A stretch of 64,000 nt of DNA. Origin: Actinopolyspora xinjiangensis. GTDB lineage: Bacteria; Actinomycetota; Actinomycetes; Mycobacteriales; Pseudonocardiaceae. The notes beneath the pieces are model-generated. The model was given only the letters and a program-made list of their open reading frames with translations, was not told the DNA's origin and did not search any database. The first letter of the stretch is position 1, and each line of letters starts with the position of its first letter. The position numbers and the translations under genes were made by a program. Positions 1-64,000 of this stretch are shown here, in pieces. Where the stretch lies: assembly GCF_900104475.1 (NCBI RefSeq), contig NZ_FNJR01000012.1, positions 1 through 64,000 of the forward strand. The letters run 5' to 3'.

Positions 1-479
1 CGACGGGTCGGTTCGTCACGGGTGGTCCGATGGGTGACTGTGGTCTGACGGGCCGCAAGATCATTGTGGATACCTATGGTGGTATGGCGCGGCACGGTGG
101 TGGCGCGTTCTCGGGTAAGGACCCGTCGAAGGTGGACCGGTCGGCGGCGTACGCGACTCGGTGGGTGGCCAAGAACGCGGTGGCCGCGGGGTTGGCGAGC
201 CGGATCGAGGTGCAGACGGCGTACGCGATCGGTAAGGCGGCTCCGGTGGGACTGTTCGTGGAGACGTTCGGCACGGAGAACGTGGATCCGGTCAAGATTC
301 AGGCCGCGATCAACGAGGTGTTCGATCTGCGTCCGGCGGCGATCATTCGGGATCTGGACCTGTTGCGGCCGATCTACGCGCCGACGGCGGCCTACGGGCA
401 CTTCGGGCGTACGGATGTGGACCTGCCCTGGGAACGCACCGACCGGGCCGAAGCGCTCCGATCACTGGCCGATCGGTGA
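1..479 (+). CDS. metK: S-adenosylmethionine synthetase, 3' part
   Basis: C-terminal part of methionine adenosyltransferase, which makes S-adenosylmethionine from methionine and ATP in the cytoplasm. The open frame runs in from the window edge (codons from base 3) and ends at TGA 477-479. The family signature [20 protein letters not shown] is followed by [20 protein letters not shown], both near-invariant MetK blocks, and the C-terminal domain ends in the usual YGHFGR region. About 158 codons are present; the N-terminal half lies outside. It is the likely source of the methyl donor for the methylases elsewhere in the window, but there is no operon link. Identification is certain. Confidence 0.97.
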
Positions 480-546
480 GCACTCCGGCCGCGCTGCCGA
501 TTCTCCGCATCCGCTCAGGCCGGGTTCGGGGTCAACTCCGCCCCGT

Positions 547-1839
547 TCACGGGACGGACGGCCGGAGCTTCGCGAGCTGGGGGACTCCGGGGGTGTCCGC
601 GGACCGCGTGCTCGCCTTCCCGGCCGTTCCGCAGAGCGCACTGCCCTGCAGAGCGGTGAGCCGCCGGTCGATGGGGTGGGGTTCGGGCAGCCCGTCGTCA
701 CCGAGCCGCTGGTACCTGGTCAGGTTCACGCCGTAGCTGAGCTGCCGTTCTCCGTCGGCACTGCGCAGCGCCAACGCGGACATGCCCCACACCGCGCCGT
801 CGTGACCCCACAGGGTTCCGCAGGCACCGGTCTCGAACCGCATCAGACCGAGGCCGTACCGCAGTGTCGGGCTTCCCGGCACCGCCACGGTTCGCCGCAT
901 CTGCGCGAGCGCGCTCTCGTCCAGCAGTTCTCCGCCCAGCAGTGCGTCGTAGAACCGGTTCAGATCGGATGGGGTGGAGATCAGTGCTCCCGCCGTGCGC
1001 CACGCGCTGGGGGTGTAGACGCTGTACTCCCCGCGCCGGTCCGGTTGGTGGTGCAACGCCTCGTAGGCCTTGCTGTTCGGTCCCGGGATGAACGGGTTGA
1101 ACCTGGGGAAGTAGGTGTGTCGTAGCCCGAGGGGGCGGATGATCTCGCGGGTGATGTATCGCTCGGGGGCCTGTCCGGTGACCTCGCGCAGCAGTTCACC
1201 GGCGATGACGTAGTTGGTGTTGGAGTAGGACCAGCTCTGTCCCGGCTCGTTGGTCGGGGGCTGTTCGAGGCCGGTCGTGATCAGCTCTTCGGGGGTGTGG
1301 TATCGGAACCGGTTCCGTTCCAGATCGGCCAGTGAGCCCCGAGTGGCCGACTCGAAGATCACGTGGTCGTAGTCGGCGATGCCGCCGGTGTGGTTCAGCA
1401 GCATTCGCACCGTGATCCGTTCGCCGCGCTCGCCGGGGAACAGGTCGGGCAGGTAGCGCCCGACCGGGGCGTCCAGCTCGACTCGCCCCGCCGAGACCTG
1501 CCGCAGCACGGCGGTCGCGGTGAACGTCTTCGTGATGCTGCCCACCCGGTGCCGGAAGTCGGCTCCCATCGGCCGCCCCGTGTGGGTGTCGGCGACTCCC
1601 GCCGCCCCGCTCCAGGTCCGTTCGCCCTGGCGCACCGCCGCCTGTATCCCGGGCATGCCGGCCTCGTGCACGGCTTCGAGCCGCCGCTGTAGTTCTTTCG
1701 AACTCGCCGCGGCCGTGGTGTCCGATTCGCCCGCCGGTTTCGCTTCGGGGGTGGCGGCGGTGACGGTGCCGGGAAGCATCACCGCCGCCGCCAGTCCCAC
1801 CGCCGTCAGTCCGCGTCGCAGTCCGCTGATCCCGCTCAT
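547..1839 (-). CDS. Secreted serine hydrolase, beta-lactamase / D-Ala-D-Ala carboxypeptidase family
   Basis: A 430-residue class C beta-lactamase-fold serine hydrolase. The SxxK nucleophile motif is SITK at about residues 101-104, the second motif is YSN in WSYSNTNY, and the third is HDG in WGHDGAVWG. An N-terminal twin-Arg then hydrophobic segment (about residues 8-28, ending AATPEA) looks like a signal peptide, so it probably acts outside the membrane on peptidoglycan or another ester/amide substrate. The ATG at 1839 is chosen because AAGGAG lies 5 nt upstream; an open frame extends to 1896 without a ribosome site. It is convergent with metK. Substrate cannot be told from sequence. Confidence 0.85.
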   Translation of the reverse strand: MSGISGLRRGLTAVGLAAAVMLPGTVTAATPEAKPAGESDTTAAASSKELQRRLEAVHEAGMPGIQAAVRQGERTWSGAAGVADTHTGRPMGADFRHRVGSITKTFTATAVLRQVSAGRVELDAPVGRYLPDLFPGERGERITVRMLLNHTGGIADYDHVIFESATRGSLADLERNRFRYHTPEELITTGLEQPPTNEPGQSWSYSNTNYVIAGELLREVTGQAPERYITREIIRPLGLRHTYFPRFNPFIPGPNSKAYEALHHQPDRRGEYSVYTPSAWRTAGALISTPSDLNRFYDALLGGELLDESALAQMRRTVAVPGSPTLRYGLGLMRFETGACGTLWGHDGAVWGMSALALRSADGERQLSYGVNLTRYQRLGDDGLPEPHPIDRRLTALQGSALCGTAGKASTRSADTPGVPQLAKLRPSVP

Positions 1840-1955
1840 CGCGCTCCTTGTGTCGGGAAAGATCGCTCTCGATTGAAACCGATCTCCCACCCGCACCGCA
1901 GCGTTATCACCGAATCATCGAGTGAGATCGTCCTTTCCGTTGCCTGGGTGGTTCC

Positions 1956-2080
1956 GTGGCGGAACCTCTCGCAAGGCTCTCGCCGCGGGTGCCCCGACCT
2001 CGGGTAGGTACTACACAACGTCGGGGCAGTCCTCGCGAGAGCCGCACGGGAGAACCCGCGGCGGTGCCGGTTGCTAGGGC
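1956..2080 (+). repeat. Dispersed ~120-bp repeat, copy 1
   Basis: Copy of an intergenic element found five times in the window. It opens with GGCGGAACCTCTCGC, has a central hairpin (CCCCGAC ... GTCGGGG enclosing GTAGGTACTAC), then GCGAGAGCC and GGAGAACCCGCGGCGGTGCC. It has no coding frame and lies between the divergent starts/ends of the serine hydrolase and trmL. It looks like a REP or MITE-type element; the family is not one I can name. Confidence 0.8.
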
Positions 2081-2107
2081 GGCCGGAGCTCGCCCTGCGC
2101 CGAAGGC

Positions 2108-2133
2108 GCGGCGATTTCTCGCGAAATCGCCGC
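2108..2133. terminator. Perfect 11-bp hairpin downstream of trmL
   Basis: GCGGCGATTTC and GAAATCGCCGC form a perfect 11-bp stem with a TCGC loop. It lies about 130 bp past the trmL stop on the minus strand. There is no T-run, which is common for actinobacterial terminators, so the terminator role is inferred. Confidence 0.5.
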
Positions 2134-2186
2134 CACGGAGACCGGTGGGGAAGCGACCTCGAGCGAGGCAGCTGGATCGTCTCCGG

Positions 2187-2202
2187 GTGCGTGAGTCGGA
2201 TG
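2187..2202 (+). repeat. 16-bp intergenic motif, copy 1 of 3
   Basis: GTGCGTGAGTCGGATG occurs here, at 21894 and at 43790, each time within about 110 bp of a copy of the 120-bp dispersed repeat. The function is unknown. Confidence 0.6.
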
Positions 2203-2260
2203 TGTCGCGAGGCAGCGGGGCACGGCGTAGGTCGGTCGAGCCGACGAGTTCCCGCGGCTC

Positions 2261-2716
2261 CTACGCGAAGCCCTGCTGGCGCCACGCCTCGTACACGGCC
2301 ACCGCCGCCGAGTTGGCGAGGTTCATCGAACGGATTCCCGGAACCATCGGAATACGTGCCCGGATCGTCTCGGGCCCTGATGGCAGCACCCCCTCGGGAA
2401 GCCCCACCGACTCGGGACCGAACAGCAGCACGTCGTCGGGACGGTAGTCGATCGTTTCGTACGAGCGTTCGGCCTGGACCGTGAAAGCGATGATCCGCCT
2501 CGGCTCGATGGCCTTCCACGCCGCGTCCAGATCCGGGTGCACCCGCAGCACGGCCTTGTCGTGGTAGTCGAGCCCCGCGCGCTTGAGGTCCGCGTCGTTG
2601 ACCCGGAATCCCAGTGGCTCGATCAGGTGCAGCGCGCTGCCCGCTCCGGCCACCATTCGGATCGCGTTTCCGGTGTTGCCGGGAATCTCGGGGTGGTAGA
2701 AGACGACGTGGAACAC
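2261..2716 (-). CDS. trmL: tRNA (cytidine(34)-2'-O)-methyltransferase
   Basis: SPOUT-family methyltransferase of 151 residues, the usual TrmL length. TrmL methylates the ribose of the wobble nucleotide in leucine tRNAs using S-adenosylmethionine. Visible hallmarks are the N-terminal FYHPEIPGNTGN, the mid block LLFGPESVGLP and the C-terminal SMNLANSAAVAVYE that forms the trefoil-knot cofactor site. The GTG at 2716 is chosen because GAAAGGAA lies just upstream and the protein then starts with the family-typical xFHVVFYHPEIPGN; the frame is open to 2974 but that extension has no family similarity. It is divergent from priA. Confidence 0.93.
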   Translation of the reverse strand: MFHVVFYHPEIPGNTGNAIRMVAGAGSALHLIEPLGFRVNDADLKRAGLDYHDKAVLRVHPDLDAAWKAIEPRRIIAFTVQAERSYETIDYRPDDVLLFGPESVGLPEGVLPSGPETIRARIPMVPGIRSMNLANSAAVAVYEAWRQQGFA

Positions 2717-2951
2717 TCGGATTCCTTTCGGACCCGCCGCTCGGGTGTTCACCGCGGACAAGGGAGGAGCCGGCCCGCGGAGTCGCCGACCGGCGCGAAC
2801 CGGTACGACCGTTCTTCCGGTAATCCTATGAGCGTGTTGCCGGGTGCGTTCGTCCGGCTCCCGGCACTCGCGCCCGGTGCGTGCCGAGAGGGGGTGCTGT
2901 CGGGGGCGGCTAAGGTGAAGTGCCGGACCGGTCGTGGTGTGGGAGGTGGCT

Positions 2952-5006
2952 ATGTCCGAATCCGGCGGGAACACCGCTCGCTCCGACGGCCGTTTCCGTT
3001 CCGGAACGCGTCGCCGGACCGTCGAACCCGCTCCGGAACTACCCGTGGCCAGGGTGCTCGTCGACGTCTCACCCCACCACCTCGACAGGCCGTTCGACTA
3101 CCTGGTTCCCAGCCACTTCGACGTCGACGCCGTGCCGGGTTGCCGGGTACGCGTGCGGTTCAACGGGCGCCTGTTGGACGGTTTTCTGCTGGAACGGCTG
3201 GCCGAGTCGGACTACCGGGGCCGGTTGGCCTGGTTGCAGCGGGTCGTCTCGTCCGAACCGGTGCTGGCGGGGGAGCTGCTCGAACTCGTCCGCGCGGTCG
3301 CCCGCCGGTACGCGGGTACGTTGAACGACGTCGCCCGGCTGGCGGTGCCACCGCGCCACGCCCGGGTGGAGAACGAGGCCGCCCCGGAGCGTCCGGACGA
3401 GCCGCCCGAGCCTCCCGAAGCCTCCGCCTGGTCCCGATACGAGCACGGTGCCGCCTTCCTGCGGGCGGTGCGCGAGGGCAGACCGGCCCGCGCCGTCTGG
3501 CAGGCGTTGCCCGACGAGGACTGGCCGGTCAGGTTGGCCGAACTCGCCGCCACCGCTGCCGTCGGGGGTCGTCCGGTGATCCTGGTCGTGCCCGATCACC
3601 GTGATCTGGCGCGGTTGACGGGGGCCTGCGCGGCCTCGGTCGGTGACCGGCGGATGGTCTCGTTGTCCTCCGAATTGGGGCAGGCCGAGCGCTATCGCCG
3701 CTGGCTGGCGGTGCGGCGCGGTGACGTTCGGATCGTCGTCGGCACCCGTGCCGCGATGTTCGCCCCGGTGGTTCCGCGACCGGGGCTGATGGTGGTCTGG
3801 GACGACGGTGATCAGCAGCATCTCTACCCCACGGCTCCCTATCCGCACGTCCGCGACGTGCTGACGCATCGCGCTCACAGCACCGGATCGGCGTTGCTGA
3901 TCGGTGGGTTCGCCCGCACGGCGGAGGCGGAGCTGCTGGTCGAGTCCGGATGGGCGGGCGAGATACTCGCCGACCGGGCCGAGGTGCGCGCTGCCGCTCC
4001 TCGGGTGACCGCCATCGGTGAGGACGACACCCAGCTGGCCAGGGATCCCACCGTCCGCTCCGCCCGGCTTCCGTCGATCGCCTTCGAGGCGGTGAGGCAG
4101 TCGTTGCGCGACGGCGCTCCGGTGCTGGTTCAGGTCCCCCGCAAGGGATACATGCCCGCGTTGGCCTGCGCTCGGTGCGGTGAGCGCGCCACCTGCAGGC
4201 AGTGTGCGGGTCCGCTGTCCGTCGCGGCCGGAACCGGGCGGGACGACCCGAACCCACCGGTCTGCCGCTGGTGTGGCGTGGCGGAGGCGAGGTTTCGCTG
4301 CGTGAGTTGCGGAAACGACCGGCTGCGCGCCGTGGTGATCGGTGCCGCGCGTACCGCCGAGGAGCTGAGCAGGGCCTTCGGTGGGGTGACCGTGCGGACC
4401 TCGGGGGGCGAGCGGGCGCTGGATCACGTTCCGGCGGGCCCCGCGCTGGTGGTGGCCACTCCCGGCGTCGAGCCCACCGTGGCCGGTGGCTACGGCGCGG
4501 CGCTGCTGCTGGACGCCAGGGCCATGTTGTCCAGGCCCGAGCTGCGCGCGGGGGAGCAGGCGCTGCGTCGGTGGTTCGCCGCGGCGGCCATGGTGCGCCC
4601 CGCCGGCAGTGGTGGCCGGGTCGTGGTGCTGGCCGAATCCGAGCTGGCACCGGTGCAGGCGTTGATGCGGTGGGATCCCTCCTGGTACGCGGCGCGAGAG
4701 CTCGTCGGTCGTGCCGAACTCGGATATCCCCCCGCCAAACGGGTCGCTTCGGTCGACGGCTCCCCGGAGGCCGTGGGGGAACTGCTCGACGGGGTGTCGC
4801 TGCCCGAGGGCGGTGAAGTGTTGGGGCCGGTACCGCTGGGAGAGGTGAACGAGGAGGGCGAAGCCGAACGCGAGCGGGCGCTGCTGCGCGTCGACCGGGC
4901 GCGGGGTCGGTCGTTGGCGGAGGCGCTCTACCAGGCGCAGGTGGAGCGTGGGCGAAGCGGCGCTGGTCCCGTCCGAGTGCAGCTGGATCCGCTCGAACCG
5001 ATCTGA
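2952..5006 (+). CDS. priA: Primosomal protein N', helicase-motif-deficient actinobacterial form
   Basis: A 684-residue PriA-like replication-restart protein. The N-terminal 3'-DNA-binding domain (HHLDRPFDYLVP, about residues 40-51) is clear, and the zinc cluster is present as CARCGERATCRQC and CRWCG...CVSCG. The helicase core is degenerate: no Walker A Gly-Lys-Thr follows the first strand (ILVVPDH), and the DEEH position reads VVWDDGDQQH. Actinobacterial PriA proteins are known to have lost these motifs, so it probably acts as a DNA-binding scaffold that recruits other restart factors instead of an ATPase. ATG 2952 has GGGAGG about 6 nt upstream; an in-frame alternative at 2934 does not. Confidence 0.9.
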   Translation: MSESGGNTARSDGRFRSGTRRRTVEPAPELPVARVLVDVSPHHLDRPFDYLVPSHFDVDAVPGCRVRVRFNGRLLDGFLLERLAESDYRGRLAWLQRVVSSEPVLAGELLELVRAVARRYAGTLNDVARLAVPPRHARVENEAAPERPDEPPEPPEASAWSRYEHGAAFLRAVREGRPARAVWQALPDEDWPVRLAELAATAAVGGRPVILVVPDHRDLARLTGACAASVGDRRMVSLSSELGQAERYRRWLAVRRGDVRIVVGTRAAMFAPVVPRPGLMVVWDDGDQQHLYPTAPYPHVRDVLTHRAHSTGSALLIGGFARTAEAELLVESGWAGEILADRAEVRAAAPRVTAIGEDDTQLARDPTVRSARLPSIAFEAVRQSLRDGAPVLVQVPRKGYMPALACARCGERATCRQCAGPLSVAAGTGRDDPNPPVCRWCGVAEARFRCVSCGNDRLRAVVIGAARTAEELSRAFGGVTVRTSGGERALDHVPAGPALVVATPGVEPTVAGGYGAALLLDARAMLSRPELRAGEQALRRWFAAAAMVRPAGSGGRVVVLAESELAPVQALMRWDPSWYAARELVGRAELGYPPAKRVASVDGSPEAVGELLDGVSLPEGGEVLGPVPLGEVNEEGEAERERALLRVDRARGRSLAEALYQAQVERGRSGAGPVRVQLDPLEPI

Positions 5007-5231
5007 TCGTGGCCGGCCCCCGCTCGCCGCTGCCGTGGTGGCCCTGACTTCCCGGCGCGGGCGGGAGCGGTGTCGGGCGGTGGTGCGCCGCGCCGGACTC
5101 GCCCGGGCGGGGAGAGCACGTGGGAACCGGAGGTGGGTCGCGTGAGGCTGGTTTCGCCACCGGCCCGCCGCGGCATGCGGGGAACCGGCTGCTCGTCCCG
5201 GCGGGGTCGGTTCGGTCCGGTGGCTGTTCCG

Positions 5232-6347
5232 TCAGTCCCGGGGTTCGTAGGCCGCCGCCCGTTCGGAGTACCGCGGTGCCGGTGTGCGAGGGCTGTCCGA
5301 GGGGTAGGAGATCACTTCGGGGTCGCCGTCCGAGGTGTAGCGAGTGGACGGGTTGGCCGCGAGTTTGTCCAGCCAGGCCGTCGAACCGAATTTCGCGGAC
5401 TCCCCTTCGCCGGACTGCGACCGGATACGGGGAACGTTCAGCGGGTCGAAGCGTTGCGTGAAGGGTGCGGGAGCGGGGCGAGCCCCGACGAGCAGCACCG
5501 CGTCGTGCCGGTAGCGGACACCGTCGGCCTCACCGGAGCGGGCCAGTTCCTCCCGGTCGGGGTGCACCCCGTGCGGCAGGGCGATGGTGTTCACCTCGGC
5601 CTCGGGAACCGCTTCGGTGATCTCGCGCCGCATCCCGGCGATCTGGTGCCTCACCTCCGAGGCCGAACTCCGCGAAAGGGTAGGATGATCCAGTGTGTGG
5701 TTGCCGAGTTCGAAGCCGTGCTCGTGCAGCCAGCGCATGCTCCGCGCGGCGTTCTCCCCGCCGAACGGTGGGTTGGTGATGTAGAACGAGGCGGTGGCCG
5801 GGAAGTCCCGGTGCTGTTCGGACACTTCGCGGAGGATGGCCACGGCGGTGTTCGCCGCCGGTTCTCCCGAGGAGTCCAACCGGAACTGGGTGGTCGAGGC
5901 GTCGTCGAAGGTGAGAACCACCGGATGTTTGCCCGCCGGGATGTCGATCCGACCGTTGGCGTAGTCCGTCGTGGTGATCGGCACGTAGTCCTCCGCCGCC
6001 AGCCTGCGGAGCTCGGCCCGGAACTGCTCCGGGGTGCGGTCGTAGACGCTGGTGGGGTCCGGGGTGATCCGGTGGTACATCAGCACGGGGATTCTGCCCA
6101 GCTCGTTGGCGCCTACCTCGGCGGGGGAGGGAGGCGGAGAGCTCGTCGGTTCGGTGGTCGTGGACGCCGCCGGAGGGCCACCGGTGCGTTGCGGAGCTCC
6201 CGAAGACCCCTGCGTGGCACATCCGCTCGTCGTCAGCAGTCCGATCGCGACGGTCGAGGCGAGCAGCACGCGCAGTCTGTTGGGCGTTCCTCGTGACCTT
6301 GACAAGGCTGTGCCGTTTAATTCCCACGTTAGTGCCATAGATTTCAC
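5232..6347 (-). CDS. Polysaccharide deacetylase (NodB homology), probable lipoprotein
   Basis: Carbohydrate esterase 4-type deacetylase of up to 371 residues. The metal site is visible as VVLTFDDA and NHTLDHPTLS (H-x3-H), following RIPVLMYHRI. The N-terminus has a hydrophobic segment and a Cys (LLTTSGCATQ), so export and lipid anchoring are likely, followed by a Ser/Thr/Pro-rich linker to about residue 95. It would deacetylate cell-wall or capsule sugars. The GTG at 6347 lacks a good ribosome site and the start could be further in (up to about 12 residues). It is divergent from the DUF4015 glycosidase across a 149-bp gap, suggesting shared envelope function. Confidence 0.88.
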   Translation of the reverse strand: MKSMALTWELNGTALSRSRGTPNRLRVLLASTVAIGLLTTSGCATQGSSGAPQRTGGPPAASTTTEPTSSPPPSPAEVGANELGRIPVLMYHRITPDPTSVYDRTPEQFRAELRRLAAEDYVPITTTDYANGRIDIPAGKHPVVLTFDDASTTQFRLDSSGEPAANTAVAILREVSEQHRDFPATASFYITNPPFGGENAARSMRWLHEHGFELGNHTLDHPTLSRSSASEVRHQIAGMRREITEAVPEAEVNTIALPHGVHPDREELARSGEADGVRYRHDAVLLVGARPAPAPFTQRFDPLNVPRIRSQSGEGESAKFGSTAWLDKLAANPSTRYTSDGDPEVISYPSDSPRTPAPRYSERAAAYEPRD

Positions 6348-6496
6348 ACTGTAGAGAAAGGCAAGCCGGTTTTGGTTACTCCATGCCGGTCATTGCTCGA
6401 ACCGGTATTACCTGCCACCGTGAATCACGACGTTTTGCCGCGATCTGCGAGCGGCACCGCGTCGGCCTACCGTGGTGGATCAGATGAGGTGACACG

Positions 6497-8155
6497 ATGG
6501 TTGATCCGACGCCAGAAAACAGCGACGACAACGAAACGTCAGCGAGCGAACACAACGAGGAGCGGGACTCGGGTCCTTCCCGGCAGCGTCGTGGCAGGCG
6601 TGCTTCGCTGGGAAAGATCGCCATGACGGTCGGTGGACTGCTGCTCGTGGTCGGCGGTATCTGGGTGACGAACCTGCTCACCGCGCAACGTCCCGCCGTG
6701 CGCGGGCTGCCCGACCATCCGCTCACCCCCGCGGCCGTCACGGAGGGGGACGTCCGGGTGGAGACGGACTCCCCGGAGAAGGTCAGGGCCAGCATCGACG
6801 GGAATACCGTGCCCGTCCGGGTGCGGGACGGTACGGCACTGCTGCGGCCGAGCGAGTTGTCCGAGGGGAGCCACGAGCTGCGCGTCGAGCTGCCCTCCGG
6901 GGCGTTGCCCTGGAACAGGACCCTGACCGAGAGTTTCGAGGTGGACGCCAGCCCTCCCGAGTTGCGGCTTCCGGAGACCGTCAACAGCGAGTCCTTCTCG
7001 GACCCGGTCACCATCTCCGGGACGGCGGAGGGCGCCTCCCGGGTCACCATCGGTGGGAAGGAGGTTCCGCTCGACGGTTCCGGTCGGTTCAGCCGGGAGC
7101 TGGGCGACCCGGCCGCGAGTGTGACCGTCGAGGCCGCCGACCGGGCGGGCAACACGACCTCGACCGAGGTCAGGGTCGAAGTGGACCACCCCGGTATGCG
7201 GGCGGTGCACATGACCGGTCTGGCCTGGTCCAGCGATCAGCTCCGCGAGCCGGTGCTGCGCATGGCGCGGCAGGGACTCATCGACACGGTGGAACTGGAC
7301 ATAAAGGACGAGAGTGGCGAGGTTCAGTACGACTCCGCCGTGCCGCTGGCCGAGCGGATCGGGGCGGACAAGGGCTACTACGACGCTCGTCGCGCCATCG
7401 ACCGGCTGCACGACATGGGTGTACGGGTGGTGGGCAGGCTCGTGGCGTTCAAGGACCCGGTCCTGGCCGAGGCCGCCTGGAAGGCAGGCAACCGGGACCA
7501 GGTGGTACGCACCGCCTCCGGCGGTCCCTACAACGGCGGTTACGGTGACTACTCGTTCACCAACTTCGCGAATCCCACGGTGCGCGATTACAACATCGAC
7601 ATCGCCGCCGAGGCGGCCCGGCTCGGTTTCGACGACGTTCTCTACGACTACGTGCGCAGGCCGGACGGCGATCGGAGCGGAATGCGGTTCGCCGGGCTGG
7701 AGAAAACGCCCTCCGAAAGCATCGCGGGATTTCTGCGGCAGTCCCGGGAACGACTCCGCGAACACGGCACCTATCTGGGAGCATCGGTGTTCGGCATCAC
7801 CGTGACCAGGCCGGAATCGGTCGGGCAGAACATTCCGAAGATCGCGGAATACGTCGACTACGTGGCTCCGATGATCTATCCCTCGCACTGGGGCCCCGGT
7901 GAGTACGATGTGGCCGATCCCAACAACGAGCCCTACAAGATCGTGCGGCGCTCGTTGCGGGACTGGCGTGGGACGGTCGACGGAACCGGATCCGAGGTGA
8001 TTCCGTGGTTGCAGGACTTCAGCCTCGGGGTGCACTACGGTCCGGGGAAGGTCTCGGCCCAGATCGCGGCCACCAAGGACAACGGGATCGACTCCTTCCT
8101 GCTGTGGTCCCCGAGCTGCGACTACACCCAGGCCGCGCTGTCGGCCGCCCCCTGA
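6497..8155 (+). CDS. Membrane-anchored putative glycoside hydrolase, DUF4015 family
   Basis: A 552-residue protein with a charged cytoplasmic N-terminus (about 1-40), one transmembrane segment (MTVGGLLLVVGGIWVTNLL, about 44-62), then an Ig-like beta region rich in Gly/Val (about 90-230), then a C-terminal TIM-barrel-like DUF4015 domain. Typical barrel motifs are VELDIKDESGEVQY, DDVLYDYVRRPDGD and YVAPMIYPSHWG. The family is annotated as putative glycosyl hydrolase; no substrate is proven. ATG 6497 has GAGGTG upstream. The next plus-strand gene is def, separated by a strong hairpin. Confidence 0.83.
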   Translation: MVDPTPENSDDNETSASEHNEERDSGPSRQRRGRRASLGKIAMTVGGLLLVVGGIWVTNLLTAQRPAVRGLPDHPLTPAAVTEGDVRVETDSPEKVRASIDGNTVPVRVRDGTALLRPSELSEGSHELRVELPSGALPWNRTLTESFEVDASPPELRLPETVNSESFSDPVTISGTAEGASRVTIGGKEVPLDGSGRFSRELGDPAASVTVEAADRAGNTTSTEVRVEVDHPGMRAVHMTGLAWSSDQLREPVLRMARQGLIDTVELDIKDESGEVQYDSAVPLAERIGADKGYYDARRAIDRLHDMGVRVVGRLVAFKDPVLAEAAWKAGNRDQVVRTASGGPYNGGYGDYSFTNFANPTVRDYNIDIAAEAARLGFDDVLYDYVRRPDGDRSGMRFAGLEKTPSESIAGFLRQSRERLREHGTYLGASVFGITVTRPESVGQNIPKIAEYVDYVAPMIYPSHWGPGEYDVADPNNEPYKIVRRSLRDWRGTVDGTGSEVIPWLQDFSLGVHYGPGKVSAQIAATKDNGIDSFLLWSPSCDYTQAALSAAP

Positions 8156-8283
8156 CCGAGCCCGTCCGGTTCGACGGCGGGTAGGGCGCGGTGGCGCGTT
8201 GGAAGGACGTCCCGCCCGCTCGCGCTCCGGGGCGCACCGGGCATCCGACGAGTGTGCGCCCGCGGTTTTCCGAGAGGGCGCCT

Positions 8284-8326
8284 CGGTTTTCGTGACGGAA
8301 CCCACACGGTTCCGCCACGAAAACCG
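8284..8326. terminator. Long hairpin after the DUF4015 gene
   Basis: Arms 8285-8302 and 8308-8325 pair over 18 bp with a single mismatch and a CACAC loop; a flanking C-G pair extends it to 19 bp. It lies 130 bp past the glycosidase stop and about 90 bp before def, so it most likely separates the two units. The strand ends with AAAACC and not a T-run, so a regulatory or bidirectional role is also possible. Confidence 0.6.
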
Positions 8327-8414
8327 TTGTCGTCGGTGCCCCGTCTCGGAGCGCCGCCCCGGCGCCACGGCCCTGGACCGGATCTCCGGTACCCCACGAT
8401 CCTGGAGAGCGAGT

Positions 8415-8963
8415 GTGAGTGTCCGGCCGATTCGTCTTCTCGGGGACCCGGTGCTGCGGAACGGTTCCGCCGAGGTCGTCGACTTCGACAGGCAGCTCCG
8501 GGGGCTCGTGCGCGACCTCTGGGACACGATGGAGAGCAGTGGCGGCGCGGGACTCGCCGCCCCCCAGCTGGGCGAACCGCTGCTGGTGTTCACCTATCAT
8601 TGTGCCGGGCATGCCGGGCATCTGGTGAATCCTTCGCTGTATCCGCTCGGTGAGCAGAAGCACGACGCCCCCGAGGGGTGTCTTTCCGTTCCGGGAGCCG
8701 ATCGGGTGTGCCCGCGGTACCGCACCGTGCTCGTTCGGGGGTGGAACATGCACGGCGAACCCGTCGAGGTCGCCGGTTCGGAACTGCTGGCCCGGTGTTT
8801 GCAGCACGAGACCGATCATCTACACGGGGTGATCTTCCTCGACCGGCTCGACGAGTGTTCCCAGCCGTCCCGGACGGGACGGGGACCGGCGGAATCGCCC
8901 CTGGGCGAGGCCGGGCCGGTGACCGAGCAAGACCCGCAATCGTCGTTCGGAGGACTGCACTAG
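8415..8963 (+). CDS. def: Peptide deformylase
   Basis: A 182-residue metalloenzyme that removes the formyl group from new polypeptides. All three family motifs are present: [14 protein letters not shown] and HETDH (metal ligands Cys and two His, with catalytic Glu). GTG 8415 is chosen because GGAGAG precedes it and the protein then starts with the typical [13 protein letters not shown]; the open frame runs upstream to 8199 without family similarity. Its stop is 2 nt before fmt, so it is translationally tied to the enzyme that adds the formyl group. The C-terminal 25 residues are Pro/Ser-rich and probably disordered. Confidence 0.96.
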
Positions 8964-8965
8964 AC

Positions 8966-9904
8966 ATGCGCGTGGTATTCGCGGGCACTCCCGACACCGC
9001 AGTGCCCGCACTCCGCGGCCTGCTCGACTCGCGGCACGAGGTCGCGGCCGTGGTCACCAGGCCGGACGCCCCCGCCGGGCGGGGGCGCAGAACGGCGCCG
9101 TCGCCGGTGCGCGAATGCGCCGAGCGGCACGGGATCGAGGTGCTGACACCTTCCAGCGCCTCGGACCCGGAGTTCCTGCGGCGGCTCTCCGAACTGGAGC
9201 CCGACTGCTGTCCGGTGGTCGCCTACGGCGCGCTGCTGCGGCAGGAGGCGCTCGACATACCCCGGTACGGCTGGATCAACCTGCACTTCTCGTTGCTGCC
9301 GGCCTGGCGCGGCGCGGCGCCCGTGCCCGCCTCGATTCGCCAGGGCGACGACATCACCGGTGCCAGTACGTTCCGGATCGTGCCCGAACTCGACGCCGGA
9401 CCGGTGTTCGGCGTGGTCACCGAGGGGATCCGCGCGGATGACACGGCCGGTTCGTTGTTGGACCGGTTGGCCGTGTCCGGTGCCGACCTGCTGGTCGCGA
9501 CCCTCGACGCTGTCGAGAGCGGTACCGCACGGGCCGAGCCGCAGTCCGAGGACGGGGTGACCTACGCTCCCAAGATCACCACGGCGGACGCCAAGGTCGA
9601 TTTCGGTACGCCCGCGCGGGCCGTGGATCGGGTAATCCGCTCCGTGACTCCGGATCCGGGGGCCTGGGCGTGGCTGGCCGAGCACCGGATCAAACTGGGA
9701 CCGGTTACCGTGGTCGAGGCCGACTCCCCGGAGCTGCGTGAACTGCGACCGGGCGAGATCCTCGTCCAGCGCAAACGGGTGCTGGTCGGTACCGCCACCG
9801 ATCCCGTCCGTCTCGGCGAGGTGCAGGCCCACGGCAAGAAACGCATGCCCGCCACCGACTGGGCGCGCGGTGTGCACCTCGAACAAGGAACCGTGCTGAA
9901 GTGA
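8966..9904 (+). CDS. fmt: Methionyl-tRNA formyltransferase
   Basis: A 312-residue enzyme that formylates initiator Met-tRNA with 10-formyl-tetrahydrofolate. It starts [16 protein letters not shown] and has the catalytic block [17 protein letters not shown], the usual SLLPxWRGAAPI variant. The C-terminal OB-fold-like domain begins near residue 205. GGAGG lies about 11 nt before the ATG, inside the def 3' end. The stop overlaps the GTG start of rsmB by 4 nt. The def-fmt-rsmB order is standard for actinobacteria. Confidence 0.96.
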
Positions 9905-11322
9905 ACCGCAAGCGTCCTCGCGCCAATTCCCGTCCGAAGAACTCCCGGCCGCCCAACCGGCGTGCCGAGCGGGCGAAACCACCGACCGACGACCCCGCCC
10001 GCACGGTGGCGCTGGAGACGCTGCGTGCCGTGCGGGAACGCGACGCCTACGCCAACCTCGTGCTGCCCGGACTGCTGCGGCAGTACCGGGTCAGTGGCCG
10101 CGACGCCGCGCTGGCCACCGAACTCGCCTACGGCGCCTCGCGGGCGCGGGGGCTGCTGGACGCGGTCATAGCCGAGTGCAGCGACCGGGCGCTCGACGAG
10201 GTGGACCCGTTGCTGCTGGACGCCCTCCGGCTCGGTGCCTACCAGATACTGCGCACCCGGATTCCCGGTCACGCCGCCGTCGCGGCGACGGTCGATCTGG
10301 TGCGCGGCAACCGCGGTTCCCGCCTGGCCGGATTCGCCAACGCGGTGCTGCGGCGGGTTGGTGAGCGCGAGGAGTACGAGTGGGTCGAACTGCTGGCTCC
10401 CGACGCGGAGTCCGACCCGGTCGGCAACACGGCGTTCCGGCACGCCCACCCCCGGTGGATCGCCCAGGCCTTCGCCGAGGCGCTGGAGGACACCGGCGCG
10501 GAGCTCGACGCGGCGCTGGCCGCCGACGACGCCCGGCCCGCTGTGCACCTCACGGCCCGTCCCGGTGAGATCAGCGCGGACGAGCTGGCCGCTGTCACCG
10601 GCGGTGATCCCGCGCCGTACTCGCCCTACGGTGTTCACCTGGAGGCCGGAGCCGGCGACCCCGGCGAGCTGGAGCCGGTTCAGGAAGGCTTCGCCGCCGT
10701 GCAGGACGAGGGCAGCCAGCTCACCGCGCTGGCGCTGACCGGCGTGGAGCTGGACGGTTCCGACACCCGGTGGCTGGACCTGTGCGCCGGCCCCGGCGGC
10801 AAGGCGAACCTGCTCGGCGCTCTGGTCACCTTGGACGGCGGGACACTCGACGCCGTGGAGCAGACCCGGCACCGCGCCGAACTCGTCGAATCGGCCACCC
10901 GTGGACTGTCGGTGAACGTGCGCGTCGCCGACGGACGTGACTCGGGGCTCTCGGGCGGCTACGACCGGGTGCTGGTGGACGCGCCCTGCACCGGCCTGGG
11001 AGCGCTGCGGCGCAGGCCCGAGGCGCGCTGGCGCAGGCAGCCCGAGGACCTGGACGAGCTCGTGCGGTTGCAGCGCGAGCTGCTGCTGTCCGCGGTGCGG
11101 CTGACCCGCCCCGGCGGGGTGGTGGCCTACGTGGTCTGCTCGCCGCACCCCGCCGAGACGACCGGTGTCGTCTCCGAGGTGGTCGCCGAATCGGGTGCGC
11201 GGGAGCTGGACGCCAGATCGTGTTTTCCCGACGTTCCGTCGCTGGGTGAGGGACCGTCAGTGCAGTTGTGGCCGCACCGGCACGGCACGGACGCGATGTT
11301 CTGCGCGCTGCTGCGGGTCTGA
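9901..11322 (+). CDS. rsmB: 16S rRNA cytosine-967 C5-methyltransferase
   Basis: A 473-residue RsmB/Sun protein. A basic tail (1-35) leads into a NusB-like RNA-binding domain (about 36-170), then a Rossmann methyltransferase with the SAM motif [13 protein letters not shown] and two catalytic cysteines in [18 protein letters not shown] and [10 protein letters not shown]. It makes m5C in small-subunit rRNA. The GTG start overlaps the fmt TGA (GTGA), which implies coupled translation. Confidence 0.95.
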
Positions 11323-11365
11323 CGACGTCTCGCGCCCCCGCGAACGACCGTTACGGAAGGTGGTT

Positions 11366-11782
11366 ATGTCCTCAAGCCCCGTCGAGGTCACCCGGACAGG
11401 TGCCTCCACGTTCACCGCGAGCAACGATCGCGGCGGTTCCGTCGAGATCGCGGCCACCGGGATGCCGGACGCGTTCACGCCGGGCGAGCTGTTGCTGGCC
11501 GCCATCGCCGGATGCGCCCAGCTGACCGGGCAGAACCTGCTGGTCAGGCGGGTCGGTGAGGAGGAGCCGATCACCGCTCGGGCCGAGCGCACCGTGAACG
11601 AGCAGGATCCGGACACCTTCGAGTCGGTGCGGGTCTCCTTCGACGTGGACCTCTCCGCGATCGACGACGAGACCGAGCGGACGAAACTCGTCGAGGCCGT
11701 TCAGCGCGCCATCGGACGCCACTGCACGGTCAGCCGCAGCGTCGAACGCGGCACTCCGATAACGTTCTCGCTGCCGAGCTGA
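11366..11782 (+). CDS. OsmC/Ohr-family protein
   Basis: A 138-residue OsmC-like protein. The family helix with a reactive cysteine is seen in TPGELLLAAIAGCAQLTGQNLL, here about residues 34-55, and a second conserved cysteine lies in IGRHCTVSRS near the C-terminus. OsmC proteins reduce organic hydroperoxides with a two-cysteine site. ATG 11366 has GGAAGG 5 nt upstream. It follows rsmB by 43 nt and may be cotranscribed. Confidence 0.88.
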   Translation: MSSSPVEVTRTGASTFTASNDRGGSVEIAATGMPDAFTPGELLLAAIAGCAQLTGQNLLVRRVGEEEPITARAERTVNEQDPDTFESVRVSFDVDLSAIDDETERTKLVEAVQRAIGRHCTVSRSVERGTPITFSLPS

Positions 11783-11908
11783 TCCGCCCTGGCGTCGGGC
11801 CCCGGCCGGTTCGGACGCCGATGCCGCGGAGCGCTCGGATGTGGCAGGAGACCGGCGTGGCCTGGTGCGGACGACGTCCGTGCCCGGGCGCGGAGCGAAG
11901 AGCGGACG

Positions 11909-12370
11909 ATGGAGCCAGCGACGAGGTTGGACGAGTACCGGAACTGGCTGGCCGCCGCCGTCGAGCAGGCCAGGATCGGCGGGGCCGCCGGGGGAGTGCC
12001 GATCGGAGCGGTGCTGGTCGGTGAGCACGGTGACGTTCTTGGACGCGGGCACAACAGACGTGTCCAGGACGGCGACCCCACCGCCCACGCCGAGACCACC
12101 GCGTTCCGGGCGGCAGGCAGGCACCGCGGCTACGGTGCCACGACGATGGTGACCACGCTGTCGCCGTGCTGGTTCTGCAGCGGTCTGGTGCGGCAGTTCG
12201 GCATCGGGCGCGTCGTGATCGGTGAGGCGCGCAACTTCTACGGCGGTCACGAGTGGCTGGCCGCCTGCGGGGTCGAGGTGATCCTGCTCGACGACCCCGA
12301 GTGCGTGCGACTCATGGCCGACTTCGTCGAACGCTTCCCTGAGTTGTGGTACGAGGACGTGGGCGACTGA
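11909..12370 (+). CDS. Cytidine/deoxycytidylate deaminase-fold enzyme, resembling yeast-type cytosine deaminase
   Basis: A 153-residue zinc deaminase with HAETTA (His ligand and catalytic Glu) and LSPCWFCSG (two Cys ligands). Its tail, VVIGEARNFYGG ... LLDDPECVRLMADF ... WYEDVGD, matches my recollection of the fungal cytosine deaminase C-terminus much better than it does cytidine deaminase or TadA. It probably deaminates cytosine or a related base for pyrimidine salvage. The ribosome site before ATG 11909 is weak (GGAGCGAAGAG), and the frame is open upstream, so the start is moderately certain. Confidence 0.8.
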   Translation: MEPATRLDEYRNWLAAAVEQARIGGAAGGVPIGAVLVGEHGDVLGRGHNRRVQDGDPTAHAETTAFRAAGRHRGYGATTMVTTLSPCWFCSGLVRQFGIGRVVIGEARNFYGGHEWLAACGVEVILLDDPECVRLMADFVERFPELWYEDVGD

Positions 12371-12519
12371 ACCCCGGCCGCTTCCGATACGGGCGCCGCG
12401 ATTTCGCCGGAGATCTGCGGGAGCCGGAAACCCACCCGGCGGAACCGTTCCTCGACTCCCTGCCTTAGATTGTTGGCCGTTTGAACGGCGCTTTCCGGGG
12501 CATGTGGGAGGAAAACGGG

Positions 12520-13929
12520 GTGCGGCAGCGGGCCGAGGAGTCAGAGGGCGGATTACGCAGGGACCTCAGCAGCAGACAGGTCGGGATGATCGCCGTGGGA
12601 GGCGCTATCGGCACCGGTCTGTTCCTGGGCTCGGGGCTGGCGATATCCATCGCGGGACCCGCGGTGCTGATCGCCTACGTGGTGGCGGCGCTGGCCGCGC
12701 TGGCCTTGGCGTACGCCCTGGCCGAGATGATGGTGGTGCATCCCGAAGCGGGCGGCTTCGGGGCCATCGCGCACCGCTATCTCGGTGGGATGGCCGGTTT
12801 CGTGCAGCGGTGGATCTACTGGGCCGCGCAGGTGGTCAACATCGGCAGCGAGGTCGTCGCCGCCGGTATCTACTTCCGCTTCTGGTACCCGGAGGTCCCG
12901 CTGTGGCTGCCCGTGGTGGCGTTCTCCGCGATCATGCTCGTGGTCAACGCGGCCGCCGTGCGCTACTTCGGCGAGTTCGAGTACTGGTTCGCCATGATCA
13001 AGGTGGTCACGATCGTGGTGTTCATCCTGCTCGGTGCCGTCTACATCGTCTTCGGGCTCCCGGGCGCGCCCGCCACGGGGATGGGGGCGATCACGGCCCA
13101 CGGCGGATTCCTGCCCAACGGCATCGGAGCGGTGTGGCTGGCGTTGACCGTGGTCACCTTCTCCTACCTCGGCACCGAGGCGGTGTCGGTGACCGCCTCG
13201 GAGTCGCGCGATCCGACCCGGGACGTTCCCCGGGCCGCCCGGGGCATGGTGCTGCGGCTCGCGCTGTTCTACGTGCTGGGCATGTTGGTGATCGTCTCCA
13301 TCCTGCCCTGGAACAGCGCCTCCGGCGGCGACGAGCTGACGCGGAGCCCGTTCGTGCGGCTGTTCGAGATCGCCGGTGTTCCCGCCGCGGCGGGCGTGAT
13401 GAACTTCGTCGTGCTGACGGCGGCGTTGTCCGCGATGAACACGAATCTCTACGTCACCGCCCGTATGACCTACTCGCTGGCCCGCGACGGTTACGCGCCC
13501 CGCTGGTTCGCCGGCCTCAGCGGGCAGGGCACGCCCCGCCGGGCACTGCTGCTCTCCGCCGTCGGGCTGGCGCTGGCGGCGGCCGTCTCCGCGCTGGCTC
13601 CCGGCTCGGCGTTCCCGGTGCTGCTCGGTATGGCACTGTTCGGTGCGCTGCTGACCTGGCTGATCATCTTCGCCAGCCAGCTGGCCTTCCGGTACAAGCG
13701 TGCCGCGGCCGGGCTGCCGAGCTCCCCGGTGCGGCTGCCGGGAGCCCCGGTCACCACCGTGCTCGCCATGCTCTTCGTGCTGGCGGTGCTGCTGACGACA
13801 CCGTTCACCGCCCAGTTCGGCATGGCGTGGAAGGCGGGGTTGCCCTTCGTGGCGGTGCTGCTGCTCGCGTACTGGTTGGTTCGTCGCCGGTCGGACCACC
13901 GCGCTCCCGAACGAGAGGTAGAGCTCTGA
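12520..13929 (+). CDS. Amino-acid permease, APC superfamily
   Basis: About 469 residues with roughly 12 transmembrane helices. The first helix carries the APC substrate-binding signature GGAIGTGLFLGSG, preceded by LSSRQVGMIAV, and the conserved acidic ESRDPTRDVPRA loop lies between helices 6 and 7. It imports amino acids with protons or another solute. GTG 12520 is preferred because GGGAGG lies 8 nt upstream and the protein then begins with a short charged tail; upstream in-frame ATG 12502 and TTG 12481 lack such a site. It is convergent with the downstream oxidoreductase gene. Confidence 0.9.
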   Translation: MRQRAEESEGGLRRDLSSRQVGMIAVGGAIGTGLFLGSGLAISIAGPAVLIAYVVAALAALALAYALAEMMVVHPEAGGFGAIAHRYLGGMAGFVQRWIYWAAQVVNIGSEVVAAGIYFRFWYPEVPLWLPVVAFSAIMLVVNAAAVRYFGEFEYWFAMIKVVTIVVFILLGAVYIVFGLPGAPATGMGAITAHGGFLPNGIGAVWLALTVVTFSYLGTEAVSVTASESRDPTRDVPRAARGMVLRLALFYVLGMLVIVSILPWNSASGGDELTRSPFVRLFEIAGVPAAAGVMNFVVLTAALSAMNTNLYVTARMTYSLARDGYAPRWFAGLSGQGTPRRALLLSAVGLALAAAVSALAPGSAFPVLLGMALFGALLTWLIIFASQLAFRYKRAAAGLPSSPVRLPGAPVTTVLAMLFVLAVLLTTPFTAQFGMAWKAGLPFVAVLLLAYWLVRRRSDHRAPEREVEL

Positions 13930-13942
13930 GGGCAGCGGGTAC

Positions 13943-14431
13943 TCAGGCGGAGCCGACGTGGTCGCGCGGGGTGAACGAGACGGCGGGCAGCCGCCGCGCC
14001 AGTTCCGCCCTGCCCTCGGGGCTCAACAGCGGCCGGCCGGTCACCCTGGCCAGCGCCCGCGCCACGTGGGGGTGCTTGCGCACGTAGCCCGCCAGCAGGT
14101 CGGCCGTCTCGGACTCGTCGAGCACCCGCTGGCGGGGGTACCGGTAGTGCTGCCCGCCGACCCGGATCTCCACGGCGGGGGAGCTGGTGATGTTGCGGTA
14201 CCACTGGGAGCTGGTCCCCCAACCGGATACCACCACGACCTCCCCGGTGTCGGGCCGGTAACGCACCACCTCCAGAACCGTCTCCCGCAACCGGCCGCTG
14301 TGGCGGCCGCGGTGGACGAGGTAGAGGAATCGGTGGCCGAGCAGCCAGCCGAGGTCCCTGCGGTAGAGCCTGACGGGGGCGCGAAGAGCCCGGCGCAGCA
14401 GCCCGCGCGGTCCGTGCCGTGTGATGGACAC
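13943..14431 (-). CDS. F420-type (Ddn-like) nitroreductase-family protein
   Basis: A 162-residue protein of the deazaflavin-dependent nitroreductase family, which in actinobacteria uses F420H2 to reduce quinones and nitro compounds. Typical blocks are [37 protein letters not shown] and [10 protein letters not shown]. The GTG at 14431 has GGAGG 6 nt upstream. The first 25 residues are basic and amphipathic, which fits membrane association. The natural substrate is unknown. Confidence 0.85.
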
Positions 14432-14600
14432 TTCCAGCCTCCAGTCCGTGTTCGGGGCCGCCCTCGGCTGTTGCCCGCTCCACCGTGGCGGTGACGGGCC
14501 CGCGGCGTCACCGGCGCGTTCCGCGGCGGCCCATCACCCAGCTCCAACGGTTGTCCGGGGAGTGACGTGCCGTCGCGCCGCCGAGAGCTATCATCCGATT

Positions 14601-15289
14601 GTGTCGAACCAGCCCATGATCGCTCCCTCAATCCTGTCCGCGGACTTCGCAAGGCTCTCCGACGAGATGGCGGCGGTCGGTGGCCCCGGTCGAGGGGCCG
14701 ACTGGCTGCACGTCGACGTCATGGACGCGCACTTCGTTCCCAATCTCACCCTGGGACTTCCGGTCGTCGAGTCCCTGCTGCGCAGCACCGAGACCCCGCT
14801 CGACTGTCACCTCATGATCGACTCCCCGGACCGGTGGGCGCCGGGCTACGCCGAGGCCGGCGCGCACAACGTCACCGTGCACGCCGAGGCCGCCGAGGAT
14901 CCGGTCGCGCTGGCCAAGAACCTGCGCGCCGCCGGGGCCAACGCCGGGCTGTCCGTCAAACCCGACACTCCGCTGGAGAACTACACGGACGTCCTCAAAC
15001 ACTACGACACCCTGCTGGTGATGTCCGTGGAACCGGGGTTCGGCGGCCAGAAGTTCATCGCCCGGGTGCTGGACAAGGTGCGTGCGGCCCGGCGCATGGT
15101 CGACACCGGGCACCTCAACCTGCTCGTCGAGATCGACGGCGGTATCAACGGCGACACGATCGAGCAGGCGGCGGAGGCGGGCGTGGACTGCTTCGTGGCC
15201 GGTTCGGCCGTCTACGGCGCCGAGGACCCGGCCCGCGCGGTCGAGGCCCTGCGCTCTCGTGCCCTGGACGCCTCCGCGCACCGCTCGGC

Positions 15290-15293
<4 letters not shown>
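14601..15293 (+). CDS. rpe: Ribulose-phosphate 3-epimerase
   Basis: A 230-residue TIM barrel that interconverts ribulose-5-phosphate and xylulose-5-phosphate. The family signatures are [38 protein letters not shown] and [10 protein letters not shown], with the two metal-binding Asp/His sets in place. GTG 14601 gives a five-residue lead before [11 protein letters not shown] 14616 is an alternative. The stop overlaps ribD (ATGA). Ribulose-5-phosphate is the substrate of the RibB half of RibBA, so its place at the head of this operon makes metabolic sense. Confidence 0.95.
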
Positions 15294-16330
<1,037 letters not shown>

Positions 16331-16473
16331 AGTGGGGGCAGCGACCTCGGTTCGCTACGTCGTACGGGTAATGACTTTCCGCACGGAACACGTTGGGTAC
16401 GGTGCCCTTGCGGGAAAATCCCCGAACGTCGTCCCCCAAACGGCTGATTGGAACGCCCAAAGGAGGGTGCCAC

Positions 16474-17124
16474 GTGTTCACCGGGATCGTGGAGGAACTC
16501 GGGGAGGTCGTCGCGGTCGAGCGGTCCTCCGGCGGTGCCCGGTTCTCGCTCGGCGCCTCGGTGGTCACCGGTGACGCCTCCCACGGTGACTCCATCGCGG
16601 TCAACGGAGTCTGCCTGACGGTGGTGGAAGTAACCGAGAACGGGTTCGACGTCGACGTGGTCGACGAGACCCTGCGCCGCTCCACACTGGCCGACCTCGC
16701 CGTGGGGGACCGGGTGAACCTGGAACGCGCCATGGCGCTCGGGGACCGGCTCGGCGGGCACATCGTGCAGGGGCACGTGGACGCCACCGCCACGGTCCTC
16801 GGAGTCGACTCCGACGGCCTCACCGAGTTCTCGCTGCCGCCTCACCTGTCGCACTACCTGGTCGAGAAGGGTTCCGTCACCGTGGACGGAGTCTCGTTGA
16901 CGGTGGTCGCCCCGGCCGAGGACCGGTTCAGCGTGGCCCTGATCCCCACCACCCGTGAGCTGACCACACTGGGGCTGCGCGCACCCGGCGATCGGGTCAA
17001 CATCGAGGTCGACGCGCTCGCCAAGCACGTGGAGCGGTTGATGGCCCCGCAACTCGACCGGCTCGCCCGCACCGGAACACGGCGTGCGGTGGACAATGGT
17101 GAAAGTAGGGAGCAGGCGCGGTGA
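16474..17124 (+). CDS. ribE: Riboflavin synthase, alpha chain
   Basis: A 216-residue protein with two tandem lumazine-binding repeats. The first begins [10 protein letters not shown] and holds VNGVCLTV; the second holds VDGVSLTV. It dismutates two lumazines to riboflavin. GTG 16474 follows AGGAGGGTG, one of the best ribosome sites in the window; an open frame upstream to 16393 lacks family similarity. The stop overlaps the ribBA GTG by 4 nt. Some groups call this gene ribC. Confidence 0.95.
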
Positions 17125-18437
17125 TCTCGAACGAATCCGTCCCGGACGGCAGCAAGGACTCGGACCAGGTGGGCAGCACGACTTTCGCCGACATCGAGCG
17201 GGCGCTGGCCGAGATCGCCGCGGGCAGACCGGTCATCGTCGTCGACGACGAGGACAGGGAGAACGAGGGAGACCTGATCTTCGCGGCGGAACTGGCCACG
17301 CCCGAACTGCTGGCGTTCATGGTCCGCTACACCTCGGGGTACGTGTGCACCGCGCTGACCGGCGAGGACTGCGACCGGCTCAACCTGCCGCCGATGTACC
17401 ATGCCAACCAGGATCTGCACGGTACCGCTTACACCGTCACCGTGGACGCGGCGTCCGGGGTGGGAACCGGGATCTCGGCCTCCGACCGGGCCCACACCAT
17501 CAACGTGCTGGCCGCCGCCGACACCACCGCCGAGGACCTCAACCGGCCGGGGCACGTTGTGCCGCTGCGGGCCCGCGAAGGTGGGGTGCTGCGCCGCTCC
17601 GGCCACACCGAGGCCTCGGTCGATCTCGCGCGGCTGGCCGGGCTGCGTCCCGCCGGGGTGCTCTGCGAGATCGTCAGCGAGAAGGCCGAGGGTGAGATGG
17701 CCAAACGCGACGAGCTGGAGGTCTTCGCCGCCGACCACGAGCTCTCGCTGATCACCATCGCCGACCTCATCGCCTACCGCAGACGCTTCGAGAAGCAGGT
17801 GCAGCTGGTCGCCGAGGCGCGCATCCCCACCGCGCACGGCACCTTCCGCACGTTCGGCTACGACAGCCTGCTGGACGGCATCGAACACCTCGCGCTGGTC
17901 TACGGCGACATCGGCGACGGGGAGGATCTGCTGGTGCGGGTGCACTCCGAGTGCCTGACCGGTGACGTGCTCGGCTCGTTGCGCTGCGACTGCGGTCCGC
18001 AGCTCGACGCCGCGCTCGAACGGGTGGCCGAAGCGGGCAGGGGCGTGGTGCTCTACATGCGCGGTCACGAGGGGCGGGGCATCGGGCTGATGCACAAGCT
18101 GCAGGCCTACCAGCTGCAGGACGCGGGAGCCGACACGGTCGATGCCAACCTGGCACTGGGTATGGCCGTGGACGGCCGTGACTACGGGCAGGGGGCGCAG
18201 ATCCTGGCCGACCTCGGCGTCCGCTCGATGCGGCTGCTGACCAACAACCCGGACAAACGGGTGGGGCTGGAAAGCTACGGGCTGCGCATCGTCGGTCGCG
18301 AACCGCTCCCGATCCGCCCCAACGCCGAGAACCTGCGCTACCTGCGCACGAAGCGGGATCGGATGGGGCACGAACTGCAGTACCTGGACGACGGCGAGGA
18401 CTCCTCGATCGGCGGTGGCTCGGAGGTGACGGCATGA
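17121..18437 (+). CDS. ribBA: Bifunctional DHBP synthase / GTP cyclohydrolase II
   Basis: A 438-residue fusion for the two entry reactions of riboflavin synthesis. The RibB half shows [17 protein letters not shown] and [16 protein letters not shown]; the RibA half shows the zinc cysteines [20 protein letters not shown] and [10 protein letters not shown]. Both active sites look complete. The N-terminal 20 residues are a variable tail. It overlaps ribE at the front and ribH at the back by 4 nt each, so the three are probably translated as a coupled set. Confidence 0.96.
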
Positions 18438-18934
18438 GCGGGGAAGGAAGGCCGGAGGTCTCGGTGCCTCACGCGCCCGACCTGCGACCGGCGATCGTGG
18501 CCATCCGGTGGCACGCGGACATCGCCGACCAGATGCTGCGGCGTGCCCTTGAGGCCGCCGAGCGAGCCGGTACCCAGCAGCCCAGGGTGGTGCGAGTGCC
18601 GGGCTCCATGGAACTTCCGGTGGTCTGCCAGCGGCTCACCCACGACTGCGACGCCGTGGTGGCGCTCGGGGTGGTGGTCCGTGGCGGCACTCCCCACTTC
18701 GACTACGTGTGCGAGTCGGTGACCTCGGGGCTGACCCGGGTCGCCCTGGACGAGTCCACCGCGGTGGGCAACGGCGTGCTGACCGTGGACAGCCGGGAGC
18801 AGGCCACGCTGCGCGCCGGGTTCGACGACTCGATCGAGGACAAGGGGTTCGAGGCCACGGCGGCCGCGTTGGAGACCGCGCTGGTGCTGCGTGAGCTCCG
18901 TGGTGACTACAGCAACGAGCGGGGGTTCCTGTGA
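18434..18934 (+). CDS. ribH: 6,7-dimethyl-8-ribityllumazine synthase
   Basis: A 166-residue lumazine synthase that joins the products of RibBA and RibD. Recognisable blocks are [37 protein letters not shown] and the C-terminal EQATLRAG followed by DKGFEA. It normally forms a 60-mer or pentamer in the cytoplasm. ATG overlaps the ribBA stop, and its own stop overlaps the next gene (GTGA). Confidence 0.95.
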
Positions 18935-19392
18935 GCGCCACGGCCGGTGGCGGCAACCTGGTGCAGGTGCGGCCCAAGCGGGTGCGCAACGTGGCCGTAC
19001 CCGCCGCGCTGGTGGTGTTCGTGATCTGCGGCATCGCCGCGTTGATGCTGCGCAGAACCGCCAACGGGCTGCTGCTGACGGTCTCCGACCAGGTAGCCAT
19101 GGTCGGGATCGGGGCAGTGCTGGCCGGGCTCATCCTGCTGTCGACCAGGCCGAGGCTGCGCGCCGACGAGAACGGTGTGGAAGTGCGCAACTCGATTCTG
19201 ACCCGCCGCTACTCGTGGTCCGACGTGCGGGGCGTGAGTTTTCCCGAGGGAGCCACCTGCGCGCGCCTGGAACTGCCGGACGACGAGTACGAGCCCATCA
19301 CGGCCATCCAGTCCTTCGACGGGGAGCGCGCTGTTCGCGCCATGCGAGACCTACGTGCGCTGCGGCGCGAGATCGGCCACATCGATAGTTGA
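18931..19392 (+). CDS. Actinobacterial PH-domain membrane protein
   Basis: A 153-residue protein with two transmembrane helices (about 22-43 and 54-70) followed by a small PH-like domain: [20 protein letters not shown] ... [25 protein letters not shown]. This layout matches the bacterial PH-domain family common after ribH in actinobacteria. The function is unknown. The GTG overlaps the ribH stop by 4 nt, so it is the last gene of the riboflavin operon; its steady linkage hints at a role at the membrane related to flavin or simple cotranscription. Confidence 0.8.
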
Positions 19393-19424
19393 GGGTTCGT
19401 CGGCCCGCTCGTCACAGTGGGCCG

Positions 19425-19550
19425 GGTGGCGGAACCTCTCGCACGGCTCTCGTGAGGACGGCCGGAGACACTGTGCGGTGACTCCCCGATGTCTGCGGCA
19501 CCCGCGGCGAGAGCCGCACGGGAGAACCCGCGGCGGTGCCGACTGCGAGG
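19425..19550 (+). repeat. Dispersed ~120-bp repeat, copy 2 (diverged centre)
   Basis: Both ends match copy 1 (GGCGGAACCTCTCGC; GAGAGCCGCACGGGAGAACC and GCGGCGGTGCC), but the central GTAG...CTAC hairpin is degraded. It fills part of the 426-bp gene-free gap 19393-19818; I see nothing else clear there apart from a ribosome site at its 3' end. Confidence 0.75.
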
Positions 19551-19818
19551 ATGGTGGAGTTCGGCGTGCGTGCCGATGAGTGGCACGCGGTCGGGCCTCG
19601 GGGAGATCGCATCGCTGCCGGACGAAGCGCTTCCGGGAAATGTCCGGTGTGAAAGCATCGCCAAGGGGACGCCACAGCGCCTGCGCGCCGCACAGCATCT
19701 CTACAACTCGGGTGGGAATTACCTGTGCACCCACCGCGTGTGCCGTCGTTCGCCGATGCGCGAGAATGGCCGCGGTGACATCGGATCGGTCGCCGTCCAG
19801 GCGGTGAGGGGAGAGAAC

Positions 19819-20844
19819 GTGAGCTTGGCTCAGGAGCGCAACCTGCGGTTGGTTCGTGCTGACGAGACGGCGGGGCCCCACGTGCGGCTCGGGGACATCC
19901 GACTCCGCAACCGCCTGGTGACCTCCTCGAGCATCCTCGGCTACGGAGTGGCCAACTCCAAGCTCATCCCCTACGGCATGAGCCCCGTATCGCAGTTCGT
20001 GCCGCTGGACAGGTTCGGGGCCATAACCACACGCACCGTCACGGTGGAACCCCGCGAGGGGCACTTCACCACCCGTGACGTCTGGCCGCTGCGCGAGCTT
20101 CCCGGGCTGCTGAAGCGCTACGGCAGGGCGTTGCAGCGGGTCGACGGCGGTTGGCTCAACGCCTTCGGCTGGTGCAACGTGGGCATCGACTCCTATCTGC
20201 GGGACTACTACCCCCGCACCCGGGGGCAGAACACGATCATCTCGGTGGGCGGCTTCTCGACCGAGGAGTTCGTCACCCTGGTGGACAAGATCAATAATGC
20301 GGTGCCCTCGGGGGACATCGCGGCGGTTGAGTTCAACGTCTCCTGCCACAACGTCAACTTCGACTTCAACGCGATCATCGAGTCGGTGCTGGCCGAGGCG
20401 GTGCCGCGCAGCAATCACCCGGTGATCCTCAAGCTCTCGCCGGACTACGACTACCTGCAGCACGCCCGGCTGGCCGCCCGGCACGGCGTGTCGGCGCTGA
20501 CCGCGATCAACACCGTGAAAGGACTGCGCCTGGACCCGGAGACCGGGAATCCGCTGCTGGCCAACGGCTTCGGCGGACTATCCGGGAGAGCGATCAAGCC
20601 CGTCGGTCTCCGGGTGGTCTCCGAGCTGCGCGACGCCGGAGTCACCCTGCCGATCATCGCCACCGGCGGAATCCGGAACTTCGACGACTGCCGTGAGTAC
20701 TTCTGGGCCGGTGCCGACGCGGTGAGCCTCGGCAGCGCGGGGTGGTTCGCCAGCTATCCCGGTTACCTGCTGTCCCCGCTGTACGCGCTGCGCATCAGGG
20801 GCCTGTTGCGGCGGATCGAGAACTACCGGCCCCCGAAGCGCTGA
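19819..20844 (+). CDS. Dihydroorotate dehydrogenase-like FMN enzyme
   Basis: A 341-residue flavin TIM-barrel protein resembling class 1 dihydroorotate dehydrogenases. It has RLRNRLVTSSSILGYG at the N-terminus, the FMN-phosphate glycine block IIATGGIRN, and DAVSLGSAGW. The catalytic-loop motif reads FNVSCHNVN, where the usual sequence is N-x-S-C-P-N, so the Cys is kept but the Pro is His. The AINTVKG block and the Lys of LKLSPD are kept too. It may therefore be PyrD itself or a paralog acting on another dihydropyrimidine. GTG 19819 has GGGGAGA upstream. No other pyr gene is nearby, so no symbol is given. Confidence 0.75.
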   Translation: MSLAQERNLRLVRADETAGPHVRLGDIRLRNRLVTSSSILGYGVANSKLIPYGMSPVSQFVPLDRFGAITTRTVTVEPREGHFTTRDVWPLRELPGLLKRYGRALQRVDGGWLNAFGWCNVGIDSYLRDYYPRTRGQNTIISVGGFSTEEFVTLVDKINNAVPSGDIAAVEFNVSCHNVNFDFNAIIESVLAEAVPRSNHPVILKLSPDYDYLQHARLAARHGVSALTAINTVKGLRLDPETGNPLLANGFGGLSGRAIKPVGLRVVSELRDAGVTLPIIATGGIRNFDDCREYFWAGADAVSLGSAGWFASYPGYLLSPLYALRIRGLLRRIENYRPPKR

Positions 20845-20917
20845 GGACGCCGAGAACACCGGGGTGCTGTGGGAGTCGGGTGGGCCTGCGCCACGGCGCG
20901 AGGTGCCCGCCCACTCC

Positions 20918-21619
20918 TCAGAGATCGATGTCGGTCCCGGACCACCGGTCGGCGTAGGTGATGTGTAGCTGGCTGCCCTTGTCGGGATCTTGGTGGAAGC
21001 GGAGCTCGTTGCAATGGTGCGCCTTGCCGGTCAGGGAACGCATTCGGGGAGCTCTTGTAGCGAGTTCGAGGAAGTGCGTGCTCAGTTCCCGGAAGAGCGG
21101 TGCGTTCCCGGTGAGCAGCAGCGTTTCCGCGTACACGTGCTGCCGCAGCGGGTGCTGGTCCATCCAGTGCTCCTCGAAGGGGAGCGGCGCCTCGTCGTCC
21201 GGAGCATCGCTGGCGGGGAGTTCGGCCGTCTCCGGTCTGCCGCTGTCCAGCCGGGCACGTACCTCCTTCCAGCGCGACGGGCGGAACTGCAGGCCGCGGT
21301 GCAGTAGCAGCAGGTCCAGCTGCCGTTCGTCCCTGGCCGGCGGACAACACCACTCGAGGCATCGCGGCCAGCACTGCGGCGTGACCGGTGTGGGTCTGCC
21401 CCGTAGCGGAATGTGCACCAGCGATCGCGGTGATCGGGCGGCGAGCAGCCAGGCCACCCCGATGCGGTGAGCGGCATGGGCGTCGAGTCGGATGTCGTAC
21501 TCGTCGTGTCGGTTCCTGAAGTCCCGCAGCACCACGTTCGGCGGGGTGGGTCTGGGCCGGATCACCCGGTAGGAGTGCTTGCCGAGCCGCGCCCGGTGCA
21601 CCGTGATCGGAAGTCGCAT
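20918..21619 (-). CDS. Hypothetical protein
   Basis: A 233-residue protein with codon use like that of its neighbours and no family I recognise. It is Arg- and His-rich, with an N-terminal block RLGKHSYRVIRP, a strand-like PRSLVHIPLRG, and a Cys pair LEWCCPPARD near residue 90, then an acidic linker (about 130-150) and a C-terminal basic stretch ending in TYADRWSG. There is no signal peptide or membrane segment. It is convergent with the PyrD-like gene and followed upstream by a repeat-rich 457-bp gap. The start at 21619 is the only good candidate near the frame limit. Confidence 0.6.
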   Translation of the reverse strand: MRLPITVHRARLGKHSYRVIRPRPTPPNVVLRDFRNRHDEYDIRLDAHAAHRIGVAWLLAARSPRSLVHIPLRGRPTPVTPQCWPRCLEWCCPPARDERQLDLLLLHRGLQFRPSRWKEVRARLDSGRPETAELPASDAPDDEAPLPFEEHWMDQHPLRQHVYAETLLLTGNAPLFRELSTHFLELATRAPRMRSLTGKAHHCNELRFHQDPDKGSQLHITYADRWSGTDIDL

Positions 21620-21704
21620 CCCGCGAATTGTTCCCCGGACCCCGCGCCGCTGTCGCCCCGATTCTGGTTGGCACTCCCGTGTGCCGAACTCCTAACACCC
21701 TCGA

Positions 21705-21822
21705 AACCGACACCGCTGCGGGTTCTCTCGTGGTGCTTTCGCGGGGAAGACCCGACGTGGCGTAGTACCTACTCGATGTCGGGTCTGCCCACGGCGAGAG
21801 CCGTGCGCGAGGTTCCGCCGAG
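21705..21822 (-). repeat. Dispersed ~120-bp repeat, copy 3 (inverted)
   Basis: Reverse-strand copy: CACCGCTGCGGGTTCTC at the left, central CCCGACGTGG ... CGATGTCGGG enclosing GTAGTACCTAC, and GAGGTTCCGCC at the right. It lies in the gap 21620-22076 between the hypothetical gene and uvrC. Confidence 0.8.
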
Positions 21823-21893
21823 CGAGCCGCCATGACGGCCGGGCCACGGAGTCGCACCATCGTTGTGCGGGCTGAGCAGCGTGCGTGTCCCCG

Positions 21894-21985
21894 GTGCGTG
21901 AGTCGGATGCATTGCGAGGCCGGGCCGCTCGCCGCGTAGGTCGCTACTCACCAGCCGGCCCAACGCCGCGAGGCGCCGACTCACG
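21894..21985. repeat. 16-bp motif copy 2 with a distal inverted arm
   Basis: GTGCGTGAGTCGGATG (21894-21909) contains CGTGAGTCGG, and a perfect inverted partner CCGACTCACG lies at 21976-21985. The enclosed 69 bases hold further GGCCGGGCC/CCGGCCC-like pairing and GTAGGTCGCTAC, so the whole segment could fold like the centre of the 120-bp repeat. It may be a second, related element. Confidence 0.5.
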
Positions 21986-22076
21986 TGACGGCTAACCGAC
22001 CATGCAACACGAGTGCCGCTGTGGATTCTCCTACCGGCTTGGTCAAGAGGGTGGGAAGCGCACGTAGGCTGGGGGC

Positions 22077-24311
22077 GTGGCCGATCCGTCCACCTACCGA
22101 CCAGCTCCCGGAACCATCCCGGACTCGCCGGGCGTGTACCGCTTCCACGACGGCGACGGCCGGGTGATCTACGTCGGCAAGGCGAAGAGCCTGCGCAGCA
22201 GGCTATCCTCCTACTTCGCCGACCTCTCCGCACTGCATCCGCGCACCCGGCGGATGGTGACCACCGCCACCGGAGTGCAGTGGACCGTGGTCAACACCGA
22301 GGTCGAGGCGTTGCAGCTGGAGTACTCCTGGATCAAGGAGTTCGACCCCCGCTTCAACGTCCGCTACCGCGACGACAAGTCCTACCCGGTGCTCGCGGTC
22401 ACCCTGCACGAGGAGTTCCCCCGGCTGCACGTCTACCGCGGTCCCCGACGCAAGGGAGTGCGCTACTTCGGCCCCTACGCGCACGCCTGGGCCATCCGCG
22501 AGACCCTCGACACGCTGCTGCGGGTGTTTCCCGCCCGCACCTGCTCCAACGGTGTGTTCAAGCGCCACGCCCAGATGGGGCGGCCCTGCCTGCTCGGCTA
22601 CATCGACAAGTGCTCCGCCCCCTGCGTGGGCAGGGTCGAGGCCGACGAGCACCGCCGCATCGTGGAGGAGTTCTGCGACTTCCTGTCCGGCCGCACCGAC
22701 ACCATGATGCGCAGGCTGCGCGAGCGCATGGAGCGGGCCTCCGAGGAACTGGACTTCGAACGCGCCGCCCGGCTGCGCGACGACCTGGAGGCGCTGCGCC
22801 GCGCGATGGAGAAGCAGGCCGTGGTGCTCGGCGACGGCACCGACGCCGACGTGGCTGCCTTCGCCGAGGACGAGCTCGCCGCCTCGGTGCAGGTGTTCCA
22901 CGTGCGCGGCGGCCGGGTGCGCGGCCAGCGCGGCTGGGTCATAGACAAGGTGGAGCGCACCGAGACCTCCGAACTGGTCGAGCAGTTCCTCACCCAGTTC
23001 TACGGCGAGCAGGCCGCGCTGGCCGACCAGGCCGACGCGGGGGGCACGCCGGTGCCCCGTGAGGTGCTGGTCCCCGAGCTCCCCGAGGACTCCGAGGCCG
23101 TCGCGCAGTGGCTCGGCAGGCTGCGTGGCAGCAAGGTCGGGCTGCGGGTCCCGAGGCGCGGTGACAAACGGACGCTGCTGGAGACGGTGCGCAGCAACGC
23201 CCGGGAGGCCTTCAAGCAGTACAAGCTGCGCAGGGCCGGCGACATCAGCGCCCGCTCCGCCGCCCTGCAGGAGCTGCAGGAGGCGCTCGCGCTGGACAGC
23301 GCGCCGCTGCGGATCGAGTGCGTCGACGTCAGCCACGTCCAGGGCAGTGACGTGGTCGCCTCGCTCGTCGTCTTCGAGGACGGGGTGGCGCGCAAGTCCG
23401 AGTATCGGCGGTTCTCCGTACGGGGCGGGGCCGACGGAGGCGACACCGCCGCGATAGCCGAGGTGGTCCGTCGCCGGTTCAACCGGTACCTGCGGGAGAC
23501 CGGGGCCGATTCGGCGGGAGCGGAGCCGACGCCGCCTCGGGTGCGACCGGACGCCACCACCGTCGTCGAGTCCGTCGCCGAGTCCGAGCGGCGGCACGCC
23601 GACGACCCGGTCACCGTGCGGGAGGAGACCACTTCCGAGGGTGACGGCTCGTCCGGAGCCGAACCCCCGTCCGGTGTGGACCCGGAGACCGGCAAACCCC
23701 GCAAGTTCTCCTATCCACCCAACCTGCTGGTGGTCGACGGCGGCGCTCCTCAGGCCAACGCCGCCGCCGACGAGCTCGCCGAGCTCGGTATCACCGACGT
23801 CGCCGTCATCGGGCTGGCCAAGCGGCTGGAGGAGGTGTGGCTGCCCGCCGAGCCGGAACCGCTGGTGCTGTCCCGCACCAGCGAGGCGCTCTACCTGCTG
23901 CAACGGGTGCGGGACGAGGCGCACCGATTCGCGGTCGCCTACCACCGCAAGCAGCGTTCCAAACGGATGACCGACTCCGAGCTGGACTCCGTGCCCGGCC
24001 TGGGACAGGTTAAGAAGAAGGCACTGCTCAAGCACTTCGGGTCGCTGCGCAAGATCCGGGCTGCCACGATCGAGGAGATCAGCGCCGTCCCCGGATTCGG
24101 CAGACGGACCGCCGAGGCGGTGCACGGCGCGTTGTCCGGTGGCGGGGAGACCGACGCCGCGCCGGATGTCGCGGCGACGGTGAACGAGTCCTCGGACGCG
24201 GACGAACCACGGGGACGCACCACCTCGGGAACCGTCGCGGAGTCGGGGGGAAGCGCCCGGGACTCCGGCCCGGGGTCAACGAGGGGCGACGAGGCTACCG
24301 CAGGGGGTTGA
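22077..24311 (+). CDS. uvrC: Excinuclease ABC subunit C
   Basis: A 744-residue UvrC, longer than the usual 600-650. Domains in order: GIY-YIG nuclease (about 14-95, with PGVYRFHD and [14 protein letters not shown]), a Cys-rich CSAPCVGRV block, UVR helices (about 205-240), the RNase H-like endonuclease (about 385-625, with [10 protein letters not shown] and [14 protein letters not shown]), and tandem HhH (about 645-700, [13 protein letters not shown]). The RNase H domain carries an acidic insertion of about 70 residues (about 477-540), and a 55-residue disordered acidic tail follows the HhH. It makes the dual incisions of nucleotide-excision repair with UvrA and UvrB. The GTG start has only a weak ribosome site (GGCTGGGGG). 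Confidence 0.96.
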
Positions 24312-24314
24312 ACA

Positions 24315-25193
24315 GTGAGCGAAGAACACGGCGGGATCGAAGTGGCGGTCGTCAGCGGGCTTTCCGGGGCGGGCCGCAGCACCGCGGCGAAGTGCCTGGA
24401 GGACCTGGGCTGGTTCGTGGTGGACAATCTGCCACCCGAGCTGATCGCCACCATGGTCGAACTGGGCGCGCGTTCCAGTGACGCCATCACGCGGGTGGCC
24501 GTGGTCATGGACGTGCGCAGCCGGGCGTTCACCGAGGACCTCGGTTCGGTGATCAAGGATCTCGACGCGCGGGGCTACAAGCCGAAGGTGCTGTTCCTGG
24601 AGGCCACGGACGAGGTGCTGGTGCGCCGGTTCGAGCAGGTGCGGCGCGGCCATCCGCTACAGGGCGAGGGCAGGCTCGCCGACGGCATAGCCGCCGAGCG
24701 TTCGCTGCTGTCCAGACTCCGCGCCGAAGCGGACCTGGTGCTGGACACCACGGGACTCTCGGTGCACCAGCTGCGGACCAAGATCGAGGACGCCTTCGGT
24801 ACCGAGGCCGGCACCCGGACACGGGTGACCGTGCTCTCCTTCGGATACAAGTACGGCCTGCCGATGGACGCCGACCTGGTGATGGACTGCCGTTTCCTGC
24901 CCAACCCGTTCTGGATACCGGAGCTGCGCGAGTTCGACGGCACCGACGACGAGGTGCGCAACTACGTGCTGGGACAGGAGGGGGCGGAGGAGTTCCTGGA
25001 CGGTTACCAGCGGCTGCTGCGGTTGGTCGGTACCGGGTACCAGCGCGAGGGCAAGCGCTACCTGACGCTCGCGATGGGGTGCACCGGTGGCAAGCACCGC
25101 AGTGTGGTGCTCACCGAGGAGCTGGCCAGGCGGCTTTCCGAGAGCGACGGGATGACCGTCAAGACGGTCCATCGCGATCTGGGCCGCGAGTGA
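24315..25193 (+). CDS. rapZ: RNase adapter / nucleotide-binding protein RapZ (YvcJ)
   Basis: A 292-residue protein of the RapZ/YvcJ family. The P-loop reads GLSGAGRSTAAK, with Arg where many families have Lys; Arg here is seen in actinobacterial members. Further blocks are FVVDNLPPELI, LFLEATDEVLVRRF and the C-terminal GCTGGKHRSVV. Some homologs bind nucleotides or small RNAs and control amino-sugar or cell-wall metabolism. It starts 4 nt past uvrC, inside the conserved uvrC-rapZ-yvcK-whiA order. Confidence 0.94.
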   Translation: MSEEHGGIEVAVVSGLSGAGRSTAAKCLEDLGWFVVDNLPPELIATMVELGARSSDAITRVAVVMDVRSRAFTEDLGSVIKDLDARGYKPKVLFLEATDEVLVRRFEQVRRGHPLQGEGRLADGIAAERSLLSRLRAEADLVLDTTGLSVHQLRTKIEDAFGTEAGTRTRVTVLSFGYKYGLPMDADLVMDCRFLPNPFWIPELREFDGTDDEVRNYVLGQEGAEEFLDGYQRLLRLVGTGYQREGKRYLTLAMGCTGGKHRSVVLTEELARRLSESDGMTVKTVHRDLGRE

Positions 25194-25396
25194 TCGTTTC
25201 GGGACCGGCACGGAGCGGTTCCGCGTCCGGCACCGGATGACGCGCCGCCACTTCGCCGCGCACACCGGCGGGGCCTCACCCGGCGTGTGTCGTCGGTGGA
25301 GTCGCCCGTTCCGATTCGCCGGAGACGAGGCGGTGGGGCACCGGCCCGAGAAAGCGGCTCCGCGAATCGGGTTCCGAAGTGGTGGGAAGGAGCAGT

Positions 25397-26395
25397 GTGG
25401 AGGCGAGCGAAACGACGAGTCGGCCGGACGGACCGCGCGCCGTCGCTCTCGGCGGTGGACGGGGACTGCAGGTGAGCCTCGCCGCGTTGCGGCGGATAAC
25501 CCCCGACATCACGGCCGTGGTCACCGTGGCCGACGATGGTGGTTCCTCCGGCAGGCTGCGGCGCGAGCTCGGCATGCTTCCACCGGGTGACCTCCGCAAG
25601 GCGCTCTCCGCGCTGGCGGCCGAGGACGGCTCGGGTCACACCTGGGCCCGGTTGTTCGAGCACCGCTTCGGCGGTAACGGCGCGCTGGCGGGGCACGCGG
25701 TGGGTAACCTGCTGTTCGCCGGATTGCTGGATGTGCTGGGCGACCCGATAGCGGTGCTGGACGAGGCGTGCGGCCTGCTGGGGGTGCGGGGGCGTGTGCT
25801 GCCCATGTCCGTGGAGCCGCTGGACATGGAGGCCGACGTCACGGGCCTGGACGAGGATCCCGGGGCGGTGCGCACGATCCGGGGGCAGGTGGCCATCGCC
25901 AGCACGCCGGGACGGGTGCGCCGGGTCCGGCTCAACGCGGTCAACGGGGGGCCGCATCCGCCGCGTGCCGCTCCCGAAGCCGTTCGAGCGGTGCTGGACG
26001 CCGATGTCGTGCTGCTGGGGCCCGGTTCCTGGTTCACCAGCGTGCTGCCGCATCTGCTGGTTCCCGAGCTGCGCGACGCGTTGGTCAGCACCTCGGCTCA
26101 GCGGATCGTGGTACTCAATCTTGTCCCGCAACCGGGTGAAACAGCGGACTTCTCACCGGAGCAACACCTCGACGTGATCTCCGAACACGAGCCGAAACTG
26201 CGGGTAGACGCGGTATTGGCCGACTCCGACGCGGTGCCGACGCCCGATCGGCTCCGTGCTGCGGCGAGCGGACTTGGTGCGCAGACTTTGCTTGATCGAG
26301 TCGCCGCCGCACCCGGTTCCGGAAAGCACGACCCGGATGCTCTCGCGGCGAGTCTGACAGCGGCACTGGAGAGGAGGACGGACCGGTGGCCATGA
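25397..26395 (+). CDS. yvcK: Gluconeogenesis factor YvcK, CofD-like
   Basis: A 332-residue YvcK protein with [26 protein letters not shown] and [10 protein letters not shown] near the start and middle and [11 protein letters not shown] in the second half, all typical of the CofD fold that binds UDP-sugars. It affects carbon flow to the cell wall and morphology in other Gram-positives. GTG 25397 has AAGGAG just upstream; GTG 25379 is an in-frame alternative six codons earlier. It overlaps whiA by 10 nt. A 203-nt gap separates it from rapZ, so it may have its own promoter. Confidence 0.92.
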
Positions 26396-27402
26396 CCGCG
26401 GCGGTCAAAGACGAACTGAGCAGGTTGCCGACGACCAAGGCGTGCTGCCGCAGAGCCGAGGTGTCCTCGCTGTTGCGCTTCGCGGGCGGGCTGCATCTCG
26501 TCGGCGGGCGAGTGGTGGTGGAGGCGGAGCTCGATTCCGGTTCCACGGCGCGCAGGCTCCGGCGGGAGCTGCACGAGCTCTACGGGTACCACTCCGACGT
26601 GCACGTGATCACCTCCGGTGGGCTCCGCAAGGGCACCCGCTACGTGGTGCGCGTCGTCCGTGACGGGGAAGGGCTCGCCAGGCAGACCGGATTGCTGGAC
26701 CCGAGGGGGCGTCCCGTGCGGGGGCTTCCCTCGCACGTGGTCTCGGGCGGGATCTGCGACGCGGAGTCCGCCTGGCGGGGCGCGTTCCTGGCGCACGGCT
26801 CGCTGACCGAGCCGGGGCGCTCCTCCGCGCTGGAAGTCACCTGCCCTGGGCCCGAAGCGGCTCTGGCGTTGGTCGGTGCGGCCCGGAGGCTGGAGGTGCA
26901 GGCCCGTTCGCGGGAGGTGCGTGGTGCCGATCGGGTGGTGGTCCGGGACGGCGACGCCATCGGCGCGCTGCTGACCCGGCTCGGCGCGCACAACAGCGTC
27001 ATGACCTGGGAGGAGCGGCGGGTGCGCCGTGAGGTGCGCGCCACGGCCAACAGGTTGGCCAATTTCGACGACGCGAATCTGCGGCGTTCGGCCCGTGCCG
27101 CGGTGGCTTCCGCGGCCAGGGTGGAACGCGGCCTGGAGCTGCTCGGAAGCTCGGTTCCGGAGCACCTGCTGGTTGCGGGCAGGCTCCGGCTGGCGCACCG
27201 ACAGGCCTCGTTGGAGGAGCTCGGACAGCTCGCCGATCCGCCGATGACCAAGGACGCGGTGGCGGGGCGGATCCGGCGCCTGCTGGCCATGGCCGACAAG
27301 CGAGCCAGGGAGCTGAACCTGCCGGACACCGAGTCCGCCGTCACCGCCGAACTGTTGGAGTCCGGTGTGGACGGAATGCTGCGGGAGGAGCAGCACGACT
27401 GA
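26386..27402 (+). CDS. whiA: Sporulation/cell-division transcription factor WhiA
   Basis: A 338-residue WhiA. It has the N-terminal VKDELSRLP, a central LAGLIDADG-homing-endonuclease-derived fold (about 95-185, including [13 protein letters not shown]) without nuclease residues, and a C-terminal HTH ([21 protein letters not shown], about 270-290). In Streptomyces it acts with WhiB to switch on division genes in aerial hyphae. The GTG (GTG GCC ATG) has GGAGG upstream and lies inside the yvcK 3' end. A perfect hairpin follows. Confidence 0.96.
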
Positions 27403-27425
27403 GCGGGTGGACGGCTCGCACGAGT

Positions 27426-27452
27426 GACCGGTGAACGACCGCTTCACCGGTC
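27426..27452 (+). terminator. Terminator after whiA
   Basis: GACCGGTGAA and TTCACCGGTC pair perfectly over 10 bp around a 7-nt loop, 23 nt past the whiA stop, and CGAG/CTCG flanks lengthen it. It probably ends the uvrC-whiA transcript. Confidence 0.7.
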
Positions 27453-27549
27453 GCGCTCGTCCGGATCGGCTTTCGCCCGGTGGAACTCGCGCCGTATGAT
27501 GCGTTCGGGGGAAGGCGGTGGTGCGCGCGCTTTCTCGCGCTCACCGCGC

Positions 27550-28858
<1,309 letters not shown>

Positions 28859-28874
28859 AGCCGCACCGGCCCCC

Positions 28875-28905
28875 GGGCAGCTCGGCCCGGGGGGCCGAGC
28901 TGTCC
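28875..28905 (+). terminator. Intercistronic hairpin between gap and pgk
   Basis: GGGCAGCTCGGCCC and GGGCCGAGCTGTCC pair over 14 bp with one G-U-type mismatch and a 3-nt loop. Lying inside an operon, it more likely works as a partial terminator or a 3' stabiliser that lets gap exceed pgk and tpiA than as a full stop. Confidence 0.6.
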
Positions 28906-28942
28906 CACCACCCCTTGTGATCCCTGGCGAGGAGCTACAGGC

Positions 28943-30145
28943 TTGAAGAATCTCGACGACTTGCTCGGCGAGGGGGTTCGGGGCAGGTACGTCCTGGTGC
29001 GTGCCGACCTGAACGTCCCGCTGGACGGCGAAACCATCACCGACGACGGCCGGGTCCGGGCCGCGCTCCCGACGATCGAGAAGTTGACCTCGGCGGGTGC
29101 CCGCGTGGTGCTGACCGCGCACCTGGGCAGGCCCGAGGGCGCACCGGACGCCCGTTACTCGCTCGCCCCGGTGGCGCGCAGGCTCGGCGAGCTGCTGGGC
29201 TCCGAGGTCGCGCTGGCCGAGGACGTGGTCGGCGCCTCGGCGCATCGAGTGGTCGGCGGTCTGGCCGACGGCGGTGTCGCGGTGCTGCAGAACGTGCGAT
29301 TCGACCCCCGCGAGACCAGCAAGGACGGCGCGGAGCGCGGTCAGCTCGCCGACGCGCTGGTCGAGCTGGTCGGCGAGTCCGCGGCCTTCGTCTCGGACGG
29401 CTTCGGAGTGGTCCACCGCAAGCAGGCCTCGGTCTACGACGTGGCGACCAGGCTGCCCGCCTACGCGGGTGGGCTGGTGCTCAGCGAGGTCGACGTGCTG
29501 CGCACGTTGACCGGCGATCCGAACCGGCCGTACGTGGTGGTGCTCGGCGGGTCCAAGGTCTCGGACAAGCTCGGCGTCATCAACGCCCTGCTGCCCAAGG
29601 TGGACCAGCTGGTCATCGGCGGCGGCATGGCATACACCTTCCTCGCGGCCATGGGCAACTCCGTGGGGGACTCGCTGCTGCAGCAGGACCAGATCGCCAC
29701 GACCAAGCAGCTGCTCGACGAGCACGGCGACAAGCTGGTGTTGCCCGTGGACGTCGTGGTGGCCGACCGGTTCGCCGCCGACGCCAACACGCAGGTCGTC
29801 CCGGCCGACGCGATCCCGCAGGGCTGGCAGGGCCTGGACATCGGTCCGCGTACCGTGGAGCGCTACGCTGGCATCCTCGGCTCGGCGAGCACGGTGTTCT
29901 GGAACGGGCCCGCCGGTGTGTTCGAGTTCCCCGCCTTCGCGGAGGGAACCCGGGGTGTGGCACGGGCCATCGCCGATTCCTCGGCGTTCAGCGTCGTGGG
30001 CGGCGGGGACTCCGCCGCGGCGGTGCGCACCCTCGGACTGGACGAGCGCAGCTTCTCGCACATCTCCACCGGGGGCGGGGCATCGCTGGAGTTCCTGGAA
30101 GGTAAGGACCTGCCGGGCGTGGCAGTACTGGAGGGTCGGGCATGA
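28943..30145 (+). CDS. pgk: Phosphoglycerate kinase
   Basis: A 400-residue kinase that makes ATP from 1,3-bisphosphoglycerate. It has [24 protein letters not shown], the hinge region and the C-terminal [11 protein letters not shown] for nucleotide binding. The start is TTG 28943, with GAGGAG about 9 nt upstream; no ATG or GTG fits. A TTG start in a central glycolytic gene is a little unusual and may lower its translation relative to gap. The stop overlaps tpiA (ATGA). Confidence 0.96.
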
Positions 30146-30933
30146 GCAAATCCAGGCAGCCGCTGCTGGCGGGCAACTGGAAGATGAACCTCAACCACCT
30201 CGAGGCGATCGCGCTGGTTCAGAAGATCGCCTTCGCCTTGCCGGAGAAGTACTTCGACAAGGTCGAGGTGGCCGTGATCCCGCCGTTCACCGACCTGCGC
30301 AGTGTGCAGACCCTGATCGACGGGGACAAGCTGTTGCTGCGGCACGGCGCCCAGGACGTCTCGCAGCACGACTCCGGCGCCTACACCGGTGACGTCTCCG
30401 CTCCCATGCTGGCCAAGCTCGGCTGCGACTACGTCGTCGTCGGACACTCGGAGCGCAGGGAGCACCACGGCGAGACCGACGAACTGATCAACCGCAAGGT
30501 CCGCGCGGTCCTCAAGCACGACATGTCACCGATCCTGTGCGTGGGCGAGGGCTCCGACGTGCGTGAGGCGGGCGATCACGTGTCGTACTGCACGAGCCAG
30601 CTCATCGAGGGGCTCAAGGGGCTCAAGCAGGACCAGGTGCGCCGCGCGGTGATCGCCTACGAACCGGTCTGGGCGATCGGGACCGGCAAGGTGGCCACCG
30701 CCGAGGACGCCCAGGAGGTCTGCGGGGCGCTGCGTGCCGCGCTGGCCGACAAGTACGGCACCGAGATCGCCGAGGAGATCCGCGTGCTCTACGGCGGTTC
30801 GGTCAAGTCCAGCAACATCTCCGACCTGGTGGGCCGGGAGGACGTGGACGGTGCGCTGGTCGGCGGTGCGAGCCTCAACGGCGACGAGTTCGCCAAGATG
30901 AGTGCGCTGGCGGCGGGTGGGCCGCTCCCCTGA
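30142..30933 (+). CDS. tpiA: Triose-phosphate isomerase
   Basis: A 263-residue TIM barrel. It has the N-terminal [10 protein letters not shown] with catalytic Lys, VVGHSERRE with catalytic His, [12 protein letters not shown] with catalytic Glu, and the phosphate loop [14 protein letters not shown] overlaps the pgk stop by 4 nt. Last gene of the glycolytic operon; a 318-bp gap holding repeat copy 4 follows. Confidence 0.97.
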
Positions 30934-30979
30934 GCCCGTTCCCGTGGAAATTCGTCCGGTCGGTTTTCGTGCGGGCTCG

Positions 30980-31106
30980 CTTGGCGGAACCTCCCGCCGG
31001 CTCTCGCTTCGCCGAGGCCCGACATCGGGTAGTTACTACACCACGTCGGGCCTTGCTCGCGAGAGCGCGCCGCGGGAGAACCCGCGGCGGTGCCGGTTGC
31101 GAGAGC
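30980..31106 (+). repeat. Dispersed ~120-bp repeat, copy 4
   Basis: Best-formed copy. It has GGCGGAACCTC at the left, a central stem CCCGACATCGGG ... ACGTCGGG enclosing GTAGTTACTAC, then GCGAGAGCG and GGAGAACCCGCGGCGGTGCC. It lies between tpiA and secG; bases 31107-31251 are otherwise featureless apart from the secG ribosome site. Confidence 0.82.
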
Positions 31107-31251
31107 GGTTGTTCGGCAGCTGGAATGCCGAGAAACCGGCGGAATACCGAGCCGACGGAGGCGAATCGAGAGTCCAAGATGCCGACGGTGGTCCACGGCG
31201 GCGAGCCGGTTCGGTAGGCTTGTCACGAACCGTGGTGCGAACGAGGACGTT

Positions 31252-31488
31252 ATGACACTTTTGTTGCAGATCATGGTCCTGCTGACCAGCATCCTGCTGG
31301 TGCTGCTCGTGCTGCTGCACCGGGCCAAGGGCGGCGGGCTCTCCTCGCTGTTCGGCGGTGGTATGCAGTCGAACCTGGCGGGGTCCAGCGTCGCGGAGAA
31401 GAACCTGGACAGGATGACGTTGTTCGTCATCGCACTGTGGGTGATCTCCATAATCGGCACCGGCTTGCTGATCAAGCTGGGTGGCTGA
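31252..31488 (+). CDS. secG: Preprotein translocase subunit SecG
   Basis: A 78-residue protein with two transmembrane helices (about 3-21 and 53-74) joined by the conserved HRAKGGGLSSLFGGG loop. It assists SecYEG channel function in the cytoplasmic membrane. ATG 31252 has GAGGA 5 nt upstream. The tpiA-secG-rbpA order is standard in actinobacteria. Confidence 0.95.
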   Translation: MTLLLQIMVLLTSILLVLLVLLHRAKGGGLSSLFGGGMQSNLAGSSVAEKNLDRMTLFVIALWVISIIGTGLLIKLGG

Positions 31489-31498
31489 CGACCAGGCG

Positions 31499-31521
31499 CG
31501 CGGCCGGGTCTCCCGGCCGCG
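31499..31521 (+). terminator. Terminator after secG
   Basis: CGCGGCCGGG and CCCGGCCGCG form a perfect 10-bp GC stem with a TCT loop, 11 nt past the secG stop. Confidence 0.75.
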
Positions 31522-31588
31522 TCGTACTGCGGTCCCGGGCCGCACGGTGGCTGTCCGACCGACGGTTGGGAACGGTGGGTAGAAGCGG

Positions 31589-31942
31589 ATGACTGGTGGT
31601 AACGCGATAAGGGGCATGCGCATCGGGTCGAGCCCGGTCGGTGTCGAGATCGATCGTGGTGACTCGGCTCCCCGACAGCAGGTCGCCTACTGGTGTGACA
31701 AGGGGCACCTGACCGAACCCTCGTTCGCGATGGAGGCACGGGTCCCCGACACCTGGGAGTGCTCACACTGCGGCCTTCCGGCCGGTCGTGACCGCGAGAA
31801 CCCACCGCCGCCGAAGCGCAACGAGCCGTACAAGAGCCACCTCGCCTACGTGAAGGAACGGCGCAGCGACGCCGACGGGATGCGGCTGCTGGACGAGGCG
31901 CTGCGCAAGTTGCGGCAGCAGCGCGGCCGTTCCGAGGAGTGA
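31589..31942 (+). CDS. rbpA: RNA polymerase-binding protein RbpA
   Basis: A 117-residue actinobacterial transcription factor that binds the primary sigma and the polymerase beta' subunit and stabilises the open complex. It has the N-terminal GMRIGSSPVG, the zinc-binding core YWCDKGH ... WECSHCG, the basic linker and a C-terminal sigma-interaction helix (MRLLDEALRKLRQQRG). An HrdB-like sigma gene starts 2.3 kb away on the other strand, so the pairing is of interest. Confidence 0.96.
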   Translation: MTGGNAIRGMRIGSSPVGVEIDRGDSAPRQQVAYWCDKGHLTEPSFAMEARVPDTWECSHCGLPAGRDRENPPPPKRNEPYKSHLAYVKERRSDADGMRLLDEALRKLRQQRGRSEE

Positions 31943-32082
31943 GCCGGCGGCACTCCGCCGTCGCCACCTTCTGCCGCTTCTTCCCGCCGCGGTTTCTTTC
32001 TCGCCGCGGGGCCGCTTCCGGCTCCGCTCGTTTCCGTCGCGGGTGCTCTCGAAGAGTCCGTGGCGCTCCCGACGGGGTGGTT

Positions 32083-32706
32083 TTAGTCGATGGGCCCGTG
32101 CTCGCGCAGCGTTTCGCGTACTTCCATGAGCGCGAAGCCGAGCAGGTTCAGCCCCGGCCACCGCTCCGGATCGTCCGCCGCCGGATCGTCGGCGGCCAGG
32201 CCGATGCCCCACACCTTGTCGCGCGGGCTGGCCTCGACCAGCACCCGATCGCCGGTGTCGCGCAGGAAGCGGCGCGGTTCCTCGTGCTGGGCGAACTTCG
32301 CCACGTTGCCCGTGACCACGGCGGCGAACCGTTCCCGCTCCCACTGTCGTTGGTCGAAGCCGCGCACCTCGCGGCCCAGTGTTTTCGCGCGGTGCGGGTG
32401 CTCGGCGGCCAGGATTTGTTCCGCCATCTCTTCGTCGCCGAACAGCCGTGCCTTGCGCCACATCATGTAATGCTCTGCGGTGGCGAAGACACGATCGTGC
32501 GCGATGAATGGGGCGGGCCACCACTGACTCAGGCAGCCCCGGCCGGGACTGCCGTCCCGCTCCGGACGATGTCCCCAGAAGAACACGAACTTCGTCCGCA
32601 CGCCCAACCGCATTCGCTCGACCAGCTCGGCGACGTCGCGCGGGCGGCGCGCCGAGCCGGTCGCTGCGTCATTGTGCTCGTGCGTGGCGGGCTCGTTGAT
32701 GGACAC
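32083..32706 (-). CDS. NADAR-domain protein (YbiA-like N-glycosidase)
   Basis: A 207-residue protein of the NADAR family. The hallmark blocks are all present: FVFFWGHRP, LSQWWPAPF, TAEHYMMWRKARLFGD, WGIGLAADD and NLLGFALMEVR. Known members hydrolyse damaged riboflavin-pathway intermediates (YbiA/RibX type) or remove ADP-ribose from guanine in DNA; sequence alone does not decide. The first 30 residues form a variable tail. The GTG start has only a weak ribosome site. It lies 10 nt past the stop of the sigma factor gene on the same strand, so it may be the last gene of the island operon, which would favour a nucleic-acid or ADP-ribose role. Confidence 0.87.
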   Translation of the reverse strand: MSINEPATHEHNDAATGSARRPRDVAELVERMRLGVRTKFVFFWGHRPERDGSPGRGCLSQWWPAPFIAHDRVFATAEHYMMWRKARLFGDEEMAEQILAAEHPHRAKTLGREVRGFDQRQWERERFAAVVTGNVAKFAQHEEPRRFLRDTGDRVLVEASPRDKVWGIGLAADDPAADDPERWPGLNLLGFALMEVRETLREHGPID

Positions 32707-32716
32707 GTGGATGATG

Positions 32717-34291
32717 CTACTTTCCCTCGTCCTCGGCAGGGGCGGTAGCGCTCTTGGCGTTCTCGGATTCCGCCCCGCCGTGCGGCGGTGTCTCGTCGTA
32801 CAGCGACGGCGTGAACCGCCTGAGCTTCTTGATCGCTTTGCTCTCGATCTGGCGGATTCGTTCCCGGGTGAGCCCGTACTCCTGCCCGATGGTGTCGAGC
32901 GTGGCCGGTTCCCCGACGAAACCGTGCCGCCGCCGCAGGATGTCGCGTTCGCGGTCTTCGCACCATCCCAACGCCCGTTCCACGTCCTCGATCTCGAGGC
33001 CGAACAGATCCGGCTCGATAGGATCCCGGTAGCGTTCCGCCGCTTCGTGCAGTGTCACCGTGTCCAGCTTCTCCAGCAGTCCTTCCAGCGAAGTACTCGT
33101 GGGTAGTTCGGTCAGCAGCCGCCGCACTTCCTCCTCGGAGGTTTCGAGCCGTTCGGCGACGGCTGAGTATTCGACCACCGCATCGGAGCCGCGGAGCGTC
33201 TCGATCGCCGCGAGCACAGGGTTCAGCCGCTCCATGACGTGAACCGGATACCTGATCATGCGGGGCTGGTCGGCCAGCGCCCGGGTGATGGCCTGCCGGA
33301 TCCACCAGGTCGCATAGGTCGAGAACTTGTTGCCCTGCCGATAGTCGAACTTCATCACCGCGCGCAGCAGCCCCAGGTTGCCCTCCTGCACCAAGTCGGC
33401 CAGATCCAGACCGTGTCCTTGGTATTTTCGGGCGTTGGAAAACACCAATCGCAGGTTGGCGTTGACGAATTCGTCGAACGCGTCCCTGCCTTGGCGAACC
33501 AGTGTTCGTAGTTCCCGCGCCTGTGAATCGTTCTCCGCCCGCTGCTCCAGACATTGTTCGGCGAACAGTCCGACCTCGATCGTCTTCGCGAGTTCCACCT
33601 CCCGCTCGGCCGACAGCAGCTCGTATTTCGAGATCTTCTCGCGGTACCGCCACACCCAATCCTTGGGAAAGTCAACGGGACCCGAGGATTCGGAACGGTC
33701 CTCCTTACGCGTCTCGGGAGGCCGCTGCGCGGGAATTTCGGGATGATACATCCATCCCCGGGCCGGTGTCGGAGCACTCGCCTGCGCTGATGTCGACGCC
33801 GGTTTCACCTCGTTTCCTTCCCGCTCGTCCGAGACCTCCCCGGACCGCTGTTCGGTGGGAACGATGCCGAGGTCGGCGAGCGAGATCCGCGAGAGGTCCA
33901 GCACCTCGTCCCCGCGCAGCGCGAGCTCCGTACGCGGTTTCGGGACCCCCGCCCCGCTCCGATTCGGGCCGTACGATCGGCTCCGCCGATCCGGATGGGG
34001 AGCGGTTTCCGAACCGGAGGTCGATTCCGGTCGAGGAGTCGTTTCGGGACGGGGACCAGCGGGGGCCGATACCTCCTGCCCCGCCAGTGCCGCGGGCAGT
34101 GGGATACCGGCTCGTACCAGTTCGCTGAGCAGCGATCGGAATTCCGCTCGCGGGATGCCGAAATCGCGGATCACTGACTGTACGTCGGGAAAGCCGAGCT
34201 CGCGTTGTGCGGCGAGTTCACGCAGCGCGACGACGGCCGCGTCACGAGAGGTCGCGCCCCTGTCCGGGGAGTCGGTCTCGGTGCTGTGCAT
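32717..34291 (-). CDS. HrdB-like sigma-70 factor in the helicase operon
   Basis: A 524-residue sigma-70 protein. Residues about 10-60 resemble region 1.1 helices and about 65-215 are a low-complexity acidic/Pro linker. Region 1.2 follows ([20 protein letters not shown]), then region 2 ([48 protein letters not shown]), region 3 and region 4 ([20 protein letters not shown]). It is thus primary-type, not ECF, and should recognise -10/-35 promoters. Region 2.4 reads RMIRYPVHV where HrdB has RTIRIPVH. It sits 7 nt after the DUF1998 helicase gene, so it appears to be part of the defence operon, either as a dedicated sigma or as a decoy against phage control of polymerase. Confidence 0.9.
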
Positions 34292-34298
34292 GGCGGTC

Positions 34299-37200
34299 TC
34301 ACTTCGCTGTGGCGTCGTTCGGTGCGAAGCTGTCCGGCAAGGTGCCGTTCCGGCCTGTCTTGTTGGTGACCGCGTTCTCCGGGACAGCGCCCTTCAAGGC
34401 AGCGTTTTCCGTGAGGGGAACGAACTCGTGCAGCAGTCGCAGCGCGGCCCCGCGTGAGAGCAGCTCGTGGTAGCGCTGGTTGCGGAATCCCCGCAGGCAG
34501 CCGTAGCAGCTCGTTTCCGGTCCGCACTCACAGTCGTGCATACGTTTCGCGGCGGCGCGTACCACGTCCACGAGACCGTGGGCGATGCGTTGTGTGCTGC
34601 CCGCACCGCCCGGCGTGGTGTCGAACAGCACCAGCGAAGGCACGCCGTCCTCACCGCGGTGCACCGTGCCGTCGATGTCGTCGCGGCTGATCTCCAGCGC
34701 TACGGCCGCTCCTTCCAACAGTGCGTACAGCGCCGAGCGCAGCGCGTTCTGGTCGTGGTCCAGTAGCAGCATCGGCGGGAAACGCAACTCGACGAAATCG
34801 GTCTCGTAGCGGTGTGCCAGTGAGGACCTGCGTAGCGGACCGTCACAGTCGCCGTCCTTGAGCAGGTGGCGGTGTGGTCTGGGGGGCTTGTCCGGCCCCA
34901 CGGGCTGTCCCCATCCGCACCATTGGCACAACTGGAAACCAGCGTGGTTCGGGCCTTCGTTGATGACCACGAACCTCCCGCGCGTCCCAGCGCGCCAGCC
35001 CAGTATCTCCCCGCTGGGAAAGGTGACGCTGTCCTCCTCGACGTCCGCGTGCGAGTCGACGATGTAGGTGGTGCCCGTCCATGAACGCCTGGGGGCCTGG
35101 CTCGCCTTCTGCTCGGTGTGCTTGGAGGCGACGAATCCGTATGAGGGTTCGACGTATTGCTGTGCCTTGTTTGTGCGGACCGTGTGGCAGGCGGGGCACT
35201 CGGCCTCCGGGGGCTCGACGGATTCCCGGTAGTGGCCGCACGCTTCGCACACCGCGTAGTGTCGGCTGACCAGATCCCGCCCCGGCAGGCGGTACACTCC
35301 TCCCGACGTCCACCGCCTGCCACCGGCGATGACCTCTGATCCCGGTGCGTACTCGTTGACGGCCATGCTCAGATCCCTGGTCAGTTCGAGATCGGGTTTC
35401 CGTCCGCCCCTCGCGTGGTCGGTGCGCAGTTCGACGGTGTCGACCGGAAAACCGTACTTGGGCAGTACATTGTGGGTGGCCAGGAAGTTGATCAACGGGC
35501 GCTTCCGAAGCGTTTCGAGTACTTTCTTGTACTGTTCGGCAGCCCGGTAGTTCTGCTGCCGTACCGCTTCTTCCCTGCGCTCCTCGAAAGCGGCCACATC
35601 CTGGCGAAGTTCCCGGCGGGTACTTTCCAGCAGCCGTTCGAGTTCGGTGACCCAGGAGTCGGTGGCCACGCCGATCTCCCGGTGCACGCTGTCGGGCAGG
35701 ATCTCGTCCAGGCTGGCACGCACCGAGTTCGGCACCGGATCGAGGAACTCCGAAAGCCTTGCGACGGGCAGCACGAAATCCGGCGGCGTGGGATCCGGCG
35801 GCAGGAAGAACTCGCCCGCCGTGCGCCAGCTCTCCCCGTGTCGCTGCTTCATCGTTCGGAAGAACGCGGCCAGTGCCACCGAATGGGCGTGCCTGCGGTC
35901 GATGCGTGCGTTCTCCAGCGGCACCACGGGTGGCCGGGTCTCACCCGCGATCATCTTCTCCGGTTCGTTGAAGCGGAACAGATCGTGCGAACGCCGCTGT
36001 GCGTATGTCAGCGCCAGCGCCGCCGAGTCGGCACGTCGACCGGCCCGGCCCGCGCGCTGCACGTAGTTGGCCGTGGTCGGTGGCATGTTGCGCAGCACGA
36101 CCGTTTGTAGCTCGCCGACATCCACGCCGAGTTCGAACGTGGTGGAGCAGGACAGCGCGTTCAGCTCGCCCCGGACGAATTCGCCCTGGATCTCGGCGGC
36201 CTTCTCGTTGCTCCACTGCGCGGTGTGCTCCTGCACGCTCATGGGGACCGGATCGGACTTCTGGTACAGGTGCCGGTAGTGGTCACGCTCCTCGTGCTCG
36301 GCTGGTCGGTACCAGGGTTCGAGGGTCCCGTCACAGCGCAGGGTGGGGCAGACACCGTGAACGTCGAAGCCGAGAATGCGACGACAGCGGTCGCAGCGGA
36401 ACAACCGCTCCGACTCACGCACCGGCCGCAGCCGCAGTTTGCGGTGGTCGATCCTGTGTACCGTGCCGAGTCGGGGCAAGGTCTCGGAGCGCAACCAGTC
36501 CGAAGGACCGTCACTACTCTTCGTCGGGGTGAGGTCCTGCCACAGCTCTTCCAGCAGCTTACGCGGGTCCGTATCGCTGCCGATCCGTCGTAGCACTCGG
36601 GTCAGGTAGTCCAGGCGCCGGTTGGTACCGGATGTCGGCAGCCAGCTCAGCACTTTCCGCTTGGCGTCGGAACCCGACATACGCACGTGGATCGGCCCGC
36701 GTCGAGGTGCGAACGCCTCGTCGTCGGCGTCGACGTCCTCCGGCATGTCCACCGCACCCTGGGTGCGCAGTGTGCGCAGCAGTTCCTGTAGCAGGTTCCA
36801 GCTCTCCTCCTGGGTGAGCCCCAGTTCCAGCAACCGCCGTGGGGGCCGCCAGTGGGGTTTGCGTGCCAGTTCCACTCGGAGCAGGCCCACGCCTTCCAGG
36901 GATTGGCGGTCGTGGTAGCTGATCACTTCCCGCATCGTCCACAGTGCGGCGAACCGTTTGCGTTCATTGCGGGAGGTGTCCTCCTCGAAGACCCGGGCGT
37001 TGTCGGCCGTCCGGGCTGTCCGGTGTGCGAGGTCCTCGATCGTGGCGGGTTCGCCTTTCGCCTCGTCCCAGCCGCGCAGACTCGACAGCAGCAGTCCGCG
37101 GTGCGCGAGGCTCTCGTGGGTGTCCTTGAGATAGGGGGCGAAGTAGGCGGCGGTCTGCCTGCTGTCGCTGAAGAACAGCAACTTGCGCCCCTGTCCCGGC

Positions 37201-39116
37201 AGGTTCACGGTTTCGTCGCTGGTGTCCGGCGGCAGCGCCTGGTACAGAGAGGTGGCCAGCACCGAGGTTGCCGCTTCGGCGCCGCTTTCCAGCAGCCGGA
37301 TCAGTCCACTGCCCCGAGCTCCGCAGGCCAGGCAGTGGTCCAGCGCTCCGGACTGGGAGTGGATCAGTCGCACCGGGCGCAGCTCGGTGCCCGGGCATTC
37401 GTCGACCGGGCATTCGCTCGCGGTGCCCTGGTGCAGCGATCCGCAACCGACACACAGGTGGTACGGACTGTCCTCGGTGGTCTTTCCTTCCTCCAGCAGT
37501 GCGTCGTCCTCGTCCACGTGCCGGGGGTCCGCGCTGTCGTGATCCTCCAGCAGCAGCCAGGCGTGCCGGTGGTCCACTCCCGCCCGCCAGGGGACGTGGC
37601 GCGGCAGCCGTCCACTTTTGTTCATGGCACCGTGCAGGTGCACTGCTCCGCACCGCTGGCAGCCTCCCAGCTCGAACACCATCCTGGGGCAGCGTTCGCA
37701 CCGCTCCCGGCGGCTCAGGCTCAGATGTTGCTCCTGGTCGGTTCCCAGACAGCTGAACGCGCCCTCGGTGGCGCGTACGAAGAAGTGGAACCTGGTGGAA
37801 AGCACCGGGGTCCGATCCGAGTCGTGCACACTTCCCGCGAGCGTGACCAGAGCTGTGGCGGTCTCGGTGGCCTCGTCGCCGTGTTGTTCGGGGACGAGTT
37901 CCGCGGCGATGTCCCGGATCGGTCGCGGGTGTTCGTCGAGCAGCTCGTGCAATCGTCGCAGCCGTGCCTCGCATCGCAGCGCTTCGGCGGCGTCGTTTCC
38001 CTCCCAGCCGTGTTCGCGCGCGGTGCGCAGCAGCTCGGTTCGTGGATCGTCCGTCGCCAGCAGTCCGGCATAGCTCGACGGTGGCAATGGTCCCCATTCG
38101 ACCGCCGTCGTGAGCCGCGTGGGTTTCACGGCGGTGACCAGATCCTGTCGATCCGAATTCTCGGGGGCCCAGTCGAACGGAAGTCCGAACAGTTGGGTGG
38201 CGAAGTCGGTGACCGCCTTCGGGTCACGCTCGGCTCCGACGGTGGCGCTGGTGGCTATCGCGCGCGGTTCGTCAGTCGTACCGACTCGGTTCCGCAGTCG
38301 GCGCAGCAGCATCGCCAGCTCGCTGCCCTTGGCTCCGTCGTAGACATGCGCCTCGTCTACGACCACGAAGCGCCAGTGGGAGGAGTCGGTGTTGGTGAAC
38401 AACTCCGTGTCCTGCGGGCGCAGCAGCAGGTATTCCAGCATCGCGTAGTTGGTCAGCAGCAGGTGCGGCGGTGCCGCGCGCATTTCCTCCCTGCTGAGCA
38501 GCTCGTTGGGTAGCCGCTGCTCGCCCGGGTTGAGTCGGTGGAAGTGCTCCTCGGCTTTGGATTTGGTTTCGTGGGTGTCGCCGGTGTAGCGGCCGAAAGT
38601 GACGTCGGGAATCGTGGCCAACAGTCTGCGCAGTCGTTTCATCTGGTCGTTGGCCAGCGCGTTCATCGGGTACAGCAGCAGAGCTCGAACCCCGGGACCG
38701 AGCGTTCCCGCCGCTCGCTGTTCGGCCAGGTGCGCCAGGACGGGCAGCAGGAAACTCTCGGTCTTTCCGGAGCCGGTCCCGGTGGCCACCACGAGATTTC
38801 GTCCCGCTCGCGCTTTCCGCACCGCGTTCTCCTGGTGCCGGTGCAGTGGTCGATTCGCGGGCAGCTCCGGTCCGGTGAAATCCAGGAAGGACTCGGGCAG
38901 CACTCCTTCCGCGATCAGCTCGGTGATGTCCGCGCCTGCCTCGTAGCTCGGGTTCGCTTCCAGCAACGGGCCGTTGGACAGCAGGGGGCTGCTGGTGATG
39001 GCTTCGTCGAGTGCGCCTGCCAGTGCGGAGTCCCGCAGTGGGAGCAGCGAACGCAGGTAGCGGCGGTATGCCTCGTTGATCTGTGCGCTGGCGTGCAGTG
39101 GGTTGAATCGGTTCAC
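34299..39116 (-). CDS. Large DEAD/DEAH helicase with C-terminal DUF1998 (DruE/DrmA-DrmB-like)
   Basis: A 1605-residue SF2 helicase. Walker A is GTGSGKT (about 113-119), Walker B DEAH (about 254-257), motif III TSATVG (about 289-294) and motif [13 protein letters not shown]. Several Cys clusters between and after the RecA lobes ([33 protein letters not shown]) suggest zinc knuckles. The C-terminal DUF1998 has TTPGGAGS and the four-Cys [12 protein letters not shown]. Helicase plus DUF1998 in one chain matches Druantia DruE or a fusion of DISARM DrmA and DrmB. GTG 39116 is chosen because it overlaps the upstream gene's stop (GTGA) and gives the family start [20 protein letters not shown]; the open frame extends 171 codons further but inside the upstream gene. 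Confidence 0.88.
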
Positions 39117-42100
39117 GAAGGGTTCTTTCTGCTGTGTTGTGGTGTCGGAGAGGTTTCGTTCGACTGCTGTTCCTGCCGCGCCCGCTGCTCCTGCCGTGCC
39201 TGGTGTGCCACCGTCAGGAACTCGGCGAGCACCAGATCGGTGGCGACCCGATCGGGAGCGAGTTCGGCGAGGTGGGTCCAGCCGTGGCGCACCAGTCGTT
39301 CGACCGCCGCCGCGTCGCGGTCCCGCTGTGCGGCCAGCCGCGCCGTCAGGGCCAGTTCGAGGGACAGCCGTTCCAGTGGAAAGTCGGGATGTGGATCGGC
39401 GGTGCGACGTCGCGAGGCGATCTCGAAGAGTTCGGGATATCGCTTGCGGTAGATGAACCGTCGCAGCTCGTTCCGGCAGTTCCGCAGTTCGTCGAGCGAT
39501 TCCGCGGTGAGGGTCAGTTCGCCGCTCGGGGTGGGGTGCTCGGGTGTCTGTTCGCCCAGCAGCGGGGGTGTGTTCTCGTCCGGATCGGTGCGGTCGCCGG
39601 TGAGCAGTTCGAGTGCTCGCGGCGCGCACCGCTGGTCAAATGTGTCCAGCAGTGCGGTTTCCGTCGTGTCCAGTTCGTCCTGCTGCCAGCCCGTCGATCC
39701 GGTGCGGTAGAACAACAACGGGCCGGTCAGCAGCAGCGCGGGTAGCGGTCTGCTGGTCCAGAGGGAGCGGACTCGTTCGGGATCGGCCACATGGCGCGAG
39801 GCGTGTGCGGCGATTCCGGACCGTACGATAACCGGAATGAGATCGCGCGCGCTCGTTCCGCTGTCGGAACTGGCCAGCAACGAGGCCACGGGATCGTCCC
39901 CCAGCCTCATGGCGCATTCCTTTGCCGTGGTGCGCCCCGACGCCGGTTCGAGTAGTTGTTCGGCCCGCGCGGCCGAGGCCCACAGCAGCGGTAACGCCGT
40001 GGTGGTGCGGGGCAGCGATCCTCGCCCCGCGAGATAGCCCGCCGTTTCTTGCTCGACCGGTTCGGCGAGTTCCGGAATCCGGCTCTCGTCGCCCACACGG
40101 AAGACGCTTCCCGCTTCTGAGGGGGTGACTCCGCCGGTCCGGTTCGGTTGTGCCCAGGAATGGTGCACCGTGACCAGCAGTGGTGCTTCGGTATCGAACC
40201 GGGGCGGCAGTTGGACGGTGTCCTCGGAGGCGGCCAGCTCGACGGTGTGTGTGGGTCGCCAGGGCGTGTACGGGCAGTCCACCCGCACCCGCAGCCGTTC
40301 CCGAGTCGCCCGCTCGGTGATTAGCAGCCGGGCGTCTTGTTTCCGTACTCCACTCGCCGGTTTCGGTAGCCGTACGGTGGCGAGCTCGACCCCCTGCCCG
40401 GGCAGGTCCAGTCGGAGCCGCAGCGAGCCGTGCGCGCGTACGGTGTCGATCAGTCCGGCGAGTTTGTAGCGGATCACATCGCTGGCGGGCAGCCGCTGTC
40501 CACGCAGCTGTTGCAGCGTGTCGCTCCCGTCGTGGGCCAGCAGTACGGGACTCCCCTCGTGCGCCTCGCGTATCACCTCGGGTAACGAGAGATCCAGGCA
40601 CGCGTTCTCGGACAGCTGCCCCAGGGTGTAGTGCAGCCGGTTGATTCCCCAGTCCTGGTTGTGCGTGCCCAGCCGTTTCCGCATCGCGGCGTGCTCGGGT
40701 TCCACGCGCAGCGTCAGCCGTCGCGTCTCGTCGGCCGTGCGCAGCTCAACCGCGCCGCTGCGGGCGCTCTCGCGCAGTTGAACGGTTTCCGGAACCGCGA
40801 GGACGTTCTCCGGGGTGCGGATCGAAACCCGCGCTCGGTAGAGCTGTCCCGTTTCCCGGAGCATCCGCACCCGTGGAGTGGGGGTGGCACCGAGGCCTTT
40901 TACGAGGGTGAATGTGGTGCTGCTCGCCTGCCCGCCGGAGTCGACCGCTCGGATCCGGAACCGTCCCATGGCGGAGCGGGGCATCAGTTCGTCCAGCTCC
41001 ACCGGGCCGTCCGTCGCGTTCACCTCCCACGAGGCGCTCTGCCCGGGGGTATCACCGATGATCTCCACCGTCCACCGCTGGGTGTCGTCGCCGGTGAGGT
41101 GCAGGACCGGCGCGGCGGAATGAACCGAGTCCCCATCCCGGTCGCGTAGCGTCGGAACCGGGGCGTCGAAGGTGAACTCGGCGTGTGTCGCGAGGTTCAC
41201 GGTACGCCAGGTACCGAACCGCGTGCCGGCCCTGCCGTCGCCGATCCCGGGACGCACGCCCCGGGTCTCGTCGAGCAGTACCCGTCCCAGCCACCAACCG
41301 GACCAGCCGTTCGGCGGTGCGAGTTCCTCCAGCACGTGCCGTTTCCCGTCGAAGCACCCCGGCCCCGGTTCGCCCCGATGCAGCAGCCACACCTCCCCAG
41401 CGGGGATCGGTTCTCCCGACGGGATGAGCGCACCCTCGGTGTCGAAGACCAACAGCGGGTCGTCCGGACTGACCAGCGGCACCCACTGCGACTGCCCGAA
41501 AGGATCGCGGCACTCCACCGTCTCGACGGGTCGTGTCACCAACCAGTGGTTCTCGACCGATGGGCACACGGCGCTTCCGGCTCGAACGCGCCACAGTCGC
41601 GGCAATGTCGCGTCGGAGGTCAGCACCACCGTGCCCCGATCCGGATCGAGCCCCGCCTCGAAAGTGGCCGCCTGTGGTTCACCGGTTCCAGCTGTCGAGA
41701 GCAGCGCGGCCAGAGCGGTGGTGTGCCGCTCGTCGGGGTGTGCCGTGAGTTCGTTCCGGTCCCGTTCGGTCAGGGTGTGCCAGGCCGCGGCGAAGGCGCG
41801 TAGCCAGGTGTCGGCGTCGATCGTGACGGGTGTTTCCGCTGCCGGACCCAGTGCCGTTTCGACGGCCGGTGGGGAAAGCGCGCCACGTGGCTCGCCGGGA
41901 TCGGGTGAGTCGGCGACCAGCCGCACCAGCGTGACCACGGTGCAGTACGGCCAGCGCCGGAACACGGTACCCGGATCGGAGTCGGTGGCGTGCTCGGCGC
42001 GAAGCCGCTCGTAGGCGTGCAGTGCGACAAGCACCAGATTCCGGCGATGTTTCCCTGAAATGGGGTTTTCCGTTGCCCGTGCCGCGTGCGGGGTGTTCCG

Positions 42101-42676
42101 CCAGCGACGCTCGCTGTCGTCGAGCAGTTTCAGCGCGGGCAGGGTCGGTGCCGGTTCTTCCGCTGGTGCGATGTCCGTGGTCGTCGGAGTCTCGTCAGTC
42201 GTGTCCGGTAAGGGGATCACCCCTCGGAGCGTGTAACGCCGCACCGAGGGGCGGACATCGGTCTTGGCCGGTGCTGTGACCGTTTTCGGAGAGGATTCCG
42301 GAGGATCGACGGAGACCGGAACCGTTTCAGGGATGATGGGTGACCGCTCGCCGGGTGCGCGTGAATCACTGGGTGGATGTGGCTCGTTAGGCGGGCATGG
42401 TTCGCTGGGAGGGCAGGACGTTTCGGGAAGCGCTGTGCTGTGCATCGGGTGTCGGGCTGGGGGGCGGGGTTCGATGACCGCTACGGGAATCGGTTGGGTG
42501 GGATGCGAGTCCGGGGAGTCGGGGGAAGGAGCGGGCTCGTCGGTTCGAACCTCGTCAGGGGAATTCGGTGATCGCCCTCGGTGCGGTTCCGTACTGGGCG
42601 ATTCTTCGTCCCCAGTGGTCCGGAACAGTTTCCGGAGGTCGGCCATGAGTTCGCTGAGGCGGTCCCTGAATCGCAA
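39113..42676 (-). CDS. Large unknown protein partnered with the DUF1998 helicase
   Basis: A 1187-residue protein that I cannot assign to a family. Residues about 20-170 are Pro/Ser/Glu-rich and probably disordered. About 180-400 is mostly helical. About 400-870 is rich in short beta strands and reads like several Ig-like or beta-sandwich modules (for example VRMLRETGQLYRARVSI). The last 300 residues are helical with LRNCRNELRRFIYRKRYPELFE. No nuclease, ATPase or methylase motif is visible. The helicase gene starts inside its stop codon, so the two are coupled and probably form a complex, much as DruH is paired with DruE in Druantia type III; similarity to DruH itself is untested. TTG 42676 has GGGAAAA nearby; ATG 42646 is an alternative. 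Confidence 0.75.
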   Translation of the reverse strand: MRFRDRLSELMADLRKLFRTTGDEESPSTEPHRGRSPNSPDEVRTDEPAPSPDSPDSHPTQPIPVAVIEPRPPARHPMHSTALPETSCPPSEPCPPNEPHPPSDSRAPGERSPIIPETVPVSVDPPESSPKTVTAPAKTDVRPSVRRYTLRGVIPLPDTTDETPTTTDIAPAEEPAPTLPALKLLDDSERRWRNTPHAARATENPISGKHRRNLVLVALHAYERLRAEHATDSDPGTVFRRWPYCTVVTLVRLVADSPDPGEPRGALSPPAVETALGPAAETPVTIDADTWLRAFAAAWHTLTERDRNELTAHPDERHTTALAALLSTAGTGEPQAATFEAGLDPDRGTVVLTSDATLPRLWRVRAGSAVCPSVENHWLVTRPVETVECRDPFGQSQWVPLVSPDDPLLVFDTEGALIPSGEPIPAGEVWLLHRGEPGPGCFDGKRHVLEELAPPNGWSGWWLGRVLLDETRGVRPGIGDGRAGTRFGTWRTVNLATHAEFTFDAPVPTLRDRDGDSVHSAAPVLHLTGDDTQRWTVEIIGDTPGQSASWEVNATDGPVELDELMPRSAMGRFRIRAVDSGGQASSTTFTLVKGLGATPTPRVRMLRETGQLYRARVSIRTPENVLAVPETVQLRESARSGAVELRTADETRRLTLRVEPEHAAMRKRLGTHNQDWGINRLHYTLGQLSENACLDLSLPEVIREAHEGSPVLLAHDGSDTLQQLRGQRLPASDVIRYKLAGLIDTVRAHGSLRLRLDLPGQGVELATVRLPKPASGVRKQDARLLITERATRERLRVRVDCPYTPWRPTHTVELAASEDTVQLPPRFDTEAPLLVTVHHSWAQPNRTGGVTPSEAGSVFRVGDESRIPELAEPVEQETAGYLAGRGSLPRTTTALPLLWASAARAEQLLEPASGRTTAKECAMRLGDDPVASLLASSDSGTSARDLIPVIVRSGIAAHASRHVADPERVRSLWTSRPLPALLLTGPLLFYRTGSTGWQQDELDTTETALLDTFDQRCAPRALELLTGDRTDPDENTPPLLGEQTPEHPTPSGELTLTAESLDELRNCRNELRRFIYRKRYPELFEIASRRRTADPHPDFPLERLSLELALTARLAAQRDRDAAAVERLVRHGWTHLAELAPDRVATDLVLAEFLTVAHQARQEQRARQEQQSNETSPTPQHSRKNPS

Positions 42677-42873
42677 GGTTTTCCCGGATGGTTACGTCGG
42701 TGTGCCGGAGCGATCCCGTTGGTTTCGTGATGGCTCGGGATTCGAGGGGCGGGAACACGTTTCCCGAGACCACGACGAAAGTGATTACCCGGCGCTGGTT
42801 TGCCTCGTGGCAGTCTAGTTCACTGCCCGGTCCGCGCGGGTTGTTTTCGGATAACAGCGATGGTTCGCACCGG

Positions 42874-43635
42874 TCACACCTCGCCCGCGAAGTAGACCGT
42901 GTTCGCGGCGAACGCGTTCGGCTGCACGCTGACCTGCAGCTCGCCCGGTTCCTCGGATATCTCGAAGACCATGGTGTAGGTGACGTCGCCTCCCGGTGGC
43001 AGTTCGGTGTTCGGCAGCTGGTCACCGGCGGTGTAGTTCTGCTGGGCGACCTTTCCGGCGTGCTGGGCTGTGATGCTCACCGAAGCGACGTTGTACTCGT
43101 CGTCGCCGTTGTTGACCACGTGGACGTCGAACTGGACGTATCGTTTGCCCGCCTCCGGCTGGAGGAACTGGTTGCTCTCGGTGTAGGGACTCGGTCGCGA
43201 GACGGAGATCGTCTCTCCTCCGCGCCAGGTGTGTTTCTCGCCGAACCCGAGTTTCTTGGGCGATTCGGATGATCCGGAATCGGAGGAGGAACCCGAGTTG
43301 TTGTTGGATCGTGAGGTCACCGCTGGTTCGCTGTTGGCGGCCCCAGCCTCCTTCACAGCGTTATCGATGCCTTGAACCAGTGCGACCTGGACCACCACGG
43401 TGACCACGATCCCCAGTACGCCCAGTCCGGTGCCGATCCCGGCCATCACCTTCCTGGTGCCGAACAGGGCGATGACACCCAGGACGACGCCCACGAAAGC
43501 GGCTACGGCGGTCAGGTTGTTCAGGATGGGGACTATCGATCCGCATGTGCCGATGATTCCCAGCACCAGGCTCGCCACTGCGAGGCCGGAGAACTTTCCG
43601 TTGCGTTGTTGCGGTGGAACGGGCGTGTAGGTCAT
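42874..43635 (-). CDS. DUF4190/DUF4352-type membrane lipid-anchored-like protein
   Basis: A 253-residue protein. An N-terminal proline tail precedes two to three hydrophobic helices (about 17-37, 45-62, 68-88), the DUF4190 pattern with GLAVASLVLGIIG. A Ser/Asn-rich linker (about 108-128) leads to an extracellular beta-sandwich like DUF4352, with the typical KRYVQFDVHVVNNGDDEYN and a hydrophobic end. Such proteins are common in actinobacteria and of unknown role. ATG 43635 has AAAGGAAA upstream. It lies 197 nt before the helicase-operon start on the same strand, so whether it belongs to the defence unit is unclear. Confidence 0.75.
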   Translation of the reverse strand: MTYTPVPPQQRNGKFSGLAVASLVLGIIGTCGSIVPILNNLTAVAAFVGVVLGVIALFGTRKVMAGIGTGLGVLGIVVTVVVQVALVQGIDNAVKEAGAANSEPAVTSRSNNNSGSSSDSGSSESPKKLGFGEKHTWRGGETISVSRPSPYTESNQFLQPEAGKRYVQFDVHVVNNGDDEYNVASVSITAQHAGKVAQQNYTAGDQLPNTELPPGGDVTYTMVFEISEEPGELQVSVQPNAFAANTVYFAGEV

Positions 43636-43789
43636 CTCGTTTTCCTTTCATTCGATGCGGACCATCCGTCGGAGGACGCGTCCGTTGGCGAACACGATGT
43701 GTTGAATCGAGGTTTATTCCGTACCGTCGACCGGTGGGCGGTACCGCCGTCGAGGCGCGACTACGAACGGCGCCACGCCCGTATCCCCG

Positions 43790-43805
43790 GTGCGTGAGTC
43801 GGATG
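43790..43805 (+). repeat. 16-bp intergenic motif, copy 3
   Basis: Exact copy of GTGCGTGAGTCGGATG, 55 bp before inverted repeat copy 5, in the 375-bp gap 43636-44010. It is followed by CGGTCCTTCGGCGCGTCGGCGCCGAAACGACT-type GC-rich inverted sequence (CGTTTCGGCGCCGACGCGCC reading back), which may fold. Confidence 0.55.
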
Positions 43806-43860
43806 CGTTGCCGTTTGGCGGTCCTTCGGCGCGTCGGCGCCGAAACGACTACCCACGCGG

Positions 43861-43975
43861 CCCGCACCGCTGCGGGTTCTCTCGTGGTGCTCTCGCGAGG
43901 ACGGCTCCGACGTTGTGTAGTAACTACTCGATGTCGGGGCACCCGCAGCGAGAGCCCGCGAGAGGTTCCGCCAAG
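43861..43975 (-). repeat. Dispersed ~120-bp repeat, copy 5 (inverted)
   Basis: Reverse copy with CACCGCTGCGGGTTCTC at the left, central CTCCGACGTTG ... CGATGTCGGGG enclosing GTAGTAACTAC, and GAGAGGTTCCGCC at the right. It lies inside the island flank between the DUF4190/4352 gene and the DndB-like gene, so the element also occupies accessory DNA. Confidence 0.8.
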
Positions 43976-44010
43976 TGAGTCCCGCGCCAACCGGAACTGA
44001 GCACCTTTGG

Positions 44011-45237
44011 TTATCGGCCTCGGATCCTTCGTCCGTACTGGCTCTCGGGATGCACGATGGCGTCGGCCACCCGGCCTCCCGCGTCCTTGGCGCCGCCCGC
44101 GAAGTTCAGCGTGCCCTTGGCGTTGGCGCTGGCCGCCACGCCGTGCCAGTACCTGGCTTCGCGTTCCCAGCGCACTGTGGACAGCAGGTGGAGCAGCTCG
44201 TCCTCGGTGAGCGTGCCCCCGGTGGTGGCCCAGCCGGTCGCCTGGTGCGCCGCGATGCCGATGCCCGCCAGCACCGCCGGGGCGGACACGGCCGAGCGCG
44301 CGAGGAAGTGCTCCCGCAGCGTCGAGATGACCGTCGACAGCAGCGGCACGAGCCTGCGGGTGGCCTGTTCGGCGGTGACTCCCTCGGGCAGTTCCTCGTC
44401 CCGCAGGGTCGATCCCGAACGCGTGAGCCCCGCCCTGCCGAACAGCGTGCACACCACCAGCACGCGCAGCGCCGAGAGGGTGACCACCTCGGGCGCGGAA
44501 GCCTTGAGCTGCCTGCCGCGGGTTTCGACGAACTTGCCGAACGGCACGGACTCGCCGTCGCGTTCGACCCGCACGGCGTCGATCACCAGGTGGGCCAGCC
44601 GGGTGCCGAAGTCGCGCTGGTCCATCGACATGGCCAGGTTCTTGGCGACCGTGATGCCCTCGACGTTGCGGTCGTAGAAGATCTGCCGTGCCTCCTTGAC
44701 GTCCAGGCCCCAGAACAGTTCGAAGGGCACCCGTACCCGGTTCAGCTCATCGATGGTGAGCCCGTAGCGCTCGGGTGAGTCGTAGAGCTCGTGCCAGGCG
44801 GCGACCTGCGTCTCGCCGTCGATGGCCACCACGGGCGAGCCGGGGGCGATGGACACCGTTCGCATGCCGGTTCCCGCGACGAGTTCCTCACCGATCGAGG
44901 CGAGCTGGGATCCCAGCCAGAGCGTGACCGGGGGTGTCGACCACGCGGCCCCCAGATCGCCTTTCACTCCGGCGGCCATGTAACCGGCGTAGGAGGCGAC
45001 GTTGCGCCCCTTGCTCGTCGATCGCAGCATCCGCTGCACCAGCCCGCGCACCTCGGCGTGCCTGCGCAGTGTGCCGGAGGCGTGTTTGAGCGCCTGCTGG
45101 TTCTCCTGTGTTTTCGGTGAGGGGACCAGCTGCAGCAGGGTGGGCAGGCCGAGCGCGCCGATCACCGCGTCCGGGCGGAACGGGGTGACGTGCAGCCGGA
45201 TGCCCTCCGTTTCGCTGGTGGGCATGGGGATGGACAT
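44011..45237 (-). CDS. DndB-like DGQHR-family protein
   Basis: A 408-residue protein resembling the DndB/DGQHR family, the regulator of DNA phosphorothioation and also found in other DNA-modification clusters. The signature region reads VVAIDGETQVAAWHEL (about 137-151), with IDGET in place of DGQHR, followed by the family-like FYDRNVEGITVAKNLAMSMDQRD. DndB proteins are known to repress dnd operons and to have ATPase or ParB-like features; no dndA, C, D or E is in the window. ATG 45237 is chosen for GAGAGGA 5 nt upstream; the frame stays open to 45309. It is divergent from the HTH-methylase gene and may control it. Confidence 0.78.
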   Translation of the reverse strand: MSIPMPTSETEGIRLHVTPFRPDAVIGALGLPTLLQLVPSPKTQENQQALKHASGTLRRHAEVRGLVQRMLRSTSKGRNVASYAGYMAAGVKGDLGAAWSTPPVTLWLGSQLASIGEELVAGTGMRTVSIAPGSPVVAIDGETQVAAWHELYDSPERYGLTIDELNRVRVPFELFWGLDVKEARQIFYDRNVEGITVAKNLAMSMDQRDFGTRLAHLVIDAVRVERDGESVPFGKFVETRGRQLKASAPEVVTLSALRVLVVCTLFGRAGLTRSGSTLRDEELPEGVTAEQATRRLVPLLSTVISTLREHFLARSAVSAPAVLAGIGIAAHQATGWATTGGTLTEDELLHLLSTVRWEREARYWHGVAASANAKGTLNFAGGAKDAGGRVADAIVHPESQYGRRIRGR

Positions 45238-45327
45238 GGCGTTCCTCTCTCGTGAAGCGGGTCTGGCCTCTCTCGTGGAACAGCTCTGGGTGGTGCGATC
45301 GTCTGACAACCGCCCGCGTTGAAAGCG

Positions 45328-45394
45328 TGATCATAAAAACACAAGCTGAAAGCACTGTCAAACATGTTTACAGATTTGATCGGTGTTGTAGGCT
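45328..45394. promoter_or_regulatory. Back-to-back promoters with a shared palindrome
   Basis: Leftward: TTGACA (45361-45356) with TTTTAT 17 nt on, or TATGAT 20 nt on. Rightward: TTTACA (45367-45372), 16 nt, TAGGCT (45389-45394). The two -35 boxes face each other across ACATG, so AAACATGTTT (45360-45369) plus CTGT/ACAG flanks forms one palindrome. A single dimeric regulator bound here would cover both promoters. It serves the DndB-like gene and the HTH-methylase gene. Confidence 0.6.
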
Positions 45395-45433
45395 GTTTAC
45401 GGTTCGGATCCCGGAACAGGACAGGACGTCGCG

Positions 45434-47590
45434 ATGCCCCGATCAGCCGCGCGGCTGACCGCTGCCGAGATCTCCCGCATCGCGGGGGTCACGCGGGCGA
45501 CGGTCAGCAACTGGCGCCGACGCCACCCGGACTTTCCGGCGCCGGTGGGTGGAACCGACAGCAGCCCCGCCTACGACGCCGAACAGGTGCGGAGCTGGTT
45601 GTCGGAGCGGGGCCAGCTCCCGCGACGAACCCCGCGGGAGGAACTGCGCGACACACTGCGCACGGCCGGGGACGAGATCGGCGGCCCGGCCGTCCGATTG
45701 CTGCCGCTGCTGTCGGCGCTGGCCGGGCTCGACGAGTCCGAACGCGCCCGGATCGCGGGCTCGCCCGAACCACGGCAGTGGGAGCTGCTGGACCGGGTGA
45801 TGAACGAACACCTCACGGAGAGCCCGGGGGTGCGTGGGCCGTTTCCGGACGAGGTTCCGGCGACGGTGCTGCGCTCGCTGCTGGACTGCGTGACCGCCGA
45901 CGGCGTGCTCGCCGCACTGGACGTACTCACCGAGCTGATCACCGAGGATCCGGAGACCGGCACCACCCCGACCCCTCGGCCGCTGGCCGAGCTGATGGTC
46001 TCGCTATTGGCTCCCGGCGAGGAGCGGTTCCCGAGGTCCGTTTTCGACCCGGCCTGCGGCGCGGGCGGGTTGCTGCTCGCGGCGGCCGAAGCCGGTGCCG
46101 CCGAGGTGTCCGGCCAGGACGCGCACGACCCGCAGGTCGCGCTGAGTTCGGTTCGGCTCGACCTGGCCACCTCGGCCGAGCGGGTGATCCGCGCGGGTGA
46201 CAGCCTCCGCGCGGACGCCTTCCCCCGGCTGCGTGCCGGGGGAGTGGTCTGCGGCCCGCCGTACGGGGTGCGGGACTGGGGCCACGAGGACGTCGCCTAC
46301 GATCCGCGCTGGGTGTACGGGCTGCCGCCGAAGTCGGAGTCCGAACTGGCCTGGGTACAGCACTGTCTGGCCCACCTCGAGCCGGGCGGCCGGGCGGTGC
46401 TGTTGCTGCCGCCAGGTGTGGCGGAGCGGGCCTCCGGGCGTCGGATCCGTTCCCAGCTGGTGCGTTCCGGCGCGCTGCGGGGGGTGATCGGGTTGCCGCC
46501 GGGCGCGGCGGTGCCCTCGCACCTCGGGCTGCACCTGTGGCTGCTGGCCGCGCCCGACCCCGAGCACCGCGAGGTCGCCCCCGTCCTGTTCCTGCAGCCA
46601 CCGGCCGAGGAGACGGCGCCGCCCGCCGATTCCTCGGGCGAGCAGCGCGCCTCGGGACGTGCCGCGTTGTCCTGGGAGGCGCTGCGGGAGCGGGTGTTGC
46701 CCGCATGGCGCGACTTCCTGGCCGATCCGGAGGGTTTCGAGGCCGTACCGGGAGTCGCCTGTGCCCGTCCGGCCGTGGACGTGCTCGACGAGAACGTCGA
46801 TCTCACGCCGCGACGCCAGGTGCACACCGGTGCCGGGACGGTCGATCCGGCGCGCAGGCACGATCGGGTGCTGCGGTCGTGGCAGCGGCTGCACCGCGCC
46901 GGCTCGGAACTGCTCGACTCGCTCGACGTTCCGGAGTGGCGTTCCGCCGGTTCGGAGCCGGTCGCCTGGCAGTCGGCCACTGTGGCCGATCTGCTGCGGG
47001 GCGGGGCGCTGGAGCTGCACCGGATCTCGACCTCCGGTGCTTCGGAGGAGACCGCCGGTGCCGAAGTGGCTTGGCGGGTGCTCACCTCCGCCGATGTGTG
47101 GGAGCACGCGGCGCCTTCCGGCTCCACCGGGCAGCCGCCCCCGGAGACGGTGGAGATCACCGAGGGCGACGTGATCCTGCCGGACACGCTCAAGGGGTTG
47201 CGGCGGGTACCGGTGCGCGTGGCAACGGCCGAGGACTCCGGGGCGCTGCTGGGGCGGCAGTTGTATCTGCTGCGGCCGGATCCGGAACGGCTCGACGCGT
47301 GGTTTTTGGCCGGTTTCCTCGGCTCGGAGGAGAACACGCACAGCGCCACCACCGGCAGTTCGATCCTGCGGCTGGACGCCAAGCGGCTGCGGGTGCCGCT
47401 GGTGCCGCCGGAGCGGCAGCGCGGCTACGGCGACGCCTTCCGGCGGCTGCACGAGATGCGGGAGTCGGCCCGCGCGGTGGACCGGATCGCGGCCGAGGCG
47501 CTCCGCGAGACCACCGCCGGCCTCACCGAGGGCGCGTTGCTGCCGCCGACCGAGGACTCCGAAACGGAATCCGATGTGGACCTTCGATGA
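45434..47590 (+). CDS. HTH-N6 DNA methylase-specificity fusion (type I HsdM/HsdS-like)
   Basis: A 718-residue protein with three parts. Residues about 8-58 are a MerR/excisionase-like HTH (TAAEISRIAGVTRATVSNWRRR). About 165-400 is an N6-adenine methylase like HsdM, with SAM motif FDPACGAGG (about 204-212). About 500-690 resembles an HsdS target-recognition module ending in a helical spacer (LAGFLGSEENTHSATTGSSI, VPLVPPERQRGYG). The catalytic motif IV reads VCGPPYG (about 272-278), with Gly where Asn or Asp is expected in NPPY, so methylation activity may be weak or lost. Loss would leave a DNA-binding sensor. ATG 45434 follows AGGACAGGAC. It is the first of three rightward genes with DrmD and DrmMI. 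Confidence 0.85.
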   Translation: MPRSAARLTAAEISRIAGVTRATVSNWRRRHPDFPAPVGGTDSSPAYDAEQVRSWLSERGQLPRRTPREELRDTLRTAGDEIGGPAVRLLPLLSALAGLDESERARIAGSPEPRQWELLDRVMNEHLTESPGVRGPFPDEVPATVLRSLLDCVTADGVLAALDVLTELITEDPETGTTPTPRPLAELMVSLLAPGEERFPRSVFDPACGAGGLLLAAAEAGAAEVSGQDAHDPQVALSSVRLDLATSAERVIRAGDSLRADAFPRLRAGGVVCGPPYGVRDWGHEDVAYDPRWVYGLPPKSESELAWVQHCLAHLEPGGRAVLLLPPGVAERASGRRIRSQLVRSGALRGVIGLPPGAAVPSHLGLHLWLLAAPDPEHREVAPVLFLQPPAEETAPPADSSGEQRASGRAALSWEALRERVLPAWRDFLADPEGFEAVPGVACARPAVDVLDENVDLTPRRQVHTGAGTVDPARRHDRVLRSWQRLHRAGSELLDSLDVPEWRSAGSEPVAWQSATVADLLRGGALELHRISTSGASEETAGAEVAWRVLTSADVWEHAAPSGSTGQPPPETVEITEGDVILPDTLKGLRRVPVRVATAEDSGALLGRQLYLLRPDPERLDAWFLAGFLGSEENTHSATTGSSILRLDAKRLRVPLVPPERQRGYGDAFRRLHEMRESARAVDRIAAEALRETTAGLTEGALLPPTEDSETESDVDLR

Positions 47591-47837
47591 CCACCGGCGA
47601 CCCCGCGGCGCCGGGCACCGCCCCCGCAACCCGCACAGAGCCCGCACCCCGCTCTGAATCCCACGCCGCCCGAGAACTCGACGCCCCGAAGCGGTGGGGT
47701 ACCGACACCGCCCCGGCTTCGTCGTCGCGAATCCGATACCGAACACCTGTCAGTGAAAGATCATTCGTCAGTAGTATTTCAGCAGGTCGCGTTCGTGCGA
47801 CAGCTGCGGGGAAACCGACCCGGCCGGGGGAAAGCCG

Positions 47838-50800
47838 ATGACAACGACCAGTGAGGGACTGGAGACCGGTGCGCTGGTCTCGGTCCGTGGGCAGAAGTGG
47901 GTCGTCAGCGAGGTCGACCAGGGCGAGACCAGCACCCTGGTGGGGTTGCAGAGCGTGGAGGACGGCCGTTACGGCGAGACGCTGGAGGTGCTCTGGGAAC
48001 TCGAACCGGGCAGGCAGGTGCTGCCCGCCGGTTCGCTGCCGGAGCTGCCCGAACAGGACTTCGACCCGCCGGAACGCCTGGCCGCCTTTCTGGACGCGGT
48101 GCGCTGGTCGGCGGTGACCTCGGCCGACGTGAAGACGCTGCAGGCTCCGTTCCGCTCGGGCGTGGCGATCGAGGACTACCAGCTCGAACCGGTCGCCCGC
48201 GCCATGGACTCCCCGCGCGTGAACCTGCTGCTGGCCGACGACGTGGGCCTGGGCAAGACCGTCGAGGCCGGGCTGGTGGCTCAGGAGCTGCTGCTGCGCC
48301 AGCGCGGCAAGCGCATCATGATCGTCTGCCCGGCCGGGTTGACCGCCAAGTGGCGCGACGAGATGGCCGAGAAGTTCGGCCTGGACTTCACGATCATCGA
48401 CTCCGAGTGCTGCGCGCGGGTGCGCCGCGAGTACGGCAGCGCGGCCAACCCGTTCAACATCTTCCCCAGGGCCATCGTCAGCCTACCCTGGTTGCGCGGC
48501 GCCAAGGCGCAGCGACTGCTGGGCGAAGTGCTGCCCGCCGGAGAACCGACCTACCCGCGCACCTTCGACCTGCTCATCCTGGACGAGGCCCACCACGCGG
48601 CCCCGGCCGCGCCGAAGCAGGTCTACGCCGTGGACTCGCAGCAGACCAAGCTGATCCGCACGCTGGCCCCGCACTTCACGCACCGGCTGTTCCTCTCGGC
48701 CACCCCGCACAACGGTTACCAGGCGTCGTTCACCGCTCTGCTGGAGATCCTCGACGACCAGCGGTTCGCTCGCGGCGTGGAGCCGGACCGGGCGGCGGTG
48801 GACGAGACCGTGGTGCGGCGGCTCAAGACCGAGATCACCGACGCCGACGGCACCCCGCGCTTCGCCCGCCGCCGCGCGGTGGCCCTGCCGGTGGAGTATC
48901 CGGACAGCGAGCGCGAGATCCACGGCCTGCTGACCCGGTTCGCCGCGGCACGCCGCGACAAGCTCGCCTCCCGCCGGGGCCGCAAGGCCACCGACCTGGT
49001 GACGCTGCTGCTGAAGAAGCGGCTGTTCTCCAGCCCCGCCGCGTTCGAGCACACCGTGGGGGTGTATCTGGACACGCTGCGCTCGCGGTCCGGCTCGGCT
49101 CAGCTCGACGACGACGTTCCGGAGTGGATGGACGAGTTCTTCGACGAGCTCGCCACCTACGACGACGAGCACATGGCCGACGCCGAGGACGACGCGCTGG
49201 ACCGTACCCGCCCGATGCAGCCGGACCCGGCCGAGGACGAGATCGGCCTGCTGGAGCGGATGCGGGAGTGGGCGCGCTCGCACGAGGCCCAGCCCGACGC
49301 CAAGGCCCGCGAGCTGATCAAGCACCTCCAGCAGGTGTGCAAACCGGACCGGGACTGGACCGACGAGCGAATCGTGGTGTTCACCGAGTACCGCGACACC
49401 CAGCAGTGGCTGGCGAACCTGCTCCGCCAGGAGGGCCTCGGCGGTGACAGGCTGGCCGAGCTGCACGGCGGCATGAGCACCGAGGAACGGGAGCGGCTGC
49501 GGCTGGCCTTCCAGAAGCACCCGAGCGAGCACCCGCTGCGCATCCTGCTCGCCACCGACGCGGCCAGCGAGGGCATCGACCTGCAGAAGCACTGCCACCG
49601 GCTGGTCAACTACGACATCCCGTTCAACCCGAACAAGCTGGAACAGCGCATCGGCCGCATCGACCGCTACGGCCAGACCCGGGTCCCCGAGGTCCGGCAC
49701 TTCGTCGGCACGGGCTGGGACGGCGCGGTGGACTCCTACGAGGCCGACCTGGAGTTCCTGGCCCGGGTGGCCGACAAGGTCGCCCGCATGGCCGAGGATC
49801 TGGGGTCGGTCAACGCGGTGCTCTCGGACAAGGTGCAGCGCCGGATGCTCGGCCAGACCGTCCGCGACGACGAGGTGGACAGCGCGGGCAGCACGAAGGA
49901 CCGGCTCGTGGTGGAGTCGAACGTGCGCGAGCAGGTCCGCAAGCTGCGGCAGAACCTTGACCGCACGGTCAGCGAGCTGGGGATCACCCCGCGGCGCGTC
50001 AAACGGGTGGTCGACACCGCGCTGGAACTGGCCGGGCAGCAGCCGCTGCGCGAGCACGTCGACGACCGCGAGGCCCCCGTGCCCGGGACGCTGTACGACG
50101 TGCCCGCGTTGACCGGCTCCTGGACCCGCGCCACCGAGGGGCTGACCGAGAAACCGGTCGAGCCCGACCAATCGCGAAACGCCGAGCAACCGCGCCAGCT
50201 GCCGGTGACCTTCGACCCGGCCGTGGCCGAGGGCCGCGACGACGTGGTGCTGGCCCACCTCAACCACCCGCTGGTGTCGATGTCGACCGGTCTGCTGCGC
50301 TCGGCGGTGTCCAACGAGAACTCGGAGCTGCACCGGGTGACCGCGGTGGTCAGCGACGACCCAGAGCTGGAGGACGTGCTGGTCGGCGCGTACTCGCGGT
50401 TCGTGCTGGTCGGCGCCGACGGGGTGCGGCTGCACGAGGAGGTCATCCACGCGGGCGGCTGGGCACCGGCCAACGGGCGGTTCCGCAGGCTGGAGAACCT
50501 CGGCACGCTCGGCGGCATCCTGGACCGCGCGCTGACCGACGGCACCCCCGCGCCCCCGCCGGTGTGGAACCGGATCGTGGGCCGCTGGCCCAAGGTCCGG
50601 GAGGGCCTGCTCTCGGCCATCGACTGGCGCACCCGCACCCGGCGGGACTCGCTGCGGCGCACGCTGGCCCAGCGCGAGGAGGCCGAGCGGGAGCGCATCA
50701 ACACCGTCATCGACCAGTTCGCGAGCACGCTGCGCGCCAAGCTGGCCGAGGACGAGGACCAGGCGGAGGAGGCGTTGTTCAGCCGCGCCGACGTCAGCCG

Positions 50801-50984
50801 CAGCCGGGAGGAGCGCGCCCAGTACCGCCGCGACCGGCAGAAGTGGCAGCAGCGGCTGGACCAGCTCGCCACCGAGCGGGACCGCGAGCTCGGCGTGATC
50901 GCCGAGCGCTACCGCGAGCAGGAGCCGCACCGTTTCCCCGTAGCCGTGATCGTTGTCGTGCCGAAGCGAGAGGCGACCCGATGA
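47838..50984 (+). CDS. drmD: DISARM-type SNF2 helicase DrmD
   Basis: A 1048-residue SNF2-family ATPase. Walker A region is ADDVGLGKTVEAGL (about 133-146), Walker B ILDEAHH (about 247-253), motif III FLSATPHNGY, and the C-terminal lobe ends RIGRIDRYGQT. Long size, the absence of a nuclease domain, and tight coupling to the DrmMI methylase match class 1 DISARM. In DISARM it helps remodel or translocate incoming DNA. The N-terminal 100 residues form a beta-rich adaptor. ATG 47838 has GGGGGAAAG upstream, and its stop overlaps drmMI by 4 nt. A 247-nt gap separates it from the HTH-methylase gene. Confidence 0.87.
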   Translation: MTTTSEGLETGALVSVRGQKWVVSEVDQGETSTLVGLQSVEDGRYGETLEVLWELEPGRQVLPAGSLPELPEQDFDPPERLAAFLDAVRWSAVTSADVKTLQAPFRSGVAIEDYQLEPVARAMDSPRVNLLLADDVGLGKTVEAGLVAQELLLRQRGKRIMIVCPAGLTAKWRDEMAEKFGLDFTIIDSECCARVRREYGSAANPFNIFPRAIVSLPWLRGAKAQRLLGEVLPAGEPTYPRTFDLLILDEAHHAAPAAPKQVYAVDSQQTKLIRTLAPHFTHRLFLSATPHNGYQASFTALLEILDDQRFARGVEPDRAAVDETVVRRLKTEITDADGTPRFARRRAVALPVEYPDSEREIHGLLTRFAAARRDKLASRRGRKATDLVTLLLKKRLFSSPAAFEHTVGVYLDTLRSRSGSAQLDDDVPEWMDEFFDELATYDDEHMADAEDDALDRTRPMQPDPAEDEIGLLERMREWARSHEAQPDAKARELIKHLQQVCKPDRDWTDERIVVFTEYRDTQQWLANLLRQEGLGGDRLAELHGGMSTEERERLRLAFQKHPSEHPLRILLATDAASEGIDLQKHCHRLVNYDIPFNPNKLEQRIGRIDRYGQTRVPEVRHFVGTGWDGAVDSYEADLEFLARVADKVARMAEDLGSVNAVLSDKVQRRMLGQTVRDDEVDSAGSTKDRLVVESNVREQVRKLRQNLDRTVSELGITPRRVKRVVDTALELAGQQPLREHVDDREAPVPGTLYDVPALTGSWTRATEGLTEKPVEPDQSRNAEQPRQLPVTFDPAVAEGRDDVVLAHLNHPLVSMSTGLLRSAVSNENSELHRVTAVVSDDPELEDVLVGAYSRFVLVGADGVRLHEEVIHAGGWAPANGRFRRLENLGTLGGILDRALTDGTPAPPPVWNRIVGRWPKVREGLLSAIDWRTRTRRDSLRRTLAQREEAERERINTVIDQFASTLRAKLAEDEDQAEEALFSRADVSRSREERAQYRRDRQKWQQRLDQLATERDRELGVIAERYREQEPHRFPVAVIVVVPKREATR

Positions 50985-53900
50985 GCCCGAAACCGTTCCA
51001 CCGCAAGGCACCGGACGCAGCAGAGCAGCACCGCGAGTGGCTGGACCTGGTCGAGGTGAGCGGCCCGTTCCTCTCGCTGCCGGTGCTCAAGCGGCACTGG
51101 CCGAGCGGGCCGGACGCGCTGGACAAACCCACCAGGCAGCGGCTGCGTCGCGCGCACTCGGCCTGGCAGGCCGACGTGGTCGCGGGGCAGCGGGACTGGA
51201 TCGACTACGTGCTCGGCGAGCTGCTCGGCTGGGGCGAGCGGCTGCGCCGCGAGGGTCTGGAGGGGCTCTCGCTCGACGTGGCCGAGCACGACACCCGGCT
51301 GGCGCCCTCCTTCGCGCTGGTCGAACCCGAGGAGCGCGTCGAGCCGGACGGGCGGGCCGAGCCGGGCGAGCGGGCCGAGTCGGCCGAGCAGGTCAAGCCG
51401 GACGCGGTGCGGCTGCTCGGCATGGTCTGCGAGCCGGGCCAGCAGCCCACCGCCCGGCTCGCCGGTTCCAGCTGGGCCGCCACGCCCGCCGACCGGCTGG
51501 CCCAGCTGTGCCGCCACCACGGCGTCGAGCTCGGCCTGGTCACCGACGGCCGCTGGTGGGCGCTGGTGCGCGCCCCGCGCATCGGGGTGACCACCACGGC
51601 CGTGTTCGACGCGGTGCCGTGGCCGGAGGCCGCCGAACGCGACGTGGTGCGCGCCTTCGTCTCGCTGCTGGGGCGCAAGCGGTTCTTCGCCGTGCCGGAG
51701 GGCGAGCGGCTGCCCGAGCTGCTCAAGGCCAGCGAGGACTCGCAGGAGGAGATCACCGAAGCGCTGGGCGTGCAGGTGCGCGAGGCGGTGGAGCTGCTGG
51801 TGGCCGCGTTCGGCCGGGCCAGCACCGAGCAGCGCCGCCGTGGCGAGTCCGAACTGGACTCGGTGCCCGCGCACGAGGTCTACCGCGGCGCGGTGTCGGT
51901 GATGATGCGCGTGGTGTTCCTGCTGTTCGCCGAGGAGCGCAGGCTGCTTCCCTCGGACAACGAGCTGTATGCCACCACCTACTCGGCTGGTCGGCTCTAC
52001 GACGAGCTGGAGCGGCGCGAGCTGGAGTCCAGCGAGGAGGATCTGCAGCAGACCTACACCGGCTGGTACCGGCTGCTGGCGCTGTTCGAGGCGGTCTACC
52101 GGGGCGTGAGCCATCCCAGGCTGACGATGCACCCGCACGACGGTTCGCTGTTCGACCCGGACGCGTTCCCGTGGCTGCCGCTGAACATCGACGACCGCAC
52201 CGTGCTGCACATGCTGCGGTCGGTGCAGCACGTCTGGGTGGGCAGCGGTAAGTCGCGCGAGCGGCGCACTCTGTCGTTCCGCTCGTTGGACGTGGAGCAG
52301 ATCGGCTACGTCTACGAGGGCCTGCTCTCCTACGACGGGTTCCGCGCCGAGGACACCACCGTGGGGCTGGTGGGCAAGCAGGGCAGGGAGGCCGAGGTGC
52401 CGCTGCGGCGGCTGGAGGAGCTCGCCGCCGACAGCGCCGACACCACCGAGCTGGCCGGGACGCTGGCGGCCGAGTTCAAGGACTCCGGCATCGGCACGGC
52501 CAAGCAGCTGGCCAAGCGGCTCGCCCCGCCGGACGCGGTGGAGCGGGAGGAGCGGCGCAAGAAGCTGCTCGGCGTCACCAGGGGTGATGCCGCGCTGACC
52601 GAGCGGCTGCTGCCGTTCCGGGGTGTGATCCGCGACGATCTGCGCGAGCTGCCGGTGGTGGTGCTGGGCGGGGAGCTGTTCGTCACCGAGTCGCCGCTGC
52701 GCGCCAACACCGGCACGCACTACACCCCGCGCTTCCTGGCCGAGGACGTGGTGCGCCACGCCCTGGAACCGCTGGTTTACGAGCCGGGGCCGTTGACCAC
52801 GGCCGAGCAGCGCGAGTGGCGGCTCAAGCCCAGTGAGCAGATCCTGAAGCTGCGGGTGGCCGACATCGCGATGGGTTCGGCCGCGTTCCTGGTGGCGGCG
52901 GCGCGGTATCTGGGCGGCAGGCTGCTGGAGGCCTGGATCGCCGAGGACGACGAGCGGGTGCGCGAGTACCAGCCGCAGGAGCACGCCGGGGACAGCGAGG
53001 AGGACCCGGCGGTGGTGGAGGCGCGCAGGCAGGTGATCGAGCACTGTCTGTACGGCGCGGACATCAACCCTATGGCGGTGGAGATGGCCAAGCTCTCGCT
53101 GTGGCTGGTTTCCATGGACTCCCAGCGGCCGTTCACCTTCCTGGATGACCGGTTGGTGGCGGGGGACTCGCTGTTGGGGATCACCTCGCTGGAGCAGCTG
53201 GAGTACATGCACCTGGACGCCAGGAAGGGGCGGGCGATCCACGAGCGGTCCCCAGTGGACTTCACCGCCGATGTTCGTTCGCTGGTGTCCGAGGTGGCCG
53301 AGCAGCGCCGTGAGCTGCGCGAGATCGATGGCACCACAATGGAAGGGCTGAACCGCAAGCGCGCGCTGCTGGCCGAGGCCAACCTCAAGGGCAGGCGGGC
53401 CGAGCTGGCCGCGGATCTCACCGTCGGCGCCGCTCTCGCGCATGCCGGGCGCGGTGAGAAAGGGCTGCGCGACGGCTCCATCGCCGCCGCCGACCACGCG
53501 CGGCGAATGCACACCGACGAGGCCCGCGCTCGCGAACAGGCCCGCGAGTGGCTGGACACCGACCTGCCCGAGGGCAACTTCGGCCGCGAGACGCTGCACT
53601 GGCCGCTGGTCTTCCCCGAGGTCTTCGAGGACGGCGGCTTCGACGCGGTGGTGGGTAATCCGCCGTTTTTGGGTGGGCTGAAGCTCACCGGTGCGCTCGG
53701 CACGGCGTATCGCGAATTTCTGGTGCACACTCTTGGCAGAGGCGCACGTGGATTGGCCGACCTCGTGGCCTATTGCGAACTGCGTGCTCACGCTGTGATT
53801 AACGAAACTGGCCAGAGTGGCTTGATCGCCACCAACACCCTGGCACAGGGCGACACCCGCGAGGTCGGCCTGGACCAGCTCGTCGATGACGGAGTGACGA

Positions 53901-55120
53901 TTCGCCGTGCGGTCAAGAGCGAACCCTGGCCGTCCAAGAGCGCGGCGCTGGAGTACTGCGCCGTGTGGACCAGCAGGGCTGAGCTGAGCGCGCGGGCGCG
54001 ACGAATTGCCGATGGGGTTGCGGTGGATGGCATCACACCTTCGCTCGATGTCGAATCCCGTGTGACCGGCAACCCGGAACGGCTTGCGGCGAACCGTGGT
54101 ATCGGATTCATCGGCTCATACGTGCTGGGCAAGGGATTCCTCATGCGGCCTGAAGAAGCAGCAGCCATGATTGAGAGCGATCCCAGTAACGACGAGGTCC
54201 TCTTTCCTTACCTCAACGGGGACGATCTCAACTCGCGGGCGAACTGCGAGGCCAGTAGATGGGTAATAAACTTCTTTGACTGGCCTGAAGAGGAAGCCAA
54301 GAAGTACCCGACCTGCTACGAGAAAGTTCTTCGAGATGTCAAGCCTGTAAGGGAAGAGAATAATCGCAAGGTATACCGCGATTACTGGTGGCAGTATGCT
54401 GAGCAACGTCCAGCGATGCGGAAGGCTATCGCTGATCTGGATCAGGTGTTGGTGCTCACGCGGGTGAGCAAGACCGTGATGCCAGCGATGCTACCCACCG
54501 GTCAGGTTTTCTCAGAGGCGACAGTTGTGTTCGCCACCGAGGACACGGCGATGCTGTCCTTGCTGTCGAGCGCGCAGCACTACTGGTGGGCGAAAACTCG
54601 TTCCTCGTCGATGAAGACTGATCTCCGCTATGCGCCCTCCGACGTCTTCGAGACCTTCCCACTGCCGGAACTCACTCAGGAACTACGGGATCTCGGCGAC
54701 GAGTTGGATCGCTATCGCAGGGACGTGATGCTCACGCGGGATTCGGGGCTGACCAAGACCTACAACCTGGTGTTCGATCCGGAGTGCACCGATTCGGACA
54801 TCGTCGAGTTACGGCGGATTCATCGCGAGATCGACGAGGCCACGGTGCGCGCCTACGGTTGGCAGGATCGCATCGACGCGGTCGGCGGCCTGGACCACGG
54901 TTTCCACCCGGTCGGCCGCGAGACCCGCTACACCATCGGCCCCGCGGCCCAGCGCGAGATCCTGGACAGCCTGCTCGAACTCAACCACGAGCGCCACCAA
55001 CAGGAAGTCGCCCAGGGCCTGCACGACAAGAAGAAGGGCACCAACAAGCAGGCGACCGCCAAGAAGAACACCTCACGCAAGTCCAGCGAACCCGAGGACG
55101 GCCAGGGAACCCTGCTGTGA
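50981..55120 (+). CDS. drmMI: DISARM-type adenine methylase DrmMI (Eco57I-like)
   Basis: A 1379-residue N6-adenine methylase. The SAM motif is VADIAMGSAAFLV (about 626-638), followed by INPMAVEMAKLSLWL, and the catalytic motif is VVGNPPFLGG (about 890-899), intact. An N-terminal alpha-beta part (about 1-320) and a long middle helical part precede it; the target-recognition region follows (about 930-1250), and the tail is Lys-rich. DrmMI marks host DNA as self in class 1 DISARM. The segment about 53700-54700 that encodes the recognition region is visibly less GC-rich and less codon-biased than its flanks, as if exchanged. ATG overlaps the drmD stop (ATGA); the longer open frame upstream lies inside drmD. 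Confidence 0.87.
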   Translation: MSPKPFHRKAPDAAEQHREWLDLVEVSGPFLSLPVLKRHWPSGPDALDKPTRQRLRRAHSAWQADVVAGQRDWIDYVLGELLGWGERLRREGLEGLSLDVAEHDTRLAPSFALVEPEERVEPDGRAEPGERAESAEQVKPDAVRLLGMVCEPGQQPTARLAGSSWAATPADRLAQLCRHHGVELGLVTDGRWWALVRAPRIGVTTTAVFDAVPWPEAAERDVVRAFVSLLGRKRFFAVPEGERLPELLKASEDSQEEITEALGVQVREAVELLVAAFGRASTEQRRRGESELDSVPAHEVYRGAVSVMMRVVFLLFAEERRLLPSDNELYATTYSAGRLYDELERRELESSEEDLQQTYTGWYRLLALFEAVYRGVSHPRLTMHPHDGSLFDPDAFPWLPLNIDDRTVLHMLRSVQHVWVGSGKSRERRTLSFRSLDVEQIGYVYEGLLSYDGFRAEDTTVGLVGKQGREAEVPLRRLEELAADSADTTELAGTLAAEFKDSGIGTAKQLAKRLAPPDAVEREERRKKLLGVTRGDAALTERLLPFRGVIRDDLRELPVVVLGGELFVTESPLRANTGTHYTPRFLAEDVVRHALEPLVYEPGPLTTAEQREWRLKPSEQILKLRVADIAMGSAAFLVAAARYLGGRLLEAWIAEDDERVREYQPQEHAGDSEEDPAVVEARRQVIEHCLYGADINPMAVEMAKLSLWLVSMDSQRPFTFLDDRLVAGDSLLGITSLEQLEYMHLDARKGRAIHERSPVDFTADVRSLVSEVAEQRRELREIDGTTMEGLNRKRALLAEANLKGRRAELAADLTVGAALAHAGRGEKGLRDGSIAAADHARRMHTDEARAREQAREWLDTDLPEGNFGRETLHWPLVFPEVFEDGGFDAVVGNPPFLGGLKLTGALGTAYREFLVHTLGRGARGLADLVAYCELRAHAVINETGQSGLIATNTLAQGDTREVGLDQLVDDGVTIRRAVKSEPWPSKSAALEYCAVWTSRAELSARARRIADGVAVDGITPSLDVESRVTGNPERLAANRGIGFIGSYVLGKGFLMRPEEAAAMIESDPSNDEVLFPYLNGDDLNSRANCEASRWVINFFDWPEEEAKKYPTCYEKVLRDVKPVREENNRKVYRDYWWQYAEQRPAMRKAIADLDQVLVLTRVSKTVMPAMLPTGQVFSEATVVFATEDTAMLSLLSSAQHYWWAKTRSSSMKTDLRYAPSDVFETFPLPELTQELRDLGDELDRYRRDVMLTRDSGLTKTYNLVFDPECTDSDIVELRRIHREIDEATVRAYGWQDRIDAVGGLDHGFHPVGRETRYTIGPAAQREILDSLLELNHERHQQEVAQGLHDKKKGTNKQATAKKNTSRKSSEPEDGQGTLL

Positions 55121-55170
55121 CGCCACCCCGACCTCGACAACTCCAGAACCGGAACCGGTTACCTGTTGGT

Positions 55171-55189
55171 CGCGGGGCCGCGCCCCGCG
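55171..55189. terminator. Hairpin downstream of drmMI
   Basis: CGCGGGGC and GCCCCGCG pair perfectly around a CGC loop, 50 nt past the drmMI stop and between convergent genes, so it may serve both strands. Confidence 0.6.
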
Positions 55190-55229
55190 CCTGCGGAAGT
55201 TTCCCGGCGTTGGAGCGGAAAGACAGTGG

Positions 55230-55261
55230 TTCTGCGCCGCTTCTCGGGAGGCGGCGCAGAA
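55230..55261 (-). terminator. Hairpin just past the Shedu original stop
   Basis: TTCTGCGCCGC and GCGGCGCAGAA pair over 11 bp around a 10-nt loop. It lies 16 nt past 55277, the stop codon of the unshifted Shedu frame, which supports that frame being the ancestral 3' end. Confidence 0.65.
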
Positions 55262-55276
55262 TTCGTCTCTCGTGCT

Positions 55277-56508
55277 TTACGGGGTAGGCGCGTCTCCCAA
55301 TGCGCGTGCGGCGTTGTCGAGGAGCTCGGTGTAGGTGAGGACTTCGACGCGGTTGGTGTGGGTGTTGAGGGTGCGCAGGGCTTCGTTGAGCTCGCGCTCG
55401 GCGATCTCCGGGTGCAGCTGGGGGTGGCCGATGACCACGGTCGCGCTGGCGCGCTTGGTTTCGAGCCCGAATTCGTCGCGGATGCGCTGTCGGTGCTCGT
55501 CGAGGCTGGCGAGGTAGTTGATGGCCTGCCCACGGCGTTGTGCACTTCGGCAGTGGGCACCCAGGCGTTGCGGTGTCGTTTGATTATTCCGGAGACGCCC
55601 AGGGAGCGCTTGAGTTCGACGATGTGCAGGGACCCGTCGGCCCGGATCAGTGGGATGTCGAGTTCCTCGCCGTCGACCAGGCGACGTCGTGTGGCCGCAT
55701 CGACGAAGCGCCCACCGAAGATCCAGGGGTGATGCTGGAGGAGTTCTTGGAGAGCTTCTTCTCCTGTCGTCGGGTCGTCGACGAGCTTGCGGAGCTCGGT
55801 AAGGGTGTCCGAGCGTTGTTTGAGTTCGGTGGCTTTGAGGATCGCTTGTCCGTCCGGATCCTTGGCGAGAGCTTCGACTTTTTCCGAGGACATGGCGATT
55901 CGCTGCGCTGTTTCTCCGGGATTTTCGATGTCGATTCGTTCGGACAGAACGCGTTGTAACCAGAGCATCAGTTCGGCTCTTCCGCGCACTAGACGGTAGC
56001 GACCTGGAGTCTCTTCAGGAGCATCGAGAAGCTGTGCGTCATCACCCAACTCCCTCAAGCGTGTGAGTAGATCGTGAAGTCCTGCTCCCGGCTGCTCGAC
56101 GAGATAATCGTTTCCTGCTTCGTTGATAAACTTGAGTGTGCGGCTGAGCGTGCCCGCGACGAGTTTCTGCAGGCTGTCTTTACGTTTACTATCCTTGATG
56201 AGACGATAACGTTCGTCGAAATCGGGCTTAAGGATCCTGCCAGTTGCGTAGCCATGTGCCTCGTGGAGTAGACAGACGATGTCCCACTCGTTTTCTTCAG
56301 ATGCACGTAGCCGAGCCTGCTCCAGTAATCTGCGCAAGGTTTGTCCTGCCCTGTAATCTCGACCTTTTCCGCTGCGCATATGCGCGATGACGTCAGTGAT
56401 GGCCTGTCTCACCTCCTGGGCGGTCGCTTCCCGCTCGGTGTGTTCCAACTGCCGTTCCAGCGTCGCGTCAGCTCGAATCTTCATATCGAACATTGTGTGC
56501 AAAGACAC
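55277..56508 (-). pseudogene. Shedu-type (DUF4263) anti-phage nuclease, frameshifted
   Basis: A SduA-like PD-(D/E)xK nuclease gene. Residues about 250-301 hold LLQHHPWIFGGRFVD, DGEELDIPLIRADG and HIVELKRS, the catalytic core of DUF4263. After codon 327 (GTG GGC at about 55530) the frame breaks: the original frame would continue as VGQAINYLASLDEHRQR and VVIGHPQLHPEIAERELNEA and stop at 55277-55279, giving 410 residues, typical for Shedu. The present frame instead runs into a Ser/Thr/Pro-rich tail to 55159. One missing C (GGC-AGG for GGC-CAG-G) explains it. It is a genuine mutation, a phase-variable slip or a sequencing error. The N-terminal 240 residues are helical. GTG 56508 lacks a clear ribosome site; ATG 56493 is an alternative. 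Lower GC than the core. Confidence 0.82.
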
Positions 56509-56862
56509 GACAGATTACACTAGGGCGATTGAGAAACTGTACTGAAACTACATTTCGATGCAATGCACGGACGATTACATCCGACGGTTCTGCCCTACTC
56601 AGCACGACTGCGCCGTTACCAGCGGTGTTCGGGAGTTCGAGTCGGGCTGGGCAGTCAACCGTGTGTGGGAGCAGCGACCACGTCTGTGTTGGTTTCCTGT
56701 GTGGCACTGTGTCCGCGTGCTCGTGTGGATCGACTCCGCGAAACCTTGGTCACGGTCGGGTTCGCCGATTGCGGGCCAACGTGGGGGCTCGGTCGGCTAG
56801 GGTGATCGTGAACGAGTGGGGTCGTGCACGGTGATCGTGCTTGGGACGTGAAGGGAGCCGTG
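56509..56862 (+). other. Intergenic region ahead of the cassette array
   Basis: No gene seen. From about 56663 the sequence repeats that at about 58436 (GTGTGGGAGCAG ... CGTCTGTGTTGG, then GACTCCGCGA), so it is the leader of the first cassette. TAGGGT at 56798-56803 lies exactly 65 nt before the start codon, as in all four cassettes, and may be a -10 box. Confidence 0.5.
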
Positions 56863-57282
56863 ATGGCGGAGCAGAGCGCCGATGCGTCCGGTTTCGAAGG
56901 AGCTGGGGCGGCGTTGCAATCGATCCGAGACGAGAACTCCTGGATCCAGCAACAGATCTCCGGCGGCGGACTGAGCATGGAACCCCAAGCCGCCGACGAC
57001 GCGGCGGCGGTGTACGAACGCGAAGCCGAAGAGGTTAGTTCACTGATTCGTGCAGCTATGCAGCTGCAGCAGGTTCCCGGGCTGGGTGACTATCCCTCGG
57101 GGCGGCAGTTGGCGGCCAAGTTCGGGCAGAAGGCCAGCAACGGTTCCAACGGTGCGGCGGATTTGTTGAGAGAGTTCGCTGACGAGTTGTATCGCAAGGC
57201 CGATCTGTTTCGGCAGGCCAAGAAGAAGTACCAGGCCACCGATGACCAGGCCGCCCGGGAACTGCGAAGGAGTACGGAGTGA
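56863..57282 (+). CDS. Small helical protein with YxxxD signal, cassette 1
   Basis: A 139-residue protein of four or more helices and no signal peptide. It begins MAEQSADASGFEGAGAAL, has a turn at SGGGLSMEPQAADDAA, a QQVPGLGDYPSG hinge and a C-terminal helix with KKKYQATDDQ. Tyr followed four residues on by Asp is the YxxxD/E type VII secretion signal, and the size and helicity fit an EspC- or WXG100-like substrate, but the WXG motif is not present and the family is not certain. ATG 56863 has GAAGGGAG about 7 nt upstream; the frame is open to 56824. Its stop overlaps the lipoprotein GTG by 4 nt. Confidence 0.72.
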   Translation: MAEQSADASGFEGAGAALQSIRDENSWIQQQISGGGLSMEPQAADDAAAVYEREAEEVSSLIRAAMQLQQVPGLGDYPSGRQLAAKFGQKASNGSNGAADLLREFADELYRKADLFRQAKKKYQATDDQAARELRRSTE

Positions 57283-57818
57283 ACAGGCGGATGCGGTCGT
57301 TGGCAGCGGTTATTGCCGGGGCGGCGCTGATCGGTGCGGCAGGGTGCTCTTCCGGCGGAGGCTCCGGGAACGCCTCAGAGACAGATACGTCTTCGTCGGA
57401 GGAGAGTTTGGCCAGCATGAAGCCGTGCGATGTGCTGCCGCAGGATACTCTGAAATCCTTGGGCCTGGAAGTGCCGGGAGAATCCGTGGAACATCTCCCA
57501 TGGGCTCCAGGATGCGATTACGACGGCGATCCCGTTGGATTAACATTAGAACTGAATAAGCGCGAAGCGGTCGCGGACGCTGAGCAGAAATCCGTGTGGG
57601 CGGAGTTCGAACGTCTCAAGGTCAATGGTCGTGCCGGAGCGCGGGCGATTGTCAAGGGAGCGACGCAAGCGCGAGGCTGCGATGTGATGTTCGATGCTGG
57701 AGAAGGGATGGTCCAGGTTCGCACGACTGAAACTGGTCGCTTCGACAGTGTCGACGAGTGTGCGAAGGCGTTGGAGATCGCGAAGAAGGTGGAGCCGAAC
57801 GTTCCTGAGCCCGCGTGA
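57279..57818 (+). CDS. DUF3558-type lipoprotein, cassette 1
   Basis: A 179-residue lipoprotein. A basic start and hydrophobic segment end in the lipobox IGAAGC, so the mature protein begins at Cys 23 and lies on the outer face of the membrane. A Ser/Thr linker (to about 43) precedes the compact domain with conserved KPCDVLP, PGCDYDGDP, SVWAEFERLKVNGRAGAR, a Cys in GCDVMFD and a Cys in VDECAKAL, so two disulphides are likely. It matches the DUF3558 family, often paired with type VII substrates. The GTG overlaps the upstream stop. Confidence 0.78.
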   Translation: MNRRMRSLAAVIAGAALIGAAGCSSGGGSGNASETDTSSSEESLASMKPCDVLPQDTLKSLGLEVPGESVEHLPWAPGCDYDGDPVGLTLELNKREAVADAEQKSVWAEFERLKVNGRAGARAIVKGATQARGCDVMFDAGEGMVQVRTTETGRFDSVDECAKALEIAKKVEPNVPEPA

Positions 57819-57883
57819 GTGGGGCTCACGGCACGCTGCGCTTGCAGGCCTGTTGCGACCTTGGCGGAAGTGTGGACGCGGGT

Positions 57884-57910
57884 AGCGCCTCCGGTGGTGT
57901 CGGAGGCGCT
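57884..57910. terminator. Bidirectional hairpin, cassette 1
   Basis: AGCGCCTCCG and CGGAGGCGCT form a perfect 10-bp stem with a GTGGTGT loop between the convergent lipoprotein and DUF397 genes. Confidence 0.72.
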
Positions 57911-57927
57911 GCGTCGCCGAAACTGTC

Positions 57928-58119
57928 TCAGCTGAACCGGTCGGTTTTGACCGCGTCCAGGAACGTCTGCCACTGCGCGCTTGTGGTGGTGAAGTAGCCG
58001 AGCGAGCGGTCCTTGGTGTCGCGTACCGCCGCGCCGTCGCCGACTCGGCCGACTTCGACGCAGGCCGTGTGATTGCTTGACCGGCTGGACTTACGCCAGC
58101 GCGTAACCGTTTCCGTCAC
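57928..58119 (-). CDS. DUF397 protein, cassette 1
   Basis: A 63-residue DUF397 protein: TRWRKSSRSSNHTACVEVG, AAVRDTKDRSLGYFTTTS and FLDAVKTDRFS. DUF397 genes usually sit beside Scr1/DUF5753 HTH regulators and may act as their antitoxin-like or co-regulator partner. The GTG start overlaps the stop of the upstream Scr1 remnant (GTGA). Confidence 0.85.
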   Translation of the reverse strand: MTETVTRWRKSSRSSNHTACVEVGRVGDGAAVRDTKDRSLGYFTTTSAQWQTFLDAVKTDRFS

Positions 58120-58229
58120 GATATACTCTCCTCAACAGCGTCTGCACGGTCGGCGATGAAACTCAACGATTTCTCTGTGCTTACGGCCGTTCCCCGCAGG
58201 GTATCGAGAGCTAGGGGGTATTTCTCAAC
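58116..58229 (-). pseudogene. Scr1/DUF5753 regulator remnant, cassette 1
   Basis: Only the C-terminal 35 or so codons remain: LALDTLRGTAVSTEKSLSFI and ADRADAVEESIS, matching the end of the intact regulator at 63308. The open frame extends to 58430 but the upstream 67 residues show no similarity to DUF5753 or HTH. The remnant has lost the HTH and sensor parts, so it cannot regulate. Confidence 0.72.
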
Positions 58230-58633
58230 TCGAAGAGGCAAAATTCGCTTGAGTGGGTTAATGTCCAGCGGTTTGTTGTGGGAGCGGGGATTGTTCTGGC
58301 GACTCCGCTTTTGCTTGCCATGCGTCGCGCTACTGTCAGTATTTCCCAGGAGTTCGAGCTGAGCCGGGCTGTCAGGTTGGGAGTGGCCCCACATATCCGC
58401 CGAGTGGATCTGTTCGAAGGCTGAGAGCACCGAGTGTGGGAGCAGTGACCACGTCTGTGTTGGTGTCCTGTGTGGCGCTGTGTCCGCGTGCTCGTGCGGG
58501 TCGACTCCGCGAGACCGTGGTCATGCTCGGGTTCGCCGATTGTGGAACAGCGTGGGTGCTGGTTCGGCTAGGGTGATCGTGAGCGTGTGGGGTCGTGCAC
58601 GATGAGCGTGCCTGTGATGTGAAGGGAGCCGTG
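58230..58633 (+). other. Intergenic region between cassettes 1 and 2
   Basis: No gene seen. The stretch 58230-58435 is unlike the other cassettes; from 58436 on it repeats the leader of cassette 1. TAGGGT at 58569-58574 is 65 nt before the start codon. Confidence 0.5.
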
Positions 58634-59053
58634 ATGGCGGAGCAGAGCGCCGATGCGTCCGGTTTCGTGGGTGCTGGGGCGGCGTTGCAGTCGATCCGGG
58701 ACGAGAACTCCTGGATCCAGCAGCAGATCTCCGGCGGCGGGCTGAGCATGGAACCCCAAGCCGCCGACGACGCGGCCAAGGTGTACAGGCGCGAAGCCAA
58801 AGTAGCCGATGAGCTCGCTGTTTCAGCCGGTAGGTTGCAGCAGGTTCCAGGTCTGGGGGCTTACACCTCTGGACAGCAGTTGGCGGCCAAATTCGGAAAC
58901 AAGGCTCAAAACGGTTCGAGCGGTGCGGCGGATTTGTTGGGGCAGTTCGCTGAAGAGCTGCGGCGCAAGGCGAATCTGTTCGAGCAGGCAAAGAAGAACT
59001 ATCAGGCTACCGATGAGCAGGTTGCCGACGATCTGCGGAGGGGTGCACAGTGA
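58634..59053 (+). CDS. Small helical protein with YxxxD signal, cassette 2
   Basis: A 139-residue paralog of the cassette 1 protein. The N-terminal 45 residues are almost identical (ADASGFVGAGAALQS). The middle, KVYRREAKVADELAVSAGRL, diverges in the putative interaction helices. The C-terminus keeps LRRKANLFEQAKKNYQATDEQ with the YxxxD signal. ATG has GAAGGGAG upstream, and its stop overlaps the lipoprotein start. Confidence 0.7.
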   Translation: MAEQSADASGFVGAGAALQSIRDENSWIQQQISGGGLSMEPQAADDAAKVYRREAKVADELAVSAGRLQQVPGLGAYTSGQQLAAKFGNKAQNGSSGAADLLGQFAEELRRKANLFEQAKKNYQATDEQVADDLRRGAQ

Positions 59054-59595
59054 GGTTGTGGACGCGATCATTGTTGGCGGCTGTTGCCGGGGTGGCGCTG
59101 ATCGGATCCTCTGCGTGTTCGCCGAGTGAAGGCGCTGGTGACGGCTCGTCAGAGACCACTGGGAACTCGCCTTCCGACGAGGCACTGGCGAGTGTGAAGC
59201 CGTGCGAGATGTTGTCGTCGGAGACTCTAAAGTCATTCGGTCTGGAAGTGCCGGGGGAACCTAAGGATCAGCTACCTTGGGCACCGGGGTGCTATTACTC
59301 TGGTGAACCGGTTTCAGTGAGAATGGAAAAAAATACACGTGAGACAGTCTCCTCTTCAGAGGAGAAATCTGTTTGGGTTGAATTCGAGCGCCTTGAGGTG
59401 AACGGTCGTACTGGGGCTCGGGCTATTAACCAGGGGACCACGAAGGCTCGACTTTGCAATGTGATGTTTGACGCCGGTCAGGGGTTAATCCAGGTTCAGG
59501 CTCGCGAAAATCAATTGCCTGACGATGTGGATGAATGTCAGGAGGCGTTGAAAATCGCGAAGAAGATCGAGCCGAACGTTCCGGAGCCGGCGTGA
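59050..59595 (+). CDS. DUF3558-type lipoprotein, cassette 2
   Basis: A 181-residue lipoprotein with lipobox IGSSAC, linker SPSEGAGDGSSETTGN, then the domain with KPCEML, PGCYYSGEP, SVWVEFERLEVNGRTGAR, LCNVMFD and VDECQEAL. Its linker and domain are closest to cassette 4, while the neighbouring regulator pair is closest to cassette 3. The GTG overlaps the upstream stop by 4 nt. Confidence 0.78.
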   Translation: MRLWTRSLLAAVAGVALIGSSACSPSEGAGDGSSETTGNSPSDEALASVKPCEMLSSETLKSFGLEVPGEPKDQLPWAPGCYYSGEPVSVRMEKNTRETVSSSEEKSVWVEFERLEVNGRTGARAINQGTTKARLCNVMFDAGQGLIQVQARENQLPDDVDECQEALKIAKKIEPNVPEPA

Positions 59596-59659
59596 GCGAA
59601 TGGCTCAGCGTCTGTGCTGGTAGGTGTGCTTCGGCCTCAGCGAGAGTGAGGGCGCGGGT

Positions 59660-59686
59660 AGCGCCTCCGGTGTTGGCGGAGGCGCT
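59660..59686. terminator. Bidirectional hairpin, cassette 2
   Basis: AGCGCCTCCG and CGGAGGCGCT with a GTGTTGG loop, between convergent genes. Confidence 0.72.
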
Positions 59687-59698
59687 GTGTCGCCGGGG

Positions 59699-59890
59699 TC
59701 AGTTGAACCGGTTGGTCTTGACCGCGTCCAGGAACGTTTGCCACTGCGTGCTTGTGGTGGTGAAGTAGCCGAGCGAGCGGTCCTTGGTGTCGCGGACCGC
59801 CGCGCCGCCGTTGATCCGGCCGACTTCGACGCAGCTGCTGTTCGGCCCGGATCGGCTCGATTTGCGCCAGCCTTGCGGGGGCATCGTCAT
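59699..59890 (-). CDS. DUF397 protein, cassette 2
   Basis: A 63-residue DUF397 protein of the second type, starting MTMPPQGWRKSSRSG, with CVEVGRINGG and AAVRDTKDRSLGYFTTTS conserved. Its ATG overlaps the TGA of the upstream remnant (ATGA). Confidence 0.85.
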   Translation of the reverse strand: MTMPPQGWRKSSRSGPNSSCVEVGRINGGAAVRDTKDRSLGYFTTTSTQWQTFLDAVKTNRFN

Positions 59891-60168
59891 AGTTGCCCTT
59901 CTATCTCGTCTTTGATTTTGGCGATGAGCCCGATCGAGTCTTCCGGGGTCATCGTCAGTTGTTGCAGGGCGGTCGCCGCCGTATCGTACGCGGCAACATC
60001 CCTACTCTTGTGCAAGAACGTGGTCGAGTGGAAGTTCTCGACGTGCACGATCGGTGCTGACGTGGGGAAGTGGAAGACGAGGAACGCACCTGAAAAGCCA
60101 CTCTCAAGAAGAACACCTCGGGCGACTCCGACCAGCAGAACGGCATCGAGGCCCTGTTCTGATCGGAT
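59887..60168 (-). pseudogene. Scr1/DUF5753 regulator remnant, cassette 2
   Basis: An open stretch of 93 codons without a start, beginning near IRSEQGLDAVLL. It contains FLVFHFPTSAPIVHVENFHS, then TALQQLTMTPEDSIGLIAK and ends EIEGQL. This is the C-terminal third of a DUF5753 regulator; the HTH and most of the sensor domain are gone. It is nearly identical to the cassette 3 remnant, so the truncation predates or was copied by duplication. Confidence 0.75.
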
Positions 60169-60333
60169 GTCCGGCTGACCGGCAGCGAAGCCGTGACCGA
60201 TCGGGCGACCGGGCTCGCTGCCACAGTCGGGTTCGCTGATTGCGGGCCAGCGTGGGTGCTTGGTCGGCTAGGGTGATCGTGAGCGTGTGGGGTCGTGCAC
60301 GGTGAGCGTGTCTGTGGTGTGAAGGGAGTCGTG

Positions 60334-60753
60334 ATGGCGGAGCTGAATGCTGATCCGTCGGGTTTCGTGGGTGCTGGGGCGGCGTTGCAGTCGATCCGGG
60401 ACGAGAACTCCTGGATCCAGCAGCAGATCTCGGGCGGCGGGCTGAGCATGGAGCCCCAAGCCGCCGACGACGCGGCTGCTGTGTACGAACGCGAAGCCCT
60501 GGAAGCTGATCGTCTGGCAGAAGATGCTGTCCGGTTGCAGCAGGTTCCTGGCTTGGGCGATTATAGCTCAGGGCAACAGCTAGCTGCCAAGTTCGGCCAG
60601 AAAGCGACTAACGGTTCCACTGGCGCAGCTGATTTGCTGAAACAGTTCGCTGACGAGTTGCGCCGCAAGGCGGATCTGTTCAAGCAGGCGAAAAAGAACT
60701 ATCAGGATACCGACGAGCAGATTTCCGGCGATCTGCGGAGGGGTGCGCAGTGA
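60334..60753 (+). CDS. Small helical protein with YxxxD signal, cassette 3
   Basis: A 139-residue paralog, starting MAELNADPSGFVGAG, the only copy with Leu-Asn in place of Gln-Ser. The middle reads YEREALEADRLAEDAVRLQQ and the C-terminus KKNYQDTDEQISGDL, keeping YxxxD. ATG lies 65 nt after the TAGGGT box (60269-60274), and its stop overlaps the lipoprotein start. Confidence 0.7.
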   Translation: MAELNADPSGFVGAGAALQSIRDENSWIQQQISGGGLSMEPQAADDAAAVYEREALEADRLAEDAVRLQQVPGLGDYSSGQQLAAKFGQKATNGSTGAADLLKQFADELRRKADLFKQAKKNYQDTDEQISGDLRRGAQ

Positions 60754-61304
60754 GGTCCTGGACACGATCGTTGTTGACGGCTGTTGCCGGAGTGACACTG
60801 GTTGGTGTGGCCGGATGCTCGCCCGGAGGAGCAGCCGACGGTGGTTCAGGAGACCCGTCGGGTTCGACGATCTCTTCTTCACCGAGGGATAGCTTGGCTG
60901 ATATTAAGCCGTGCGACATGCTACCTCCGGGAACTCTGAAATCGTTTGGACTTCAAGTTCCTGGTGAACTTGACAACATGTTGGAATGGGAGCCCGCCTG
61001 TGATTATCAGGGTGACCCAATCAATGTCAACATGATTAAAAATATGCGGGAGACGGTGAAATCCGCCTCAGAGAAGGATGTGTGGGCGGAGTTTGAACGT
61101 CTCCAAGTCAATGGTCGTTCTGGAGCGCGTGTCATCACTAAGGGTGCTACGAAGGCTCGAAGCTGCACCGTAATGTTCGACGCGGGGAAGGGAACCGTCC
61201 AGGTCCAGGCCAACGAAGTACGTCTCCCTGACGATGTGGACGAGTGTCAGAAGGCGTTGGAGATCGCGAGGAAGGTGGAGCCGAACGTTCCTGAGCCCGC
61301 GTGA
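60750..61304 (+). CDS. DUF3558-type lipoprotein, cassette 3
   Basis: A 184-residue lipoprotein with lipobox VGVAGC and linker SPGGAADGGSGDPSG. The domain keeps KPCDML, PACDYQGDP, DVWAEFERLQVNGRSGAR, SCTVMFD and VDECQKAL. It is the most divergent copy at KSFGLQVPGELDNMLEW. GTG/stop overlap as in the others. Confidence 0.78.
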   Translation: MRSWTRSLLTAVAGVTLVGVAGCSPGGAADGGSGDPSGSTISSSPRDSLADIKPCDMLPPGTLKSFGLQVPGELDNMLEWEPACDYQGDPINVNMIKNMRETVKSASEKDVWAEFERLQVNGRSGARVITKGATKARSCTVMFDAGKGTVQVQANEVRLPDDVDECQKALEIARKVEPNVPEPA

Positions 61305-61369
61305 GCGGGCGTTGCGGCACTATGCACCGGCAGGCGTGCCTCGGTCTTGGCGGGAGCGTCGGCGCGGGT

Positions 61370-61396
61370 AGCGCCTCCGGTGGTGTCGGAGGCGCT
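61370..61396. terminator. Bidirectional hairpin, cassette 3
   Basis: AGCGCCTCCG and CGGAGGCGCT with a GTGGTGT loop, between convergent genes. Confidence 0.72.
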
Positions 61397-61413
61397 GCGT
61401 CGCCGAAACTGTC

Positions 61414-61605
61414 TCAGCTGAACCGGTCGGTTTTGACCGCGTCCAGGAACGTCTGCCACTGCGCGCTTGTGGTGGTGAAGTAGCCGAGCGAGCGGTTCTT
61501 GGTGTCGCGGACCGCTGCGCCGTCGTTGATTCGGCCGACTTCGACGCAGCTCGTACGTTGCTGGGGTCGGCTCGATTTGCGCCAGCCTTGCGGGGGCATT
61601 GTCAT
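61414..61605 (-). CDS. DUF397 protein, cassette 3
   Basis: A 63-residue DUF397 protein of the MTMPPQGWRKSS type, with CVEVGRINDG and DTKNRSLGYFTTTS. ATG overlaps the TGA of the upstream remnant. Confidence 0.85.
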   Translation of the reverse strand: MTMPPQGWRKSSRPQQRTSCVEVGRINDGAAVRDTKNRSLGYFTTTSAQWQTFLDAVKTDRFS

Positions 61606-61883
61606 AGTTGCCTTTCCATTTCGTCTTTGATTTTGGCGATGAGCTCGATCGAGTCTTCCGGGGTCATCGTCAGTTGTTGCAGGGTGGTCGCCGCCGTATC
61701 GTACGCGGCAACATCCCTACTCTTGTGCAAGAACGTGGTCGAGTGGAAGTTCTCGACGTGCACGATCGGTGCTGACTTGGGGAAGTGGAAGACGAGGAAC
61801 GCACCTGAAAAGCCACTCTCAAGAAGAACACGTCGGGCGACTCCGGCCAGCAGAACGGCATCGAGGCCCTGTTCTGATCGGGT
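61602..61883 (-). pseudogene. Scr1/DUF5753 regulator remnant, cassette 3
   Basis: The same 93-codon remnant as cassette 2 with few changes (for example FHFPKSAPIVHVENF, EDSIELIAK, EMERQL). It has no start codon, HTH or N-terminal sensor part. Confidence 0.75.
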
Positions 61884-62048
61884 GTCCGGCTGACCGGTAG
61901 CGAAGCTGCGATCAACCTGGCGGATGGGCTCGCTGCCACAGTCGGGTCCGCTGATTGTGGGCCAGCGTGGGTGCTTGGTCGGCTAGGGTGATCGTGAGCG
62001 AGTGGGGTCGTGCACGGTGAGCGTGCCTGTGGTGCGAAGGGAGTCGTG

Positions 62049-62468
62049 ATGGCGGAGCAGAGTGCGGATGCGTCCGGTTTCGTGGGTGCTGGGGCGGCGT
62101 TGCAGTCGATCCGGGACGAGAACTCCTGGATCCAGCAGCAGATCTCCGGCGGCGGCCTGAGCATGGAACCCCAAGCCGCCGACAAGGCAGCCGAGGTGTA
62201 CTTGCGCGAAGCCGGGAAAGTCGACGAACTTATCGACGCTGCTATTGGCCTTCAGCAGGTACCAGGTCTCGGGGCCTACACCTCTGGGCAGCAGTTGGCG
62301 GCCAAGTTCGGGAACAAGGCCCGTAACGGCTCGAACGGTGCGGCTGATCTGCTTGAACAGTTTGCTGATGAGCTGCGGCGTAAGGCGGATCTGTTCAAGC
62401 AGGCGAAGAAGAACTATCAGGCTACCGATGAACAGGCTGCCGATGATCTGCGAAGGGGTGCGCAGTGA
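62049..62468 (+). CDS. Small helical protein with YxxxD signal, cassette 4
   Basis: A 139-residue paralog with the conserved MAEQSADASGFVGAG start, a distinct middle (AEVYLREAGKVDELIDAAIG) and the C-terminal KKNYQATDEQAADDL signal. ATG lies 65 nt after TAGGGT (61984-61989) and follows CGAAGGGAG. Its stop overlaps the lipoprotein start. Confidence 0.7.
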   Translation: MAEQSADASGFVGAGAALQSIRDENSWIQQQISGGGLSMEPQAADKAAEVYLREAGKVDELIDAAIGLQQVPGLGAYTSGQQLAAKFGNKARNGSNGAADLLEQFADELRRKADLFKQAKKNYQATDEQAADDLRRGAQ

Positions 62469-63010
62469 AATTGTGGACACGCTCGTTGTTGACCGCTGTT
62501 GCTGGGGCGGCGTTGATTGCGGCTTCCGCATGTTCGCCGAGTGAAGGTACTGGTGACGGCTCGTCAGAGACGAGTGGGAATTCGCCTTCCAGTGAGGCAT
62601 TAGCGAGTGTTAAACCGTGCGAAATGCTTTCCTCGGATACCCTAAGTTCATTCGGGCTGGAAGTGCCGGGAAAGACCAAAAGTGAACTACCATGGAAGCC
62701 GGGTTGCTACTACGAAGGTGATCCGTTCACTGTGAGGATGGAGAAAAACACCCGTCAAACGGTGGATTCATCCGAGCAGAAATCAGTTTGGGCTGAGTTC
62801 GAGCGTCTTGAGGTCAATGGTCGTTCCGGAGCCCGAGTGATCACCAAAGGAGCAACACAGACGCGGGCTTGCGGCGTTATGTTCGATGCGGGGGAAGGGA
62901 TCGTCCAAGTCCGAGCCCGTGAGATCCGTTTGCCTGACGACGAGGATGAGTGCGCTGAGGCTTTGAAGATCGCGAAGAAGATCGAACCGAACGTTCCTGA
63001 ACCCGCGTGA
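62465..63010 (+). CDS. DUF3558-type lipoprotein, cassette 4
   Basis: A 181-residue lipoprotein with lipobox IAASAC and linker SPSEGTGDGSSETSGN, nearly that of cassette 2. The domain keeps KPCEML, PGCYYEGDP, SVWAEFERLEVNGRSGAR, ACGVMFD and EDECAEAL. GTG/stop overlap as in the others. Confidence 0.78.
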   Translation: MKLWTRSLLTAVAGAALIAASACSPSEGTGDGSSETSGNSPSSEALASVKPCEMLSSDTLSSFGLEVPGKTKSELPWKPGCYYEGDPFTVRMEKNTRQTVDSSEQKSVWAEFERLEVNGRSGARVITKGATQTRACGVMFDAGEGIVQVRAREIRLPDDEDECAEALKIAKKIEPNVPEPA

Positions 63011-63075
63011 GTGGGTGTCGCGGCACACTGTTTCGGTAGATGTTCTTTGGCTCGGCGAGAGTGAGAGCGCGGTGT

Positions 63076-63102
63076 AGCGCCTCCGGTGGTGTCGGAGGCG
63101 CT
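63076..63102. terminator. Bidirectional hairpin, cassette 4
   Basis: AGCGCCTCCG and CGGAGGCGCT with a GTGGTGT loop, between convergent genes. Confidence 0.72.
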
Positions 63103-63119
63103 GCGTCGCCGAGGCTGTT

Positions 63120-63311
63120 TCAGCTGAACCGGTCGGTTTTGACCGCGCTCAGGAACGTGTGCCACTGCGTGCTCGTGGTGGTGAAGTAGCCGAGCGAGCG
63201 GTCCTTGGTGTCGCGTACCGCCGCGCCGCCGCCGATCCGACCGACCTCGACGCAGGCCGTGTGCTTGCTTGACCGACTGGATTTACGCCAGCGCGTAACA
63301 GTTTCCGTCAC
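63120..63311 (-). CDS. DUF397 protein, cassette 4
   Basis: A 63-residue DUF397 protein of the MTETVTRWRKSSRSS type shared with cassette 1, with CVEVGRIGGG and DTKDRSLGYFTTTS. The GTG overlaps the stop of the intact regulator upstream. Confidence 0.87.
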   Translation of the reverse strand: MTETVTRWRKSSRSSKHTACVEVGRIGGGAAVRDTKDRSLGYFTTTSTQWHTFLSAVKTDRFS

Positions 63312-64000
63312 GATATGCTCTCCTCAACAGCGTCTGCACGGTCGGCGATGAAGTTCAATGAGTCTTCGGGGGTCATCGTCGCCTCGCGCAGGGTATCGAG
63401 TGCCTGGCGGTGTTCCTCAACTGCTTTGTTATCGGTGAGAAACACTGCCGAACACAGCTGCTCGAAGTGCACGATCGGTGGTGCCTTCGAGAACTCGAAC
63501 AGGACGAACTCGCCGGAGTGAGCCGGTGTCCAGCGGTTCACCATTGAGGGGAGCACGCGTACGGTCACATTCGGGAACTCCGCTGTCTTGAGCATGTGCC
63601 GTAGCTGGTCGGCCATGGTCGCTGCGTCGCAGACTCGCTCTTCGAGCGCACGCTGCATGATGATGGCCTCGAACTCCGGAGCGTTGCGGCCGATGAGGAT
63701 GTCGCGTCGACTCGCCCGCATCGCCACTCGCGATTCCAGCTCCTCGGGTGGAGCTTCGGTCATGACGGCCCGCGCGTAGTCCCCGATCTGTAGCAGTCCA
63801 GGGATGAGCAGTGGGGCGATTTCGGCGATGTACGTCGCGGTGCGTTCGTACTCGATCAACGAGACGAGCTCCTGGTGAGCACCTGGGAAGCCCGATCGTA
63901 TCCAGTTCGGATGGTGCGCTTCACGGGCTGATTCAACCAGCCGTTCCCGCTCGGAAGTGGGGAGTCCGAGAGCTACGGCGATCCCGGCGACGTCTTCTGG
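63308..64000 (-). CDS. Scr1-type XRE/DUF5753 regulator, 5' end beyond the window
   Basis: An open frame of 231 codons running off the right edge, so the N-terminal HTH is missing from view apart from its end (PEDVAGIAVALGLPTSERER). The DUF5753 domain is complete: HHPNWIRSGF, IAPLLIPGLLQIGDYARAV, RASRRDILIGRNAPEFEAII, VTVRVLPSMVNRWT, FVLFEFSKAPPIVHFE and the C-terminal EDSLNFIADRADAVEESIS. It pairs with DUF397 and probably regulates the cassettes or a neighbour beyond the edge. It is the only intact regulator in the array. Confidence 0.88.
   Translation of the reverse strand, partial: PEDVAGIAVALGLPTSERERLVESAREAHHPNWIRSGFPGAHQELVSLIEYERTATYIAEIAPLLIPGLLQIGDYARAVMTEAPPEELESRVAMRASRRDILIGRNAPEFEAIIMQRALEERVCDAATMADQLRHMLKTAEFPNVTVRVLPSMVNRWTPAHSGEFVLFEFSKAPPIVHFEQLCSAVFLTDNKAVEEHRQALDTLREATMTPEDSLNFIADRADAVEESIS

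What the first reader, a model, noticed from the sequence alone, without database searches (positions are those of the whole stretch)
32717..56508. Composite defence island: DISARM half-system joined to a DUF1998 helicase-sigma operon
drmD and drmMI of class 1 DISARM are present and tightly coupled, but drmA, drmB and drmC are missing. Across the divergent promoter lies a helicase-DUF1998 fusion that could replace DrmA+DrmB, coupled to a large unknown protein and a sigma factor, with DndB-like and HTH-methylase genes between and a Shedu gene at the end. I know of no named system with this content. Either two systems sit side by side, or this is one multi-part system.
Basis: partly seen in the sequence, partly recalled or inferred. 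Interest (0 to 1): 0.9.

Follow-up and report, generated by a model that had tools for sequence, protein, structure and literature searches.

The report
Anti-phage Druantia system with sigma factor
The stretch holds two separate anti-virus systems side by side, a complete one called DISARM that merely runs past the window's edge and a Druantia-type helicase system that carries its own transcription (sigma) factor, a pairing that recurs in other bacteria and in one group is found fused into a single protein.

Summary
The genes are there, but the "DISARM half-system" is a window-edge effect: drmA, drmB and drmC lie 3-10 kb past the window end on the same contig and strand, each above its NCBIfam cut-off. 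The leftward "helicase-DUF1998 fusion" is DruE, the core of Druantia, preceded by a divergent DruH-like protein. It does not stand in for DrmA+DrmB: the two systems occur apart, and the cassette also sits beside a complete DISARM in Pseudonocardia asaccharolytica.

What is new is the sigma factor. sigma-druE-druH was lost as one block in a congener. Thirteen cassette sigmas (window group, Streptomyces) form one clade apart from 34 other sigmas. On the DruE tree sigma marks one clade: 13 of 16 rows have it, 2 lack it, 1 is unseen. In the class of Ktedonosporobacter, 3 of 47 genomes carry this DruH and all three have it fused to a sigma-70. No paper in the searched library holds both "Druantia" and "sigma factor". 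Likeliest mechanism: DruH senses phage, sigma gives a transcriptional output, DruE processes DNA; the sigma's role is inferred.

The parts
32717..34291 (-). Cassette sigma-70 factor, 524 aa: own N-terminal region (~1-205), regions 1.2, 2, divergent 3, and 4; starts 7 bp after the druE stop
   Evidence: Pfam r1.2, r2, r4; NCBIfam MzaA 261 bits, under its cut-off of 800; own clade; spacing
34299..39116 (-). druE: YprA-family DEAD helicase with C-terminal MZB/DUF1998, 1605 aa, no nuclease domain recognised; GTG start overlaps stop of upstream gene by 4 bp
   Evidence: PADLOC DruE1 640 bits; Pfam DEAD, Helicase_C, MZB only; start from sequence; best stretch with PDB 9tu7 ends at our 1563 and its 1717 of 2108
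39113..42676 (-). druH-like gene, 1187 aa; residues 1-180 proline-rich; possible Ig-like stretch 540-627
   Evidence: No Pfam, PADLOC or NCBIfam match; weak titin match E=0.005; profile match to the E. coli DruH family 94% with one alignment, 23% with another
32735..42872 (.). Block absent from congener G005, where 184 bp stand in its place and the last codons of the sigma gene remain (deletion scar): extent of the three-gene cassette
   Evidence: blastn of G005 against window; scar translation
32083..32706 (-). NADAR-domain (N-glycosidase-like) gene, 207 aa, after sigma; outside the cassette (kept in G005)
   Evidence: TIGR02464 170.6 bits, cut-off 73.7; kept in G005
42874..43635 (-). DUF4352 protein, island neighbour kept in G005 and G006 without the cassette
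   Evidence: Pfam
44011..45309 (-). DndB/DGQHR-like protein, DISARM-side neighbour
   Evidence: Pfam DndB 7.9e-9; conserved in G003, G005, G006, G009
45434..47590 (+). HTH-N6 DNA methylase, 718 aa, DISARM-side accessory
   Evidence: Pfam N6_Mtase, PADLOC MTase_I 550 bits; relatives next to complete DISARM in G127, G146, G006
47838..50984 (+). drmD of class 1 DISARM
   Evidence: NCBIfam DISARM_DrmD 1405.7 bits, cut-off 610
50981..55120 (+). drmMI of class 1 DISARM (MmeI-like methylase), 1379 aa
   Evidence: PADLOC DrmMI 1792 bits; ATGA overlap with drmD
55159..56508 (-). Shedu (sduA) gene broken by a frameshift after about residue 327, lying between drmMI and drmA
   Evidence: one frame in G003 and G006
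56824..63010 (+). Four DUF3558 gene pairs separating drmMI from drmA (drmA-C lie beyond 64000)
   Evidence: Pfam DUF3558 for the first; the other three by similarity

Best explanation
Two independent anti-phage systems share one island. (1) A complete class 1 DISARM (drmD, drmMI, then drmA, drmB, drmC just past the window), with an HTH-methylase and a DndB-like neighbour, interrupted by a Shedu gene and DUF3558 gene pairs. (2) A Druantia type III-like cassette, druH-druE, with a dedicated sigma-70 factor as third component. Likeliest working of the cassette: DruH recognises a late phage protein, as proposed for E. coli DruH; the sigma is its transcriptional output, so that infection turns on druH-druE (and perhaps the divergent promoters beside it) through host RNA polymerase; DruE then loads on ssDNA-containing phage DNA and blocks replication. 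Shown here: gene content, conservation, loss as one block, sigma/DruE co-clustering, DruH-sigma fusion. Inferred: every biochemical step. The confidence below is for the two-system reading with sigma as a functional third component; the specific sensor-to-sigma switch I put at about 0.45.
For: drmA-C next to it. DruE by profile. Block loss in G005 with a sigma scar. In the genus the DruH-like gene is in 3 of 10 genomes, and the same three (G000, G003, G009) are those of the 100 genomes with a sigma match at E=6e-277 or better; the best match of each of the other 97 is 1e-64 or weaker. Unfused cassette sigmas form one clade, 13 of 13, support 100/99, with none of 34 other sigmas inside. DruE clade with sigma in 13 of 16 rows. 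Sigma is fused to the DruH C-terminus in 3 of 3 carriers found among 47 genomes of the class of Ktedonosporobacter, each followed by druE; the fused N-termini match the DruH-like profile at 99.96%, E=3.7e-39, 730 columns. The RNAP-clamp motif D[LI][IV]QEGN is kept in 13 of 13 cassette sigmas and 2 of 3 fusions. E. coli DruH as likely sensor and DruE as effector: PMC13192584, passages.
Against: In Streptomyces (8 of 8 cassette sigmas) the two-tryptophan motif of region 2.4 is altered, and in the 5 of the window group the region 3.2 finger looks degenerate, so normal initiation is not assured. Two Streptomyces of the clade with whole druE lack the sigma (L063, L073), and three with truncated druE show none either (L093, L099, L101). 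The tested M. smegmatis DruH-DruE protects without a third gene (PMC13316683), as does E. coli Druantia III (PMC13192584), so sigma is not needed by the family at large. The one Ktedonosporobacter sigma in the tree lies outside the actinobacterial sigma clade, so the link rests on two recruitments, not one. DruH membership is not settled. No structure could be predicted.
Confidence: 0.75

Rival explanations
1. RNA-polymerase tethering: DruH-sigma parks the Druantia machine on promoter-bound RNA polymerase, so that DruE is delivered to melted, transcribed phage DNA; sigma guides the effector and does not regulate genes.
For: Sigma is fused to DruH itself in 3 of 3 carriers of the Ktedonosporobacter class. 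The RNAP clamp motif and the region 4.2 helix are kept while melting tryptophans or the 3.2 finger are altered in the unfused sigmas, as expected if docking matters more than initiation. E. coli DruE engages ssDNA-containing DNA (PMC13192584 abstract passage).
Against: The three fused sigmas keep WW and, by eye, a finger near the housekeeping form, which speaks for normal initiation. No contact evidence.
Confidence: 0.25
2. Decoy or guard: the sigma is bait for phage anti-sigma proteins or sigma-appropriation factors; binding triggers DruH and DruE.
For: Region 4, a usual anti-sigma target (recalled), is well kept; fusion to the presumed sensor; fast divergence of cassette sigmas, stem length 1.21.
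Against: Reported triggers of type III Druantia are late structural or tail proteins, not anti-sigma factors (PMC13316683 abstract; PMC13192584 passages). DNA-reading parts are largely conserved, which bait does not need.
Confidence: 0.12
3. The sigma gene is a passenger of the island, or merely an autoregulator of no consequence to defence.
For: Two clade members with whole druE lack it, three truncated Streptomyces loci too; in Streptomyces it is divergent, not in the operon.
Against: Co-clustering of sigma and DruE trees across the window group and Streptomyces, loss as one block, fusion to DruH.
Confidence: 0.12
4. One composite multi-part system in which DruE stands in for DrmA+DrmB of a truncated DISARM.
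For: A DrmD-type helicase near the cassette recurs: divergent DISARM with a 69%-identical DrmD in P. asaccharolytica, an SNF2 helicase scoring 966 bits to a PADLOC DrmD model in G117, weaker DrmD matches beside L074 and L084.
Against: drmA-C are present in this genome and in P. asaccharolytica; each half occurs without the other.
Confidence: 0.03

Closest known systems
Druantia type III (DruH-DruE), E. coli and Mycolicibacterium smegmatis
   Same: Large DruH-like protein followed in overlap by a YprA-family DruE helicase with MZB/DUF1998; sizes near M. smegmatis DruH 1132 aa and DruE 1667 aa (PMC13316683, part 1 of 7).
   Different: Has a dedicated sigma-70 factor; DruE lacks room for the C-terminal PLD domains of E. 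coli type III; DruH too divergent for PADLOC or NCBIfam. The nuclease-free DruE fits the 'Druantia Type III-like' branch of PMC12458937.
Class 1 DISARM
   Same: drmD, drmMI in overlap, then drmA, drmB, drmC on the same strand; DrmD, DrmA, DrmB, DrmC pass NCBIfam cut-offs, DrmMI matches PADLOC DrmMI.
   Different: About 12 kb with Shedu and four DUF3558 pairs separate drmMI from drmA; HTH-methylase and DndB-like genes alongside. NCBIfam gives DrmMI only sub-cut-off BREX methylase matches.
ARMADA (YprA helicase + BrxHII-like helicase + PglX-like methylase)
   Same: The same three kinds of protein lie near each other (description in PMC12458937, parts 1-2).
   Different: Here the YprA helicase is DruE with a DruH-like protein, on the opposite strand, and the BrxHII-like helicase is DrmD of a complete DISARM; no Vsr nuclease among Pfam hits.
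MZA (mzaABCDE)
   Same: A sigma-70 protein (MzaA) as member of a defence operon; best NCBIfam match of the cassette sigma.

Membership tests
Druantia (any type) | DruE: YprA-family helicase with MZB/DUF1998 | tested here: met
   PADLOC DruE1 640, DruE3 615 bits; Pfam DEAD, Helicase_C, MZB
Druantia type III | DruH upstream of DruE | tested here: inconclusive
   Right place and size. 0 of 26 aligned relatives match PADLOC; NCBIfam gives one chance-level match in 26. hhalign to a single E. coli DruH 0.1% and 0.3%; profile-profile 94.0%, E=1.4e-7, 776 columns with A7 but 23.1%, E=9e-4 with A4; control DruH family vs DruE 0.4%
Druantia type III | Two C-terminal PLD nuclease domains on DruE (E. coli form) | tested here: not met
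   Best stretch with PDB 9tu7 (presumably an E. coli-type DruE; the record says DEAD/DEAH box helicase) ends at our 1563 of 1605 and its 1717 of 2108; no PLD match in Pfam. PMC12458937 says the type III-like branch most often has none
Druantia type III | Protects against phage | not testable with these tools
   needs plaque assays
Class 1 DISARM | DrmD | tested here: met
   1405.7 bits, cut-off 610
Class 1 DISARM | DrmMI methylase | tested here: met
   PADLOC DrmMI 1792 bits, residues 150-1507 of the 1518-aa open frame; PADLOC type IIG model 760 bits; no NCBIfam DrmMI match
Class 1 DISARM | DrmA, DrmB, DrmC in the locus | tested here: met
   G000:C22:66873-73853, outside the window: 1431, 723 and 240 bits, cut-offs 950, 240, 133
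[quoted passage not shown]
   DruE on the opposite strand with a DruH-like protein; DrmD passes the DISARM cut-off; no Vsr match among Pfam hits of DruE
MZA | MzaA at equivalog level | tested here: not met
   261 bits, cut-off 800
Shedu | intact SduA | tested here: not met
   PADLOC SduA 403 bits over residues 9-328 but reading frame broken

The most novel reading that the evidence does not exclude
A branch of Druantia couples immunity to transcription: the phage sensor DruH carries, or works with, its own sigma-70 factor, so that host RNA polymerase holoenzyme becomes part of the defence machine, either switching the system on when phage protein binds DruH or bringing the DruE helicase to promoters melted on phage DNA. 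It arose at least twice: as a separate gene in Actinomycetota and, by gene fusion, in the class of Ktedonosporobacter (Chloroflexota).
Probability: 0.5. Interest if true: 0.8.

Novelty: new variant of a known kind. Interest (0 to 1): 0.6.

Why it matters
A sigma factor as a core part, even a fused domain, of an anti-phage helicase system would link immunity to the host transcription machinery, a frequent target of phage takeover. It offers a directly testable sensor-to-output design (DruH-sigma fusion in one protein) for a system whose sensor role is still called indirect in the latest work (PMC13192584, passage). It also corrects a would-be 'half DISARM': truncation by a window or contig end can mimic a new system.

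Tried and rejected
Rejected: DISARM half-system and DruE-for-DrmAB (drmA-C found). Insertion of the cassette into an empty site in G005: the site keeps the sigma 3' end, so it reads as a loss, not a pre-insertion state. ARMADA and MZA membership. Sigma as a mislaid housekeeping sigma. orf207 (32083-32706) as a fourth cassette gene: it is a NADAR gene that stays in G005.

Led nowhere: DruH-like in plasmids, viral contigs, the Nocardia relative and the fusion N-terminus in plasmids: no match. DruH against PDB: a weak titin match and two chance-level matches for the profile. The region upstream of druH is alignable in three species, but I tested no promoter claim on it. Structure prediction was never run: the machine was busy at all 14 tries, so there was no fold search either. 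I had no M. smegmatis DruH sequence for a direct comparison.

Limits of counts: the genome-contig scan used two DruE peptide patterns, so it samples close kin of this DruE; of 46 loci, L105 (22%, partial) was left out of all counts. Rows under 1100 aa (L093, L098, L099, L101) were left out of the DruE tree; 8 further rows had, in my judgement, too little flank and were not labelled; 'without sigma' means none in the fetched flank. The DruE tree is a quick one with SH-aLRT support only. Six duplicate sigma rows were removed from the sigma tree; 'other' sigmas are loci returned, not every match; of the fusions only the Ktedonosporobacter one is in it. The match lists are capped. A6 holds 6 sequences, five of them from 19 plasmid records found. 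A7 was made after the single-sequence DruH comparisons had failed, so its 94% is a chosen result beside 23% for A4. The window's family is unnamed; that it is Pseudonocardiaceae is my guess. Genes in loci L060-L104 were called by a script of my own.
Full report
Observation. The named genes are real. Two corrections of gene starts: the DruE reading frame is open to 39629 but its likely start is the GTG at 39116, overlapping the stop of the upstream gene by four bases, giving 1605 aa; DrmMI starts at 50981 in an ATGA overlap with drmD. Sigma starts 7 bp after druE ends. So druH-druE-sigma is a tight leftward operon, and drmD-drmMI a tight rightward one.

The missing DISARM genes are not missing. 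The window is G000:C22:1-64000 of a 220,665-base contig. tblastn of DrmA, DrmB and DrmC from two annotated DISARM plasmids against G000:C22:56001-96000 finds all three on the + strand past the window end; the ORFs L154:10873-14826, 14823-17054 and 16972-17853 pass the NCBIfam cut-offs for DrmA, DrmB and DrmC. Between drmMI and drmA lie the Shedu gene and four DUF3558 pairs. In congeners G003, G006 and G009 drmA-C likewise follow at a distance (no Shedu was found in the 60 kb fetched of G009); in G005 the contig ends about 4 kb after drmMI, before drmA could appear. Of 30 listed plasmid records with a DrmD relative (583 in all) I opened five (H31-H34, H40): in 5 of 5, drmD and a methylase are followed by drmA and a DUF1998 or DrmB gene.

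The Shedu gene is broken in this genome: PADLOC similarity runs over residues 9-328, after which the conserved C-terminus continues in another frame, while G003 and G006 read through in one frame. An assembly error cannot be excluded.

The leftward helicase is DruE. PADLOC gives DruE1 640 and DruE3 615 bits, Pfam DEAD, Helicase_C and MZB. The closest PDB sequences are helicases of 2108 and 1970 aa (9tu7, 9wae); that 9tu7 is an E. coli-type DruE is my inference. PMC12458937 (read in parts 1-4 of 8) describes a 'Druantia Type III-like' branch whose helicases most often have no nuclease domain, which this fits.

The 1187-aa protein. Nothing in Pfam, PADLOC or NCBIfam matches it, nor, at more than chance level, any of 26 aligned relatives upstream of DruE in PADLOC or NCBIfam. 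Against one E. coli DruH (YjiT, L197) hhalign gives 0.1%, and 0.3% for the fusion N-termini. Against a six-member alignment of that family (A6) it gives 94.0%, E=1.4e-7 over 776 columns with an 11-member alignment (A7) but only 23.1%, E=9e-4 with the 26-member one (A4); the control, the DruH family against DruE, gives 0.4%. Its best PDB match is a weak one to titin at residues 540-627 (E=0.005), of interest because PMC13192584 reports three Ig-like domains in E. coli DruH (passage). I call it DruH-like; membership is likely but not proven.

The sigma factor is the new element. (a) Unit of loss: in G005 the NADAR gene, DUF4352, DndB-like, HTH-methylase, DrmD and DrmMI are collinear with the window (77-98% identical), but 10,138 bp from 32735 to 42872 are replaced by 184 bp, and the last codons and stop of the sigma gene remain. 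One event removed sigma, druE and druH together. (b) Co-occurrence in the genus: the DruH-like gene is in 3 of 10 genomes; of the 100 genomes the same three have sigma matches at E=6e-277 or better, and the best match of each of the other 97 is 1e-64 or weaker. (c) Another genus of the family: G117 has DruE 67%, DruH-like 41% and sigma 46% in the same order, beside an HTH-methylase, HsdM, HsdS and an SNF2 helicase; no DrmMI was found in the 40 kb fetched, but that helicase, 25% identical to the window's DrmD, scores 966 bits to a PADLOC DrmD model. (d) P. asaccharolytica: DruH-DruE-sigma in the same order, divergent from a complete DISARM. (e) Streptomyces, 14 loci: 8 have the sigma, divergent and upstream of the DruH-like gene; 2 with whole druE lack it (L063, L073); 3 with truncated druE show none (L093, L099, L101); 1 is cut inside DruH (L061). 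(f) Tree of sigmas (48 rows): 13 unfused cassette sigmas form one clade (support 100/99), and none of 34 other sigmas from these and related genomes falls inside. (g) Tree of DruE (45 rows: 14 with sigma, 23 without in the fetched flanks, 8 unlabelled): one starred clade of 16 holds 13 with sigma, 2 sister rows without, 1 unseen; 3 changes of state are needed, 0 of 500 shuffles as low. (h) Fusion: in Ktedonosporobacter rubrisoli the ORF before druE is 1346 aa with sigma-70 regions 1.2, 2, 3 and 4 at its C-terminus. A search of the 47 held genomes of its class with the first 900 residues finds 3 carriers including itself; all 3 are fused to sigma and followed by druE. The N-termini match the actinobacterial DruH-like profile at 99.96%, E=3.7e-39, 730 columns. 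The Ktedonosporobacter sigma groups with other sigmas of its own genome (the tool warned of long branches), so this looks like a second, independent recruitment.

What the sigma keeps (alignment read by eye). The RNAP-clamp motif D[LI][IV]QEGN is in 13 of 13 unfused and 2 of 3 fused sigmas; the region 4.2 helix [TS]RER[IV]RQ is in 16 of 16. The tryptophan pair of region 2.4 (WW) is kept in the 5 of the window group (G000, G003, G009, G117, P. asaccharolytica) and the 3 fused ones and altered in 8 of 8 Streptomyces; the region 3.2 finger looks degenerate in the 5 of the window group. Functional names of these motifs are recalled from sigma-70 biology. So polymerase docking looks preserved nearly everywhere; full promoter opening is less sure.

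How it may work. E. [quoted passage not shown] in M. smegmatis the pair blocks phage DNA circularisation and replication and is activated by a minor tail protein (PMC13316683, abstract and part 1 of 7). A sensor fused to a sigma is the layout of a one-protein switch: phage protein binds DruH, sigma is freed or positioned, polymerase transcribes the defence operon. I favour this (about 0.45), with polymerase tethering as the main rival (0.25). All biochemical steps are inference.

The two systems together. DISARM and the cassette are adjacent and divergent in three species of the window's genus and in P. asaccharolytica, but each is also found alone. DrmD-type helicases also lie near the cassette in G117 and, more distantly related, near L074 and L084. 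Bell et al. report synergy of Druantia III with ARMADA in E. coli (PMC12458937); a similar partnership here is possible and untested.

Novelty in print. Searches of the paper library: 'Druantia' with 'sigma factor', 0 papers; at least 4 of Druantia, sigma factor, helicase, Shedu, DndB, 1 paper, with no Druantia in it; at least 2 of Druantia, sigma-70, sigma70, RNA polymerase sigma, 863 papers, none of the 20 listed with Druantia. In PMC12458937 'sigma' occurs twice, both as a company name; in PMC13192584 'sigma factor' and in PMC13316683 'sigma' do not occur. Most subscription journals are not held, so this is not proof of absence.

Noticed in passing
window 55159-56508 and G000:C22 56-67 kb: A Shedu gene (frameshifted here, one frame in G003 and G006, not found in G009) and tandem DUF3558 pairs (G000, G003, G009) sit between drmMI and drmA.
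   Followed up: partly
window 32083-32706: NADAR-domain N-glycosidase-like gene 10 bp after sigma; weak match to a NADAR anti-phage family.
   Followed up: partly
G000:C12:147142-154222: The same genome holds a second YprA-family helicase followed by a DrmD/BrxHII-like helicase, ARMADA-like in order.
   Followed up: no
G143:C1:137500-166000: Two DrmMI-like genes in one DISARM locus.
   Followed up: no
L054:4853-7327: An SMC-like ATPase lies between the DruH-like gene and the DUF4352 gene in G117.
   Followed up: no
window 45434-47590; L146; L144: HTH-N6-methylase (PADLOC MTase_I PDLC03037) recurs next to DISARM, upstream of drmD here and after drmC in G127 and G146; also divergent from the DruH-like gene in two Nocardiopsis next to HsdM.
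   Followed up: partly
L195:6415-10856: E. coli K-12 yjiT (shortened) and yjiV (pseudogene) look like a remnant of Druantia III.
   Followed up: no
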